From the NCBI GenBank assembly GCA_964036045.1, contig OZ038381.1, positions 123,139,708-123,203,707 of the forward strand: a stretch of 64,000 nt of DNA, in the 5' to 3' direction. Under the pieces are notes generated by a model that ran no database searches, was not told where the DNA came from, and saw only the letters and a program-made list of their open reading frames with translations. Made by a program: the position numbers and the translations under genes. This document shows positions 1-64,000 of the stretch, one piece after another. Source of the DNA: Eutreptiella sp. 'Long Island Sound 2002'. Lineage: Eukaryota; Euglenozoa; Euglenophyceae; Eutreptiales; Eutreptiaceae. Each line of letters starts with the position of its first letter. Positions within the stretch are counted from its first letter, which is position 1.

Positions 1-22
1 TCGGCCTGCTGGCCACTGGCCA

Positions 23-1539
23 TCATGGCCATCCGCAGGCCGGTGGACACTGCCGACATCTGGCCGGCGCACACCTCGGCCTGGGCATGCCACGCTTGTG
101 CGCCGGCCAGGAGGTACCGGACACCGGCGGCACTGCCCCCCTGTCACCCGGGGGGGGCTCGGCACCCTCAGGCCTCTCCACTGCTTGTGCTGGCTGTGCC
201 GCTGGCTTTGCCTTGCGCGACGTCGCCAGGTCGCGCTCCAGAGTTTTCACCTTGGCGGCCAACCGGTCACGCTCCTTGGTGACGTCCGCCAACCGCGACT
301 CGGAGTCCCGCCTGTCCTCGTTGGCCCTGGACAGACGGGCCTCGAGGTCGCGGTTGGCGGCCACCGCGCTGATCGCGCGTGCCTCCCACGCCCCCGCCCG
401 CTCCTTCTCCACCCACTCGGGCACAGAGGCGCTTGGTGCGCCCTCGAAGGTTGACTCACTCGTTGGGTCGTGCCCATGTTCTACTCCTTCGTGTGCCATG
501 CTTTCTCTTGCATCCTTCTCTCTCTCCCTCTTTCTCTTCACAGGGTTGGCATCCACCTCCTCGACTGAGAGGGCCCGGAAGGCCGACTGAAGTCCCTCCA
601 GCGAGTAATCAACCACGTCCACTGGCCCATGTAAGGGCACCGAAGCCCCCCTCTGCCCCCGCCCCCCCACCGGCTCCGCCTGCTCCGCCCGCACCGCCCG
701 CTCCGCCGGGGTGGCCGTACGCGGGGCTTTGGGGGGGGGGGGCTCCGTGTCCCCTTGGGGGCGCCCTTTCCGCTTGCGGGTGGGGGGTTCGTCCTGCTCC
801 TCGACGTCAATGACGTCAGCCACCCCCATCTTCCCGTGCCTCCCCACATGGACGCGCATGGCAAGCCATGCCACGTCCGCCCACTCGGGCCTCCGCTGGT
901 CCCAACCCGTGAGCACATTCAGCCCAAAGACCCCAGCCGTGGTCACCGTCCCCTCCTGCACAATCCGCAACACCGCGGTCTGCACCCGCCAGTGCCCACT
1001 CACAGCCTGTAGGCAAACATGCCCACCAGCTCCTGCCCCGCGGGCAGGTTGGGCCCCCCCTTGACAACAATGGGGCAGGGGAAGGAGATGCGGAAGGTGC
1101 CCTGCACCCCCCGGGACTCCAACACCATGTCCCACAGGTCACTGAGATGCCGCTGCCGCCCATCGGGCCCGGGCGGCACCTGCTGGGTCCAGGCCGGATC
1201 CGGCTGCCTGGCGGCCAGGGTGACCCGGTCCAGGCGGGGGTCGGTGTGGGCCTCGCCCAAGTCGTCGCGGGACGGCATGGGCACCACCACCTCGCGCGCG
1301 ACATGCCCCGTGGCGGTGCTGGCCTCGCTGCCGGTGCCTCCCGCACGTCCAGAGCGCCGCGAACCCTCACTACGCACACCGCCGGCCTCGCTCGGCGGCC
1401 GTCCACCACCGGTGCCTGCGGGCTGGTCGCCACCGGTGCCTCCGGGCCGCTCGGCATGCTCCTTGGGCAATCGGGGCCGGGGCTTGTACTTGCGCTTGCT
1501 GTGGTGCCGAATATCCGGCGACCACGCGGTGAACGGGAC
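23..1539 (-). CDS. E1 coiled-coil exon of the dioxygenase fusion gene (3' part runs off the window)
   Basis: The exon opens after CTGCAG at 1,540 with V-P-F-T-A-W, the same kind of start as in E6 (LNVTPF) and E8 (VPIHYANF). It runs through a basic, Pro/Gly-rich stretch, then a globular part around GHWRVQTAV (about 985-955), an acidic/basic linker with KRKGRPQGD, and a long heptad-like helix (about 450-180) rich in E, R, K, A and L with DLEARLSRANEDRRDSESRL. The frame changes once near 1,015-1,030, so there is an indel or an unseen short intron. Coiled coils in all elements sit at this position, which suggests oligomerisation of the dioxygenase fusion. Partner and substrate are unknown. Confidence 0.6.
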
Positions 1540-1851
1540 CTGCAGATGTGAAGAAGTGTGCAAGGCACAAATTGAGAAAGGGGGAGTGGGCACGAGGCAA
1601 TGCAAGAACAAAAGGAGCAAATTGGACGAAATTCCCAGAAATTCGTACGAAATTCGTACGAAATTCGTACGAATTTCGTACACATTTCGTGCGAATTTCA
1701 AATTTCCAGAATATTCACGCAAATTTATTCACGTGAAATTCGTACGAATTTCGTACGAATTTCGTACGAATTTCGTACGAATTTCACGTGAATTTCGTCA
1801 AATTTGCCAATAAACAAAGCAAACACACAAGCAAGCACACCCTACACTCAC
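1540..1851 (-). repeat. E1 intron filled with TTCGTACGAA palindromes
   Basis: On the minus strand the intron starts CCCAG|GTGAGT at 1,851 and ends CACATCTGCAG| at 1,540. Between 1,625 and 1,800 it holds about a dozen overlapping copies of AATTTCGTACGAATT. The same motif recurs at the right end of E1 (8,885-8,930). The equivalent intron in E5, E6 and E8 holds a different palindrome. Confidence 0.75.
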
Positions 1852-2780
1852 CTGGGCATGTGATGCTCCATGCCCCGGTCTTCGCGCACTTGGGCGACCG
1901 CCACGCTGGGGCCGTGTTCGCCAGATGCCACAGCGTGGTCGGCCGCTCCGGGGGGGCAATGCCGGTCATGGCGAAGTGGATCTCCGACTCCGCATCGGTA
2001 TTGTCCCCCTTGCACACCTCCAGCTGATGCACGCTGCCCACGAAGAACGGCATGCACTGCTCGCCGACCTCGATGCGGCGAGGTCGGAGGCCGGGCCCGA
2101 CCGGGAGAGGAAGGTGGGGTGGAAGGGGCGGGTGGGGGGGCGTGCCGGGACCGACTCGGGCGGGTCGGCGAAGAGGGCCTGGGCAGCATCCCCCTCCCAC
2201 AACCCCACCCTCCCAACCGCCCCCTTCCCCACCCGGAACAGCTGGTCCACGCTGGGGAAGTCCCAGCTGGACAAATCCCCCGCAACCTCCAAGGCCTCCT
2301 TGGGGGGGGTGGGGTCCAGGTGTGTGGTGTTGGGCTGGTGGTGTTTGTGGGCGTGGTCGGGGGTCCACAAGTGAAAAAGAGCCCCCTGCAGCCCATCCTT
2401 TGAGTCGGGGAGGGCAGGCAACCCATGGTGGCGGCTGGTGGCCACCATCAGCAACATGTCCCCCCGATGCAGCTCAACGGTGTCCCAGCGCGCCACCCCC
2501 GCCTCCCCCAGGGCCGTCCCCGCCTGCACCGCCACCTGGTAGTCCTCTGACAAGCAGAGGAAGCTACTTAGGTGGCACCCTGAGATGTCCCTGCTGTTGA
2601 GGGGGAGCACCTCAGGGTGGGTGGCGACATCGGTGTGGGGGAGGTGCGGCCCACTCCCCACACTCGCCACGATGACGCTACCCGGCGTCATTGGGTGGAG
2701 GACCCCAACCCCAGGGACACTTTCGGTGAGGTGCGGGTGGAACTTCTTGAAGAGAGGCCCCCCCACCCCCGACCCTGTAC
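1852..2780 (-). CDS. E1 2OG-Fe(II) dioxygenase, C-terminal exon
   Basis: This continues the gene started at 8,804 after removal of the 5.1-kb insertion. It reads G-T-G-S-G-V-G-G-P-L-F-K-K-F-H from 2,780. The iron-binding HxD triad start is seen as PHTD in GPHLPHTDVATHP and the distal His in ATSRHHGLPALPD, followed by GALFHLWTP, the usual double-stranded beta-helix order. The frame then shifts near 2,080-2,160, around C/G runs, to a readable tail (FFVGSVHQLEVCKG...) that ends in Cys residues before the donor site at 1,851. Family: phytanoyl-CoA/prolyl-hydroxylase type fold. Substrate not deducible. Confidence 0.65.
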
Positions 2781-2956
2781 CTGCGGCTCAATGGTGGCTA
2801 AGTGGAAATGTGAAGTTGGGGCTCATTTGGGGCTCAGTTGTCCATTGCGGTGTCTTTGTGCTTGTTTGTTGTGCGTTTTGCATACTAGGTAGTGTGCATT
2901 TAATGTTTTTAGAAGTTTTAGATACTCACTTGGTCAAGGTTCAAGGTGGGGGGTAC

Positions 2957-4915
2957 TTTTTTTGGCGACGGCTCAGTTGACTGAGCGCCCGACTAAGCCG
3001 TCACTGAGCCGTCACTGAGCAGGCTCACTGAGCGCTCACTGAGCGCTCACTGAGCGCGCCCAATGGCTCAGTGAGCGCTAAGTGAGCGCTCACTGAGAGC
3101 TAATTGGGGGCTCACTCAGGGCACACTCGGGAGTTTCTCCCCCTTTCCGCCCTCTCTTCCCACCCTTGCTGGCCCACACTTCACCCTTTTCACACCAACA
3201 TTGGTCCGCAGTTCTCACCACGTCTTTTCGCCAAGAACTTGAGCGTGCATGCACACATACATACTTGCATACATGTACCCGTGGCGACAAACACACAAAC
3301 ATTCAAACACACACACTGCGTCAAGGACACAAATATCCAAGCACATACACACACATACACCATACACACGTCCACACACACATGCACATGCACAAATTGA
3401 CAACCACATTCATTCTTGTGTGCAATCATCTTGCGTGTACATAAACACGTGGCCACATTGAACCATGTGAAGTGAAGGGCTAAGGAGAGATAGTTACGGG
3501 GTTGGGGTTCGGGGATATGAACCTAACCATTTGCGAGGGTGTTCCTTGTTGCCTTATGACAATGGCACCCCCCCCACACACACACACACGGGCGCGCGCG
3601 CCATCAAGCACAAATAGGGCACAGTGGATATTGCTCGCTTTTGTGAGGTTGATCATGCAACCATCGTGACCTACACCATGACACACTCATTTCCCTCCCT
3701 CCTTATCCCCTCCCGTCCCCTTTTGCCATGCCTGATCCCCCCGCTTACCCCATGCCAACCGCTTCTCTTATCTTGCCTGTCGCGTTCCCTTGCCCTGCCC
3801 TTGCCATGCCTTCCGTATTTGCTGGCCATGGCATCGAGTGCATGATGGTGGCGGCAATGACGATGACCTTTGCAGGTATGTTGTGCTAGTGTGTGTGTTC
3901 GCGGGTGTGTGCTTCTGCCCATGCGCATGTGCGCAAGTGTGGATGGTTTGTTCCCTCTTGGTTTCTCTCATTTAGTGTGTTTGTATGTATGTTTGTGTGT
4001 GAGTCGGGGGGGGGGGGGGGCTTGCTTGGATCGATGCAAGGGTGAAGGTGTCCTTGTGCGTCGCTGTGAGTGTGTGACTGCACTCTTTGGCTTCCGGTTG
4101 TCTAGGTTTGTGTGCGTACGGGGATGCGTGAATGTGTGTACGCGCAGGTGTGTGTGTGTGTGTGTGCCAATGTGTGTGTGTGTGTGTCTGTGTGTTGCAG
4201 CTTTTGCAGCCGTTGTTTTGAATCCTGTTGTTGGTTTTGGTGTTGTGTGGCATAGGCTTTGATTGTGTGCGCATAACATTGTGTTTGTGGCTGCAGACGC
4301 AGTTATGTTTGTGTTTGTGGTTGTGGCTGTGGTTCTGGGCTTGCGTGAGGTCGTTGCCATGGCTGACGTGGTAGCTGTCGTTCTTGGTGTGGTTATGGTA
4401 GTGGCTTTGGTTGCGGCTTTGCTTGTGGGTGTGGGTGTGGGTGTGGGTGTGGGTGTGGGTGTGGGTGTGGGTGTGGGTGTGGGTGTGGGTGTGGGTGTGG
4501 GTGTGGGTGTGGGTGTGGGTGTGGGTGTGTGTCTGCAAGCTGTGTTGTGTGTGGATTTGGTTGTGGTTGTGTTAGTGTGTGTGGCCCTGGCTGTGGCGAA
4601 GGCTGCAGTTGCAGCTTTCACTGTGGCTGCAGCTGTTCTTTGCGTTCTGGCTGTATCTGTGGTGGGGGGGGGTAAAGGACTACAAAGAGGGGGGCTCAAA
4701 TCACCATCCACCCCCTCCCAAAAAAGACCGCACCAAGTTTACAGTGGCAGTGTACAGTGACAGTGTACAATGACAGTGTATAGTGAGAGCATACAGTGAG
4801 TGTAGAGTGACAGTGTAGAGTGCTAGTATAGAGACTTGGGCGTTGTGGCGGACGTACTGTGTGTGGGGATACATTCTATGAGACCTTGGGGAGTACAGTG
4901 TACAGTGTACAGTGT
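2957..4915. repeat. Left arm of the foldback element
   Basis: Pairs in inverted orientation with 5,838-7,695. It begins at CGACGGCTCAGTTG, followed by several GAGCGCTCACTGAGC palindromes (2,990-3,110), then CACA-rich DNA, a G run at about 4,008-4,020 and a (GTGTGG)n tract at about 4,425-4,530. Long frames here only translate the CA/GT repeats and are not genes. Confidence 0.8.
4427..4529 (+). repeat. (GGTGTG)n minisatellite, about 17 copies
   Basis: Uninterrupted hexamer tract in the left arm. Its mirror (CACACC)n in the right arm is shorter (about 12 copies at 6,212-6,283), so the arms differ in repeat number. Confidence 0.9.
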
Positions 4916-5105
4916 ACAGTGACAATGTACAGTGATAGTGTATAGTGACAGTGTGCAGTGGCAGTGTGCAGTGTGCAGTGACAGCGTACTGTGCCAGAAT
5001 ACAGTGTACCATGTACAGTGACAGTAGACAGCGACACCATTGACAGTGTACATGGATAGTGTACAGTGACAGCGTACAGTGACAGTGTACAGTGACAGTG
5101 AACCA
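4740..5105. repeat. (ACAGTG)-type tandem array, left of the palindrome centre
   Basis: Imperfect 6-12-bp units such as GTACAGTGACA repeated through the interval, containing the short arm segment 4,820-4,910 that also pairs with 5,840-5,940. Confidence 0.8.
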
Positions 5106-5262
5106 TGAGTGAGCCCTCACTGAGCGCTCACTGAGCCATTTGGCGCGCTCAGTGAGCGCTCACTGAGCCATTTGGAGCGCTCACTGAGCGCGCGAAACGG
5201 CGCAGTGAGCGCGCCAAATGGCTCAGTGAGCGCTCAGTGAGGGCTCACTCATGGTTCACTGT
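5106..5262. repeat. Central palindrome of the foldback element
   Basis: ATGAGTGAGCCCTCACTGAG... reads back on itself from both sides of about 5,185 with a GCGCGAAACGGCGC centre. The units GAGCGCTCACTGAG are the same as near both ends of the element, so the palindrome family marks ends and centre. Confidence 0.85.
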
Positions 5263-5840
5263 CACTGTACACTGTCACTGCACACTGTGTATTGCACACT
5301 GCACACTACACACTGTGTATTGCACACTGCACAGTGCATACTGTGTATTGCACACTGCACACTGCACAATGTGTGTTACAAATTGCACACTGCACACAGC
5401 AATGCACACTGCACACTGTAATGCACAATGCACACCCTGTAATGCACACTGCGCACTGTGTATTTCACACTGCACACTGCACAGTGCACCGTGTGCAGTG
5501 TGCAATACCCAGTGTGCAGTGGCACACTGCACATTGCGCAGTGCACCGTGTGCAGTGTGCAATGCCCAGTGTGCACTGTGCAGTGTGCAATCCACAGTGT
5601 GCAGTGTGCATTACACAGCGTGTAGTGCGCAGTATACACTGCGCACTGCACACTGTGTACTGCACACTGCACACTGTAATGCACACTACACACTGTGTAT
5701 TGCACACTGCACACTGTAATGCACACTGCAATCTGTATCATGCACACTGCACACTGTGCATTACAAACTGCACACAGCACGTTGTCATGCACACTGCACA
5801 CTGTGTATTGCACACTGCACACTGCACACCGTGTGTTACA
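5263..5840. repeat. (CACTGCACACTG)-type tandem array
   Basis: Degenerate repeats of TGCACACTGCACACTGTGTAT across almost 600 bases. Reading frames here are repeat translations rich in H, T, C and are not coding. Confidence 0.85.
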
Positions 5841-7695
5841 CTGTACTCCCCAAGGTCTCATAGAATGTATCCCCACACATAGTACGTCCGCCACAACGCC
5901 CAAGTCTCTATACTAGCACTCTACACTGTCACTCTACACTCACTGTATGCTCTCACTATACACTGTCATTGTACACTGTCGCTGTACACTGTCTGTAAAC
6001 TTGGTGCGGTCTTTTTTGGGAGGGGGTGGATGGTGATTTGAGCCCCCCTCTTTGCAGTCCTTTACCCCCCCCCCCCCCCCCCACAGCTACAGCCTGAACC
6101 CAAAGAACAGCTGCGGCCATAGTGAAAGCTGCAACTGCAGCCTTCGCCACAGCCAGGGCCACACACACTGACACAACCACAACCAAATCCACACACAACA
6201 CAGCTTGCAGAAACACACCCACACCCACACCCACACCCACACCCACACCCACACCCACACCCACACCCACACCCACAAGCAAAGCCGCAACCACAGCCAC
6301 TACCATAACCACACCAAGAACGACAGCTACCACAACAGCCATGGCAACAACCGTACGCAAGCCCAGAACCACAGCTACAACCACAAACACAAACATACCT
6401 GCGTCTGCAGCCACAAACACAATGTTATGCGCACACAATCAAAGCCTATGCCACACAACACCAAAACCAACAACAACATCCAAAACAACAGCTGCAACAC
6501 ACACACACACACACACACCTGCGCGTACACACATTCACGAATCCACATACACGCACGAACCTAGGCAACCAGAAACCAAAGAACGCAGTCACACACTTAC
6601 AACCACTCACGCACGAAGCCACCTTCACTCACACATCGATCCATGCAACCCCCCCCACACACACACACAAGCAGACATACAAACACACTAAATGAGAGAA
6701 ACCAAGAACGAACAAACCATCTACAGCTGCGCACATGCGCATGGGCACAACTACACACGCATGCAAGCACACACACGCACATCCACACACATAATAGCAC
6801 AACATACCTGCAAAGGCCATCGTCCTTGCCGCCACCATCATGCATGTGATGCCATGGCCAAAAAATAGGAAAGGTAGGACAAAGGGGACGGGACAGGCAA
6901 GAGAACAGAAGGGCTACGCACGAGGGAAGCGGGGGAACGCAGCATAGCGAAAGGGGAGGAGAGGGGATAAGGAGGGAGGGGGATCAACGTGTCATGGTGT
7001 AGGTCAAGATGGTTGTGTGATCAACGTCACAAAAGTTAGCAATGTCCTTTGTGCCCTATTTGTGCTTCATGGTGTGTGTGTGTGTGTATGGGGGGGGGGG
7101 GTGCCATTTTCATGAGGCAACAAGGAACACCCTCGCAAATGGTTAGGTTCATATCCCCGAACCCCAACCCCGTAACCATCTCTCCCTAGCCCTTCACTTC
7201 ACCCGGTTCAATGTGGCCATGTGTTTATGTACACGCAAGATAATTGCACACAAGAATGAATGTGGTTGTCAATTTGTGCATGTGCATGTGTGTGTGGACG
7301 TGTGTATGGTGTATGTGTGTGTATGTGCTTGGATATTTGTGTCCCTGACGCAGTGTGTGTGTTTGGATGTTTGTGTGTTTGTCGCCACGGGTACATGAAT
7401 GCAAGTATGTATGTGTGCATGCACGCTCAAGTTCTTGGAGAAAAGACGTGGTGAGAACTGCGGACCAATGTTGGTGTGAAAAGGGTGAAGTGTGGGCCAG
7501 CAAGGGTGGGAAGAGAGGGCGGAAAGGGGGAGAAACTCCCGAGTGTGCCCTGAGTGAGCCCCCAATTAGCTCTCAGTGAGCGCTCACTGAGCGCTCACTG
7601 AGCCATTAGGCGCGCTCAGTGAGCGCTCAGTGAGCCTGCTCAGTGACGGCTCAGTGACGGCTCAGTCGGGGAGCTCAGACAACTGAGCCGTCGAA
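5841..7695. repeat. Right arm of the foldback element
   Basis: Inverted copy of 2,957-4,915, including the (CACACC)n tract and a run of GCTCAGTGAGC palindromes, closing with CAACTGAGCCGTCG at about 7,695. The arms look highly similar by eye, with indels in the simple repeats. Confidence 0.8.
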
Positions 7696-7893
7696 AAAAA
7701 GAAACCCCCCCGGTCAAATCCTCTTGGCCTAGGGATTGGTGTCCCTTTGGGGACATTCCAAAACCCCAACCCACTCCCGAAAGGCACAACTTTTCACATT
7801 AAACCCCTTGAAAAACACCACTTAGCCCCAAATGAGGCGTTTTAGCCCCAACTGAGCCCCAACTTCACATTCCCTAGTGAGCCGCAGGTATAC

Positions 7894-8804
7894 CCAAGTT
7901 GCTCTTGCTTTGCCAACGCCGGGGGAGCTCAGGATCCTTGGCCTGATCTTCACTCCGCGCGGCGTTGAAAAGGAGCTCAAAATTTTTTGCGACGACTTTT
8001 TCGTCCCTGCTGCCCCACGCCTTCATCACCTTGTTCCACCCCACCTCACAATCCCGTGCTTCCACAAGCCCCCGAAGCACAATGTAGCCGTTCCCATCAA
8101 CAAAGTTGAGGGGCGGCTGGGAGGGGCCAACCCTGTCGGGGGCGGGGTCGGGGTTGCCCATCACCCCATGTGGGGGGTCGGGAAGGGGTTCGGTGCGGAG
8201 GGGGGTTCACTCGAAATGAAGGGGGGGGCCATTGAGGCACCACGGTACCATTGCAAAGAAGTTGTGCTGTAGAAGGTGGGGTGGGTGAGGTCGGGGATGT
8301 GCACCTGGGGGGGGATGGTGGGATGGAAAGGGGCGATGCCCAAATCAGAGAAGGGGAAAAAAGAATGGTCTGCCGGTGCACCTGCAGCAAGATCCTGCAG
8401 GCACACCATGTCGCGGTGGGGGGGGGTATGGACGAGGTTAGTGGTGAGGTACACCTGGACGTGGGCGTCCTTAGGCTTCCCCACAGGGTTAGTGCGCATG
8501 GAATTGAGGAGCTGGTCAACACTGGAAGGGAGAGGGGTTAGATGCAGAAATTTAAGGGAGGGGAGTTGGCGGCGCAGTTCCCTCCACAAGGTTGTGGCCC
8601 ATCCCCTCCCCCCGAGGTAGGATTTGCGGGTGGGGCTGCGCATGTCCATGTGGATGCCCAGCCCACAACATCATCCACCCCTAGCGCCGCCGACAGGTAC
8701 GCCGCCTCCTCCAATTGATGGTGGGAGACGGGGAGGGCTTGGTAGTGGGCGAGGGTGTCGGCTGCGGGGTCGGGGCGAGAGGCCAGGCTGGCGAGCTGGG
8801 ACAT
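7894..8804 (-). CDS. E1 2OG-Fe(II) dioxygenase, N-terminal exon
   Basis: The first ATG is at 8,804 (MSQLASLASRPD). Downstream frames give LPSSVDQLLNS, HTPPHRDMVCLQDL and VHIPDLTHPTFYST, the last matching THIPDITHPTLYST of the E8 dioxygenase. The C-terminal end reads FVDGNGYIVLRGLVEA, the usual opening helix-strand of this fold, then RRWQSKSNLG and the donor at 7,893. Two frame changes occur, one near 8,620-8,650 and one near 8,160 beside G/C runs (for example the run at 8,221-8,228). A palindrome block and the element end lie just upstream, so the promoter should be in 8,805-9,202. Confidence 0.6.
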
Positions 8805-8879
8805 AGTCTGCTAGGACATTGTCAAAAGAGAATGCGAAGAGAGTTCGAGAGATGTGAGAAAGCGAAACAGTGGAAATGA

Positions 8880-9202
8880 GGGTAAATTTGTACGAATTCG
8901 TACGAAATTCGTACGGAATTCGTGCGAATTTCACATTCTCGTGAATCTGTGAATCTAGCGTGAATTTCTGCGTGAATTTGGGTGCGTGAATTTCACATTC
9001 ACGCGAATCTCACGAAATGTGTCTAACCATGCGGCTACTTCAAAACTGTAAATTGCACATATTTGTTGGATCTTACTTTGGGCGAAGGTAGCACGACAAA
9101 AGCACACGATAGCACCAAGTTACGAGCAAAACAAAGCAAAATTGGGTGAAATTCACGGTACCGTGAATCTCGGATTCAAACGGCCGGTTCACGAAGGGTA
9201 CA
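8880..9202. repeat. E1 right terminus with palindromes
   Basis: Holds TTCGTACGAA-type palindromes (8,885-8,930), then TTCAC/GTGAA motifs, the perfect palindrome TTCACGGTACCGTGAA at 9,152-9,167 and the end GTTCACGAAGGGTACA. Bases 8,975-9,202 are close to 22,515-22,741 of the MITE. Confidence 0.8.
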
Positions 9203-10078
9203 TTCTTCTCGCGTGTTCGCCAACCCGATTGCGCCTTGTTGGCCGTGGCGTGCTTTGCCAGCACGTGGCTGTCGCGCTCCTTCAGCAGCTCATCGACCCG
9301 TTGCCTCTCGCGACGCCCAGCAACCAGCTGTGCGTCCCGGTCCGCCAACGAGTCCTCCAACAGCTTCACTTTGCTCAGGGACCACGGACGATTTTTTTCC
9401 AGCGGACGTTTTCAACGCAACATCCTCACCCTGGGCTAGCTTCTGTTGCTGAGCCTCCACCTTCCGCAACATGTCGCTCCGCGCCTCATTCTCCCACCTC
9501 AGCCAAAAGGCTTCCACCCTTGCAGCGGGTGACGCCGTTTGCGCCACACCGCCGACCTCACGTGTCCCTGGCAGAACACCTCCAATTTCACTCAGTGGCA
9601 CACCACGCATTTTCTGCAGCTGGCCCCACTCGTCTTGGGTGCAAACGAGGGCCCACTTGTGCGAGCTGGGTGGCTGCATGTACATGATGGGAACGAGGAA
9701 AACTCCTTCTTCTTGCCCCTTCTTGTGTTTCACCCAAAGCGGGCAAAACACCGTCACCGACGGACCTGCCGCCTCCGGTCCAGACCCAACACCGGTCTTG
9801 GCACCCAAGGGCCACACCGACAAGCCCCGGAAGATCTTCCAATGGAGGATCCCAGCACGATCCTCCAAAAACACCATTCCCGCCTCCACATTGGCAATCT
9901 TGCCATACCCATGCACGTATTGGACGTTGAAATCACCAATTTCCGGAAACGCCACCAGATCAGCGGCTTCAGCAACGCCACTGGCGCCCGGTTGGGATGC
10001 AGCACTAGCTCCGGCTCCGAACCCAGCACTGCTGGCGGCGGGCCCGGGATCCAATAGCGCGAAGGGCAAGAAGTTCAC
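9203..10078 (-). pseudogene. E2 coiled-coil exon, truncated by the E1 insertion
   Basis: The frame starts near 10,078 with N-F-L-P-F-A-L-L, the same opening as the matching exons in E1, E6 and E8, and contains VQYVHGYGKIANVEAG, SVTVFCPLWVKHKKGQEEG and a charged helix (VEAFWLRWENEARSDMLRKV). A frame change at about 9,370-9,400 leads to a second helix KLLEDSLADRDAQLVAG that is cut at 9,203, where E1 begins. It corresponds to the region of E6 that carries YQIKGDSHSYVQTW. Broken by insertion, so not expected to be functional. Confidence 0.65.
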
Positions 10079-10084
10079 CGTAAT

Positions 10085-10375
10085 GTGAAGGATATGAACG
10101 AATGTGCTTGAATTTACTTGGATTTTGCGTGCCTAAATGACACATTTTGCGTGCTGGGTTGAAATTAGGTGAACACGCAAATACATGAATTTACGCATGT
10201 AAAGGACCTATTTTGCGTCACAGGTTGACATCAGGCAACGACGTAAATACGCCATTTTGCATGCGAAAATGACCCATTTTGCGTTTCTGCCATGCGTATA
10301 GCCGATGCGCAAATGATCCATTTTACGCGCGCAAAAACGGGGTAATTAGACACATTCTGCGGACATGGGCATTTG
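10085..10375. repeat. E2 palindrome block (ACGCAAA/TTTGCGT)
   Basis: Repeated TTTTGCGT and ACGCAAAT, including TTTTACGCGCGCAAAA at about 10,321. It sits exactly where the conserved intron between dioxygenase and coiled-coil exons lies in other elements, but clean splice sites are gone. The same motif recurs at 28,225-28,395. Confidence 0.7.
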
Positions 10376-12300
10376 TATTCCTTCTTTTTGCTATCCCACT
10401 TCACTTTGCCGTCCGACTCGGCTTGCATGCTAGGCAAAGAGGCGGTATAGTGCATCGCCATTGAGGCCCGATGCATCTCAATGGCGCTGGCTGCGCGCGT
10501 GAGGACCAGGCTGCTGGGACAGAACCCAAAGTAGATGCAGCAGGGGGTGACGGGGACCCGCACCATGTTGTCCGCAATGGGAGGGGGACTCCATGCACCA
10601 CCGATGGTACCAGGGCATCGAGCACTGCTCGGCATTCTCCTCCTTTGGTCCAAATCCCTCCATTGTGAATGGTAATGGTCACACGCTAATGGCAGCGCAG
10701 CGGTCCCAACCCCAGTCCCAATGACTGAAACGTCACCCATGTAGGGGACCATCTTCTCCATCCCCGGGGGCGTTTTCAGGGGCGCCAACCAACTCAGCTG
10801 TGGGCCAGGCGGTGCAGAGGGGACTGCAAATCACTCCCCGAAGAGGTTGCTAGGGGGTCCTCCTCCGCCTCTCCCACCTCAAGTACCTCCGGCTCAACGA
10901 ACATCAGGTCCGGGACATTCTCCGGTTCCATCACATTCGGGGGTGTGCGGAATTATTCTGGCACAAAGGGGGAAAAAATCGTCCTCCCCAGCCCACCACC
11001 TCCACGATGGATCAACGTTCCATCCATCAGCAAAACACTGCCACGCTTTTGCTAGACCACGTGCCACGTGTTGGACGTGTCTTAGCCATGGCTCGTCCCC
11101 GAAGCAATTTGCAAAGATTTTTCTGGGGGATCATCTTGCAGGGATATGAAAACCACACTCGTGCCCGCGGCACCCCGCAACGTAAGCATGAAATCGCGGT
11201 GCGGCCATTGATAGCCCATCCAGGGGGGGGGGCTCTCCGTTCCACCAACCGGGGTTCCCTGTCCTCTAGGTCATCCAGCACCACGAAAAGGTCTGCCAAA
11301 ATGCGCAGCAAACGCCACTTGAGTTCCGAGGGGAGCCACTTGTTCACCGTTCCCCGGGTGGTTTGCCGGCGCCCACCACCTTGGTTGTGGCCCTGGAGGG
11401 GAATGTCTTCCCAATTCACCTCTCCCTCCAACTGCAGAACACACAACTGATCCACCAGGTCCGGTGGCGGAATGTCCTCCACCAAACGGTAGCCTGTGGC
11501 CTCATACTCCTCGGGGGTCCTAGAGGGCGGATCCCGCCTCGGATGCCGAGACACACCGCATTTCACTGCGATGTCTGGCGACGGACAACCCGTGCCAAGC
11601 GCAAAAAATGCGTCATGTGTTACAAAAATTGTGGGCTGCGTCCAATCAGGGATGGCCGGTCCTTTCAAGCTCTCGCGCCGACCCACGGACTGAATCGCTC
11701 CGTAGGCCGACGAGTCCGAAAATTTAAACTCCCAAAAAAAAAGTGTGCGTGTCGGTATCGAGTTGCTCTTCCCAATGTTTCACCTTGACGGGGTCTGACC
11801 ACATCCGTCGGTTACCGGCCTCCTTTTTCCGATCCGCATCCGCACATGGTACACCAACACATATTGCCGTTGGGGACCTTGGGCACGTTGCATCATGGCA
11901 AACGATGCCGTTAACGTCTCTGCGCTAAGTTGCAGGATTATCCCCATTGGGGCAAGGCTCAACCAGTGGTATAGGCTCATAGCAAAATTGCTCAAAACTC
12001 CCTTACTCAAAGCATCTGGACCGGCCTACACGTTGACCCTCAACAAATATGTCAAGGGTTCACCGTTTTCTTGCTACAATTTTTGCAGCCGCTCTCTCAC
12101 CCTGCAAACATCCTCGGGGATAGCTGGCAACCCCTGAATCTCGTTCACCCAGAGTGCACAAACCAACGGCCAGATACCAGTTTCCGCCACATTTTCCACA
12201 CCCACCACCTTCACATACTCATCGACAACCTCCTTGGTGGGCGCGTGGGTAGCAGCTATACGGGACGAAGCACCAAGAGCACCGTTTTCAATTGAACATT
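10376..12300 (-). pseudogene. E2 2OG-Fe(II) dioxygenase, degraded
   Basis: Pieces in order on the minus strand: VCALWVNEIQGLPAIPEDV (about 12,190-12,120), SNFAMSLYHWLSLAPMG, ending at 11,780, then PTIFVTHDAFFALGTGC (compare PTLYSTDAPFTMLGMGC in E8), RQTTRGTVNKWLPSELKW, the iron site GYQWPHRDFML in another frame after the G run at 11,223-11,232, and VPYMGDVSVIG before a CPCPQ tail. HRD is the HxD iron motif. In-frame stops near 12,005-12,085 and several frame changes mark it as a pseudogene. Confidence 0.65.
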
Positions 12301-12654
12301 CAAGAGATTGTGCAAGCAGTACAGGGTAGTGGCTTACATTGTCTCAGAACGGGCGTACACAAGGCAGTGGCTTGATCACTCTATATGCCCTGCTGTGTGT
12401 ACGTGCACACCCCGACTTTCTAGCACTCTTGGGGTGCGCCGCTGGAAGCGCTCTGCTGGAACCCCCCCCTTCTAGCAGAAATTTTGATCACATCTTGGTT
12501 TCCTACACAAAACCTGTTGACTTGACCTAATGCACCACCAAATGTCTTAAACTATGACCCCCTTCCTAGTACAAATCTTGGCCGTTCCCGGTCACCCCGC
12601 TCTTGTGGAGCACTGGGGGGCACAAAAAACGCTGGAACCCCCTTCTAGCGGGCT

Positions 12655-12795
12655 TCCAGCGACTTTTTAGGCCCCCTTCCAGCGCTGGAACCCCCGTTGG
12701 AACCCCCTTCCAGCGCCCCCTTCCAGCGCTGGAAGGGGGTTCCAGCGGGGGTTCCAGCGGGGGTTCCAGCGCCGGAACCCCCCCTTCCGGCACAT
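12655..12795. repeat. E3 palindrome block 1
   Basis: Tandem TTCCAGCGCTGGAA units linked by CCCCC/GGGGG, downstream of the transposase. Related end-sequence units lie at 12,433-12,480. Confidence 0.85.
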
Positions 12796-12892
12796 ACCCC
12801 AACTTCACAACAGCACGGATTGGGGGCACAAACACATTCAATGTGGATTGACTTGTTCAGCACAACATCCTTGCCGATCAATGGCGTTGTCA

Positions 12893-14440
12893 TTTCAAAA
12901 ATGCACGACCCTTGCGTGCAACATAGTGACGCGAGCCAATTTGCATGGTCTCCATGTTGAGGACATGGCGCAAGCCCCGTTTTGACACACGGGGCTTTTG
13001 TAGCGACCATCCACGCATGGAGTTTTTCACCTTTACCTTAAATCGGCGGTGCCGGTGTTCGGCCGGCACACTTGAAAACAAATATAACGTGCGATATTTG
13101 GCAAGGAAGTATATAGTGGGAATGGGCCACAGTCCAATGGACCCATGGTGTGGGCTTCCAACCCAACTCTTGCCAACATGTGCCAATGCTTTGGCACAAA
13201 GTTTTGGCAGACGCCACCTCAACATCTGTTAGGGGTTCCTTCTTACGCCATAGCTTTTGAAGTGCACAACAATCGCGCAAAAAAACAGCAACTAGAACAT
13301 ACATACATACACCGTTGCAAACAATAGTTGGAAAGTGGGTTTGGAGGGCTGAGATAAGCCGTTCTTGAAATGTGGGTCGGTCCCAAAAAAGTCGAGCAGT
13401 GCTGATGTCAAACGTTCCCTCCTTTGCCTTTGGAGGGAGAAGCTCCTTGCGCTCCGCGGCAGGAATAGAGCGGGCCTCATGCAGCAAATCAGCCCAAATT
13501 TAATGAAATTCGCGAGCCATGGCACGCTGGCCAACTACACCAACCAACCACCGTGCAATATCATCACACAACCGTTTTTTGAAAGTGTTGGTCACTCGGC
13601 AAGCACCATGGACCACATCTCCTACCCGACGATACGTCTTGATAGTGCGCAAGAATGAGCCCCAGCGAACATTCACAAGGACATGATCCAATGGAACTAG
13701 AATAGTCACATCGTCACAACACCAACATTTCCCCCCGCCGTTGGTTACTGCCATTAACTTCCCATCCCCAGACAGGAACACCACAAACCGCCAGGACTCA
13801 CCATCAATGAACACAGTGGTGTCCCTTTGCAAAGCAACCACTTGTTCATTGAGTTTGGCAATGTCATCGATAGCCAGCAGACACCCGGCATCGTCCGGCC
13901 CATCCATGCACCACCACATTGCCCAACGGGCAATGTGGCCAGCCGCTTTCACCCCCTCCCCCCAAACATGGACAAACACGTCCGCTTTGGAAACACTAGT
14001 TTTCCACAAAGGAGTTGCATCGGGCACCACAACCACCCACATGCACTTTTCAGTCCCATTATGTTTAAAATTCCCCTCCGCTATGGCAAGTTGAACTTGG
14101 TTTACCACCACGTCCTGCAACTGCGTCACGGCTGTGCTCCTCTGGTGCATGGAGCCTCCACTAACGGTCAATGTTTCCGCCGTGTAGCGGGTCAACCGTG
14201 TCCTCGTGTCGGCAAGGTCACGTTGCGTGCATTGCCGCGGCAACCGTAGTGTTTGCCGGATTGAGAGGTTGGAGTCCAAGGCGTACTTCCACACCCGAAT
14301 GGCGGCCCGGTACGCGTGGCTATCCTCCCCCTCAGCGTCTGCCTTGTTGCGCACGAGCAGCCCGTCTGCGGTTTCTTGGGCTGGCGGGGTGTCCTCCACA
14401 AGAAGGGCAGCTAGAACTTTGGCGATGTGCCCACGCCGCT
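12893..14440 (-). pseudogene. E3 DDE-like transposase, broken
   Basis: Readable from ETADGLLVRNKADAEG (about 14,370) to KRGLRHVLNMETMQ (about 12,950). Motifs shared with the other five copies: VVVVPDATPLWK (first Asp), FLSGDGKLMAV (second Asp), KCWCCDD (CxxC-like pair), RRVGDVVHGACR, KPTPWVHWTVAH and FSSVPAEHRHRRFKVKVKNS (Glu). The order Asp...Asp...CWxC...His...Glu fits an RNase-H-fold DDE transposase, which is an inference. A stop at about 13,500 and a frame change near 13,070 break it. Confidence 0.65.
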
Positions 14441-14547
14441 CATGTCAGGCACGGTCCTTGAGTTGGCAATAGGCCGTCATCAGTGGCAATGAATGCAGAA
14501 ACGCTGCTACAGCCTTGTCCATGGGGTCCACCTAAAGACCAGGATTG

Positions 14548-14740
14548 GGTGCTAGAACCCCCGCTGGAACCCCCTTCCAGCGCTGGAACCCCTGCTGGAA
14601 CCCCCGCTGGAACCCCCTTCCAGCGCTGGAACCCCCCCCTTCCAGCGCTGGAACCCCCCCTTCCAGCGCTGGAACCCCCCCCCCTTCCAGCGCTGGAACC
14701 CCCTTCCAGCACCCCTTCTAGCAGTGACCCCCCCCCCAAC
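14548..14740. repeat. E3 palindrome block 2
   Basis: At least ten CCAGCGCTGGAAC units between transposase and coiled-coil gene. Reading frames here (FQRWKGG repeats) are translations of the repeat. Confidence 0.9.
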
Positions 14741-15170
14741 CCCTCTTGCACCTATTGCCAACCATTCCGTGGGTCACGCGGTCCCCTGGCACGCTTTGCA
14801 CAAGGAAAGGCCGAGGATAGCATTTTGGGCAATCTTGCAATTCGTAGTTCGTAATTCGTAATTCGCAATGCGTAATTTGCAATTCGTTTCATGAAACGAC
14901 CCCCATACCCCAGACAGCCAGTCATGGGACGTTAAGGGCACGGACCTCCGCCCGCACCGCAGCGCCGGCACACATCGCGCAAGGCGAGTAGAAGGTCCGG
15001 TCCTTCTTAACCAACATACCTCATGACCACCAATATTCCAAATAGGAAAATAAGTGCTTTGTAATTTGCCAAAAAAGTCTTTGCCAAAGTCCAAAAATAA
15101 TGCAACAAGCGATTAGTCACCGTGGCCGTCAGGGCCGTCAAGCACAAAGAATGCAAACTGTGGCCTCAGC
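14741..15170. other. Gap in E3 without a gene
   Basis: Contains a short run of AATTCGTA/TTCGTAAT-like units at 14,837-14,890 and otherwise no supported coding sequence or RNA. Confidence 0.5.
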
Positions 15171-15176
15171 GTTAAA

Positions 15177-16440
15177 TCAGGACATCAAAACACAATAAGG
15201 GCAACACTGGCAGCGCCAATCTGGAAGCGCGCATGCTGTACCAAGCGCATTTGGCCCCGGTGGCCTTTGATGACAGGACAAACAGACTGACAAACACCGA
15301 TACCACCAAACAAAATAGCCTCCGTACTTCTGCTTCTCCAAAATGGAGAGGTACTTGGAGGACTGCTCCTTCTCCTCCTCCCACTTCTCTCGCATGTGCT
15401 TCAGCTCACCCTCTACCTCTATCTTCTGCCTCTTGCTATCCTCAAGTGCGTCCTGGAGGTCGTGTGCTCGCTTCTCTGCGTCCTTTGCCTAACTCTTGGA
15501 TACGGCCAGTTCATTTTGAAGCTTCTGCACTTCACGGGTCGCCCGGGTTGAGGACTCTGTCTTCATGGCATCACGAATTGCCGCGGGCAGAATATCCCGC
15601 AATGTGGACTGCACATTTCCCTCCAACGTACGCATCACCCCATCCGAAATGCCACGAACCGTCTCCTCCAAGGGGAAGGGAATTGGGTTGGGGGTCGCTG
15701 GTAGGGCTGTGACCTTTGCTGGTGCCTTGCCCTTTGGTGCGGGCTTTGGTGTGGCCTTTGGTGTAGACTCCTGCTTGACAGCGGTCTTCCCCTTGGGGGC
15801 ACCTTCACACTTCACAATCTCAGTATCATCAGCCTCATCATCGACAACCATGGGGTCAGCCTTGTACCCCCGCCCTGTCAACGGTTCAGCCACCTGCTCA
15901 GCCACCCAATCACTGACATGAGTCTAGACTTCGGCTGGAACCCGTGCACCACTGACACCGCCAAACCGCTTCAAAGAGTGCCAAACCTCCCACTCACTCG
16001 CCTCAGCATCCCACAATTGATAGGTGTATGACCTGCATGTGCTTCGTTGCAGTGGCAGCAGCACACAAAAATAACTCCCACCGTGATGGATGACGCAGGT
16101 CTGTGATGCGCAAAGGCAAATGCAAAATCAGCACATGTGGAGGCTGTGTTTTAACCCGCAAACTTAGGCACCGGTACCAATTAGTCTGCCCCTTCAAAAA
16201 CAAGCTCTCGGACCAATCCTCGGGACTCAAAGAGGCTGTTGGTGGCCACGTAATTGGCTGGGTATCCACTTGCCCACCGTTCTCGCTGGACACCGCCTTG
16301 GCCTTCGCAACCACACCCGTTGATGAAACCGGAGCCTTGGCTATCTCATCGGCCTCCTCAGGGGCAATGCCCTCCGTATAAGTCACCGATGGCCAGATGT
16401 CCAGTGTGGCCTGAGGCACAAGGGGAGGATGGTCAATTGA
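15177..16440 (-). pseudogene. E3 coiled-coil module, with internal stops
   Basis: An acceptor CCCCCCAG lies at about 16,441, after which the frame reads PQATLDIWPSVTYTEG. Then come EDWSESLFLKGQTNWYRCL, an acidic linker (VVDDEADDTEIVKCEG), a Lys/Pro/Ala-rich tract (KATPKPAPKGKAPAKV) and a long helix ending LKHMREKWEEEKEQSSKYL. A stop lies at about 16,003 and another (TAG) at about 15,489 inside the helix. Equivalent to the coiled-coil exons of E1, E6 and E8; likely a structural or DNA-contacting part of the dioxygenase fusion. Confidence 0.6.
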
Positions 16441-16454
16441 CTGGGGGGATGGAA

Positions 16455-16692
16455 TGCACCGCTGGAACCCCTGTACCCAACTGCTAGAACCCCCTTCCAG
16501 CGCTGGAACCCCTGCTGAAACCCCCGCTGGAACCCCCTTCCAGGGCTGGAACCCCCCCCCTTCCAGCGCTGGAACCCCCCCTTCCAGCGCTGGAACCCCC
16601 CCCCTTCCAGCGCTGGAACCCCCCCCTTCCAGCGCTGGAACCCCCCCTTCCAGCGCTGGAACCCCCTTCTAGCACCCCTTCCAGCAGCGAAC
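16455..16692. repeat. E3 palindrome block 3, in the former intron
   Basis: About twelve CCAGCGCTGGAACCCCC units between the dioxygenase and coiled-coil parts. The donor side at about 16,765 reads CAGCAG|ATAGCC, a mutated GT, so this intron may no longer splice. Confidence 0.8.
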
Positions 16693-16699
16693 GGGGGAC

Positions 16700-17070
16700 A
16701 AATTTCATTCTCGAAACGACACAAAACAGGCAAACGTAGTAATAAACGGCAGTAGTGGTCGGCTATCTGCTGGCATGCGCACCAGTACTCGCCTGCCTCC
16801 TTCGGATTCTCCACCACTAGGCCTGCCTCCACTAGGATCATCGGATAAACGACGTTTGGGGTATCCAGTGGTACTTGTCATGATGATCCCATCGCAGCAC
16901 GCGGAGTTCATCACCATCTGGGTCCCCACAATAGGCCGTACCGCCAAATCTTCCCGAGCGGATGACGAGGATGGTGCCGGGGTTTGTTCTGAGCAGTGGG
17001 TAGCAGGCACTAGGTTGTGGAAGGCGCTCCTCCTCGTGGGTGTGTGGACCAAAAGGGCACTTCTCCGGGA

Positions 17071-17107
<37 letters not shown>

Positions 17108-18882
17108 TGTTGCTTCTACGTCAACGGGCTGTTGCGAGGTGATGGGCTCCGGAGGCTGTGGTAGGTGTTGTGTCAAGAGAACAGTGTTTCCGAGCAGCAT
17201 GAGGCAAGTGGCGGCGATGCTGCATACAGAACCGTCTTCAACAGATGCTGCAGAGCCTGCAGAGCCTTGTGATAGTCCACGAAGGGGTGAATCCGGAGGA
17301 GGTGCTTGAAAGAGTTCGGGCGTGGGGGCAGTAAGTGTGGCGTCGCAGACTGAACAAGTACCGCTTGCATGGTTGGGGCACAGTGGGACCTTCGGACACA
17401 TGAAGCATACGGACGGGGGCTGTGCGACCTTCTTGCGGCAACCGCGGAATGCCCACATTTCACAGATTCTTGCACCTCCAATTCGGCATAGGCCCACGGT
17501 GGGGGGGAAACGGGGACGGTGTTGTTGTACAGCACATTGTAATTCGCCAGCGCAATGAAGGCAATTATGCGAGGACTGCCTGCAGGCAGCCCAACGGGAA
17601 CAGCTCCTCCAGCGTGGATCAACTCCGACATGAAGACGGTCATATCCCCAACCTGCATATCCATCGGGCACTCGAACCAGGGCTTAGGCACCCCCTCATG
17701 GGACAATGGCACGTATCTACCACAAGAGGCGTCGGCCGGGATGTCCACATATTGCACGGCACAAATACTGAAAGGGCTCGGCCCTTAATTTTGTGTGTCA
17801 AGGGGCGATCGCGGCGCCAGTGTTGCCGCTTGTTGTTTGTTGCCCGAACATAGCCGGCCCGAACAACCACAACATCCTCGAAGTCCTTCACCTTTTGAAT
17901 CTCCCACTGCACCTCCTTGGCAAGGGCCTCCAAAGCAGGCAGGTCGTTCCCCTCTCCATCTGCTAGTGGCAATCCCAAACGGCTGTAGCAGGCACTTCTA
18001 CCGGGGCTGTCTTGTGCACGGCCTGGAGCCGGCGCATTGTCGTTGAAAATTGATCCCCACTTCTGGCCCGGAATGGTGAGGCACTCGTCCTTGGCGGCAC
18101 TGTGGACCGGGGAGTCGGCAAAAATACCACGGTAGCGGCAAAGCCCGAAGTCCGAGATGGCATTGGGGTTCTCGTTCGTGGCGGTACCAGTTGCAGGGCC
18201 AGGAACAACCTTCTCGTTACTGCCAATCAATGGAAGGGGGTGACACATAGGAAAGGGTAGGAAGGGCTCCGCGTCGGTAGTGGACATCTGTCCACTACCA
18301 TGTCATGGTGGGAGTGGTAAGGCCAAAGCGGTCGTCGGGTTTCCATTGCAATTGGCTGGACGTGGGCAAAGAGTAGATTGGGATCTGGCTGTGTGCGTCT
18401 TTGAGGGAGAGGAAGCAGAGCGTGTGGGTGGTCGGTTGGGGGAGTAAATAATTGTCCTTGCCCAGCTTCTTGCTCGTGGGGCGCCTCCTAGCAAAGAGGA
18501 CGTCACCGGACTCGTCGTCCCCCACATGGAGCTTCACAGTGCCATTGGAGTCGGTGGGGAGCCTGCAGGTGATGCTGAGGTCCAAATCCTCTTGGTCCTT
18601 GGGGGAAAGGGTGAACTGGAAGATGGGGGCGTGGGGGTTCTTGCCCATGACCTCGGCGATGTAATCGCTCACCACGCGCGGCTGCCGGTCATGCATGATG
18701 GACCCCTTGACTTGAACACGACCAACGGTGGTGGTGGGCTTGAAAATAACGGCGGCACCTGTGGTTGCGGCTGTGAGGGATTCTAGTTTGCAACCAACAG
18801 GGGCTGCATATTCACGCGTCCCCACGAAGCCCTTGGCCTTGTCAAGCCATGATGCAAGGACCGGAAAGTCCGACCACTTCAT
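16700..18882 (-). pseudogene. E3 dioxygenase with Cys-rich tail
   Basis: Starts at ATG 18,882 (MKWSDFPVLASWL). The N-terminal domain has QPRVVSDYIAEVMGKNPHA, matching DPLVLSNYIFELLEVNPGV of E5. The middle (18,287-17,640) carries an acid/basic stretch and VKDFEDVVVVRAGYV. The core reads MQVGDMTVFMSELIHAGGAV and RIIAFIALANYN, with the distal His in LIHAGG. A clear upstream HxD is not visible (QHWRRD is a weak candidate). The tail has CEMWAFRGC, CFMCPKVPLC and CSVCDA, possible zinc ligands, then GTILVIRSGRFGG as in E5. Several frame changes. Probably inactive. Confidence 0.55.
17074..17105. repeat. (TA)n microsatellite
   Basis: About 16 TA/AT units inside the dioxygenase pseudogene, between the Cys-rich region and GTILVIRSG. 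Confidence 0.9.
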
Positions 18883-18974
18883 GATGAAGCTATGCTAACA
18901 CAACAATGTGAGCAATGTGGTGCACGCATGAGGGCAGTGGATGTACTGTGCCTAGGGGATGTAGTGTGCCTGGA

Positions 18975-19150
18975 ATCGGTGCTGGAACCCCCGCTGGAAC
19001 CCCCGCTGGAACCCCTTCCAGCGCTAGAACCCCCCCCCTTCCAGCGCTGGAACCCCCCCTTCCAGCGCTGGAACCCCTCCCTTCTAGCGCTGGAACCCCC
19101 CTTCTAGCGGAGTGCTGGAAGGGGTTCCAGCGGGGGTTCCAGCGGTTTTG
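18975..19150. repeat. E3 palindrome block 4
   Basis: CCAGCGCTGGAACCCCC units upstream of the dioxygenase start, followed by a nearly perfect inverted pair (TTCCAGCGGGGGTTCCAGCG). This is the likely promoter side of the operon-like gene set. Confidence 0.85.
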
Positions 19151-19324
19151 AACCTACCTTAAATTAAGCAGCGGGGCAACGGTACACCTTGTTTCCACCA
19201 CAAACGAACACCATACACAACATATTTGCACCCCGAGTGAATGTCTAATGGTAACCTCCACCCACCATGTGTGCCAAAATGGGGGGGGGGGGTTCCAGCG
19301 GAGCGCTTCCAGCGGCGCACCCCA

Positions 19325-19908
19325 CTCTACAGCCTGTTGGAGCTGTACCTGCCCGTGTTCGTGCTTGTAATACTATCGCACCCTCGACTCTGCACCGTGG
19401 CTGTTGTGGCACCGTAACCGCTGTGTGCATTTGGTGTGGTCTCGAGGCATGTGGCGTGTGCTTGTGGTGTGTGTGTGCATGTGGTGTGTGTGCCGTGTGC
19501 ATCAGGTTGCAGTGCAGCTTGTGTTGTGCGTATGCTGTTGTGATGACGTGCACGGTGCTGTTGTATGTGACGTGCCCTGCGGCTGTGACCTTAGGGTCTC
19601 CAGCCCATGACTTGGCTCCAGTGATGCACGCACGTGTGGGGCGTTTCAGGCAGGCCCTCGCCATGCACATGACTCTGGGACCCTGTGGACATCGGGCCTA
19701 CGACTTGGGGCCTCACTAAGCTTCCGGGGACCAGACAATGCACGCACGTGTAGGACGTTCAGGCACGCCCACACCATGTACATGTGTGTAGGGGAGTGCC
19801 GTAGGCATCAGGGGTCGTGTGTTGTGGCGTGCTGCGCAGTCGTCACGACACCACATTAGTGTGTAGTACTGCTTATATTCCTGCACTTGTACATATGCCC
19901 GCAGGGGC
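19325..19908. other. GT-rich stretch without a gene
   Basis: Right flank of E3. GTGTG-rich around 19,430-19,500; a pair of similar segments ATGCACGCACGTGT at 19,624 and 19,738 marks a short direct duplication of about 115 bases. No coding sequence supported. Confidence 0.5.
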
Positions 19909-20829
19909 ATGCGCCAGTCACACGTGCATGCCCATCTCCCCCCCTCCTTTCATAGAGCTATGGGATGCAATTTTGGCCCGTGTCTGGGGTGTTTGCATAA
20001 CTGCTGCAATTGCTGTGCCCCGGCGGGCCGTGGTGGCGGCCATAGCACAGGCATTTCGGGCACTTTCCGCCCGCCTTTGTGTTACCCACTCTACGAACTG
20101 CGCTATTGTGACCACCTGACACGGGTGGGTTGGATGGTTGAGGATTGGGTAGCAGCCGACCACAGCAAGCGTGGTGCTGTGAAGGAGTTACAGGAACTCC
20201 ATCAGCATGTACAAGCTGAGGCAGAGGCAATCCCACCTGCTGAACGCTTGCAGCAGAAACAAACAAAGGACGGAAAGTTTAGTCTGACCTCCAGTGCCTT
20301 GTTCTGGAAGAATCACCAAACACCACACAAGTTGGTTGTGATCTTGTGTAGCCACTTTGAGTGTGAGGTGGTCGGGGAGAGAGGAATGCGTGCCCGTGGC
20401 CTCATTAAGCTATTGTTGCGGTCTTTCGCAGGTATGTATAGTCTGTGGAGGGAAAAGGAGTACCTCACCCCCACTCAAGTTGCCCAAGCTCAGGCACATG
20501 CCCGTCAGTTTGGCGAGTGTTGGAGTGCCTTGGGGTGGAAGCCCACACCGTGGGCCCATTGGGCCGCGTGTCACAGTGGCAAAATTTTGGGGATGTATAG
20601 GTCTTTGTACCTGTTCTCTAGCATCCCCATTGAGTACCGCAACCGGACCTTCAAAGTCCGGTTGAAAAACAGCATGAGAGGTTGGTGCTTGAAGAAGCCG
20701 CGAGTGACGAGGCGTGGTATGCATGGCCCATGTGGTCAACACGGATGCACTCGCGCTGGGTGTACAATTGCGCAAGGCCAAGGGAGGACAAGGGGAGGCT
20801 TTGTTGGCACGCAAACGACGAAGGGCTGA
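19909..20829 (+). pseudogene. E4 transposase, C-terminal half, plus strand
   Basis: Clear homology to the E3 and E5 transposases in IPPAERLQQKQTKDGKF, FGECWSALGWKPTPWAHWAA, FSSIPIEYRNRTFKVRLKNS and MRGWCLKKPRVTRRG. The Glu of FSSIPIEYR is the proposed third acidic residue. The N-terminal half with both Asp motifs and CWxC is missing, so it is a remnant. It is the only copy on the plus strand in the window. The likely homologous part starts at about 20,110; the reading frame before it is not recognisable. Confidence 0.7.
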
Positions 20830-20887
20830 GTGATACATTTGATACTTGCCTGATTTCTTCATGCCCTAGTGTTGCTACGGTTAAAAC

Positions 20888-21245
20888 AGAGTAAGGGGGG
20901 CCAGTAAGGGGGTTACTGACTCAGTAAGGGGGGTCAGTAAGGGGGGGTTACTGAGTGAGTAAGGGGGTTACTGAGTCACTAAGGGGGTCAGTAACCCCCC
21001 TTACTGAGTTGGGTTACTGCGGTAGTAAGGGTGTCAGTAAGGGGGGTTACTGAGTTTTGGGGGGGTTTCGCGAAATCGACACACCATGGAGTTCCGGGTA
21101 AACGAAGTTATACACCTCTAGAGTGGACATAGGGAAGTGTGTTGGACCACCCAGGGTGGAGAAAAACAACCGGGACACATGTTTGGGAGGGGGGGCAAAG
21201 TCAAACTCAGTAAGGGGGGGTTACTATGCACCCCCTTACTGTGTT
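20888..21245. repeat. E4-type palindrome block (GTTACTGACTCAGTAA)
   Basis: Repeated CAGTAAGGGGG and GTTACTGAGT units, many forming palindromes such as GTTACTGACTCAGTAA at 20,915, next to the E4 transposase end. Unlike the other families, the palindrome core lacks CpG. Confidence 0.75.
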
Positions 21246-22166
21246 ACACCCCAGAGTATAGGTCCTGGCCCCGAAGGAAGTTTGCCACCGGGGTCTGCCA
21301 CCATGGGTTGGGGTACCCCATGCTGCCCAGGCCCCATGCAAGGGACCTCAGGTTCTGCAGCACATGTCTCTGCTGCATGGCGTAGATCAGCGAGTCATTG
21401 AGCAGGGGGGCTAACTTGGCCTGTATATATAGCAGACATCGGGCATTGGGGACATAGACTGGAGGCCATGCGGCCCACTCACGGTCTTTGTCATCTAGGG
21501 AGAGCGCTACACCTTTTCTCCAGAGTTGGGGGCCCGTGGAGGTGATGGTGAGGTTGGCGACCCCCCAAGCCGTGACGGGCGGGGCTAGCTCCCATTTTAG
21601 GGGTGGCTCATAGATAGCTTGCAAGAGCGCAAAGACTGCCCGTTTCACCGTGGGGAGAAGGGGTGGGGGGTTTGAGACAAACAGGATGTACTTGTTATCT
21701 TTATAACACGTTAGCAGCACACTTGGGGGATGGGGTTGTTCCTAGGGGGAGGCACTGTGTTCTGCTTCTGTGTTCCCTTGCAAGTGCGGACGACACCAGG
21801 TGCGCCAACCCAACAGTGCCTCGCCTCGGAAGGGGCTGAGCATGGGGACAGTGCGCAGGAACGTGCGCAAGATGTGTAGTCTGGGGGTGGTGTGGATCAG
21901 CGCCCCTTTTCAGCCTTCCCACTCACCATCGAAAGGCAGGGGGGGGAGCACCTGGATGACCAGGTCATCCACGTCAAGGAAACCCTAGATTATGTCGAGG
22001 GGGTGCCACCACGGTGCCATGCCCCCAGTGGCGATTGTGTCAGGGGTCAGGAGGGCTGCCTGCCGACGCCTACGCAACTGCACCAGATTGACCGCCTGCG
22101 GGGCCCGCGCTTGCCCGACATAGGGCGCCGGTGCAACTAGGGACAGGCGCACTGCAGGCATCAGGG
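21244..22166 (-). pseudogene. Unrecognised ORF region, possibly a reverse-transcriptase fragment
   Basis: The best frame (21,720-21,244) has CYKDNKYILFVS near its start, then PPLKWELAPPVT and VLQNLRSLAWGLGSMGYP. Upstream, after stops, another frame has FLDVDDLVIQVLPPLPFDG. The order DVDDL then YKDN-YILF is loosely like reverse-transcriptase palm motifs, but no motif is exact. It does not match the dioxygenase/coil/transposase set. I do not assign a function. Confidence 0.3.
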
Positions 22167-22254
22167 GGAGGGGGAGGGGGGCTGGGGAAAGGGCCGGGGT
22201 CGGGGGGGGTGTGCCGGCTCAATGGGGCTTCTTGCTTTGCGAGGTGGGTGTATA

Positions 22255-22741
22255 TGTACCCTTCGTGAACGGGGGATAAGTGGCCGTTTGAATAAATGCG
22301 TGAATTTCACGTGAATTTACCCAAATTTTGAGGTTTTCGGGGGAAAACGCAATATTATTGGATCCTTTTGAGGGATATGAGGGGATAAAATTCTTCCCCC
22401 AGCTTAACTGAATTCATTACGCATCATCCAATGAAGGTCCCGCCCCAAAAGCATCCACCATGCCCAAACCGCGCCCAAAACGAGAGGTGCCAAAATCTGT
22501 GAATTTATGCGTGAATTTGGGTGCGTGAATTTCACATTCACGCGAATCTCACCAAATGTGTTGAACCATGTGGCTACTTCAAACCTCTAATTTGCACACA
22601 TTTGTTGGATCTCACTTTGGGCGAAGATAGCAGGACAAAAGCACACGATGGCACCAAGTTACAAGCAAAACACAGCAAAAATAGGTGAAATTCACGGTAC
22701 CGTGAATCTCAGATTCAAACAGCCGGTTCACGAAGGGTACA
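22255..22741. mobile_element. MITE with E1 ends, 487 bp
   Basis: Starts TGTACCCTTCGTGAAC and ends GTTCACGAAGGGTACA with TA on both sides (22,253-22,254 and 22,742-22,743). The right 230 bases match the E1 right end. No coding sequence. It is probably mobilised by an E1-type transposase. Confidence 0.85.
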
Positions 22742-22743
22742 TA

Positions 22744-23027
22744 CTTGGCGGGCCACCTCGCTTCTCTGCCTTTTGTGTCCCGTCTGAGGCTACGGGACTC
22801 TTTCCACATGTATGCTCCACATCTCTGCTTCCCAGCTGGATAGGAAGCTCCCTATTGCTACAGCTATTTCCAACTGCTCCAGAATGAGGGGGCCTACCAC
22901 CAAGCGGGTAGTGTAATCAAGGTCCCAATGAAGGAAGGAGCGCAGATCATTCTCATCAACAATTCCAAAGGAATCATCTGCTGCGTGGTTGAGGTGGTCC
23001 AAGTTTCTGTGTAGACGTCACAAAGCA
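22744..23027 (-). pseudogene. Coding fragment between the MITE and E5
   Basis: A frame reads DENDLRSFLHWDLDYTTRLV, then LEQLEIAVAIGSFLSSWEAE and VERVP before a stop. It lies between two insertions and, on the minus strand, follows the 28,180-28,048 start fragment once E5 is removed, so it may be the N-terminal part of the E2-like dioxygenase. The match is by position and composition only. Confidence 0.35.
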
Positions 23028-23204
23028 TGGGATGCAGCGTTCTAGGGCGTGGTGCGGAACCCCTAGTTAGAACGCAATTTCTGGAACACCCACCTACCCT
23101 CAATTTTGGGGCAAACCACCTAAAAAAATGGATTCAACACCCTCAAAAACCCCCCATCCCCTATCTTTCCCCACATAACCCTCATTGTAGGGGTGGTTTT
23201 TGGG

Positions 23205-23345
23205 GGGGGGTCAAAGAGTTAGAGCACAGTTAGAACAGAGTTAGAACGCAGTTAGAGCACCTTGCTCTAACTAGTTATCGCGCTAGTTATCGCGCGATAA
23301 CTCAGTTATCGCGTAGTTATCGCGTGTAGTTATCGCGCACACCTC
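23205..23345. repeat. E5 palindrome block 1
   Basis: GTTAGAGC/GTTAGAAC half-sites, then GTTATCGCGCGATAAC units next to the transposase 3' end. Confidence 0.85.
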
Positions 23346-23407
23346 CTCCCTCCCTCCCTAGGACAAACAACACAAAACACTTGGCACAAAGCATGTGTGG
23401 TCGTTTT

Positions 23408-25067
23408 TCATACAAAGTCATCAATGTCTGAGGCCTTGGCTGCCTCCAGTCCCAAAAGCCCTTGCTCCAGGGCGTTCATGGACATGCAATGGTGCATGTG
23501 GCGGAGGGACACACTTGGCCTCACCAAGGACCAACCCTTAAAACAATTTTTGAGCCTCCTTTTGTAAGGCCCATGCCGATACTCCGTTGGGATGGAGGAA
23601 AACTGAAAAAAGTTCCTCCATTTCTCGGCAAAAAAGGTGAAATGTGCCAAGCACCAATGGATCCACCTGGTGGGGGACCAACCTGAGTCTCCCCACGCTT
23701 TTGAAAATTTTGTGGTCAACGCACGGTGGCGTTCCACTTGGGTTAGAGTGTACAACTCCCTCACCCTCCAAAGCTCATACAAACCCTCAATGCATTTCAC
23801 CATGACATGCACAACAACCCATAACATAGGTCCCCCAGGATTCCTCACTGTGGGGACATGCTCTTTGAGGCAATCCACAAATTGCCTTTGGAAGGGGGGG
23901 GAGGTTAGGAAAACTTTGGTGCTTGTTAGATCGAAATCTTTTTCTGTGGCCCTCGAGGCCGAAGGGAGGCGTTCCCTGAGAGGGATGCCTGAGGTCTCAT
24001 CCTTGAGGGCTTGTTTGAAGGCCTGCAAAGCTGCAAGAGCTTGGGCCTTACCAGGGGTACCAGGGGGGAGGGCCTGAAGGGTGGTCTCAATGCGCTTTGC
24101 AATGCCGTTTAGGATGCGGCATGCTGCATGTTGGTAGTCCCCCGACCGCCTATCAGGGGTCACACTTCTCAAGAATGCCCCCCATCTTGAGGTGGACTCC
24201 ACCCCCCTTTGCTCAACAATCCCATTGGGGTCTTTGCACAACCAACACTTAGACCCAGCCCCCCCCATTGCTTGCATCCCCTTCCCATCCCCTGTCAAAA
24301 TGACAGTGCAAGTCAAAAATTGGTTTTGAAAGAGGACTACGTCCTCTTCCACATCCCTCACCTCTTGGTTGAGGTTGGCGGAGATGTCCAGGCTTCTCAA
24401 AAAAGCCTGTTCATCCCCGCCATCGATGCAAAACCATGAGGCCCATAGCTTCACCTTCGAAGCATATTTTGCCCCCCCCCCATACATTAACCCATACATC
24501 CGCACGGGTAGAGGATGGCTTCCACAAGAAAGTCGCATCAACTGAAATAACAACAATGGCAACGCCACTAGGGGGGGGTTTCCCGATAACTCGGGCCATA
24601 GATATTGCATTTTGCACAATTGATTGCAAAGGCACATGGGCAACTGCCCTATTGCGGCCCGTGGTAGACTTTACAATGGTTGTTTGGGGAAAGTAGGGCA
24701 TGATCCGTTGCCGAACGGTCCTTAGGTCCCGTTGTGTGCAACGGCCGGGCATTCGCAAAAGGGCCCGTTGGGAGAGATGCATGCTGCATGCCATGCCTAG
24801 CATGCTCAGGGCCTCATGCTCCTGAGCTGTTAATGCAAGATGGCCGCCAAGTGGGCCAGACAGGGCAGTGCACGCCCCACCACTTAAACAAACTTCGCCT
24901 TTGGTGTTGGTGCCACACACAACGTTTGGGTCACCCAATAGAACTCGCACCAGCCGCTGAACCGCCTTCAAACGCCGCCGCCGGGCCTTGGGGCACTGCA
25001 CATCGGTGTACCGCCGGAGGTTAGCTGTGTTGAGAGCCCGCAGGGCCTCATTGACAGCACTATCCAT
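23408..25067 (-). CDS. E5 DDE-like transposase (one frame change)
   Basis: Start chosen at ATG 25,067 (MDSAVNEALRALN). Motifs in order: RMPGRCTQRDLRTVRQRI, VVISVDATFLWKPSS (first Asp), VILTGDGKGMQAM (second Asp), SKCWLCKD, RSGDYQHAACR, SPTRWIHWCLAHF, FSSIPTEYRHGPYKRRLKN (Glu) and LVRPSVSLRHMHH. The Asp-Asp-CWxC-His-Glu layout and spacing fit an RNase-H-fold DDE enzyme. The frame changes across a run of C at 24,472-24,480, which could be a sequencing or a real indel; otherwise the copy is the fullest of its subtype. About 550 residues. Confidence 0.7.
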
Positions 25068-25129
25068 GAAGAATAAGAGGACCTGGGCACGAAATGAGGG
25101 AGGGTTTTGAAGCAAGGGCCCAAAAAACA

Positions 25130-25335
25130 CACGGGATAACCCACGCGATAACCCCCGCGATAACTAGGTTATCGCGCGATAACTAGGTTATCGCGCGATA
25201 ACCCCCGCGATAACCCCCCGCGATAACTAGTTAGAGCGCGATAACCCCCCGCGATAACTAGTTAGAGCACCCAGTTATCGAGCGATAATCCCCGCGATAA
25301 CTAGTTAGAGCAGGGGTTAGTGCGCACTAACTGGA
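25130..25335. repeat. E5 palindrome block 2
   Basis: About ten GTTATCGCGCGATAAC or half-site units between transposase start and the next gene, likely covering the transposase promoter. Confidence 0.9.
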
Positions 25336-25680
25336 GGGGTTAGAGCAAGCGTTGGGCACCCTAAAACCTTCACAAACGTTGATTTTGCACCCGAAAAACC
25401 TTGGAGATGTCAACAATGTGCAGGCACGGGGTATATGGCGCCACAATCACAAATTCAAATCAGTCTAATGGACATGTTCCGGGCTAGTTGCCCCTCCTCA
25501 GAGTACACAATGACAAACCATGGTGGGCATCCCACCAAAGCGGAAAAAATAGAAATAGTGAACAATAATCGAATCACAAATTACACTAGCTGGAGGGGTT
25601 AGAGGAAGCATTGGGCACCCTAAAACCAATGGACACCAGCTGCTGCCGCCACACAGGCGTGCAGTGCAGAACCCCCCCCC
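25336..25680. other. Gap in E5 without a gene
   Basis: AT-richer than its surroundings, includes a repeated phrase GCACCCTAAAACC (25,357 and 25,614) and GGAGGGGTTAGAG. No coding sequence or RNA recognised. Confidence 0.5.
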
Positions 25681-25683
25681 GCA

Positions 25684-26130
25684 CTATAAAAAATCACGCT
25701 CCATCGCTCGCCCTCCCATGGCAATGGAGCGTGTAGTGCCCTGGTGTTGGGGGGGGTCGCTCATCCCAAACAAACACAAAAAAGCCGCAACCGTTTCCCC
25801 CTCTGCGGCATTCGGCCACTTGGCCGTTTCCCCCCCAACCCACACATAGGAGGGGAGGGTGAGGTTGGTCTTCCTCTCCACCCCCCCCTCCTTCTCGGTG
25901 ATGGTGACCTGCCGGTACCATCCCGTCCCCCCCATCCTGCAGGCCTCATCCCCAGGCTCCCCCCACCGCCACGACGCCCCCTCCGGCAGCCTCTTCTCCC
26001 CCTCCAGCTCCAACCGGGCCGCCACCGGCTTGGCGGGCCGTGCCCCTGCTGCTTCTGCTGCTCCGCCTGCTGCCTCGGCTGCCTGGGCGTCGTCCTTGAC
26101 GAAGATATGGGGCAGCTGCAAGATGGTAGC
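25684..26130 (-). CDS. E5 second exon of the dioxygenase fusion gene
   Basis: Begins directly after the acceptor TTTTTTTCAG at 26,131 with A-T-I-L-Q-L-P-H-I-F, equivalent to the LNVTPF/VPIHYANF starts in E6 and E8. Then an Ala-rich linker, EGASWRWGEPGDEACRMGG, WYRQVTITEKEGGVERKTN and YVWVGGETAKWPNAAEGE. It is shorter than in E6 or E8 and lacks their long coiled coil, ending at a stop at 25,684. Continuous frame with no stops. Role unknown. Confidence 0.65.
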   Translation of the reverse strand, partial: ATILQLPHIFVKDDAQAAEAAGGAAEAAGARPAKPVAARLELEGEKRLPEGASWRWGEPGDEACRMGGTGWYRQVTITEKEGGVERKTNLTLPSYVWVGGETAKWPNAAEGETVAAFLCLFGMSDPPQHQGTTRSIAMGGRAMERDFL

Positions 26131-26360
26131 CTGAAAAAAACAAAAGAAACAAAAAAAAAACACGCGATAACCCGCGCGATAACCCCCGCGATAACTAGGT
26201 TATCGCGCGATAACCCCCCGCGATAACCCCGCGATAACTAGTTAGAACGCGATAACCTAGCGCGATAACTAGTTAGAGCACCTAGTTAGAACGCGATAAC
26301 CTAGCGCGATAACTAGTTAGAGCAGGGGTTAGAGCAGGGTGTTGTGGGAAGTTTTCACAC
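26131..26360 (-). repeat. E5 phase-0 intron with GTTATCGCGCGATAAC palindromes
   Basis: Donor CACCAG|GTGTGA at 26,360, acceptor TTTTTTTCAG| at 26,131, 230 bases, phase 0 on both sides. The body is almost entirely palindrome units (26,160-26,335). Confidence 0.85.
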
Positions 26361-27722
26361 CTGGTGACATGGACACATGCCTTGGCCCTCCTTCTTGGCG
26401 TCGTCCAGCACATGGCCCAGCCTCCGCAGCCACACGAAGTCCGTGACGGCCGCATACTCCCCCACCTGCCGCCACTCCACCACCTGGGCCACCCCCTCCA
26501 CCTCAGGGGCCACCCTTGCCACTCCCCCATACAACCCCCTCCTCACCACCAAAATGGTGCCCGCCGGCACCTTAATCCCAACATGCCCTTGCAAGGTGGG
26601 CCAGGGCAGTGCCTCCCCATGGCACACCTTGGCCAAGGGGCACTGATCGGGGTGGCCTGCGACCGCCCCCGCCTCCTCATTAGTGAGGGGGGCAATCACC
26701 TCCCTCCCAATCCCCCACCCCGACAACAAAAAATGCCTTGTGGTTGTTCCCACCGGGAGCAAGCACTGAGCAGATTGCTCAATGCTGACCCCATTGGGGT
26801 CCGCCACCACCTCCTCCTCCTCCCCCCCCTCCACCTCCTCCCCCTCCTGGCATGGCACACAAAGGCCATCTTTGTGGGCGGTGCACAAAATCAGCCGATT
26901 GCATCCGTAGCAATTGGCTACCACCTTCCCTATTAAAGGCCCCCAAGGGCTCGGCGGCAACCACCTCCTCCGCCTCCCCAATAAGGGGGGGTGTTGCCCC
27001 AAATGGAAAAAGAATCACCCCCTGCCCCGAAATAATGTTGGGAGTGGTGACCCCATACCACTCACGCTCCCACTCCCTTGTGGGGCAAAGGGAGTGCATG
27101 GGGAGCTTGTTTTCGGGGTCGTCAGTGCAGACCCGGCGGGTGTTGTGGGTGAGGGGTTGGGGGAACCAACCATCCGACTTCCCCTTACCCTTACCGGGTC
27201 GGATCCTTACCTTCTGGACACTGACATGAGGGGGTTGTGGGGCTTCTCCTTCCTCCCCCCAGCCCCCCACCCCCCCGCATGCTCCTCCTCCTCCTCCACT
27301 TCCTCCTCCTCCTCCTCCTGACCCACATAGAGGGTCGTCTTCGTCCCCGCACCCTTCTCGGCATGAGCGGTGACGGACTCCACCACCGCGTCCACATCCC
27401 CGGTATGAAGGTGGATCAAAAATCCAGCAACCCCTGGATTTACCTCTAGCAACTCGAAGATGTAGTTGCTGAGAACCAGGGGGTCTCGTTTGTCCGCCAT
27501 GAAGGGGGACTTATGGACAAGGAGTCCAAAGTCCACACCATGTTCAAAGCGGGTCGCCACAGGGCGCCTCACATTGGCATCACCCATCGTAAACCCCTCA
27601 GGACCGCCAAGGCGACGGACCCCAAGGAGCTTTTGATGGTGCTCGCACCAAGCGTGGGCAGCAGCAAGGGCCATTACGAAGAATATGAAAGCTTTGAGAG
27701 CTAAAGCGAAAAGGGGAAACAT
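26361..27722 (-). CDS. E5 dioxygenase-like protein with Cys-rich segment
   Basis: First part (from about 27,675) has FTMGDANVRRPVATRFEHG, DPLVLSNYIFELLEVNPGV and an acidic run of Glu before AGGWGAGG. A frame change at about 27,200-27,270 leads to NTRRVCTDDPENKLP, REWEREWYGVTTPN and GQGVILFPFG; another at about 26,850-27,000 leads to CYGCNRLILC-x7-CVPC (zinc-like), then GTILVVRRGLYGGVARV and a CPCHQ end at the donor. The N-terminal domain matches E3. A clear HxD is not visible, so this lineage may have lost the iron site or changed function. Confidence 0.5.
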
Positions 27723-27729
27723 AAAATGA

Positions 27730-27870
27730 AGCGCGATAACCTACGCGATAACTCGCGCGATAACTAGTTATCGCGCGATAACCCCCGCGATAACTAGGTT
27801 ATCGCGCGATAACCCACGCGATAACTAGTTCTCTAACCCCGTTCTAACCCCGTTCTAACTAGTTAGAGCA
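27730..27870. repeat. E5 palindrome block 4, promoter side
   Basis: GTTATCGCGCGATAAC units followed by GTTCTAACCCC and GTTAGAGC, a mirror of block 1 at the other end of the element. Confidence 0.85.
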
Positions 27871-28047
27871 CACAAAGATCAAATCGCAAAAAGTGCAAAA
27901 CGGGCAATATCGAGCAAACGAAACATGGAAGGCACATTGTTGCATCATAGTGCACCCATGTAACATGTGAAATTCCGGGTTCCAACCATATTAACAACAC
28001 CCAAAATTGGGGGGGTTCCGCACCACGCCCTAGAACGCTGCATCCCA

Positions 28048-28180
28048 CACACTCAAAGATCCCATGACCAGGCCGTGCAATCCTGAGGCGGGAGAGGGCG
28101 AGAGGGGCGGGCTTGGGCGGCGGATGAGGGTCCCCGGGGGCTTGGACGGCGGCCTTGGCTTTGGACTTCTTGCGGAGCAT
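28048..28180 (-). pseudogene. Start of an E2-like dioxygenase gene, cut by E5
   Basis: ATG at 28,180 gives MLRKKSKAKAAVQAPGD, a Lys-rich start like MPGKKKPAKKKVARK of E6, and continues in frame to ARPGHGIFE where E5 begins. ACGCAAA-type palindromes lie directly upstream. It is the N-terminus of an element of the E2 type into which E5 jumped. Confidence 0.55.
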
Positions 28181-28224
28181 GTCCCATGAAAGAGAAGCCC
28201 CTAAGAGTGAAAGTAAGAGGCCAT

Positions 28225-28400
28225 TACATGGATTTTGCGTACCCAAAAGGCCTAATTTGCGTCCGCAACGGAATTCACATGACAAGTAAATACACCCTTC
28301 TACGTGCGTAAATGACCCTTTTTGCGTCCAAGCTAAACTTACAGTAACCACGCAAATACACCCTTTTACGCGCGCAAAAAGGCAGTAAAGGACAATAATT
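28225..28400. repeat. E2-type palindrome block
   Basis: TTTTGCGT, ACGCAAAT and TTTTACGCGCGCAAAA, as at 10,085-10,375. This links the 9.2-12.4 kb and 28.0-28.4 kb remnants to one family and perhaps to one original insertion. Confidence 0.75.
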
Positions 28401-28549
28401 GCATGTAAATGGGAGTGGTGTGGTGCCGGACACGTAAAAGTGGCAAAACACCTCCGTTTTCACTCATATTCCAGCCTATTTGTTTGCAAATGTGTTCGTT
28501 ACACATGCTAAGAGAGGGCAAGGCGAGCGAATTAGGGTTGTTAAATTAC

Positions 28550-28965
28550 GGTAATTTAAGGTTTTTAAATTACGGGCCGTAAGTTACGCCGTAACTTATG
28601 CCGTAACTTACGAAAATTACGTAATTTATGGTTGCGACCAAGGTTTTACGCCAAAAGCATGTAATTTTGCCAAAAATTGTACTTTTCCCGCTTTTGTAGG
28701 GGGGCCGAGGGGACGGGGAGTTGTTGGCAACTTTTGTGGGGCCCCCATGGGCCCCCATCATCTTTGAACTCAATAATGGGGTATTCATCCCAAATAGCCC
28801 CTTTAGTCTTCATGTGTGTGAAAAGAGGCCTATGGAGAAGGGGTGGCGAAAAATTTCGGTCGGGGCGTAACTTGCGGCCCGTAATTGATGATCGCCGTAA
28901 CTTACGTAATTTACGGCCGTAACTTACGTCGTAACTTACGTTTGTAACTTACGTTACAATCCTAG
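28550..28965. repeat. TTACGGCCGTAA-type palindrome block
   Basis: Repeats of CGTAACTTACG, GTAATTTACG and GGCCGTAA in two clusters (28,550-28,630 and 28,865-28,965) around a gene-free core. A further CpG palindrome family, with no matching gene set attached. Confidence 0.75.
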
Positions 28966-29100
28966 AGCGAATACACGCAAAGCAAGTTATTGAATTTTTA
29001 CCCATTTTACCTGGTTTTTACCTGCTTGTTACCCGAGAAACACTTTGGGCCTTTACTTTGTAGTTACAAGGCGAAGTTCTTCATTTCTCTTTGGCTTCGT
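28966..29100. other. Possible element end
   Basis: TTTGTAGTTACAAGGCGAAG at about 29,060 resembles the E8 end (TGTAACTACGAAGCC). I could not find its partner, so this is only a candidate. Confidence 0.3.
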
Positions 29101-29106
29101 CAGGCG

Positions 29107-30170
29107 GCGACATTCCTCTTGAAGTTGGTGACTTAACATTCATCTTCGTCCCATTCTCCCTCGTCGTCGGTGGACAAGTCAATCGAAGACTGATCAGAGC
29201 ACCATTCCGAATCATATGCGGTTCGGTGGTAGCAGCGAGATCCGCTTCCATAATCATCACCTACCCCGTCCTCGGCAAGCCAGGTGCATGGAGACCATAA
29301 ACATTGTTCACCACCCAGCAAGTGACGGTGTTGCGTGCTAATAGCCCATCCAAGGCAGCACCAACATGGTCTTGGGTTTCCAGGGTAACATCCGGCACAC
29401 AATCTTGCGGCAACTTCCCGAATCTTTGGTAGTCCCATCCGCCGTGCCTTTTGTTGCACTTGATCATGGCCGATGGGGCTTTGCATTTTGATACTCCTTT
29501 ATCTGAGAAGACACCGTTTTTTGGCCCAGCCTCGAGGGTACGCCTTTTTTGTCTGTTAACTACATTGGGAAACGGACATTTTTCTGCTTTGGAGCTGCGC
29601 CTAGCCGCGGCTGGGTGGCTGGGAGGCTTTGGAAACCCCCCCCCCTCCCCCCCCCCCTGGCTGGCTGGCTGGCTGGCGCGCCCCCGGAAAACACCCAAAA
29701 TACGTAGTGCACCATTGTACCGCCTCTTCTCATGCATGGTATGGGTATGGGGATGGGTTTGCAAGGGTGGGGGGGTCGGCCACCTTTCAAGAACACCCTT
29801 ACCTCATACTCCATCTTGCCTTGCCTTCGGAACCTCCCATAAAGACCACATAGAATCACCGCATTGGACGTATGTTCAACTGCAAATGTTGTTGTTACCG
29901 ATGTAAACCTCAGACTACACAATTGTCCTCAATCTGAAATATATACCATCCATATTGCAATACATATCCCAAGGCACCTTTCCAAAAAACACTTACGTCT
30001 CCAACTCCTCATTCCGCGACATGTAACCCAACACAAAGTCATACACCTTTTGGGTCAGAACATAGTAAGCTTGATACTTGTCATGGGAAACAGGCATGTC
30101 CTCATGCACCACATTTGCAAAAGGAATCGTTTTGTTTTACCACACAATTTTACCACACACTCCATGGATC
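29107..30170 (-). pseudogene. Unrecognised gene remnant with apparent introns
   Basis: Exon-like pieces on the minus strand: PFANVVHEDMPVSHDKYQAY to SRNEELE followed by a perfect donor GTAAGT (about 29,997); VEHTSNAVILCGLYGRFRRQ to KMEYE before GTAAGG (about 29,805); KCNKRHGGWDYQRFGKLPQD to ARNTVTCWVVNNVYGLH; and an acidic end STDDEGEWDEDEC with a stop at about 29,131. Phases between the pieces do not all agree, so it is decayed or has unseen exons. It is next to a piggyBac-like pseudogene and may belong to the same element. Confidence 0.4.
29610..29692. repeat. C-run and (GGCT)n low-complexity tract
   Basis: Runs of C and GGCTGGCT units. A second very similar tract lies at 30,240-30,350, so the two may be related copies. 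Confidence 0.8.
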
Positions 30171-30229
30171 GTTGACATCATCTTGAGATCTTGAGAGCAA
30201 GGGTGGTGAGGCGAACATGCATGTACAAA

Positions 30230-30352
30230 GCAATGGTGGTTGGCTAGGTGGTTGGCTAGGTGGCTGGCTGGCTGGCTGGCGCGGGCCGGCCGGCCGGCCG
30301 AAAACCCCCCCCCTCCCCCCACCCCTCCCCCCCCCCCCCCCCTGGCTGGCGC
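30230..30352. repeat. (GGCT)n, (GGCC)n and C-run tract
   Basis: TGGCTGGCTGGC, GGCCGGCCGGCCGG and long C runs. Splits the piggyBac-like pseudogene from the gene remnant to its left. Confidence 0.8.
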
Positions 30353-30599
30353 AGCTCCTTTTGGCGAGGATACGATTCAGTAATCTGGGTGTAACCTCGG
30401 CTGTAGCCGCAAACACTTTTATGTAATCTCGGGCACCACATTTGGTAACCTCAACCGTACAACACAATGCAAGCATGCACAGCAGAGGCTCAACAGCTCA
30501 AAAAAGCATAATCTGCAACAACAACGTGATTGGTGTTCGATTTTCGCCACAACTAGATCAAAACTTGCACAATACAATCTTTAAGTAAAGCAAATGTCA

Positions 30600-31570
30600 C
30601 ATATGGTCCCTCCCTCCGCCTTTGCGGTATCGACTCCGCGTGCCAAAGCACGGTAACAAGCGATAATGCCTGGCAATTCATACCCGCGTTTTTTGTGTAC
30701 CACCAGCTTTTGTGGAAACCCACAATTTGACAGTAGTGGCACAAACTGAGGCGGTTTGTGGCCAACCCAGGGATTTTTGTAGACCTACAATGTGTAGTTG
30801 GCAGTGGAGACTTTGGTGGTGGCCAAGCCTCCCTCCTCAAGTACTTCCCCCGCCTCACTTACACCGCGCTCATCGCGCTTGCATAACATTAAAACGGGGG
30901 TGCGTCGGATAGCCAAACCCTTGGCAGCTTCGTGACTGCCGAAAAAACTATCGGCAACCAAAATGGTGCCTTCGGGCAGGACATCGGCCCAATAATTTAC
31001 AATCTGGCGTGCGTTCATGTTGCCTTGGACATTGGATGCACGTTGTAGTTGACCACGCGCACCAACGTATAGATGGACGTTGGTAACGTATGGCTCAACC
31101 GCATCTGCCAAAACGTAAAGTTTAACTCCGGTACCGTCGAGTGGAGCTTTCGCGGTATAAATGCCGCAAAGGCCCCGCTCGAACCCCCTTATGGGGGACT
31201 ACAGTTTCGTCGCCACTGGCGACAACCCCAAGCCTGCATAGGCTACCCCCAACCTCATTACAACGCTCAATAAGAAGCGTCACATCAAGCCGTGGTACTC
31301 GATTCAGGGCATAGTACTCGCGGCGTGTGAGGAGCTGGCTAAGCCTCGCGTTGTACGACAACGCCTTGGGTACAAAGACATCGTCAATTCGGCGTGGTTG
31401 GACCATGCCCAAGAGGACTCTGAATAGTAACAAGCGGACCACGGTTCGCTTCACTCCACTGGTAATCCCGGCCACCCTTGCCTTCTTGGTAAGGAGGTCG
31501 ATGAAGGGGGACATGACACGGACCAGATCTCCTGCAGGGGGTTGTAATCCTTCCGCGGGAATTCACTTTC
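30600..31570 (-). pseudogene. piggyBac-like transposase, truncated and frameshifted
   Basis: Three pieces align in order with the intact copy at 54,060-55,493: VLLGMVQPRRIDDVFVPKAL and ASGDETVVPHKGVRAGPLRH (first Asp), EGTILVADSFFGSHEAAKG (second Asp), then KPPQFVPLLSNCGF and RGYELPGIIACYRALARGVD (third Asp). Frame changes at about 31,115 and 30,785 and loss of everything after ARGVDTAK mark it as dead. The catalytic DDD triad of the DDE_Tnp_1_7 family is still recognisable. Confidence 0.85.
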
Positions 31571-32468
31571 GTAGTATGAGAAGAGGTCTGCCGCCATCTC
31601 AGAGTCTAAGAGCTCCCGAGCTTCGAATTGGGGTACCTATTCAAACCATCAAACATACATGTGGCCCTGGTGAGTTTGACACGGCCGTTGCGTGTCGCTA
31701 AGACCTCTGCGTGATGCCGACCTCCCGAAGCCGAGTTCGGCGGACCCAGTTCTGTTCCCTCTGTCTCTCTCGTGGTTGAGCCACAGTGGTTGACCCCCCC
31801 TGCTGAATCCATGGGAAACCAGGTGGGACCACCCTCCATGCCGAGACCAGAGACCCGAGGAGATGGCCACACCCCCGCACGCTGAATCCATTGGGAACCA
31901 AGCGGATGGGTGGCCTACCTCCACCGTCCCGATTGTCGCCAGTTGTATGTCACTCCCCCTCCTGATGCATCCGTGGGAAACCAGGTAGGGCGACCGACCC
32001 CTTCATTTTTCTGAGCTCTGGGGGCGTTGAGGCCCATACGACGTTGCGCTACGGGTGTCACCGCCATCAACACTGCGAATATGTGTATGATCTGGTCCCA
32101 TGGCATACTCAGGGATCCAGATCGTGGGTGAGTGTGTGTGAGTTGCTGGCCTACGGGCACCTTTCTCCGCACTCCCCCTGATGACACCTTATCCTGACCG
32201 GGGCATGCATGGTTTGGTGCTCCTTGCAGAGTGTGTTTACATGCCTTTTGACCCGTGCTATGTCATTGCCTTTCCCTCCAGGATGTGTGTCATCCCCTGT
32301 TATCTTTGCTCTGAATCACTGTTTTGACTTGTTTTCTCATACATCATACCCAGGCGACCCCGGAGGCTGTGAATCATTCTGAGGATCGCCATGTACATGT
32401 CTACACGGTCCTGCTGGACCATGCACTACAGAACCACACATTGTCCCCATAAGGGACTCGAATCCATA
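31571..32468. other. Gap with an 80-bp repeat, no gene
   Basis: No supported coding sequence. Three copies of CTGAATCCATGGGAAACCAG-like units lie at 31,803, 31,882 and 31,962 with 79-80-base spacing. The right end abuts the outermost element. Confidence 0.6.
31803..32030. repeat. Three diverged 80-bp tandem units
   Basis: Unit starts at 31,803, 31,882 and 31,962 share TGAATCCAT/TGGGAAACCA and a following CACC/GACC-rich part. Similarity is clear only in the first 25 bases of each unit. Confidence 0.6.
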
Positions 32469-32554
32469 TTCCTTTATCTACCGGGGGAACGGGGTCATTA
32501 ATTTTCGGGGTAACGGGTCACTTTTTTGAATGTAACTGCTAAGATCTGTTCACA

Positions 32555-32990
32555 TAGACGCGTACGTGTTGAAATCTCAACACGTACGCGTTGGTTTTTT
32601 CTTTGTTGGAAATTGGTCATTTTTCATGCAAAATTCATGTGTGGGGTATCACCTTACCCAACCCAACCCCTCTGTGCACTTCCCCTACACCACTGGGTGC
32701 CAGTACAAACATTGCCGACCGTAGGTCGCCTTCTCCCTCTGCAGAGTGTCCCAAAAACCATACTGAATTTCCCAAAACCTTGCTTTCAGATTGTCCTCTG
32801 ACGCGTGCGTGTTGGAAGTGCAACGCGTACGCGTTGGGTGCGTGGTGCGTACGTGTTGGTGTTTCGACGCGTACGCGTTGGTAACTTAACACGTACGCGT
32901 CGAAACAGCAACGCGTACGTGTTAGATTACGGACGCGTACGCGTTGATCTGCTGGTGCGTACGCAGTTCGTACGCACCGCCTACGTGTTG
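32555..32990. repeat. E6a terminal palindromes
   Basis: ACGCGTACG and CGTACGCGT units in two clusters (32,558-32,592 and 32,800-32,985). The copy in E6b is at 38,443-38,875. Confidence 0.85.
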
Positions 32991-32997
32991 TGTGCTA

Positions 32998-33075
32998 TGG
33001 CAGCTGGTTGGTCTAGAGGTATGTGCATGTTCCCTACGTTTCGGAACCCTGGGTTCGAACCCTTGCACACGCACT
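32998..33075 (+). other. tRNA-like segment in E6a
   Basis: TGGTCTAGAGGTATG resembles a Pol III A box and GGGTTCGAACCC a B box with a perfect T-stem, about 33 bases apart. The anticodon and acceptor stems do not pair well, so this is tRNA-derived, not a working tRNA. An identical segment lies in E6b (38,883-38,960). Confidence 0.45.
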
Positions 33076-33433
33076 GTGTCTGCACCTTAGGATGAGGACA
33101 CACAAGAGCAGGAGAGGGCGTGAGGCGACCCCAACCGCATGACCAGGGGCCCACAAAGGAGGTGGATTCCGGCTGAAGACGCGACGAGGAGATGCTTGCC
33201 AAAGACCTACCTAGTGGGGCAACCAACAAACACAGGCGCTGAAGACAGGCATTGAAATGAGACCACCAGCTGCCCTTGGTTTTTTTAGCTCCCTCCCTTG
33301 CAAAGCACATCACTGCACCAGAACACCATGTTGAATGCTATATGCATTGAAGACGTAGTATACTTGCCCAAAGCAATTCAATGGAATCCCAAATCAAATA
33401 TCTTACACAAGAGCTGAAACACCATACAGACTC
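33076..33433. other. Non-coding 3' region of E6a transposase
   Basis: No coding sequence. Nearly identical in E6b (38,961-39,318). Probably the 3' untranslated region. Confidence 0.5.
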
Positions 33434-35122
33434 CTAAGGCGCGTTGGCCTTCCAATACGTTTTGTGTTCCTTCACGTGTGCTTGCTGTGTCCATGCACGC
33501 ACCCATACATCCCACCCCCTCTTTAACAAACCCCAATCCAGATTATCATTTTTTACAACTTCCCTCCACCCTTTCACGAAAACTTGCCTCACCAGTCTAC
33601 CTCTCCGTCCCCGTACCCCCCCTTTTACTTTCCTTGCCCCCCCCTTGAAGCTCCTAAACCGAATCTCTGTTTTCAGAGTCTTGTGCCTTTCTTCTGCCTT
33701 GAAGGCAGCAAAGGCGCCAAGGGCATGCCACTGCTTAGCATACCCAAGCATGTGGTCAACCCAAAGGTGCACCCACAGGGTTTGCCCCAGTTGGCACCTT
33801 TTGTGATGCACTGCCATTTGGGGTAGCACATTTTTTAGGGCTTCAATCTCTTGGGCTCCTAACAGCCCCTCCTTTTTGGCAATGGTTGCACTTTTGTGCA
33901 GACAGTCCCACCACGAATCAAAATTTTGCGCCCAAGTGTGACCCCCTTCCACGACATGTTGCAAGAGACCTTCATTGTTCAGCCCTACAATGAGGGGACC
34001 CCAGGCCTTTGTCGAAACAAATAGAATTGCTGCGCTCTGTTCACAACGGAGTGACGGTTTGTCACCCGCCTGCCCTGCGATGTCTTGCGGTGCAACACTG
34101 TGTGAGGCAACCCTGCAAGGATTTACATGGGTCTGCACCAATGTAATAGCGCGTCTCTTCGTGAAGCGATGGTGCTGTACAAGAGCCCTCCGGCATCCAT
34201 CAAGGCCACTGTGGGTTACACGTGTGACCCCATGCAATGCATAGTCAGGAGGCCTGTACTTGGGCACAATGCTACGTAGCACCTGCCCGTACCAGGTCCA
34301 GTGTGACAGAATGGGTGAAAGTCCCTTTCCAAAGTCGCGATCGCAATGTGCCCTGCATTTGCCGCATACCCAGCACACTGGGTCCTCACTGGTGCAGTTC
34401 CATCTTTTGATGCCTGCCATTGCCTGTTGTGCAACGACATCTGCAACCAGGAAAATATGGGGTTTTTCCATGTAACCCCCTTGTACCTCATACCCTGTGT
34501 TTAGGGCCTCTTGCACCTGCTCATCCATTTTGCTAACCCTTGTGAGCGATCGTAGCACAGCACGTTTTTCAGAGCCGTGCAAAATGCACCAGCTACCAAG
34601 CGGGTTGCCCGATCCAAGCACTCCAAGCATAAAATGCTCGAAGTGCCGCTTGTGTAGTTGTGTGCCATCCACACATAGCCGTACCCATAGGTCCGGGTAC
34701 AAATTTCCCTTACGGGCGGCCATCATGAGTCCAAGCTTCTCCCTCAAATTTGTACCGGCCCCCAGCAATGCGTGGTCCCCGTCCATTGCATTGTAGTCCA
34801 CTACTGGTGGTGCACTAAGATCCTCCTTCACACGTCTGATTTCATCAAGGGGGCATTTGATCCTGGACGTGGGGATGGAGTACTGGAGGGCCCGCCAGCT
34901 TTTGCCCTCTTTGCGGCAATCCCACAGGAGGGCCTCGGCATGCCACATGTGGTTTTTGGGCATGGGCCCTTCCGTCGTTTTCAAAATGAGGGTGCCCACG
35001 TTTTCGCCAGCTTGCACTTGCCAGGTTGGGCCAAGAATTTCTGTGACTGCCGTTTGCAGTTCGGCCATCCGTTCCCATCTCTTAGTCCTTCCCAGCTGTT
35101 GGTACTCCTTGAACGGGGGCAT
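33434..35122 (-). CDS. E6a DDE-like transposase, intact frame
   Basis: Start chosen at ATG 35,122 (MPPFKEYQQLGRTKRWERM), about 562 residues without interruption. Motifs: DLWVRLCVDGTQLHKR (first Asp, about residue 150), IFLVADVVAQQAMAG (second Asp, about 225), DPVCWVCGKCRAHC, RPPDYALHGVTRV, TLWVHLWVDHMLGYAKQW and FAAFKAEERHKTLKTEIRF (Glu, about 480), then a Lys/Arg-rich tail. The same Asp-Asp-CWxC-His-Glu order as in E3, E5 and E8 suggests one RNase-H-fold family; E6 and E8 form one branch, E3, E4 and E5 another. Superfamily not identified. This is the best candidate for an active transposase here. Confidence 0.75.
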   Translation of the reverse strand: MPPFKEYQQLGRTKRWERMAELQTAVTEILGPTWQVQAGENVGTLILKTTEGPMPKNHMWHAEALLWDCRKEGKSWRALQYSIPTSRIKCPLDEIRRVKEDLSAPPVVDYNAMDGDHALLGAGTNLREKLGLMMAARKGNLYPDLWVRLCVDGTQLHKRHFEHFMLGVLGSGNPLGSWCILHGSEKRAVLRSLTRVSKMDEQVQEALNTGYEVQGGYMEKPHIFLVADVVAQQAMAGIKRWNCTSEDPVCWVCGKCRAHCDRDFGKGLSPILSHWTWYGQVLRSIVPKYRPPDYALHGVTRVTHSGLDGCRRALVQHHRFTKRRAITLVQTHVNPCRVASHSVAPQDIAGQAGDKPSLRCEQSAAILFVSTKAWGPLIVGLNNEGLLQHVVEGGHTWAQNFDSWWDCLHKSATIAKKEGLLGAQEIEALKNVLPQMAVHHKRCQLGQTLWVHLWVDHMLGYAKQWHALGAFAAFKAEERHKTLKTEIRFRSFKGGARKVKGGVRGRRGRLVRQVFVKGWREVVKNDNLDWGLLKRGWDVWVRAWTQQAHVKEHKTYWKANAP

Positions 35123-35209
35123 GTTCCTTGAGGGGGGGAAAAAAAAACCTAGGGAAAGACAACAGGGGGGGGGGGGCATGGACACAACAAGCTTCACACG
35201 TACAGGCAA

Positions 35210-35460
35210 CATGCAACACGTACGTCTGCGCGTACGAGCCGCGTACGCGTTCCATTCTTAATGCGTACGTTCCACAACACCGAATCGTACGTTTCATGAA
35301 CCCAACGCGTACGCGCCAGAAAAGCGAATCGTACGCGTCATGACCCCAGCGCGTACGCGCCAACACAGCAACGCGTACGATGCAACACCGTAACGCGTAC
35401 GCACCACGTACGCCAGCGCGTACGCGCCCCTGCCACAACGCGCGCGTGTTGACGCACACT
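35210..35460. repeat. E6a palindromes between transposase and TET/JBP-like gene
   Basis: Many ACGCGTACGC and GCGTACGCGC units, probably covering the transposase promoter. E6b copy at 41,095-41,345. Confidence 0.85.
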
Positions 35461-35497
35461 TCACCCATCAATCATTAATGCACAATGCATGCACATG

Positions 35498-36088
35498 CTA
35501 CCCGGCACACAGCCGGAACCCAAGATTGCGCAGCAGCACGAGGTCCTCCCAGGACACCTTGCCAAGACCGACCTGGGTAAAAAACACCAGTGCGTAGCGC
35601 TCACCAGGCCGCGGGGCTGGCATGTGCAAAGCACCACTGCAAAAAACAACCCCATTCCGGGCATCCAATGCCACCCCATCCTCATCCACTCTGTCTTGGC
35701 CCTCTGGCCCTGCAACACATGCCATTGTGTAGGGACGGGTTCCCTTTGTGGGGAACACGAGCCCCGCCTCTTCCACACAAAACTCCCCACCTGAAAAATC
35801 ACCAACAGTCACAATGGCACTCAAGGGCAAGTGGTCCTGGTGCTTGTGCCCTGGCATAGTGCTTGAAGGGGAAATACCATGGTTCACTTGGACGGCAGTC
35901 CAAGTGAACCACGATGGCAACCGTGCGCGCCTGTAGGCGTTGATGGCCCGGCACACCTTCGGGAAGTTGCGTGTTGCAACCGCTACCCGGACATTGCCAC
36001 GCTGCACCACCCCAAACATCGCGGAACGCAATCGTACTCCCCACCTGTCCTTGGACTGCCACACCCCCCCATCCAACCCCTCCAACAA
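35498..36088 (-). CDS. E6a TET/JBP-like 2OG-Fe(II) dioxygenase
   Basis: About 190 residues. Counting from 36,088: FTWTAVQVNH at 61-70, iron motif His83-Gln-Asp85 in PGHKHQDHLPLSAIV, VGDFSGGEF (96-103), distal His155 in CSGALHMPAP and Arg164 in GERYALVFFTQ. The order N...HxD...GDFxGGE...H...R is that of the TET/JBP nucleic-acid hydroxylases, which oxidise 5-methylpyrimidines in DNA. The assignment rests on motifs alone. The true start is unclear: the first in-frame ATG is at codon 24 and an upstream exon is possible. Present in E6 only, between coiled-coil and transposase genes. Confidence 0.6.
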   Translation of the reverse strand: MLEGLDGGVWQSKDRWGVRLRSAMFGVVQRGNVRVAVATRNFPKVCRAINAYRRARLPSWFTWTAVQVNHGISPSSTMPGHKHQDHLPLSAIVTVGDFSGGEFCVEEAGLVFPTKGTRPYTMACVAGPEGQDRVDEDGVALDARNGVVFCSGALHMPAPRPGERYALVFFTQVGLGKVSWEDLVLLRNLGFRLCAG

Positions 36089-36130
36089 AAAACATATGTG
36101 AGAGGAGGGGAGAGCAGCAGCCCCTGGGAG

Positions 36131-37369
36131 TCAACTCCCACCACCCTTGCCACCGCCGGGCTGCTCCGCCGGCGTGCCGGACTGTAGACTCCTGACATTG
36201 TACTTGTCCGTCAATGCTATAAGGGCTGTGAGAGTCTTCTGTCCCTGTGATGTCTCCCTGCCTCTTGCATCCTGCAGTGAATCCCTCAGGTCCTCAATGG
36301 ATGTGGTGGCTTGGACAAGGCCATCCCTGATTTCCATTGCTGCCAGCTGCAAAAAATTCTTCTGATCTTCCACATCTTTCCCCCCCTCCCCAGGGCCAGG
36401 GCTGGATGGGCCTTTCTTGCTTGCCCTCACAGAGGCATCCTGCAGCTTCACTCTTAACTCCCTAATCTTATTGTCTTTTTCTCTTCGCTCATCCTCCCAC
36501 TTTACACGCTCTTCCCTCAGCATGTCCTCTGCAGCTTTCTGTGCCGTCGCACTCTCCTTGCGCACCTTCTCAAGTTCCACAATTCGCGCCTTTAGCTGCG
36601 CCTGTGTGGCTTTGAGGTGCTCACGCAGTGGTCCTGAGGGGGAGATGGGGGGCTGTTGGGTGACTACGGGCCCCCCCTTGGCACCAAGCTTTGGTTTCTT
36701 GGCGCGGGACATACGAGAACCGTGCCGCGATTGGTCGGTGTCGTAGCCCTCCTCATCCCCCCCTGTCCCCGTGTGCCTCTTCCCCCCAACCTTCCCCGCA
36801 AGGAGAAGCTTCCACCTCTCCATTGCACCCTCCACCTCTGCAACAACAGCAGCGTCGGTGATTGGGAGGTAACCCGCCACCCCTGACCACTGAGCACGCT
36901 TGGCCTGCTTGAGCTGCCCTCCATGCACACGCCATGTCTGCACGTAACTGTGGCTGTCACCTTTGATCTGGTACAAAGTCCCCCCAATAAAAACTGCTGC
37001 AGGGTCCCTGCCAACGGCATGGCCCTTCATCCACATGGGAAAGCGGACCATCATGGGCTCAAGCCATGAGACCGCACCACTGTCTTCCTTTACCTTTGCC
37101 TGCAACGTAACCTGATCAAAAAAACTATATTTGGCAACATCCCCAACATGGACGTTGTCCACCACATCCTCCTTACTCACCTGCACCAACTGCCCTGCAA
37201 TTGTCCCTATCGACTCAGGGTCCGGGGCAACCAAGGGAGCGCCTGGGGGGCTCTGAAGAAGCGCCTTCGGCTGCAGCGCCTTCCGGCCCGAATCCGGAGG
37301 CGTCGGGTGCACTTGTGCTTCAGAGGGCCAAGGGCGCCGCTCCTTGTACTTGAAGGGGGTGACGTTCAA
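36131..37369 (-). CDS. E6a coiled-coil exon of the dioxygenase fusion gene
   Basis: Starts after acceptor CCTCTTGCAG at 37,370 with L-N-V-T-P-F-K-Y-K-E. A globular part has FPMWMKGHAVGRDPAAVFIG and GDSHSYVQTWRVHGGQLKQ; then come a Lys/Gly linker (KPKLGAKGGP), a long coiled coil (HLKATQAQLKARIVELEKV to KLQDASVRASKKG) and a helical end MEIRDGLVQATTSIEDLRDS. Stop at 36,131. About 413 residues, uninterrupted. It joins the dioxygenase in phase 0. Probably oligomerises the fusion protein. Confidence 0.7.
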   Translation of the reverse strand: MNVTPFKYKERRPWPSEAQVHPTPPDSGRKALQPKALLQSPPGAPLVAPDPESIGTIAGQLVQVSKEDVVDNVHVGDVAKYSFFDQVTLQAKVKEDSGAVSWLEPMMVRFPMWMKGHAVGRDPAAVFIGGTLYQIKGDSHSYVQTWRVHGGQLKQAKRAQWSGVAGYLPITDAAVVAEVEGAMERWKLLLAGKVGGKRHTGTGGDEEGYDTDQSRHGSRMSRAKKPKLGAKGGPVVTQQPPISPSGPLREHLKATQAQLKARIVELEKVRKESATAQKAAEDMLREERVKWEDERREKDNKIRELRVKLQDASVRASKKGPSSPGPGEGGKDVEDQKNFLQLAAMEIRDGLVQATTSIEDLRDSLQDARGRETSQGQKTLTALIALTDKYNVRSLQSGTPAEQPGGGKGGGS

Positions 37370-37674
37370 CTGCAAGAGGAAAGCGTAGAGACACGTTAAT
37401 TATGAAACAACACGTGTGGGCAGCGCACGCAACACGTACGAGTTGGTGCATTAGCGCGTACGATCTACTGGGGCAACACGTACGTGCTGGTACGTCAATG
37501 CGTACGAGGCGCTCGGGCAACGCGTACGTGTTGCTACCCCAACACGTACAATCTGTGTGGCCTACGCGTACGTGTTGGCAGGTCAACACGTACGCACCAA
37601 AAACGTAACGCGTACGAGGCACTTGCGCAACACGCACGCGGTGCGTACGTGCCACATGCGCAAGAAATGCATAC
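37370..37674 (-). repeat. E6a phase-0 intron with ACGCGTACG palindromes
   Basis: Donor GGGGAG|GTATGC at 37,674, acceptor CTTTCCTCTTGCAG| at 37,370, 305 bases, phase 0 at both ends. About a dozen palindromic CGTACG units inside. Confidence 0.85.
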
Positions 37675-38415
37675 CTCCCCATAATTATCACAATGGTCCA
37701 TGCACCCACATGAGCACGCCATTCCGCCCGTCGCCGTCGGCCGCTGCACCACCCAGTTCTGCTCCACCGCCTCCGCAACACTAGCGGGCGCCACATGCAG
37801 GGCATGCCCCATGGCTGCCCACTCCATCCATTCCGGCCCATCCTCGTCCCGCCTCAACACGTAACCACACGTGGCAAACGTGAACACCAACGAACCTTTC
37901 TCAACCGTGAACCGTGTCCCGCCGTCAAAACTTGGCTTTGGGAGGTACCAACGGTGAAACCGGGCCAAGGGACATGGTGGCTCCTCGGGGCCGGGGGGGC
38001 ACTTAAAAAAGAAAGTTGCACCTTGCACACCATGGCCCAAAATCACAACGTCACCACAATAGGGGATAGCTTGCCGTCGCCGAACAAGCAACGGAGCCGA
38101 AAAATGGGTAAAAGATTCCCAAGGGATAGGAACACCTTTGGCATCTTTCAGAAGTTGAACCATAGGAGGAAGGTCATACAATTGGCGAGCAAGATGCACC
38201 TTTGACATGGTGGCAGCATGCTCCAAAGGGACAAACGGGATGAACAAAGTGTAGCGCCCCTTCTCCCCACCACCTGCCCCGCGATGAAAGGTGCAACCTT
38301 TTAAAAGAAGGATGTCACCCAATTCCATGGAACACACATCCCAACGATTGGACTCATGTTGCCCAACCTGATGTGAACCCACTCCGACTTGCAAAGCACA
38401 CTCGGGAGGAACATT
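37675..38415 (-). pseudogene. E6a dioxygenase, C-terminal third (3' of the E6b insertion)
   Basis: Continues from NVPPECALQVG after the E6b insertion. Distal iron His in LLKGCTFHRGAGGGEKGRY, then LFIPFVPLEHAATMSK, YCGDVVILGHGVQGATFFF, RRDEDGPEWMEWAAMGHAL and a Cys/His tail CSCGCMDHCDNYGE at the donor site. The frame is open except for the insertion, so the gene was broken by E6b and E7 rather than by decay. Confidence 0.75.
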
Positions 38416-38439
38416 TGTAACTGCAAAGAGCTGTTCACA

Positions 38440-38960
38440 TAGACGCGTACGTGTTGAAATCTCAACACGTACGCGTTGGTTTTTTCTTTGTTGGAAATTT
38501 GTCATTTTTCATGCAAAATTCATGTGTGGGGTATCACCTTACCCAACCCAACCCCTCTGTGCACTTCCCCTACACCACTGGGTGCCAGTACAAACATTGC
38601 CGACCGTAGGTCGCCTTCTCCCTCTGCAGAGTGTCCCAAAAACCATACTGAATTTCCCAAAACCTTGCTTTCAGATTGTCCTCTGACGCGTGCGTGTTGG
38701 AAGTGCAACGCGTACGCGTTGGGTGCGTGGCGCGTACGTGTTGGTGTTTCGACGCGTACGCGTTGGTAACTTAACACGTACGCGTCGAAACAGCAACGCG
38801 TACGTGTTAGATTACGGACGCGTACGCGTTGATCTGCTGATGCGTACGCAGTTCGTACGCACCGCCTACGTGTTGTGTGCTATGGCAGCTGGTTGGTCTA
38901 GAGGTATGTGCATGTTCCCTACGTTTCGGAACCCTGGGTTCGAACCCTTGCACACGCACT
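38440..38960. repeat. E6b terminal palindromes and tRNA-like segment
   Basis: Copy of 32,555-33,075, with only single-base differences visible (for example GTGGTGCG versus GTGGCGCG). Confidence 0.85.
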
Positions 38961-39318
38961 GTGTCTGCACCTTAGGATGAGGACACACAAGAGCAGGAGA
39001 GGGCGTGAGGCGACCCCAACCGCATGACCAGGGGCCCACAAAGGAGGTGGAATCCGGCTGAAGACGCGACGAGGAGATGCTTGCCAAAGACCTACCTAGT
39101 GGGGCAACCAACAAACACAGGCGCTGAAGACAGGCATTGAAATGAGACCACCAGCTGCCCTTGGTTTTTTTAGCTCCCTCCCTTGCAAAGCACATCACTG
39201 CACCAGAACACCATGTTGAATGCAATGTGCATTGAAGACGTAGTATACTTGCCCAAAGCAATTCAATGGAATCCCAAATCAAATATCTTACACAAGAGCT
39301 GAAACACCATACAGACTC

Positions 39319-41006
39319 CTAAGGCGCGTTGGCCTTCCAATACGTTTTGTGTTCCTTCACGTGTGCTTGCTGTGTCCATGCACGCACCCATACATCCCAC
39401 CCCCTCTTTAACAAACCCCAATCCAGATTATCATTTTTTACAACTTCCCTCCACCCTTTCACGAAAACTTGCCTCACCAGTCTACCTCTCCGTCCCCGTA
39501 CCCCCCCTTTTACTTTCCTTGCCCCCCCCTTGAAGCTCCTAAACCGAATCTCTGTTTTCAGAATCTTGTGCCTTTCTTCTGCCTTGAAGGCAGCAAAGGC
39601 GCCAAGGGCATGCCACTGCTTAGCATACCCAAGCATGTGGTCAACCCAAAGGTGCACCCACAGGGTTTGCCCCAGTTGGCACCTTTTGTGATGCACTGCC
39701 ATTTGGGGTAGCACATTTTTTAGGGCTTCAATCTCTTGGGCTCCTAACAGCCCCTCCTTTTTGGCAATGGTTGCACTTTTGTGCAGACAGTCCCACCACG
39801 AATCAAAATTTTGCGCCCAAGTGTGACCCCCTTCCACGACATGTTGCAAGAGACCTTCATTGTTCAGCCCTACAATGAGGGGACCCCAGGCCTTTGTCGA
39901 AACAAATAGAATTGCTGCGCTCTGTTCACAACGGAGTGACGGTTTGTCACCCGCCTGCCCTGCGATGTCTTGCGGTGCAACACTGTGTGAGGCAACCCTG
40001 CAAGGATTTACATGGGTCTGCACCCATGTAATAGCGCGTCTCTTCGTGAAGCGATGGTGCTGTACAAGAGCCCTCCAGCATCCATCAAGGCCACTGTGGG
40101 TTACACGTGTGACCCCATGCAATGCATAGTCAGGAGGCCTGTACTTGGGCACAATGCTACGTAGCACCTGCCCGTACCAGGTCCAGTGTGACAGAATGGG
40201 TGAAAGTCCCTTTCCAAAGTCGCGATCGCAATGTGCCCTGCATTTGCCGCATACCCAGCACACTGGGTCCTCACTGGTGCAGTTCCATCTTTTGATGCCT
40301 GCCATTGCCTGTTGTGCAACGACATCTGCAACCAGGAAAATATGGGGTTTTTCCATACAACCCCCTTGTACCTCATACCTTGTGTTTAGGGCCTCTTGCA
40401 CCTGCTCATCCATTTTGCTAACCCTTGTGAGCGATCGTAGCACAGCACGTTTTTCAGAGCCGTGCAAAATGCACCAGCTACCAAGCGGGTTGCCCGATCC
40501 AAGCACTCCAAGCATAAAATGCTCGAAGTGCCGCTTGTGTAGTTGTGTGCCATCCACACATAGCCGTACCCATAGGTCCGGGTACAAATTTCCCTTACGG
40601 GCGGCCATCATGAGTCCCAGATTCTCCCTCAAATTTGTATCGGCCCCAGCAATGCGTGGTCCCCGTCCATTGCATTGTAGTCCACTACTGGTGGTGCACT
40701 AAGATCCTCCTTCACACGTCTGATTTTATCAAGGGGGCATTTGATCCTGGACGTGGGGATGGAGTACGGGAGGGCCCGCCAGCTTTTGCCCTCTTTGCGG
40801 CAATCCCACAGGAGGGCCTCGGCATGCCACATGTGGTTTTTGGGCATGGGCCCTTCCGTCGTTTTCAAAATGAGGGTGCCCACGTTTTCGCCAGCTTGCA
40901 CTTGCCAGGTTGGGCCAAGAATTTCTGTGACTGCCGTTTGCAGTTCGGCCATCCGTTCCCATCTCTTAGTCCTTCCCAGCTGTTGGTACTCCTTGAACGG
41001 GGGCAT
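39319..41006 (-). pseudogene. E6b DDE-like transposase, one frameshift
   Basis: Same as the E6a enzyme with few substitutions, but a run of five C in E6a (GGCCCCCAGC, about 34,757) is four here (40,641-40,650), shifting the frame between DGDHALLG and the first Asp motif. Everything after it (MRENLGLMMAARKG onward) is open. Unless this is a sequencing error, only the outer copy encodes a full enzyme. Confidence 0.8.
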
Positions 41007-41094
41007 GTTCCTTGAGGGGGGGAAAAAAAAACCTAGGGAAAGACAACAGGGGGGGGGGTGCATGGACACAACAAGCTTCACACGTACAGGCAAC

Positions 41095-41345
41095 ATGCAA
41101 CACGTACGTCTGCGCGTACGAGCCGCGTACACGTTCCATTCTTAATGCGTACGTTCCACAACACCGAATCGTACGTTTCATGAACCCAAAGCGTACGCGC
41201 CAGAAAAGCGACTCGTACGCGTCATGACCCCAGCGCGTACGCGCCAACACAGCAACGCGTACGATGCAACACCGTAACGCGTACGCACCACGTACGCCAG
41301 CGCGTACGCGCCCCTGCCACAACGCGCGCGTGTTGACGCACACTT
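41095..41345. repeat. E6b palindromes between transposase and TET/JBP-like gene
   Basis: Copy of 35,210-35,460 with small differences in the ACGCGTACGC units. Confidence 0.85.
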
Positions 41346-41381
41346 CACCCATCAATCATTAATGCACAATGCATGCACATG

Positions 41382-41972
41382 CTACCCGGCACACAGCCGG
41401 AACCCAAGACTGCGCAGCAGCACGAGGTCCTCCCAGGACACCTTGCCAAGACCGACCTGGGTAAAAAACACCAGTGCGTAGTGCTCACCACGCCACGGGG
41501 CTGGCATGTGCAAAGCACCACTGCAAAAAACAACCCCATTCCGGGCATCCAATGCCACCCCATCCTCATCCACTCTGTCTTGGCCCTCTGGCCCTGCAAC
41601 ACATGCCATTGTGTAGGGACGGGTTCCCTTTGTGGGGAACACGAGCCCCGCCTCTTCCACACAAAACTCCCCACCTGAAAAATCACCAACAGTCACAATG
41701 GCACTCAAGGGCAAGTGGTCCTGGTGCTTGTGCCCTGGCATAGTGCATGAAGGGGAAATACAATGGTTCACTTGGACGGCAGTCCAAGTGAACCACGATG
41801 GCAACCGTGCGCGCCTGTAGGCGTTGATGGCCCGGCACACCTTCGGGAAGTTGCGTGTTGCAACCGCCACCCGGACATTGCCACGCTGCACCACCCCAAA
41901 CATCGCGGAACGCAATCGTACTCCCCACCTGTCCTTGGACTGCCACACCCCCCCATCCAACCCCTCCAGCAA
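41382..41972 (-). CDS. E6b TET/JBP-like 2OG-Fe(II) dioxygenase
   Basis: Frame fully open, same motifs as the E6a copy: HxD in GHKHQDHLPL, GDFSGGEF, distal His in SGALHMPAP and Arg in GEHYALVFF. One change is notable: Arg164 of E6a (GERY) is His here (GEHY), in the position that normally binds 2-oxoglutarate, so this copy may be inactive. Confidence 0.6.
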   Translation of the reverse strand: MLEGLDGGVWQSKDRWGVRLRSAMFGVVQRGNVRVAVATRNFPKVCRAINAYRRARLPSWFTWTAVQVNHCISPSCTMPGHKHQDHLPLSAIVTVGDFSGGEFCVEEAGLVFPTKGTRPYTMACVAGPEGQDRVDEDGVALDARNGVVFCSGALHMPAPWRGEHYALVFFTQVGLGKVSWEDLVLLRSLGFRLCAG

Positions 41973-42014
41973 AAAACATATGTGAGAGGAGGGGAGAGCA
42001 GCAGCCCCTGGGAG

Positions 42015-43252
42015 TCAACTCCCACCACCCTTGCCACCGCCGGGCTGCTCCGCCGGCTTGCTGGACTGTAGACTCCGGACATTGTACTTGTCCGTCAATG
42101 CTATAAGGGCTGTGAGAGTCTTCTGTCCCTGTGATGTCTCCCTGCCTCTTGCATCCTGCAGTGAATCCCTCAGGTCCTCAATGGATGTGGTGGCTTGGAC
42201 AAGGCCATCCCTGATTTCCATTGCTGCCAGCTGCAAAAAATTCTTCTGATCTTCCACATCTTTCCCCCCCTCCCCAGGGCCAGGGCTGGATGGGCCTTTC
42301 TTGCTTGCCCTCACAGAGGCATCCTGCAGCTTCACTCTTAACTCCCTAATCTTATTGTCTTTTTCTCTTCGCTCATCCTCCCACTTTACACGCTCTTCCC
42401 TCAGCATGTCCTCTGCAGCTTTCTGTGCCGTCGCACTCTCCTTGCGCACCTTCTCAAGTTCCACAATTCGCGCCTTTAGCTGCGCCTGTGTGGCTTTGAG
42501 GTGCTCACGCAGTGGTCCTGAGGGGGAGATGGGGGGCTGTTGGGTGACTACGGGCCCCCCCTTGGCACCAAGCTTTGGTTTCTTGGCGCGACAATACAAG
42601 AACCGTGCCGCGATTGGTCGGTGTCGTAGCCCTCCTCATCCCCCCCTGTCCCCGTGTCCCTCTTCCCCCCAACCTTCCCCGCAAGGAGAAGCTTCCACCT
42701 CTCCATTGCACCCTCCACCTCTGCAACAACTGCAGCGTCGGTGATTGGGAGGTAACCCGCCACCCCTGACCACTGAGCACGCTTGGCCTGCTTGAGCTGC
42801 CCTCCATGCACACGCCATGTCTGCACGTAACTGTGGCTGTCACCTTTGATCTGGTACAAAGTCCCCCCAATAAAAACTGCTGCAGGGTCCCTGCCAACGG
42901 CATGGCCCTTCATCCACATGGGAAAGCGGACCATCATGGGTTCAAGCCATGAGACCGCACCACTGTCTTCCTTTACCTTTGCCTGCAACATAACCTGATC
43001 AAACAAACTATATTTGGCAACATCCCCAACATGGACGTTGTCCACCACATCCTCCTTACTCACCTGCACCAACTGCACTGCAATTGTCCCTATCGACTCA
43101 GGGTCCGGGGCAACCAAGGGAGCGCCTGGGGGGCTCTGAAGAAGCGCCTTCGGCTGCAGCGCCTTCCGGCCCGAATCCGAAGGCGTCGGGTGCACTTGTG
43201 CTTCAGAGGGCCAAGGGCGCCGCTCCTTGTACTTGAAGGGGGTGACGTTCAA
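42015..43252 (-). pseudogene. E6b coiled-coil exon, one frameshift
   Basis: Copy of 36,131-37,369. A one-base loss near 42,590 (GCGCGACAATACAAG versus GCGCGGGACATACGAG) breaks the frame between the globular part and the coiled coil. Both halves are otherwise open. Confidence 0.75.
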
Positions 43253-43559
43253 CTGCAAGAGGAAAGCGTAGAGACACGTTAATTATGAAACAACACGTGT
43301 GGGCAGCGCACGCAACACGTACGAGTTGGTGCATTAGCGCGTACGATCTACTGGGGCAACACGTACGTGCTGGTACGTCAATGCGTACGAGGCACTCGGG
43401 CAACGCGTACGTGTTGCTACCCCAACACGTACGATCTGTGTGGCCTACGCGTACGTGTTGGCAGGTCAACACGCGTACGCACCAAAAACGTAACGCGTAC
43501 GAGGCACTTGCGCAACACGCACGCGGTGCGTACGTGCCACATGCGCAAGAAATGCATAC
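43253..43559 (-). repeat. E6b phase-0 intron with palindromes
   Basis: Same donor GGGGAG|GTATGC and acceptor TCTTGCAG| as E6a, 307 bases. Confidence 0.85.
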
Positions 43560-45617
43560 CTCCCCATAATTATCACAATGGTCCATGCACCCACATGAGT
43601 ACGCCATTCCGCCCGTCGCCGTCGGCCGCTGCACCACCCAGTTCTGCTCCACCGCCTCCGCAACACTAGCGGGCGCCACATGCAGGGCATGCCCCATGGC
43701 TGCCCACTCCATCCATTCCGGCCCATCCTCGTCCCGCCTCAACACGTAACCACACGTGGCAAACGTGAACACCAACGAACCTTTCTCAACTGTAAACCGT
43801 GTCCCGCCGTCAAAACTTGCCTTTGGGAGGTACCAACGGTGAAACCGGGCCAAGGGACATGGTGGCTCCTCCGGGCCGGGGGGGGGACTTAAAAAAGAAA
43901 GTTGCACCTTGCACACCATGGCCCAAAATCACAACGTCACCACAATAGGGGATAGCTTGCCGTCGCCGAACAAGCAACGGAGCCGAAAAATGGGTAAAAG
44001 ATTCCCAAGGGATAGGAACACCTTTGGCATCTTTCAGAAATTGAACCATAGGAGGAAGGGCATACAATTGGCGAGCAAGATGCACCTTTGACATGGTGGC
44101 AGCATGCTCCAAAGGGACAAACGGGATGAACAAAGTGTAGCGCCCCTTCTCCCCACCACCTGCCCCGCGATGAAAGGTGCAACCTTTTAAAAGAAGGATG
44201 TCACCCAATTCCATGGAACACACATCCCAACGATTGGACTCATGTTGCCCAACCTGATGTGAACCCACCGACTTGCAAAGCACACTCGGGAGGAACATTG
44301 TCCAAGGGAATAAAGACTTGGATGCAATCCTTCATCCAAGGTGGACCCATAAGGTTGTGATCCGAATGGACCAACTGATACCCATCCCGTGGGGCGCATG
44401 GGGTACAATGTAGCAATTTCAGATCCACGGGTTTCAACGCACTCCACTCAACACCCTCAATGCGCGTCACCGCACCCAACACTTGCGTGCGCAACTCCTC
44501 GGGCAACCATTTCGACGACCGTTTTGTTTGCTTCCGAATCACGTTGGCACTTGCATAAGTGTCATCTTCCAACGTAATCACCTCCCAATCACGGGGGGCA
44601 ATGTCAACGTTTAAAATGGCTTCGCCAATAACAGCATCAAACGAATGCCGTTCAATGAAATAACCGGCATGTGCAATTAAACCCATGCACATTTGCAACG
44701 GGTGCGTCCGGAAGCAATTGATTTGAGGGCAAGGGCATATCACAAAAAAATGGGGTGGGTGCACCGTAACCCAATGCAAAAAACTCTGCTGCGGTTGCAT
44801 ACACATACGGCGTTGAGCAATCGGGGTGGTAATTTACCGAAAGGGGTGGGGGCACGCATTGAATGGGGCCATGCTCATTCCATTCATCCGATGCACAACC
44901 CATGTACCGGACAAAGGAGTCCGTGCGACAAATGCTATCCACGTCACTGGCAACGGGATTGGGGAAAAGGGTACCATCATTGAGCACCGCATATTTGTGG
45001 GTAAGGGTCTTGGCAACTCTCTTACGCAAGGACGCATTCATAGTTGTGAAAAGTGCGTCACGCTCACCAACACTCAAACTAATGGAAACCATGAGCAAAC
45101 GCTCACCCACAAACTCATACAAAACGGCAGGGAGAAGGGTGTGGGGCATTGCATCGGCATTGGGCCATGCAAGAACGGAACGACTATCAACAACAGCAAT
45201 AACACCTAGTGCTTGCGCATTCACATCAAAAAGCAAAAGATCTTGCCATGAACTTGGCAATTCCGGGAGACCCTTAATGTCTTCCTCACCCAACGCTAAA
45301 CGAACAACAACAACACCATGAACACCGTGAGCAAGATCTCCTGCCTCACGAGTGTCCGTGAACCAACGCTCCACCGATTCATCCTCCTCCAACAACCCAA
45401 CCTCCAAGGCCCGCCTCACAATCTCGGCGGGCCTATTGCCTTCGGCCACCACCTCATCCTCCTCCTCCACCTCCTCCTCCAAATCCACGTCTCCCTCCAC
45501 CACGTCTTGACCCACACTTGTCCTTGGCGCCCTCCTTGCCACGGCCCCGGCGTCGGTGGGAGGCACGGAGACCTTCCGCGCCACCTTCTTCTTCGCCGGT
45601 TTTTTCTTGCCGGGCAT
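43560..45617 (-). pseudogene. E6b dioxygenase, uninterrupted by insertions but frameshifted
   Basis: ATG at 45,617 (MPGKKKPAKKKVARK, nuclear-localisation-like), acidic stretch DLEEEVEEEDEVV, VVVVRLALGEEDIKGLPELP, SSKWLPEELRTQVLG, iron motif in YQLVHSDHNLMG (His-Ser-Asp), FIPLDNVPPECALQVG, distal His in GCTFHRGAGGG, then WMEWAAMGHAL and the Cys tail. Versus E6a: four extra bases (TTAA) at about 44,676, two lost at about 44,265 and a change at the G run near 43,880. About 680 residues if the frame were open. HxD...H supports a 2OG-Fe(II) oxygenase of the PHYH type. Confidence 0.75.
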
Positions 45618-45734
45618 GTCGTGCAAAAAAGCACTAAGAAAAGGAAAACAGACATGAAGCAAAGTAAAAGTTTTTCTTTGTCACGTCAAAAGGAGCACAA
45701 TTCAACCGCCAGTACTGCAGACAGCGTACGGGCA

Positions 45735-45930
45735 CCATAGGCAGCACGCACGCGTTGCGATCTGAGTGCGTACGCGCCAAAATACCAACGCGTACGCGCC
45801 AAAATACCAGCGCGCACGCACTCAGAACGCAACGCGTACGCACTCAGATCGCAACGCGTACGCGCTGGTTCGCTGGTTCATGCGCGTTACAAAATCAGTG
45901 CGTACGCTAACGTGTACGCATACATGTGAA
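45735..45930. repeat. E6b palindromes upstream of the dioxygenase
   Basis: ACGCGTACGC units between the start codon and the right end of E6b, the likely promoter. E6a copy at 60,768-60,960. Confidence 0.85.
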
Positions 45931-45960
45931 CAAAATGGGGCAGTTCTTAGCAGTTACATT

Positions 45961-46648
45961 GTCCAAGGGAATAAAGACTTGGATGCAATCCTTCATCCAA
46001 GGTTGACCCATAAGGTTGTGATCCGAATGGACCAACTGATACCCATCCCATGGGGCGCATGGGGTACAATGTAGCAATTTCAGATCCACGGGTTTCAACG
46101 CACTCCACTCAACACCCTCAATGCGCGTCACCGCACCCAACACTTGCGTGCGCAACTCCTCGGGCAACCATTTCGACGACCGTTTTGTTTGCTTCCGAAT
46201 CACGTTGGCACTTGCATAAGTGTCATCTTCCAACGTAATCACCTCCCAATCACGGGGGGCAATGTCAACGTTTAAAATGGCTTCGCCAATAACAGCATCA
46301 AACGAATGCCGTTCAATGAAATAACCGGCATGTGCAAACCCATGCACATTTGCAACGGGTGCGTCCGGAAGCAATTGGTTTGAGGGCAAGGGCATATCAC
46401 AAAAAAATGGTGTGGGTGCACCGTAACCCAATGCAAAAAACTCTGCTGCGGTTGCATACACATACGGCGTTGAGCAATCGGGGTGGTAATTTACCGAAAG
46501 GGGTGGGGGCACGCATTGAATGGGGCCATGCTCATTCCATTCATCCGATGCACAACCCATGTACCGGACAAAGGAGTCCGTGCGACAAATGCTATCCACG
46601 TCACTGGCAACGGGATTGGGGAAAAGGGTACCATCATTGAGCACCGCA
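45961..46648 (-). pseudogene. E6a dioxygenase, middle third (between E7 and E6b)
   Basis: From KYAVLNDGTLFPNPVASDVD to QVFIPLDNV. The frame is open through VHGFAHAGYFIERHSF, where E6b has four extra bases, and contains the HxD motif HSDHNLMG. Separated from its N-terminus by E7 and from its C-terminus by E6b. Confidence 0.8.
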
Positions 46649-46754
46649 TATTCCTTTATCTAGGGTTAGTACTCAGGGATCCATGTGGTCTGGGTAACCC
46701 ATTTCTGCCCCAGAAAACAGGTGAAGATATTTGACCTTTTTTATTTTTCGAACG

Positions 46755-46930
46755 GGGTAACATGCTTGTTACCTGGGTAACACATGTTACCGACGGTGTT
46801 ACCAATGTGTTACCCGAGGGACTTCCTATGTTACCGGTAACATGTATGTGTTACCCGAGCGCTCTGGTTGTTAATTGTTTTTGTTACCACCGCTGTAACC
46901 CTTGGGGTGTTACCCGGGTAACCATGCCCC
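46755..46930. repeat. E7 palindromes, left end
   Basis: GGTAACATGCTTGTTACC, GTTACCCGGGTAAC and related units. Confidence 0.85.
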
Positions 46931-46989
46931 CTTCCAATCCTACTTTGTCCCTATTATGTAACTACGAAGCCAAGAGACATTCGCCAACT

Positions 46990-47456
46990 TGCTTCGGAAT
47001 GCAGCCAAATCATGGCGGGTGTCTATTATGTTGTTACACTGGCTACCTAGGGATTTTTTCCTCCTTTTTGGTGTAAATGGAAACTTTTTACCCTAAAAGA
47101 CCCCGGGTTACATGCCCCTCTCGTGCTGAAAACACTCCTACACGGTACAAAAGTCCCAAAGTTGGCTTCCCGGGCCTGGGCTCGCGCAAATTCACAAGTT
47201 GGCGCGCCAAGTCGTAAGTTGGCGCGCCAAGTCCGGACTTGGCGCGCCAACTTGCGACTTGGCGCGCGCCAAATGTCCCCCCATCGATCAAACCATCGAC
47301 TTGCATACCATTGTTGTCACTGGAAATTCCGTCCCTCACCTGCCCTTGCACACTTGGCACGAAGAAAGCATTGTTCCATCTTTTTTTGATTAATGTGCAA
47401 AAGACTGCGATTGTGCAAGAAGCTGTCAAATCAATCATATAAATCATATATAGAGG
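46990..47456. repeat. E8 left end with TTGGCGCGCC units
   Basis: Palindromes at 47,195-47,275; the rest of the interval has no coding sequence. Confidence 0.8.
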
Positions 47457-49273
47457 TCACATGCCTTGTTCAGCCTGGACGAAGACCCCCTTATTCTCTA
47501 TGTACCCCCTTTGCTTCGTCCACGACGACTCCCAAACCGAAAATTTTTTATCATATAACCCCCAGTCCAGATTATCTGAGCGGATCACTTCCCCCCACCC
47601 CTTCCGCGTGCGATCCCCCTTGCCCCCCTTCACCCGCACTCTGGCCCCCCGCAGTCTGGACACCCGGCCGCCTTTACTTCCACCTCGAAAGCTGCGCTTT
47701 GAGATTTCACATTTCAGGGCTTTGTGCCGCCCCTCTCCTTTGAAGGCGGCAAAAATGGCAATGTGCCCCCACCTGCGGGCCCATCCCAACAGGTGGTCAA
47801 TCCACAGATGGGCCCACAGGGTGACGTTCATTTCACAGGCCTTATGGGCCTCCCCCATTTTTTTCAATTCTGTTCGCAGAATTTTCATGTCGGGCAACTG
47901 CAATGGTCCGGATTTCCAGACGACATCGCTTGTTGCCAACAGGGATTTTCCCCATTGCCGGAAGGCGTCCGTCCAGGACACCTGGACCCCCCCCCATGTC
48001 AACGACATGCTGCAGGAGGCCCTCCCCCTCCAGATGGTCACACATGGTGTCCCATCCCTCACTCTTCACCCACTCGGCAGCCGCCGTCTGCTCGATTTTC
48101 AGGGGCACCTTCTTCTTATCCTTCCTCTCCTCTTCCAACGCCACCCCGGTGGCGGTCCGTGCCTGGATCCGAATGGGATCCAGGAACCATTGCACCCACC
48201 TCACGGCCTTTCCCCTTTTCCACCGATGCACTGTGTGGAGGCTGTTCACAAGGGCTGAAAGCCCATTGTGCACTTGCCGGTGCACACCATGCAGCCCATA
48301 GTCGGGGGGCCGCTGGGCGGGGCGCACGATCGGGCAGATCATCCCCGCCCACAGCCACTCCTCGACAATCACCCCCATCCCGCAACCAAATTCGTGCAGA
48401 ATGGTTGCCCGATTTTTCCCACACAGCCAACAAACGGTGGCTGCGGGGTTTTTGGCCGTGAAGGAGGAGCAACCCCCCAAAATGACCTCCGCCTTGGCGT
48501 CTGCTACAAAAAAACAAATCACCTTACGCAGGTAACCCCCTTTATCGGGGATTTGCTGCTGCGCCACCTCGGTGAGGTCCGCGTTCAGGTCATAGACCTC
48601 GGCCAATTGGGAAATGATGGCCTTCTTCTTGGATCCGCGCAGCAAGATCCAAGAGCCCAAGGGCATATGACTCCCCAGGTCTCCAACGGCAAAATGCACG
48701 AAGGAGGCCTGCCAGAGCTTTGTCCCGTCGAAGGAGATGCCCACCCACACGTTGTCCGTCAGGAACGTGGGGCCGTCACGGTGCCACATCACCTATGCCA
48801 GAAAACAGGCCGTGTGTAACGGGTCACCGTGAAGGGTCGCCGGGAAACGCTTTGGTGCAGGGTGAAAATACCTGCAGTTTCTGCCACAGATTGCATGCGG
48901 CCCCAAAAATGTCATTGTCCTCGTCCGTCTGAAAATGGACCTCCGTGACACGGGGGGCGGACAATGCCTTTCGCACCTGCATCAGGGTTCCCCATGGGCA
49001 CTTCCATTGGCTGTGTGCCCGGCTGTACTGCAGTTTGCGGAAGCTGTCGCCATTTTTGCGGCTCTCCCACAGAATGGCCGCGGCCAACAGCTCCAAATCG
49101 GGGGTGGGGGGTTTGCTCTCCCCGCAAACGAGGTGGATGCGGCGGCGGCCGGGTTTGACGTGTACTTCCCAATGTGGCCCCAAAATCTCCCCCACGACTT
49201 CGCGAAGGCGTGCCAGCCGCGCGCGCCTGTCGCGGTAGTTTGAGGGCGCCAGCTGCTCAAAGGGCCGCTGCAT
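47457..49273 (-). CDS. E8 DDE-like transposase with one 79-bp intron
   Basis: ATG at 49,273 (MQRPFEQLAPSNYRDRRAR). Exon 1 ends CTGCAG|GTATTT at 48,872; exon 2 starts TGGCATAG|GTGATG at 48,792; phase 0, giving KLQ+VMWHRDG where E6 has KLGLMMAARKG. Motifs: NVWVGISFDGTKLWQAS (Asp), CFFVADAKAEVILGG (Asp), TVCWLCGKNRA, RPPDYGLHGVHRQ, TLWAHLWIDHLLGWARRW and FAAFKGEGRHKALKCEIS, where the Glu of E6 EER aligns with Glu of GEGR. A frame change at the C run of about 47,985-47,993 separates the last third. Otherwise complete, about 560 residues. Confidence 0.7.
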
Positions 49274-49371
49274 GGTGCACAAACAAAGACCTGCGGCACG
49301 TGAGGACGTGGCAAGGGGGTTAGATCATGCAACGGAACGTTGTTGCACGTTCGCACACAGATGGCACACAG

Positions 49372-49572
49372 TTGGCAGGCAGTTGGCGCGCGCCAATTCA
49401 GGATTTGGCGCGCGCCAACTCGTCAGTTGGCGCGCGCCAAGTCCTGAGTTGGCGCGCGCCAAGTGGCAAGTTGGCACGCCAACTTCCCATTTGGCGCGCG
49501 CCAACTCCCCTGTTGGCGCACGCCAAATCAGGATTTGGCGCGCCAACTTACCACTTGGCGCGCGCCAAAACC
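49372..49572. repeat. E8 palindromes between coiled-coil gene and transposase
   Basis: About nine TTGGCGCGCGCCAA units. Frames such as WRAPTGELARAKW are translations of the repeat. Confidence 0.9.
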
Positions 49573-49591
49573 ATGCCCAGCCAGTGCCTGC

Positions 49592-50858
49592 TCATTTCTT
49601 CGACCGCTTGCTGCCCTGACTCTGACTCCCCTCGCTCTCTTCCGCCCGCCTGCGCTTGGGGTCAAGCAGGTGCGAAACCGGGTGCTTGTCCAGCAGGCCC
49701 TTCAGCTCCGTGAGGGTGGCCTCTTTGACCCCCATGTTGATGGCCACATGGCGTTGGGCGCTGAGTGCAGAGTGCAACTCCACCGCCGCCGCCTGCAGGT
49801 ACAGCACATGCTGCCCTTGGTCCGGGTCGGCACTACCCTCTGCCCCCCCCCCAACTGCACGCACCTGCGCCGTGGCGGTCACCTGCTGCTGCAACTCCCC
49901 CCTCTGCTTTTCCCACCCCTTCTCCCGCCGCTCCCACAAGGCGCGCTCACCGGTGAGCGCGTCCTGTGCCGTCTTGCGGGCGGCCTCCGCCGCCTTCAGC
50001 TGCTCGCGCAGCAGCTTGTTCTCCGCCTCCAGGCGGAGAATCTCCGCCTTCTCCCGTGCCCCCCCCCCGTCTCCCGCTGCCTGCGCTGCCTGTGCTGCCT
50101 CCCGGGGGGTGGTCGTGGGGCGAGGGCGCCTGGAGCCCCTAGCTTGCTGCTCCGTGCGGCCCTTGCTCTGCAGGGAGGGGTCCCCAGACACGTCAGATGC
50201 GGCCCTGCCCCCCTTCTCCCCCTTCGGCCCTTTCCCCACGAGCTGCTTCTGGAAGCGGAGCAGAAACGCCTGTGTTGCCTCCTTCAAGTGGGGGGCGGGG
50301 GCAATGGCCCGCACGTCGCTCCACTCACACTGCTTCCACCTCTGCAGCTGTCCCAGAGCGTCAATGCTGCAGAGGAGGAGCCGGTTGTGCGTGGAGGGGG
50401 GGCGCACCTGCACAAAGGGCACAACGGAGACAACCCATGGTTGCACCCCCCCCTTCCCCTGCACCACTGCCCAGAACGGGCACTCCACCACCCGGTTCTG
50501 TCCCGAACCCCGCCGAATCACCTGCGCCTGGAACAGGCGGCTGATGATCGTCCCCCCCCAATCGACGACGTCCACCGCCGTCGCCTCGGCGGACGTCACC
50601 TTCAGGAACTTGTCGGGGCTGTGCAAGGCGTCCCCGAAGTCCGCCGGTTCCGGGACCGCCGGAACGTCCCAATCCACCACCACGTCCACATCCACCTCCA
50701 ACCCCTCCTGCTGCTCCTGCCGCTGCTCCTGCCGCTGCTCCTGCCGCTGCTCCCGCCGCTGCTCCTGCGGCTGCCCCTCCACCCTCCTCCGCCCCGGCCG
50801 GCACGGGCACCGGACGCGGGTCCACTTCCAATTGAAAATTGGCGTAGTGGATGGGGAC
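49592..50858 (-). CDS. E8 coiled-coil exon of the dioxygenase fusion gene
   Basis: Opens at 50,858 with V-P-I-H-Y-A-N-F-Q-L-E-V. An intermediate (CTGCTCCTGCCG)n repeat at 50,700-50,775 encodes EQRQEQ or AAAGA depending on frame. Then EPADFGDALHSPDKFLKVTS, VVECPFWAVVQGKGGVQPWV, RWKQCEWSDVRAIAP, basic SRRPRPTTTPREAAQ, coiled coil ILRLEAENKLLREQLKAAEA and end KRRRAEESEGSQSQGSKRSK, nuclear-localisation-like. One frame change at about 50,760. Stop at 49,592. Confidence 0.65.
50700..50775. repeat. (CTGCTCCTGCCG)n minisatellite
   Basis: About six 12-bp units inside the coding exon. Confidence 0.85.
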
Positions 50859-51235
50859 CTGCAAATGCGCAACAACACAAGCATAAAACAATGCACACAA
50901 CGACACCACTGCAACAGCGAAGACAACTCTAAAACCAGCCACAGAACAACGTTTCCGATAAAACCCAACGAATTAAATTCAGGCGCCAAAACGGCACTTG
51001 GCGCGCGCCAACTAGCTATTTGGCGCGCCAAAACTTGACTTGGCGCGCGCCAAAACTGGACTTGGCGCACGCCAACCGAACACTTGGCGCGCCAACCGGT
51101 GACTTGGCGCGCGCCAAGATGGAAGTTGGCGCGCGCCAACTGCGAAGTTGGCGCGCCAATCTGCTATTTGGCGCGCGCCAAATTCGTGTCACGTGTGACA
51201 ACATCGCATGCATGCAAGGCACCGCGCGGGCACAC
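50859..51235 (-). repeat. E8 phase-0 intron with TTGGCGCGCGCCAA palindromes
   Basis: Donor GAGAAG|GTGTGC at 51,235, acceptor GCGCATTTGCAG| at 50,859, 377 bases, phase 0. About ten palindrome units. Confidence 0.85.
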
Positions 51236-53479
51236 CTTCTCGCTGCAGGAGCAGATGGTGCGGCGGGCCTTGTCCACGCGGACGAGGTCCAACATCTCGG
51301 CGTTCTGGGAGCTCAGGGGCGGGGTGAAGTGGGCCATGGCCATCCAGGCCATGCGGCCGGCCCTTGGCTCCCGCACGAACGCAGCGCCCAGTGCGGCGAA
51401 CGAGTACACCACCGTGCCGGCCGTGCAGCGCACGCGGCAGAAGTCGGTGGCCTCGGGGGGGGGAAGCCACCACCGGTGGATGTGCGGAGTGAGGCAGGCA
51501 TCCGCTCTGGCCGCCTCGGCGGTGGGCCCCACGTGCGCGTGGTCGGTGGGGGTCAGAAACAGACCCGCATACCCCCCCTCTTGCAGGAAGAGGACGTCCC
51601 CCATGTAGGGCACCGGGGGGTCCAACGGCTGCTCAGCCTGCGACACGAAGCAGACTGGCTGGGGGATCGCGTCGGGAGTGAGGAAGTCCTCCTCTGCCGG
51701 GGGGGGGGGGGGGGGGGCGGCCTCTCCTCCGCTTCCGCCGGCGCCTCCGCATCCGCCGGCGCCTCCGCATCCGCCGGTGCCTCCGCATCCGCTGGCGCCG
51801 CCGGCATCTCCTCCTCCTCCTGTGCCGCACTCTGTGGGGGGGGGGCGGCATCCGCGTCAGCCGGCGCGGCCGGCCTCTCCTCCGCATCCGCCGGCGCCTC
51901 CGGCATGTCCACCTCGTGGGGGGCAGGCACGGGATCCTGGGGCCGGTACCTGTCCGGGTCGGACCCATACGGGAGGCACAGAGGGGACCCGACTGCAGCC
52001 CCCTCGGCCAGAAGCTCGGAGGGCATCACCGGAACACTGTTCATCAGCTCCGTTACACTCTCCGGCTCTACGGTCAGCATGCGCGACCGGTAGCCGACGG
52101 GTGCAAACGGGATGAACAGTGCCCGGCCAGGCCCGCCCGCACCGCGGTGGATCACCGTCCCGCGGAGGAGCGTCACGCTGCGAAGCGGTTGGATAACAAT
52201 ATCCCACCGATGCGCAGCGTGATAGCCCCCCTGCGTGCCCGGGCACACCTGGAGGGACTTGGACGGGGGAGAGGTGGTGAGGGGGATGAACACGACCATG
52301 CACTGCACTGACTGTTTCACAGACAGTGCAAAATCGCGGTGGGGGATCTGGAAACCCTTCCAGGGTTCTGCCTCCCACCGCTGGATGATCTTGGGGCACA
52401 AGGCCTCAAGTCCCTGCAGCGGTGGGAGGGAGAACCCCAGCAGGGCCAGAACAGCCTGCCAGAGGTCGTCCGGGAGCCAGTGGGCCGACGCTGGAGACCG
52501 TCGTCTGATAGCGCCCCCCACCTTCCCCGGGGGCCTGGAGGTCCACCTCCTCGAGCATCGACGGGTTGAGTTCCACCGTGGCGAGCTCCGCCAGTCTGGC
52601 CCACAGATCCTCGGGGATGATGCGGTCATACTGGCGGTAGCCCGCCGCGGCAAAACCCTCCTCCGTGACGATGGGGGGGTTGGGGATGTCGTGGTTGGCG
52701 ACGGGGTAGGAGTTGTGGAAGGAGGGGTGGGGGCAACCCATGCCAAGCATGGTGAAGGGGGCGTCGGTGCTGTAGAGGGTGGGGTGGGTGATGTCGGGGA
52801 TGTGGGTGCGCAGGCGACGGTTGGTGGAGAACTCCGTGGGAGCTACTGCATCCCACGCCTGCACCTTCACCGACTGGTACCGCACGGCGGCGTCAGTGGC
52901 CGCGCGGTGCGTCCAGCCACTTTTTTTGACTGGATCCACCCACAGCCACTGCTCCTCGGGGTCGAGACCCTGAGGCGGCATCTCCTGCAGGTCGAGAACG
53001 TTAACGAACTCTTTTGACGCTGCAGCAGTGCACAGCTTCAGGGTCTTGTTGAAGGCCTCAAGGGTGACTTGAGAAAGCTTCAACTCGACCGCGAGCGTCG
53101 TGGGGTACCGGCCCATCACGGCACAGCAGAACCTGCTAAGAACCCCCATGGTCAGGGCGAAGTTAACACGGGTGGCGTCAATTCGCCAGACCAAGTGGGG
53201 ATTGCCCGGCTGGTCCCACTTGCCGAAGAGGGCGGCCTCCAGGGGTTCGCGGAGGGGGGGGAGCTGGGGGAAGGATTCGGCGTCCGGGGAGGTGAGGGTG
53301 TAGGGGATGGGAAAATAGCCCCAGGGGAAGTGCTCGGAGCCGACGTTGGCGATGTGGGCGTCGAGCACCGCCTGCACCTCGGGGTTAGGTGGTGCAGCGG
53401 GGGCTGGGGCTGGGGCAGACGTGGGGTTCGTGACTGTCACCTTCTTCCCCTTGCCCTTCTTGGGTTGCTTTGGAGGCAT
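51236..53479 (-). CDS. E8 2OG-Fe(II) dioxygenase with Cys-rich tail
   Basis: ATG at 53,479 (MPPKQPKKGKGKKVTV, basic). N-terminal domain EHFPWGYFPIPYTLTSPDAE, HIPDITHPTLYSTDAPF, then HWLPDDLWQAVLALLGFSL, iron motif FQIPHRDFALSVKQS (His-Arg-Asp), VVFIPLTTSPPSKSLQVCPG, distal His in LRGTVIHRGAGGPGRALF and Arg after it, LPYGSDPDRYRPQDP, a Pro/Ala/Asp repeat, PYMGDVLFLQEGGYAG, and the CSCSEK tail. Frame changes at about 52,500 and in the C/G run near 51,700. Otherwise complete, about 740 residues. Closest to the E6 enzyme. Confidence 0.7.
51700..51912. repeat. G run and (GGCGCCTCCGCATCCGCC)n minisatellite
   Basis: A run of about 16 G at 51,700-51,715 and 18-bp units (APADAE in protein) to about 51,905, inside the dioxygenase. 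Confidence 0.85.
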
Positions 53480-53544
53480 GATAAAGTGAAATGCCTAGAA
53501 GGGAAAGGGAATGCATAAAGGGTGCAAAAGAAGAGGAAGAATGG

Positions 53545-53700
53545 GGCACTTGGCGCGCGCCAAAACCGGCGCGCCAACTCAAGAGTTGGCGCGCCAACTG
53601 CCAAGTTGGCGCGCCAACTTGGCGCGCCAACTCTTGAGTTGGCGCGCGCCAACTGCCAAGTTGGCGCGCCAACTTCGACTTGGCTTCCAAAAAGTTGGCT
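53545..53700. repeat. E8 palindromes, promoter side
   Basis: TTGGCGCGCC units ending in CTTGGCTTCCAAAAAGTTGGC; between the dioxygenase start and the right end. Confidence 0.9.
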
Positions 53701-54059
53701 TCGACCCGAAAAACCCACATATTGCATCATAACAACAAAGCAACGCAACCAAAAGCTGTAAAATATCAATAGTTCCTCACGTTTCATGCACAAGGCGTAG
53801 CAACAACACAGTGCACAAGTACAAGCAAGTTGAATGCTCTCGACATGGAGTTGACCAGGAGTTGGCGAATGTACAGTATCTGGGGTTGGCTTCGTAGTTA
53901 CATAGTTACCCCCCGTGTTACCTTTCATGTAACCCCTTCATCACACTTTGTTTTAGTTACCCCATGGTGGCTGGGCACAACGTCATGCACACATAGTCCC
54001 TTCCCTCCCTGCCCTGCAAGAAGTATCACTGCGCCGTAGGACTGCTGTTTCTTTTGAGT

Positions 54060-55493
54060 TCAAACTTTCAGTTCTGAATGCCACTTCTGGAAACAACCAC
54101 TGTAGGAGTGCAAATGCACATCGCAATGAGCACACTTGAACCAAGTGCGCCCCTTGCATACTTTGCAAGTGCCTCGGGTATCTACAAGCACCGGCGTGTG
54201 CACAGCGTGCCCAGGGGAGACAAACTTTTCCAAAATATCCCATTGGAAGTCCCAAAGGGATTTCTTTTTGGGTATCAAACCTTGGAGTCGGCAGACTGTA
54301 AAGGTATTTACAATCGCGTACCTAAACAAGAAAGCCTTCAAGGCACGGGTCCAACTCTTGAATCTGCCTGTCTCACGGTGTTCTAGTGCCATTTGATTGG
54401 CACTGTCAACACCGTTGGCTAGCTGCCTGTATGCAGCCACAACACGTGGGAGCTCATAACCACCTCTGTGGCGCACCCACTCATTGTCGAACACACAGTT
54501 TGACAGAAATAGAACCACACGTGGTGGTTTGCTACCCACTTTTGGGTTTTTGTAGACGTGGAGGCTATACTTGCCTCCTTTGACATACGTTTCTGCTGCA
54601 ATGGAGGGTCGCATACTATCCCCAGCCAGGGAAACCCCTTCCTGATCCCTTTCGCATAGGAACAAGAAGGGTTGCTGACGCTGTGCCATTTGGTTTGCCA
54701 CTAGGTGGCTTCCAAAGTATGAGTCGCACACAATTGCAGTGCCAGTATGGAGTAGGTCAGCCCATCGGTGTACCATCTCCCGGGCAGTCCGAGGTCCAGC
54801 CACCTGGGGGTGATCCCGGAAGACCCTGACCCTTTTGCCTGCATACAAAAAAATATCAGTTATAAAAGGGTGCACTGAGTCACCCAGGACATACAATTTA
54901 ATGCCTGTGCTATGCGGTTTTCTGGGGATGAACTGCCGCATGGGTCCAGCCCTTTTCCCCTTGTGGGGGACAATGGATTCATCCCCTGCGGCAGCCCACC
55001 CCCATACCCACAGGCTGGACCAATGGGCATTAATAGCCTCAAGGAGCTCTGCAGTACCACGATTGGACAGGCGGTGTATTTTATAATACTCCTCCCTGGT
55101 TAATAGGGAGGCCAAGCCTTTGTGTGCACACAAAGCTGTGGGATGCCATACATCATCGACTCGTCTTGGTCGCCACATCCCCAGCATAACCCTGAATAGG
55201 ATGTAGTTGGTGAGCTTAGGTATCAATTCGCTGGCTCCATTTTTTTCCAACGCCTCACTCAGGCAGCGCAGGATTGGGTGGAACATGTCATCCATGGCCT
55301 CGGTAATGGTGGCATACTTCTTTTTAGGATGTCCCCCAAGGGTAGCTGCTGATAGGGCCATGCTTGGGGGGTAGTCCCCTTCGTTCGAACACCATTGCTC
55401 TCCGCAATGGACGCCGGCTGGGTCGGATGGGCATGGTGGCTGTGGGAAAATGGGTGGACAGGAAAACACCCCCCCCCTTGCACACGTGCACAT
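54060..55493 (-). CDS. E7 piggyBac-like transposase, intact
   Basis: 477 residues without interruption, ATG at 55,493 (an inner ATG at codon 45 is also possible). DDE_Tnp_1_7 layout: Asp171 in AAGDESIVPHKGKR with RQFIPRKPHSTGIKLYVLGDS just after, Asp257 in AIVCDSYFGS, Asp363 in QLANGVDSANQMALEHR, and SRF-like SWTRALKAFLFRYAIVN. The C-terminal end is Cys-rich, CKVCKGRTWFKCAHCD with further His/Cys, as in the piggyBac DNA-binding tail. The catalytic triad is complete. It is a cut-and-paste transposase by family; whether it mobilises E7 is unproven. Confidence 0.92.
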   Translation of the reverse strand: MCTCARGGVFSCPPIFPQPPCPSDPAGVHCGEQWCSNEGDYPPSMALSAATLGGHPKKKYATITEAMDDMFHPILRCLSEALEKNGASELIPKLTNYILFRVMLGMWRPRRVDDVWHPTALCAHKGLASLLTREEYYKIHRLSNRGTAELLEAINAHWSSLWVWGWAAAGDESIVPHKGKRAGPMRQFIPRKPHSTGIKLYVLGDSVHPFITDIFLYAGKRVRVFRDHPQVAGPRTAREMVHRWADLLHTGTAIVCDSYFGSHLVANQMAQRQQPFLFLCERDQEGVSLAGDSMRPSIAAETYVKGGKYSLHVYKNPKVGSKPPRVVLFLSNCVFDNEWVRHRGGYELPRVVAAYRQLANGVDSANQMALEHRETGRFKSWTRALKAFLFRYAIVNTFTVCRLQGLIPKKKSLWDFQWDILEKFVSPGHAVHTPVLVDTRGTCKVCKGRTWFKCAHCDVHLHSYSGCFQKWHSELKV

Positions 55494-55549
55494 CGTTCAC
55501 AAATTACCCCTGAACCCTGAGGCAAAGCTAGAAGGAAAGAATGAGGACG

Positions 55550-55995
55550 TCGGGGTAACACCCCTGGTAACTGGGTAACTGGCAACTGGGATACAAGGGT
55601 GGTAACATTCACCACTGACATAATAAGAACATAGAGGCCACAACAGGCCTGATCAAAATAAAAAGACCCCATCCGACGTCGCCGATGCATCAGTCCGTGA
55701 AGTCCATGCCTTCCTCGCAATCACGTCCACGATCGAGAGTCTCCGCCACTCACTTTTGGGCCTGAGAACAACAGAGGATCATTGCTGAACGATGTTACCA
55801 CGCATGTAACCGTTGGGGTGTTACCCGGGTAACGTGTTGCCATACCCCCAGAGGTGAATACCTGTGTGTTACCGCCCATGTAACCCCTGGGGTGTTACCC
55901 GGGTAACGTGTTGCCATCCCCCCGGAGGTGAATACCTGTGTGTTACCGCCCATGTAACCCCTGGGGTGTTACCCCGGTAACGTGTCACCACACTG
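55550..55995. repeat. E7 palindromes upstream of the piggyBac-like gene
   Basis: GTTACCCGGGTAAC and a 73-bp unit (GGTGAATACCTGTGTGTTACC...) repeated about twice at 55,850-55,985. Confidence 0.85.
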
Positions 55996-56047
55996 CCCCA
56001 TTCACAAAACCAAGGGTACAAATAAAGAAACACACCCTTGCACATCA

Positions 56048-59000
56048 TCACATCGGCGTCTCATCGTCGGCCCCTGGCTGCTCCTCACCCGGTGTCTCCG
56101 AAGGCGGAGGTCCTTGCGGCAGTGGCTGGGGTGGTGGATCCTGGGGCCGGTACCTGTACGGGTCGGACCCATACGGGAGGCTCCCGGAGCTCGAAGGCAT
56201 CTCCGGATCCCGACCGGTGTCGCCAGCATCCTCATTCTGCGTGAGCAGCGGTGCCCCCAGGGCCGGTGGTGGCGAGTAGACCCGTGTCAAAAACGGTGAA
56301 AAACGCAACGGGGATGCAAAATGGCGTGTGGATGCAAAACGCGGATGCACGATTGCTACGTTTTCTACGCATTGTGCGCATGTCATGTCAATGGAAGGCA
56401 CTGCGCACACCACCACTTTGCCGTCCACGGTTGCCGATGGGGTGGATCCTTCGTCCTCGGCCTCGGCGTCTTCCTTGGCCTTGAGTTCCTCCTCGGCCTT
56501 GGGTTCCTCCTCGGCCTTGCGTTCCGCATGGGCAGCCTGACGTTGCAATGGGCGTGCTCCCCGCTGCTCAACTCCCTCGCCGTCAGGGGTGAGTAGGCCT
56601 TTGCCAAGGAGACACCTGAAAACATAGAGAGACACACAGTGGCTCTGCAAAGTACGTGTTACCACCTGTGTAACCCTTGGGGCGTTACCCAGAATTTTTG
56701 TTACCCGGGCTTTCGAAAGTGTTACCGCGTGTGTAACCGATGGGGTGTTACCCAGAATTTTTGTTACCCAGGCTTTCTAAAGTGTTACCGCGTGTGTAAC
56801 CGTTGGAGTGTTACCCAGAATTTTTGTTACCCAGGCTTTCGAAAGTGTTACCGCGTGTGTAACCGTTGGGGTGTTACCCAGAATTGTTGTTACCCAGGCT
56901 TTGGAAAGTGTTACCGCGTGTGTAACCGTTGGGAATTTTTGTTACCCAGCAGCAACAGAGCACAAAAAACATACCAAGGCTTGGTGGTCTGGCCTCCACT
57001 TCCATTGCCTGCACCCTCGCCAGAAGCGCGTTCCGCTCTGCCTCCAGCCGCTGCCGCGCCTCCTCCTCACGGGCCCGCCTCCGCACCCTCTTGTGCTTGT
57101 TCCGCTGCTTCCTCCGCATCTTGGCCCCCTCACTCTCCTGGCTGTCACTGCTGCTGGTTGCACTGCCAAACTCATCACCTGGGTGCATATTCCTGACCTT
57201 GTAGTACTTCCGCTTGTACCTCTGCAGCCTCTCCTGCTGTTCCTGGAGGGTCCCAACCAGACATGGACGCCATTGGCCAGGCAGTTCCAGTGGGGGTGGG
57301 CTCTTGTGGGTGGACCTCAGATGCAGCATGACCCCAATGTGGCGCCAGGTTTGAACAATCCTGGCATCCAGGTCTTCCTGGCTGAGTTCCGCCAGGTCCT
57401 GGGTCCTCAGCTGCAGTGACCCGGGGATACTGGGACCACTCTGCAGGCCTGCACGGAGTTTCTCCAGGTGGGACAAACCTGCAGACAGAGAATATCATTA
57501 CAGACAATTACATTTGTATGTAAGTAGGTCAGTTAGTTCAACACCCCAGGATTGCAACACCATACCTGAGTATGCACTTTCAGTTTTGTGGGCTTTCTCG
57601 GGGCCTCCCTTGAGCTGCGCTGCTGTGGGGCCCTCCCCCAGCCTCTCCGGGTGCCTCTTCGGGGCTTCGGCATCATCATCCTCCACGTCCTTGAGGGCAG
57701 AGCACCCGTCGCAGCTGAGCTCCACCAGCAGCAGATTCACTGTGACAAAGAGTGCAAAGCATGTTACCAGGGACATAAAATGGGTGTTACCCGGTGTTAC
57801 CCGGGAGCAAAAACCTGACACACAGTGTTACCACCCATGTAACCGATGACCTGTTACCCGGGAAAAGTGTTACCCGGACACAAAAACCTGACACACAGTG
57901 TTACCACCCATGTAACCCATGACCTGTTACCCGGGAAAACTGTTACCCGGACACAAAAACCTGACACACAGTGTTACCACCCATGTAACCCTTGCCCTGT
58001 TACCCGCGATTCACGTTACCCAGCAGGAAAAGACAACATACATGCTTCAGTTCGCGCTTCATCATCATTGAGCAACCCCTCGGTCCCCATCTCGTCCCGC
58101 CACTTGTGCTTCAGCCGATCCAGGCACGTCGGGGAAGCTCCGGTGTGTGCCCCTCGAGCCCCAATTCGGTTCACCATGACAGGGATGGCGATTCCCAACC
58201 TACATGGGAACACATGCAGTGGGGAACAGTGAGATGGCAGTTAAACATACCAATGTGCTGTTACCACGTGTGTAACCGTTGACCCGTTACCAGGGTAACA
58301 CGAACCACACACCTTCCAGTCAGTGCCCATCCAAAGCTTTCTCTTCTTCTTGCACTTGTGGCTCTGGGGTCTTCGGCCGCGTTGAGGGGGGTCCCATCTT
58401 CAGCCACAATGGCCGCACCTGTCACCCCCAGACACTGCTGGTAGTGGGTTGCAACCTGTTTGAGGCTGGACCCCAACTGTTCCCTGACATGGGACTTCGC
58501 CCGTTCAAGGTGTTGTAGGTAGGTTGTTGAAGTAAGAGTTTTTTCTGCCCTTGTGGGGCGGGCAGAGATGGACTTTGCCCCACCAGAAGCCGGCCCGGTA
58601 AACATAAAACTGGGGTGTGCCGTCTTCCCTTTCGCCTTTTTTGTTTTCCCCTTGGTTTGTGGTACTGGTTCGTCCTCCTCAGGGGTTCCTTCCTCCTGGA
58701 CCACCACCTCCTCGTCAGTCCCTGGTCCCTGGTCATCATCATCATCATCACTGTCCACCTCCTTGTCAACATCCATTTGGGACCTCTGCCGGACTGCCTT
58801 GGCTGCAACTGAAGCTGGGGTGAGTGTTCGGGTCTGTTTTGGGGGCTTCAAGGCTGATTTGGTGGGGGCTTTGCTGGCTGCTGCTGAATGACTGCCACTG
58901 CCTGTTGCCTGCACCTCCTTGCCCTTGCCCTTCTCTTGCCCCCCTTTGTAAAATCCCCAGGTGTTCCCACACTCCTTTGCCTGAAAGGTCACTGGCCCGT

Positions 59001-59363
59001 GGAGGGTCCAGACATTCCCCCTCATCAACGTCGTAGGCCAACGCCGTCTTCATGGTCAGGGCCGAATGGCTGCCCTTGGAAACCCAGCCGCAAACAAAGT
59101 TGGGCTGGCCTTGTTTCTTGGCCTTCAACTGCAAGGAAACTAAGTGCAGTAAAAATGGGGGGTGTTACCACGTGTGTAACCGGTAACAGGTACGTGTTAC
59201 CCAACCCGTTGAAAACAGGTCACACCAAGCAATGGTGCAAAGGGGATACCTGAAGGACCACAGGAGCCCCGGCACGGGCAACATCACCCCAGCGGACACT
59301 GTACAACGTCGATCCGGCAGTCAGCTCCTTGTGAAACTTCTTGGGAACCGGTGGAAGGGGCAT
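56048..59363 (-). CDS. E7 six-exon gene of unknown function
   Basis: Exons: 59,363-59,250, 59,128-58,313, 58,199-58,042, 57,739-57,566, 57,478-56,975 and 56,615-56,048. Donors and acceptors are canonical (CAG|GTATCC, TTGCAG|, AAG|GTGTGT, TGTAG|, CAT|GTATGT, CAG|GTATGG, CTGCAG|, TTTCAG|) and phases 0, 2, 1, 1 agree across the first four junctions; the last does not. Exon 1 begins MPLPPVPKKFHKELTAG. Exon 2 has a G-run frame change (about 59,020) and an acidic/basic region. Exon 5 has a basic helix (MRRKQRNKHKRVRRRARE). The last exon has a Glu/Lys/Ala helix. No family recognised; nuclear DNA-binding accessory is a guess. Confidence 0.7.
56616..56974 (-). repeat. E7 intron with a 62-bp tandem repeat
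   Basis: About five units of AGTGTTACCGCGTGTGTAAC followed by ...TTACCCAGAATTTTTGTTACCCAGGCTTT. Donor at 56,974, acceptor at 56,616. Confidence 0.85.
57740..58041 (-). repeat. E7 intron with GTTACC palindromes
   Basis: Three near-identical 60-bp units CACACAGTGTTACCACCCAT between donor 58,041 (GTATGT) and acceptor 57,740 (GTCACAG). Confidence 0.85.
58200..58312 (-). repeat. E7 intron with GTTACC palindromes
   Basis: Contains GTTACCACGTGTGTAAC and GTTACCAGGGTAAC. Phase 2, 113 bases. Confidence 0.8.
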
Positions 59364-59399
59364 AATGAGGAAAAACAGGGCCCTAATGGGACATGATTG

Positions 59400-59850
59400 G
59401 CATGTGTAGTGTTACCGCATGTGTAACCGCTGACCTGTTACCCAGGAAAAATGTTACCCAGAGTGAGAGATACCTCTGCAGATCTATTGGGCACATGTGT
59501 AGTGTTACCGCAGGTGTAACCGCTGACCTGTTACCCAGGAAAATTGTTACCCAGAGGGAGAGATGCCTCTGCAGCTCTATTGGGCACAATTTTAGGTTTG
59601 CAAGAAATAGGCACGTCAAATCAAGACAAAAAAATTCATTGTGGAGTGCAAGGGTGTTAAGATCAAACTGACAGGGTCGTGAAGGTCGCGTTTTCTTGAG
59701 GGAATTTTATTTTCAATTATTGTTGCACCTCTGCCCATTTGGTTGTTGTTACCGCTGATGTAACCGCTATGGTGTTACCCCGTATACCTGTTACCGCGAA
59801 ACTCAAGGCTTGCAGCAGAACACACGACAGGCAGGTAACACATTTGCGGT
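59400..59850. repeat. E7 palindromes upstream of the six-exon gene
   Basis: Two units of about 100 bases with TGTTACCGCA and GTGTAACCGCTGACCTGTTACC (59,408 and 59,503), then GTTACCGCTGATGTAACCGC. Likely promoter side. Confidence 0.8.
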
Positions 59851-60025
59851 AACAACAAGCACAAAAAGGCAAACTTTGCAATTCTTCCTGTCACATGTGT
59901 TGAATGAGAGGGTGACACTATGTTACCAAGGTCAGGCACCTCCAAAAACCCCCATATAACCCAACTTGAAAAAAATGACCTGTTACCCCAAATTTGACCC
60001 TGTTACCGCCCTAGATAAAGGAATA

Positions 60026-60649
60026 TTTGTGGGTAAGGGTCTTGGCAACTCTCTTACGCAAGGACGCATTCATAGTTGTGAAAAGTGCGTCACGCTCACC
60101 AACACTCAAACTAATGGAAACCATGAGCAAACGCTCACCCACAAACTCATACAAAGCAGCAGGGAGAAGGGTGTGGGGCATTGCATCGGCATTGGGCCAT
60201 GCAAGAACGGAACGACTATCAACAACAGCAATAACACCTAGTGCTTGCGCATTCACATCCGAAAGCAAAAGATCTTGCCATGAACTTGGCAATTCCGGGA
60301 GACCCTTAATGTCTTCCTCACCCAACGCTAAACGAACAACAACAACACCATGAACACCGTGAGCAAGATCTCCTGCCTCACGAGTGTCCGTGAACCAACG
60401 CTCCACCGATTCATCCTCCTCCAACAACCCAACCTCCAAGGCCCGCCTCACAATCTCGGCGGGCCTATTGCCTTCGGCCACCACCTCATCCTCCTCCTCC
60501 ACCTCCTCCTCCAAATCCACGTCTCCCTCCACCACGTCTTGACCCACACTTGTCCTTGGCGCCCTCCTTGCCACGGCCCCGGCGTCGGTGGGAGGCACGG
60601 AGACCTTCCTCGCCACCTTCTTCTTCGCCGGTTTTTTCTTGCCGGGCAT
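60026..60649 (-). pseudogene. E6a dioxygenase, N-terminal third
   Basis: ATG at 60,649 (MPGKKKPAKKKVARK), acidic stretch, VVVVRLALGEEDIKGLPELP and RKRVAKTLTHKY, then the E7 insertion at 60,025. Nearly identical to the E6b copy. In the outer copy this part, 46,648-45,961 and 38,415-37,675 add up to one open gene. Confidence 0.85.
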
Positions 60650-60767
60650 GTCGTGCAAAAAAGCACTAAGAAAAGGAAAACAGACATGAAGCAAAGTAAA
60701 AGTTTTTCTTTGTCACGTCAAAAGGAGCACAAATTAACCGCCAGTACTGCAGACAGCGTACGGGCAC

Positions 60768-60965
60768 CATAGGCAGCACGCACGCGTTGCGATCTGAGTG
60801 CGTACGCGCCAAAATACCAACGCGTACGCGCCAAAATACCAGCGCGCACGCACTCAGAACGCAACGCGTACGCACTCAGATCGCAACGCGTACGCGCTGG
60901 TTCGCTGGTTCATGCGCGTTACAAAATCAGTGCGTACGCTAACGCGTACGCATACATGTGAACAA
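60768..60965. repeat. E6a palindromes, right end
   Basis: ACGCGTACGC units, copy of 45,735-45,930. Confidence 0.85.
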
Positions 60966-60992
60966 AATGGGGCAGATCTTAGCAGTTACAAA

Positions 60993-61650
60993 GTTGGGGT
61001 GGAAGGGGGTTTTTCGAGGTGGCGGACTTGGGTAACATAGTGGATTCCCTTGATTTGTTCACTAATCATGAAGACTTACACATTTCCAACTTTTTGCGCA
61101 ATGTGTTACCCGTGCATGTTACCCCGGTCATGGACATGGTCTTATAATCCTTCGATTTTTGTTTATGTTCAAACCTTTTTGATGGTAATTTGATGTTGTA
61201 ACGCTATTGCACCGTATGTAGATGCAAACTGCATGCATGTGATGTTTTCTCTCTTGATTTGATGAAGTAAGCCTCATTAGGATCCAAACTCAGAGTAATC
61301 CAATCCAGTCATTTTTTTTGCAAAACCCCTTCTTGGGAAGGCATTTCTGGGGAACTCGCCAGCGGTTACACCCGCGGTAACACCTTTCATCGGCAAAATG
61401 CGGTCTGGGGAACACATTCCTGGGGAACGCGCCCGCGGTTACACGCCCGGTAACATATTTTTCACGCAAAATGCCATCTGGGTAACACATTTCTGGGGAA
61501 CGTGCCCGCGGTTACACGCCCGGTAACACTGGGGAACGCCTTGTTCCCCAGACAAAAATAGAAAATCCTCAATATCTCCATGGTCATTTTTCTGGTAAAT
61601 TGTGTTACCCAGACCCCATGAATTCCCAGTACTAACCCGAGATAAAGGAA
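60993..61650. repeat. Right remainder of the E7-family MITE
   Basis: Three CGGTTACAC-CGGTAACA palindromes with GGGGAACG linkers (61,350-61,540) and the right terminal repeat. No coding sequence. Confidence 0.8.
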
Positions 61651-61652
61651 TA

Positions 61653-62969
61653 TACGGACACGACCGCGATCGCCGTGTACATTCTATTACTAATGGTCCA
61701 GTTTGACCAGTACTTAAGTACAGATTGTGCCTGTGATACTGTGTGTCTGTGACTGTGCCTGTGGCGCCAGGCTGAAAGCCCACTTGCCTGAAGTGAACTC
61801 CCAGCGGTCCGCCACTGTCAGCCCCTGTGTGAGCCTACCGACTTGCCTCCGTGTATTTCTTTTATTGACTCTTGCTTGGTTGTTTGGTGTCTGCCTTTTT
61901 AGCCCTAACACGGAACCAAACAAGTTTGGGCAAGGAGAAACCCAATGCAGCAAAGCACGGTGACACGAATAGCTGAAATCATTGAAGTCAATGAGCAAAT
62001 GTGGAAATACTCCTCAAACGGAATAAAATTGGCATACTACAAACAAGGCAATTGATGCAACAACATATAAACTGAGAAACATACACAACCTCTTGCTATG
62101 GAATTTATTAGGCCAAGTTAATCAAATCTAATTCTATTCCCACAATTCCAACACCGGCTGTGTACAGTCCCCCGGTGCGCGCGACCGAAAGAGCGCGCGA
62201 ACGCATGCCGAGCACGCCGATCTGTTCTGCACCAGAATTGATAACGTGAATCATTTCTGTGACCGCAAATGAAGTGGGATTGCAATTGAGATATGGATGA
62301 TATTCCAGTCCCCTCCCAGAACGAATACTAGGGTTTTTTTGATAGCACAATTGTAAAATAGACACGCAGTTATCAATTCACGTGAAATGGTGCAGAACCG
62401 ATCGGGACTGCAACTCAAGGCCCTCCTCGTCGGCCTAGGATTGCAGAATTGACTTGAACTGAAGTAACCAGTTTGCCATGAAGTTATGACTCTCCACAAG
62501 ATGTAGATACCATGCCGGGTTTACCGTGAATTGTGGCGAAGTTTCGTGAATATTTGTACATCCTCACAACATTCGTTTGGGACGAAAGACATCTTGTTAC
62601 GCATTTGCACCTCTGCATCACAGTCTATGGGCACAAGCCACCTTTGTTGTTTTATGCTTGTTTGCATGCCCCACTGACGAGTCCCTACGAGTGTCTTCAC
62701 GAACATAAATTTATTATCATTTTACCCGACGTCCGCTTCGGAGACAATGTCGGCGTCAACCCATCCAGCACCGCCACCAACAACACCACACACACGTTGC
62801 TCCACGTGTGCCGCATCTCTTATTTCAAGATTGGGTTGCAGCAATACACCACGGAGCTCCCTCATACAAAGCACATTGCCTTTTCACGCCCCGTGAACTC
62901 CGCCAATAACGAAACTAATTCGACCTACCATACGTTGGAATACGCGTCCTATTTTTTCAAGAAATTACC
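61653..62969. other. Flanking DNA without a recognised gene
   Basis: No palindrome array, no family motif. GC content drops visibly. Frames in 62,533-63,135 overlap the ORF below but show no recognisable domain. Confidence 0.5.
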
Positions 62970-63947
62970 ATGCCGGCAAAACCCAATTCAAAAGCGAAGA
63001 AATACTGTGCGTTCCATGACTCATGGGACTTCGGACATTGTACCCATGAATGTTACGCTCGTGCGGCATCACAAAACGGCAGGACGGTCCAAGAAAAGAC
63101 GTGCCGTTTGTGCGGCAAACCCGGACATGTCATGAATGACTGCCCCGACTTGGGAATTTGCACCGATCGGGATAACAATGGGAAACCAAAGAAGAGAAGG
63201 ATGTGCTTCAATTGCGGAACGGATGAATGCGGGGCGGATTGCCCGAAAAATTGCCGTTACCACCCGGCGGCAGGGAGAATTAACACAAACACATCCCGCT
63301 TTTTCAAGGCGATCAAAGAAGGACATGATTTTGTTCCGATATACCCACCGCTATCAAGCCTGAAACTCGGTGAAACACCGTTCCCAATTCAAAAAGATGA
63401 TTCTCAATCTACGCCTCGGAAAACACAAGAGCCGACACCCCAACCACATCGGATATCCTACGTGAGTGGTTGCGAATGGACAACGGATCGCCTCTCCAAA
63501 GTCACGACGTTTGTGAAGGACAAGGCCGAAATGGAAGTAAAAGAATCTATGCTCGTTATTCAATGCCAATCGGAAGGTGATGCACAAGAACTCATGGCGG
63601 AATTTCAACAAGTCACATTCCCCGACGGCGAGAAATTGCATGTTACTCGAGAACACGTGACACCACCTCCGCCAACCACGCCCTGACCGTCTTTCACAAC
63701 CACACCGCTTCCAAAGACTACGCCGGACATTTCCACGATCCAAGTTACGGAATTGATTGACAAACGAATGGGCACGGTCATGGAAAAGCACACGCATGCC
63801 ATAAACGAGAATTTCAAGGTGATCAATTCATCGATACAAAAAATTGCGCAACGCCAAGATGCAGCGGAGAAACGAGCCGACTCCCAACAAGACCTATTGG
63901 CCTCTATGTTCGCGGAAATGCAAGCATGGCGCAAACATGACGGCTGA
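62970..63947 (+). pseudogene. Gag/ORF1-like zinc-knuckle protein with one in-frame stop
   Basis: ATG at 62,970 in good context (TTACCATGCC). Residues 12-27 CAFHDSWDFGHCTHEC and 44-57 CRLCGKPGHVMNDC are Cys/His knuckles, the second a CX2CX4HX4C retroelement knuckle; CFNCGTDECGADC follows. Then a Pro/Thr-rich linker. TGA at 63,684-63,686 lies inside that linker and the same frame continues PSFTTTPLPKTTPDIS and a coiled coil (SSIQKIAQRQDAAEKRADSQ) to a stop at about 63,945. Likely ORF1 of a LINE or gag of an LTR element whose polymerase would lie right of the window. Confidence 0.65.
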
Positions 63948-64000
63948 GAAGCCCTCACACCAAATACCAAAGGTCACCATGGCACGGCTCCCCATGTAAC

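Follow-up and report, generated by a model that had tools for sequence, protein, structure and literature searches.

Transposons of the window and their genes

The window analysed here is a stretch of 64,000 nucleotides from Eutreptiella sp. 'Long Island Sound 2002', and all positions refer to it. It contains a series of transposons, some nested in others, to which labels were assigned in the current work where the initial annotation gave no coordinates (TIR, terminal inverted repeat; TSD, target site duplication):

E1: 1600-9204, no strand assigned; iterated TTCGTACGAA with an 11-bp unit, split by the foldback insert
Foldback insert: 2809-7869, no strand assigned; long inverted arms and iterated TGAGCGCTCA, borders approximate
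E2: 9205-12429, minus strand; decayed, coiled-coil protein 9293-10132, dioxygenase-like frames 10234-11779, borders arbitrary
E3: 12430-19324, minus strand; TIR TGGGGTGCGCCGCTGGAAGCGCTC, transposase 12893-14444, dioxygenase-like 17176-18302, TTCCAGCGCTGGAA arrays
E4 remnant: 19867-20988, plus strand; transposase piece 19867-20826 related to E3 and E5, AGTAAGGGG / CCCCCTTAC motif repeats 20890-20988
E5: 23028-28047, minus strand; 36-bp TIR beginning TGGGATGCAGCG, TSD CA, transposase 23411-25163, palindromes GTTATCGCGCGATAAC and TAACTAGTTA
E6a: 32531-60990, minus strand; TIR TGTAACTGCTAAGATCTG, TSD AA, transposase open frame 33437-35257, coiled-coil frame 36134-37399
E6b: 38416-45958, minus strand; nested in E6a, TSD TT, transposase 39322-41006, coiled-coil 42042-43198, dioxygenase-like 43557-45617
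E9: 46652-60022, minus strand; nested in E6a, TIR TCCTTTATCTAGGG, TSD ATAT, transposase 54063-55496
E8: 46957-53902, minus strand; nested in E9, TIR TGTAACTACGAAGCCAA, TSD TA, transposase 47460-49273, coiled-coil 49595-50833, dioxygenase-like 51242-53479

The left border of E1, which carries dioxygenase-like pieces on the minus strand, was not found, and its right border was taken from a related locus. No gene was recognised in the foldback insert, whose frames were not compared with protein families. E6a is interrupted by both E6b and E9. The TIRs start with TGTAACT, TGGGGTG or TGGGATG, and the duplications are 2 bp long: the TT of E6b is accompanied by an uninterrupted version of its target GGAACATTGTCC, found in E6b itself, and AA, TA, CA and CT(CT) were read at single insertions without an empty site, the last from a CTCT repeat, no shorter than 2 bp, that flanks E3. 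Searches for tRNA genes and Rfam families gave no match, and tblastn with nine window proteins found none in the adjoining 200 kb (E up to 1e-4).

E6 and E8 contain three genes, which code for a transposase, a fast-diverging coiled-coil protein, and a protein resembling 2-oxoglutarate/Fe(II)-dependent dioxygenases. Between the two elements the transposases share 36% identity over 569 aa (337 bits), the dioxygenase-like proteins 30% over 316 aa (112 bits), and the third proteins 31% over 145 aa (31 bits), in the coiled-coil part only. The third protein is thus the least conserved of the three, a low similarity that fits relaxed constraint too; a Pfam scan recognised no DNA-binding domain in the coiled-coil proteins.

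Alignment of the transposases by eye revealed a D (VDGT/VDAT/PDAT), a second D (VAD/GDG), CWxC, HLWVDH / HWCLAH / HWTVAH / HWAACH, and an E (EERH/TEYR/IEYR). The C(2)C and H(4)H signatures among them indicate CMCT-like DDE transposases with putative catalytic residues. No Pfam match exceeded the curated cut-off, and sequence comparison with the PDB returned nothing besides one chance match at E 0.77. The structure model reached a pLDDT of 39, and the RAG1 match in a fold search from this low-confidence model (rank 7, probability 0.07) provides no evidence of relationship. No relatives of P0001, the protein used for the genome search below, were confirmed in viral contigs.

The dioxygenase gene model of E6 (P0013, 731 aa, 52 member sequences) may encode a protein that is at best weakly PhyH-like. 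A profile of the dioxygenase-like proteins matched DhiD and FtmOx1, two PhyH-type enzymes, in the PDB (E 0.06-0.12), ranked below a probable chance match at E 0.01, and the motifs HRD/HTD/HSD ... HxG line up with the HRD and H(A/C)GG motifs of the two enzymes. The E3 protein, in which Arg seems to replace the first His (RRD), matched Pfam PhyH at E 0.0011, below the cut-off; the structure model had a pLDDT of 27. A TET/JBP assignment was dropped because the proteins do not match that family (Pfam Tet_JBP), and neither TET nor CMD1 was among 13 PDB matches up to E 10.

Private words, their placement and spacing

According to the initial annotation, every element repeats its own CpG palindrome, which never occurs in another element except through nesting. 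This exclusivity is borne out in the window by the exact cores of six elements, all copies of which lie inside their own element: TTCGTACGAA in E1 (8/8), TGAGCGCTCA in the foldback insert (9/9), CCAGCGCTGG in E3 (15/15), TATCGCGCGATA in E5 (6/6), CGCGTACGCG in E6 (16/16), and GGCGCGCGCC (14/14) and TGGCGCGCCA (11/11) in E8. Mean counts in 20 dinucleotide shuffles were 0 to 0.2. When one mismatch was allowed, stray matches appeared for E1 (12 of 15 in the own element), E3 (19 of 22), and the two E8 words (17 of 21 and 13 of 16), and all matches were still confined to the own element for E6 (44/44), the foldback insert (13/13), and E5 (7/7 and 8/8). In the 2.28-Gb genome the E8 word occurs 4,684 times and its reversed control once; the same kind of comparison gave 162 versus 8 for the E6 word. 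In the adjoining 200 kb there were no clusters of at least four copies of one exact 10-bp core, TA/AT runs apart, a threshold that would miss E9 as well. The observation of private palindromes is largely real, and the family specificity of the word is supported.

The generality of the claim is more limited. It stands for E1, the foldback insert, E3, E5, E6, and E8, whereas E2 (9205-12429) has no iterated perfect palindrome, only degenerate TTTTGCGTGC / TTTTACGCGCGCAAAA copies seen by eye, and E9 uses mainly a non-palindromic half-site. Nor is CpG present throughout, since the second palindrome of E5, TAACTAGTTA, lacks it. The E9 transposase matches Pfam DDE_Tnp_1_7 (E 3.6e-21, 76.3 bits, cut-off 22.4), which places the element in the piggyBac superfamily; the protein had no match in phages. 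E9 shares with that superfamily the transposase type and a 4-bp TSD. The usual piggyBac target site is TTAA, and E9 differs from it by an ATAT duplication (one insertion, with the empty site in E6b), by further open frames, and by GTTACC half-sites repeated between these frames, together with three exact copies of TTACCCGGGTAA. The habit of repeating a private motif is thus not confined to the CMCT-like lineage.

E3, E5, E6, and E8, which have both ends in the window, contain four array regions each, two near the ends and two between gene blocks (no strand assigned):

E3 arrays: 12672-12784, 14539-14727, 16457-16690, 18969-19145 (span 12672-19145)
E5 arrays: 23228-23338, 25122-25323, 26146-26335, 27732-27870 (span 23228-27870)
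E6b arrays of AACGCGTACGCGTT: centres 38448-38867, 41194-41327, 43320-43452, 45749-45859 (span 38448-45860), mostly 22 or 44 bp apart
E8 arrays of TTGG(CG)2-3CCAA: 47180-47275, 49370-49570, 50980-51184, 53545-53684, spacers mostly 8 bp

The outer arrays are placed inward of the TIRs by about 30 to 300 bp. The gene blocks of E3 and E5 are open frames, not confirmed gene models. Sites with at most one mismatch avoid the coding intervals, which make up 65% of E6b and 73% of E8: 0 of 23 sites fall there in E6b, and in E8 1 of 17 for the long word and 0 of 13 for the short one. The placement at both ends and in the gene gaps described in the initial annotation was thus recovered in these four elements; its intronic part was not, as no array was found that has to be intronic.

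Spacing was derived, as was information content, from site lists compiled by hand from the array listing, with three E6 sites added. Distances between centres are 22, 44, or 67 bp in E6 (n=15), 20-22 bp in E8 with two exceptions (n=25), 21-24 or 43-44 bp in E3 (n=15), 11 bp in E1 with one exception (n=8), and 22 bp in E10, a family described below; they mostly correspond to about one, two, or four helical turns. The helical phase of E5 is weaker (R 0.67 at 10.5 bp). The information in E6 and E8 is concentrated in the palindrome, and most spacer columns are near random (0-0.4 bit). The spacers of E3 and the foldback insert are conserved too (outer columns of E3, 1.1-1.7 bits), so recent tandem duplication can explain the regular spacing there, and partly elsewhere.

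Copies elsewhere in the genome

Further E6 copies were found through their transposase and not through the word; the genome search with P0001 gave 6388 first-look candidates, of which 72 were scored. Ten copies with 80-91% protein identity, chosen for divergence among the 72 matches listed, were examined. All ten have the E6 word in the 5' flank beside the transposase gene, and eight have it with at most one mismatch in the 3' flank (six exactly). The 3' flank examined lacks the word in two copies, one of which has E5 motifs there, and this suggests nesting. Spacings in these copies mostly deviate from a multiple of 11 by no more than 1 bp. Because even the most diverged copies have a common origin, the ten cannot be counted as independent tests.

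E8 words were present in all five fetched E8 loci (L005-L007, L028, L029), which were themselves found by that word and taken from the start of the genome word-match listing. Between E8 and L005, 259 of 270 aligned palindrome bases are identical, compared with 227 of 270 in the spacers (Fisher p 5e-6) and 5027 of 5506 in the rest of the element (p 0.005). The E8 palindromes are better conserved than their spacers, and the copies differ by gain and loss of entire 20-22 bp units. The E5 and E1 words were each found at one further locus, with E5 or E1 sequence there, and in a new family, E10, the transposase is flanked by another word. Apart from E2, the sample contained neither one family carrying unrelated palindromes nor a majority of full-length copies without them, either of which would have spoken against the initial annotation. 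CpG positions of E8 sites have changed more than other positions, an excess absent from E6 and E1 sites; methylation may at most be hinted at by this pattern.

Possible readers of the arrays and comparison with known systems

We somewhat favour the view that these elements are families of one cut-and-paste lineage whose private arrays are putative sites, facing roughly one side of the helix, for an element-encoded, probably dimeric DNA-binding protein. The coiled-coil protein is the best candidate reader. Its binding may be confined to ends and promoters within its own family, whose copies it would thereby mark for transposition and protect from silencing; the likely effector, acting on DNA or chromatin, would be the dioxygenase. 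This view draws on the exclusive words and their genome counts, their retention and spacing in the E6 copies, the concentration of information in the E6 and E8 palindromes, the better conservation of E8 palindromes, the avoidance of coding sequence, and the low conservation of the third protein. The foldback insert keeps its own word without a recognised gene, a pattern that fits sites acting in cis and supplied with protein in trans. Speaking against the view are the lack of a recognised DNA-binding domain in the coiled-coil proteins, the private motif of E9, the degenerate sites of E2, the conserved spacers of E3 and the foldback insert, the weaker phase of E5, and the two E6 copies without the word in the 3' flank. 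More tentatively, and with well below even probability, the system may be one of sequence-addressed demethylation: a private dimeric reader on CpG palindromes in helical register would recruit the dioxygenase of its element to oxidise methylated CpG at these sites, the fast-evolving key-and-lock pairing would keep the many families of one genome apart, and piggyBac elements, with their other transposase, would have acquired the habit independently.

The transposase itself may be the reader, with the palindromes as its iterated subterminal binding sites and the internal arrays as leftovers or repression sites. The position of the outer arrays just inside the TIRs resembles subterminal repeats, and the retention of sites by the foldback insert would also be explained. 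Half of the array regions of E3, E5, E6, and E8, however, lie between gene blocks, and the E6 and E8 transposases still align over 569 aa while their third proteins align only in the coiled coil; we regard this explanation as unlikely, though somewhat less so than those that follow. Sites upstream and downstream of genes, away from coding sequence, could be promoters, enhancers, or insulators that respond to transcription factors of the host, with a separate host site adopted by every family, and the same habit in E9 with its other transposase type agrees with this. The word nevertheless differs in each family and no such cluster occurs in the adjoining 200 kb, which leaves the host-factor explanation improbable.

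Least probable of all, at a small fraction of the weight given to the favoured reading, are hairpins or cruciforms, or functionless by-products of replication slippage. The turnover of whole 20-22 bp units agrees with this, but every array of an element, and the sampled copies too, use one sequence, an identity that structure alone does not need. A single change always breaks the palindrome, so only two-mismatch sites inform on self-complementarity. Such sites were self-complementary in 3 of 4 cases in the foldback insert and 4 of 20 in E1, values that depend on the flanks chosen for the consensus, as against 0/6 in E8, 0/6 in E6, and 0/2 in E5, a weak contrast from few informative sites. A hairpin function is disfavoured.

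If the element-encoded reader is real, a single genome would offer numerous families side by side whose DNA word and presumed reader have diverged, making the evolution of DNA-binding specificity, and likewise that of transposon anti-silencing, directly comparable. The VANC/TNPA principle would also reach elements with their own candidate effector enzyme.

The initial annotation knew of no described transposon group with this arrangement. That claim fails in principle because VANDAL/VANC (PMC5735166, PMC10398659) and CACTA with TNPA-like proteins (PMC2613891) have family-specific iterated motifs tied to an element-encoded DNA-binding protein. In Arabidopsis, short motifs specific to each VANDAL family recur in noncoding sequence, among it introns and upstream regions, and are rare in other elements; the VANDAL-encoded VANC protein binds them and induces loss of DNA methylation, and motif and protein change together, with turnover of tandem repeats (PMC5735166, PMC10398659). 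The window elements share the family-specific iterated motif in noncoding regions. The VANC21 motif, however, consists of nine bases in one-orientation arrays, whereas the window sites are palindromic, measure about 10-18 bp, usually contain CpG and often lie at helical-turn spacing. VANDAL has a MULE transposase, whereas those of the window are CMCT-like, and no MULE-type Pfam match was found among the window frames scanned. The window elements have a dioxygenase-like gene, and the portions of the VANDAL/VANC sources available mention none.

CACTA/EnSpm elements have family-specific subterminal repeats and TNPA-like binding proteins (PMC2613891). Common to them and the window elements are the C(2)C and H(4)H motifs, a short TSD, and a repeated family motif with a poorly conserved second protein; the window elements differ by TG instead of CA termini, repeats also in gene gaps, a dioxygenase-like gene, and a transposase without a Pfam match above the curated cut-off. 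The CMCT clade (CACTA/EnSpm, Plavaka, ESTA, Transib) is characterised by a DDE transposase whose second D and E enclose C(2)C and H(3-4)H, termini mostly 5'-CA..TG-3', and a TSD of 2-5 bp (PMC12730594). The transposase motifs and the TSD length were found in the window elements, the CA..TG termini were not. The transposons described in PMC12730594 combine a transposase with a dioxygenase, PHISTA also having a third protein; ESTA, a lineage of the CMCT clade, duplicates TA. The window elements share this combination, and a third protein as in PHISTA; their dioxygenase-like protein differs in having no Tet_JBP match and in being, at best, weakly PhyH-like. The text of that paper uses 'palindrom' a single time, with a different meaning, and contains neither 'subterminal' nor 'tandem repeat'. 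The lineage, the regular spacing, and the extra oxygenase-like gene look new; the principle is known from plants.

Private palindromes and the nesting of their elements

A scan of the 64-kb window (positions 123139708-123203707 of contig C4) for perfect palindromes revealed clusters with differing cores, and the borders of the elements were drawn from self-comparison of the window and inspection of the element ends.

Transposon-like elements, with target site duplications (TSDs) and cores
E1: core TTCGTACGAA
Foldback insert: core TGAGCGCTCA
E3, 12430-19324: core CCAGCGCTGG
E5, 23028-28047: TSD CA; cores TAACTAGTTA and ATCGCGCGAT
E6a, 32531-60990: TSD AA; E6 core CGCGTACGCG
E6b, 38416-45958: nested in E6a; TSD TT; intact target site found within E6b itself
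E9, 46652-60022: piggyBac superfamily, inside E6a; TSD ATAT; empty site in E6b
E8, 46957-53902: inside E9; TSD TA; cores GGCGCGCGCC and TGGCGCGCCA

The initial annotation had assigned a private palindrome to each element, and this is largely borne out: the tested exact cores are confined to their own elements, against mean counts of 0 to 0.2 per core in 20 dinucleotide shuffles of the window. With one mismatch allowed, a few stray matches appear elsewhere in the window. In the adjoining 200 kb of the same contig, no cluster with at least 4 copies of one exact 10-bp core was found, and tblastn of nine window proteins gave no match; retroelement-like frames were seen by eye among its long frames.

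Further repeats were observed. E9 repeats GTTACC/GTAACC between its several open frames, in units of 63, 73-74 and 93 bp, and thus shows the same motif-repeating habit despite a different transposase. At 28560-28955 an iterated GCCGTAACTTACG motif, not far from the broken piggyBac transposase of 30584-31562, may represent another family with its own word. The foldback insert also carries, at 4148-6490, long GT and TGTGGG simple repeats and CACTGCA-type repeats.

Arrangement and conservation of the arrays

Arrays occupy four regions in each of E3, E5, E6 and E8, one pair lying near the element ends and the other between gene blocks. Coding sequence makes up 65% of E6b and 73% of E8; nevertheless, sites with at most one mismatch fall inside coding intervals in 0 of 23 cases in E6b, and in 1 of 17 and 0 of 13 in E8. 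Distances between site centres are 22, 44 or 67 bp in E6 (n=15), 20-22 in E8 (n=25; exceptions 15 and 13), where an 8-bp spacer underlies them, 21-24 or 43-44 in E3 (n=15), 11 and once 53 in E1 (n=8), and 11, 24, 32 and 74 in the foldback (n=6), with looser spacing in E5 (n=12). Resultant lengths at 10.5 bp, as descriptive values, range from 0.67 (E5) to 1.0 (E1), and the arrays as a whole may be read as sites on about one helix face. Most spacer columns of E6 and E8 hold 0-0.4 bit, so in these two the regular spacing has outlasted the sequence between the sites; E3 and the foldback have conserved spacers too, so that recent duplication may account for the regularity there.

The palindromes could be maintained as sequence or for DNA folding. 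Among E8 sites with at most two mismatches, 55 of 75 are perfect. Because any single change breaks a palindrome, only two-mismatch sites test compensation; self-complementarity persists in 0/6 of these in E8, 0/6 in E6 and 0/2 in E5, and in 3/4 in the foldback and 4/20 in E1, the last two depending on the chosen consensus flanks (E3 contributes no such site). These counts lean weakly towards sequence; the better argument for it is that every array within an element uses one and the same word.

Mismatches in E8 are more frequent at CpG positions (17 in 450, against 9 in 600 elsewhere; p 0.026), and 12 of the 17 are C>T or G>A. No such excess exists in E6 sites, where 8 CpG columns have 9 mismatches and the 6 other columns 9, or in E1 sites, where 4 CpG columns have 5 and the 10 others 44. 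Methylation is hinted at by the E8 excess, absent from E6 and E1, together with the window ratios of observed to expected CpG (0.71) and TpG (1.36).

Copies elsewhere in the genome

The genome searched comprised 2.28 Gb in 2205 contigs. The E8 14-mer occurs 4684 times (reversed control, 1) and the E6 word 162 times (control, 8). All five fetched loci with E8 sequence contain E8 words, which is not independent evidence because the loci were found by that word. One of them, L005, is 87-98% identical to E8 by segment and has arrays at the same places; identical bases number 259/270 in palindromes, 227/270 in spacers (Fisher, p 5e-6 against palindromes) and 5027/5506 in the rest (p 0.005).

A word-independent test used 10 of the more diverged copies (80-91%) among the 72 E6 transposase matches listed. 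Every one of the 10 bears the E6 word in its 5' flank, with 1-4 exact sites and 3-6 when up to one mismatch is allowed; in the 3' flank exact words occur in 6 and words with at most one mismatch in 8, the other two lacking them and one of these two having E5 motifs instead. The E1 core gave single one-mismatch matches in 7 of the 10 (CGTACG is common to the E1 and E6 cores), and the E3 core one in total.

At L029 there is one end of an E1-family element, 91.6% identical over 322 bp and accompanied by nine E1 words, and the joined loci L006 and L030 hold E5 sequence (95-98%) with E5 words. The latter pair also contains a new family, E10 (L006 5480-7511, continuing in L030 up to 7860 of the joined sequence), whose group-B transposase is 30% identical to that of E5 and is flanked by a private palindrome, AGTATACGGCCGTATACT, at 22-bp spacing. 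A AGACCGGTCT cluster of 7 copies adjoins an E8 insertion in the joined L031 and L007 stretch (~7759-8543).

Encoded proteins and comparison with known systems

Two groups of transposases are present, E6/E8 (36% identity) and E3/E4/E5 (30-34%), both with D, D, C(2)C, H(4)H and E in that order; Kojima 2025 (PMC12730594) ascribes this arrangement to the CMCT clade. Terminal inverted repeats begin with TGTAACT in E6 and E8, and with TGGGRTGC in E3 and E5.

E6 and E8 carry three genes on the same strand: the transposase, a third protein (P0002, P0006) with a long coiled coil predicted from composition, and an HxD...HRGAGG protein. The last corresponds to gene model P0013, a protein-collection entry of 731 aa with 52 members, which the joined E6 reading (686 aa) matches at 98%. 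A five-protein profile aligned its metal ligands with DhiD and FtmOx1 at E 0.06-0.12, below a likely chance match at E 0.01, and the apparent likeness is weak. Family and profile searches gave no TET/JBP match for the dioxygenase-like proteins. The gene blocks of E3 and E5 are open frames; both elements have a frame resembling the third protein (25% between the two over 132 aa), and a dioxygenase-like piece in E3 hits Pfam PhyH under the cut-off (E 0.0011). Between E6 and E8 conservation is lowest in the third protein, which would fit a reader changing with its word and would also fit relaxed constraint. On the minus strand, the peptide PYGSDPxRYRPQDP is common to an E9 frame (56051-56776) and the C-terminal part of the E8 dioxygenase frame (~51972), with 59% identity over 32 aa, which suggests exchange or a shared partner.

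The initial annotation knew of no described transposon group with such an arrangement. This must be given up, since VANDAL/VANC (PMC5735166, PMC10398659) and CACTA/TNPA (PMC2613891) already establish in principle that an iterated motif private to a family can be tied to a protein of the element; methylation loss is likewise described for VANDAL and, as cited in PMC10398659, for Spm. No published description of such elements was found among open-licence PubMed Central texts. The present elements differ from both known systems in lineage, in their palindromic and mostly CpG-bearing sites, in site spacing and the use of gene gaps, and in the dioxygenase-like gene.
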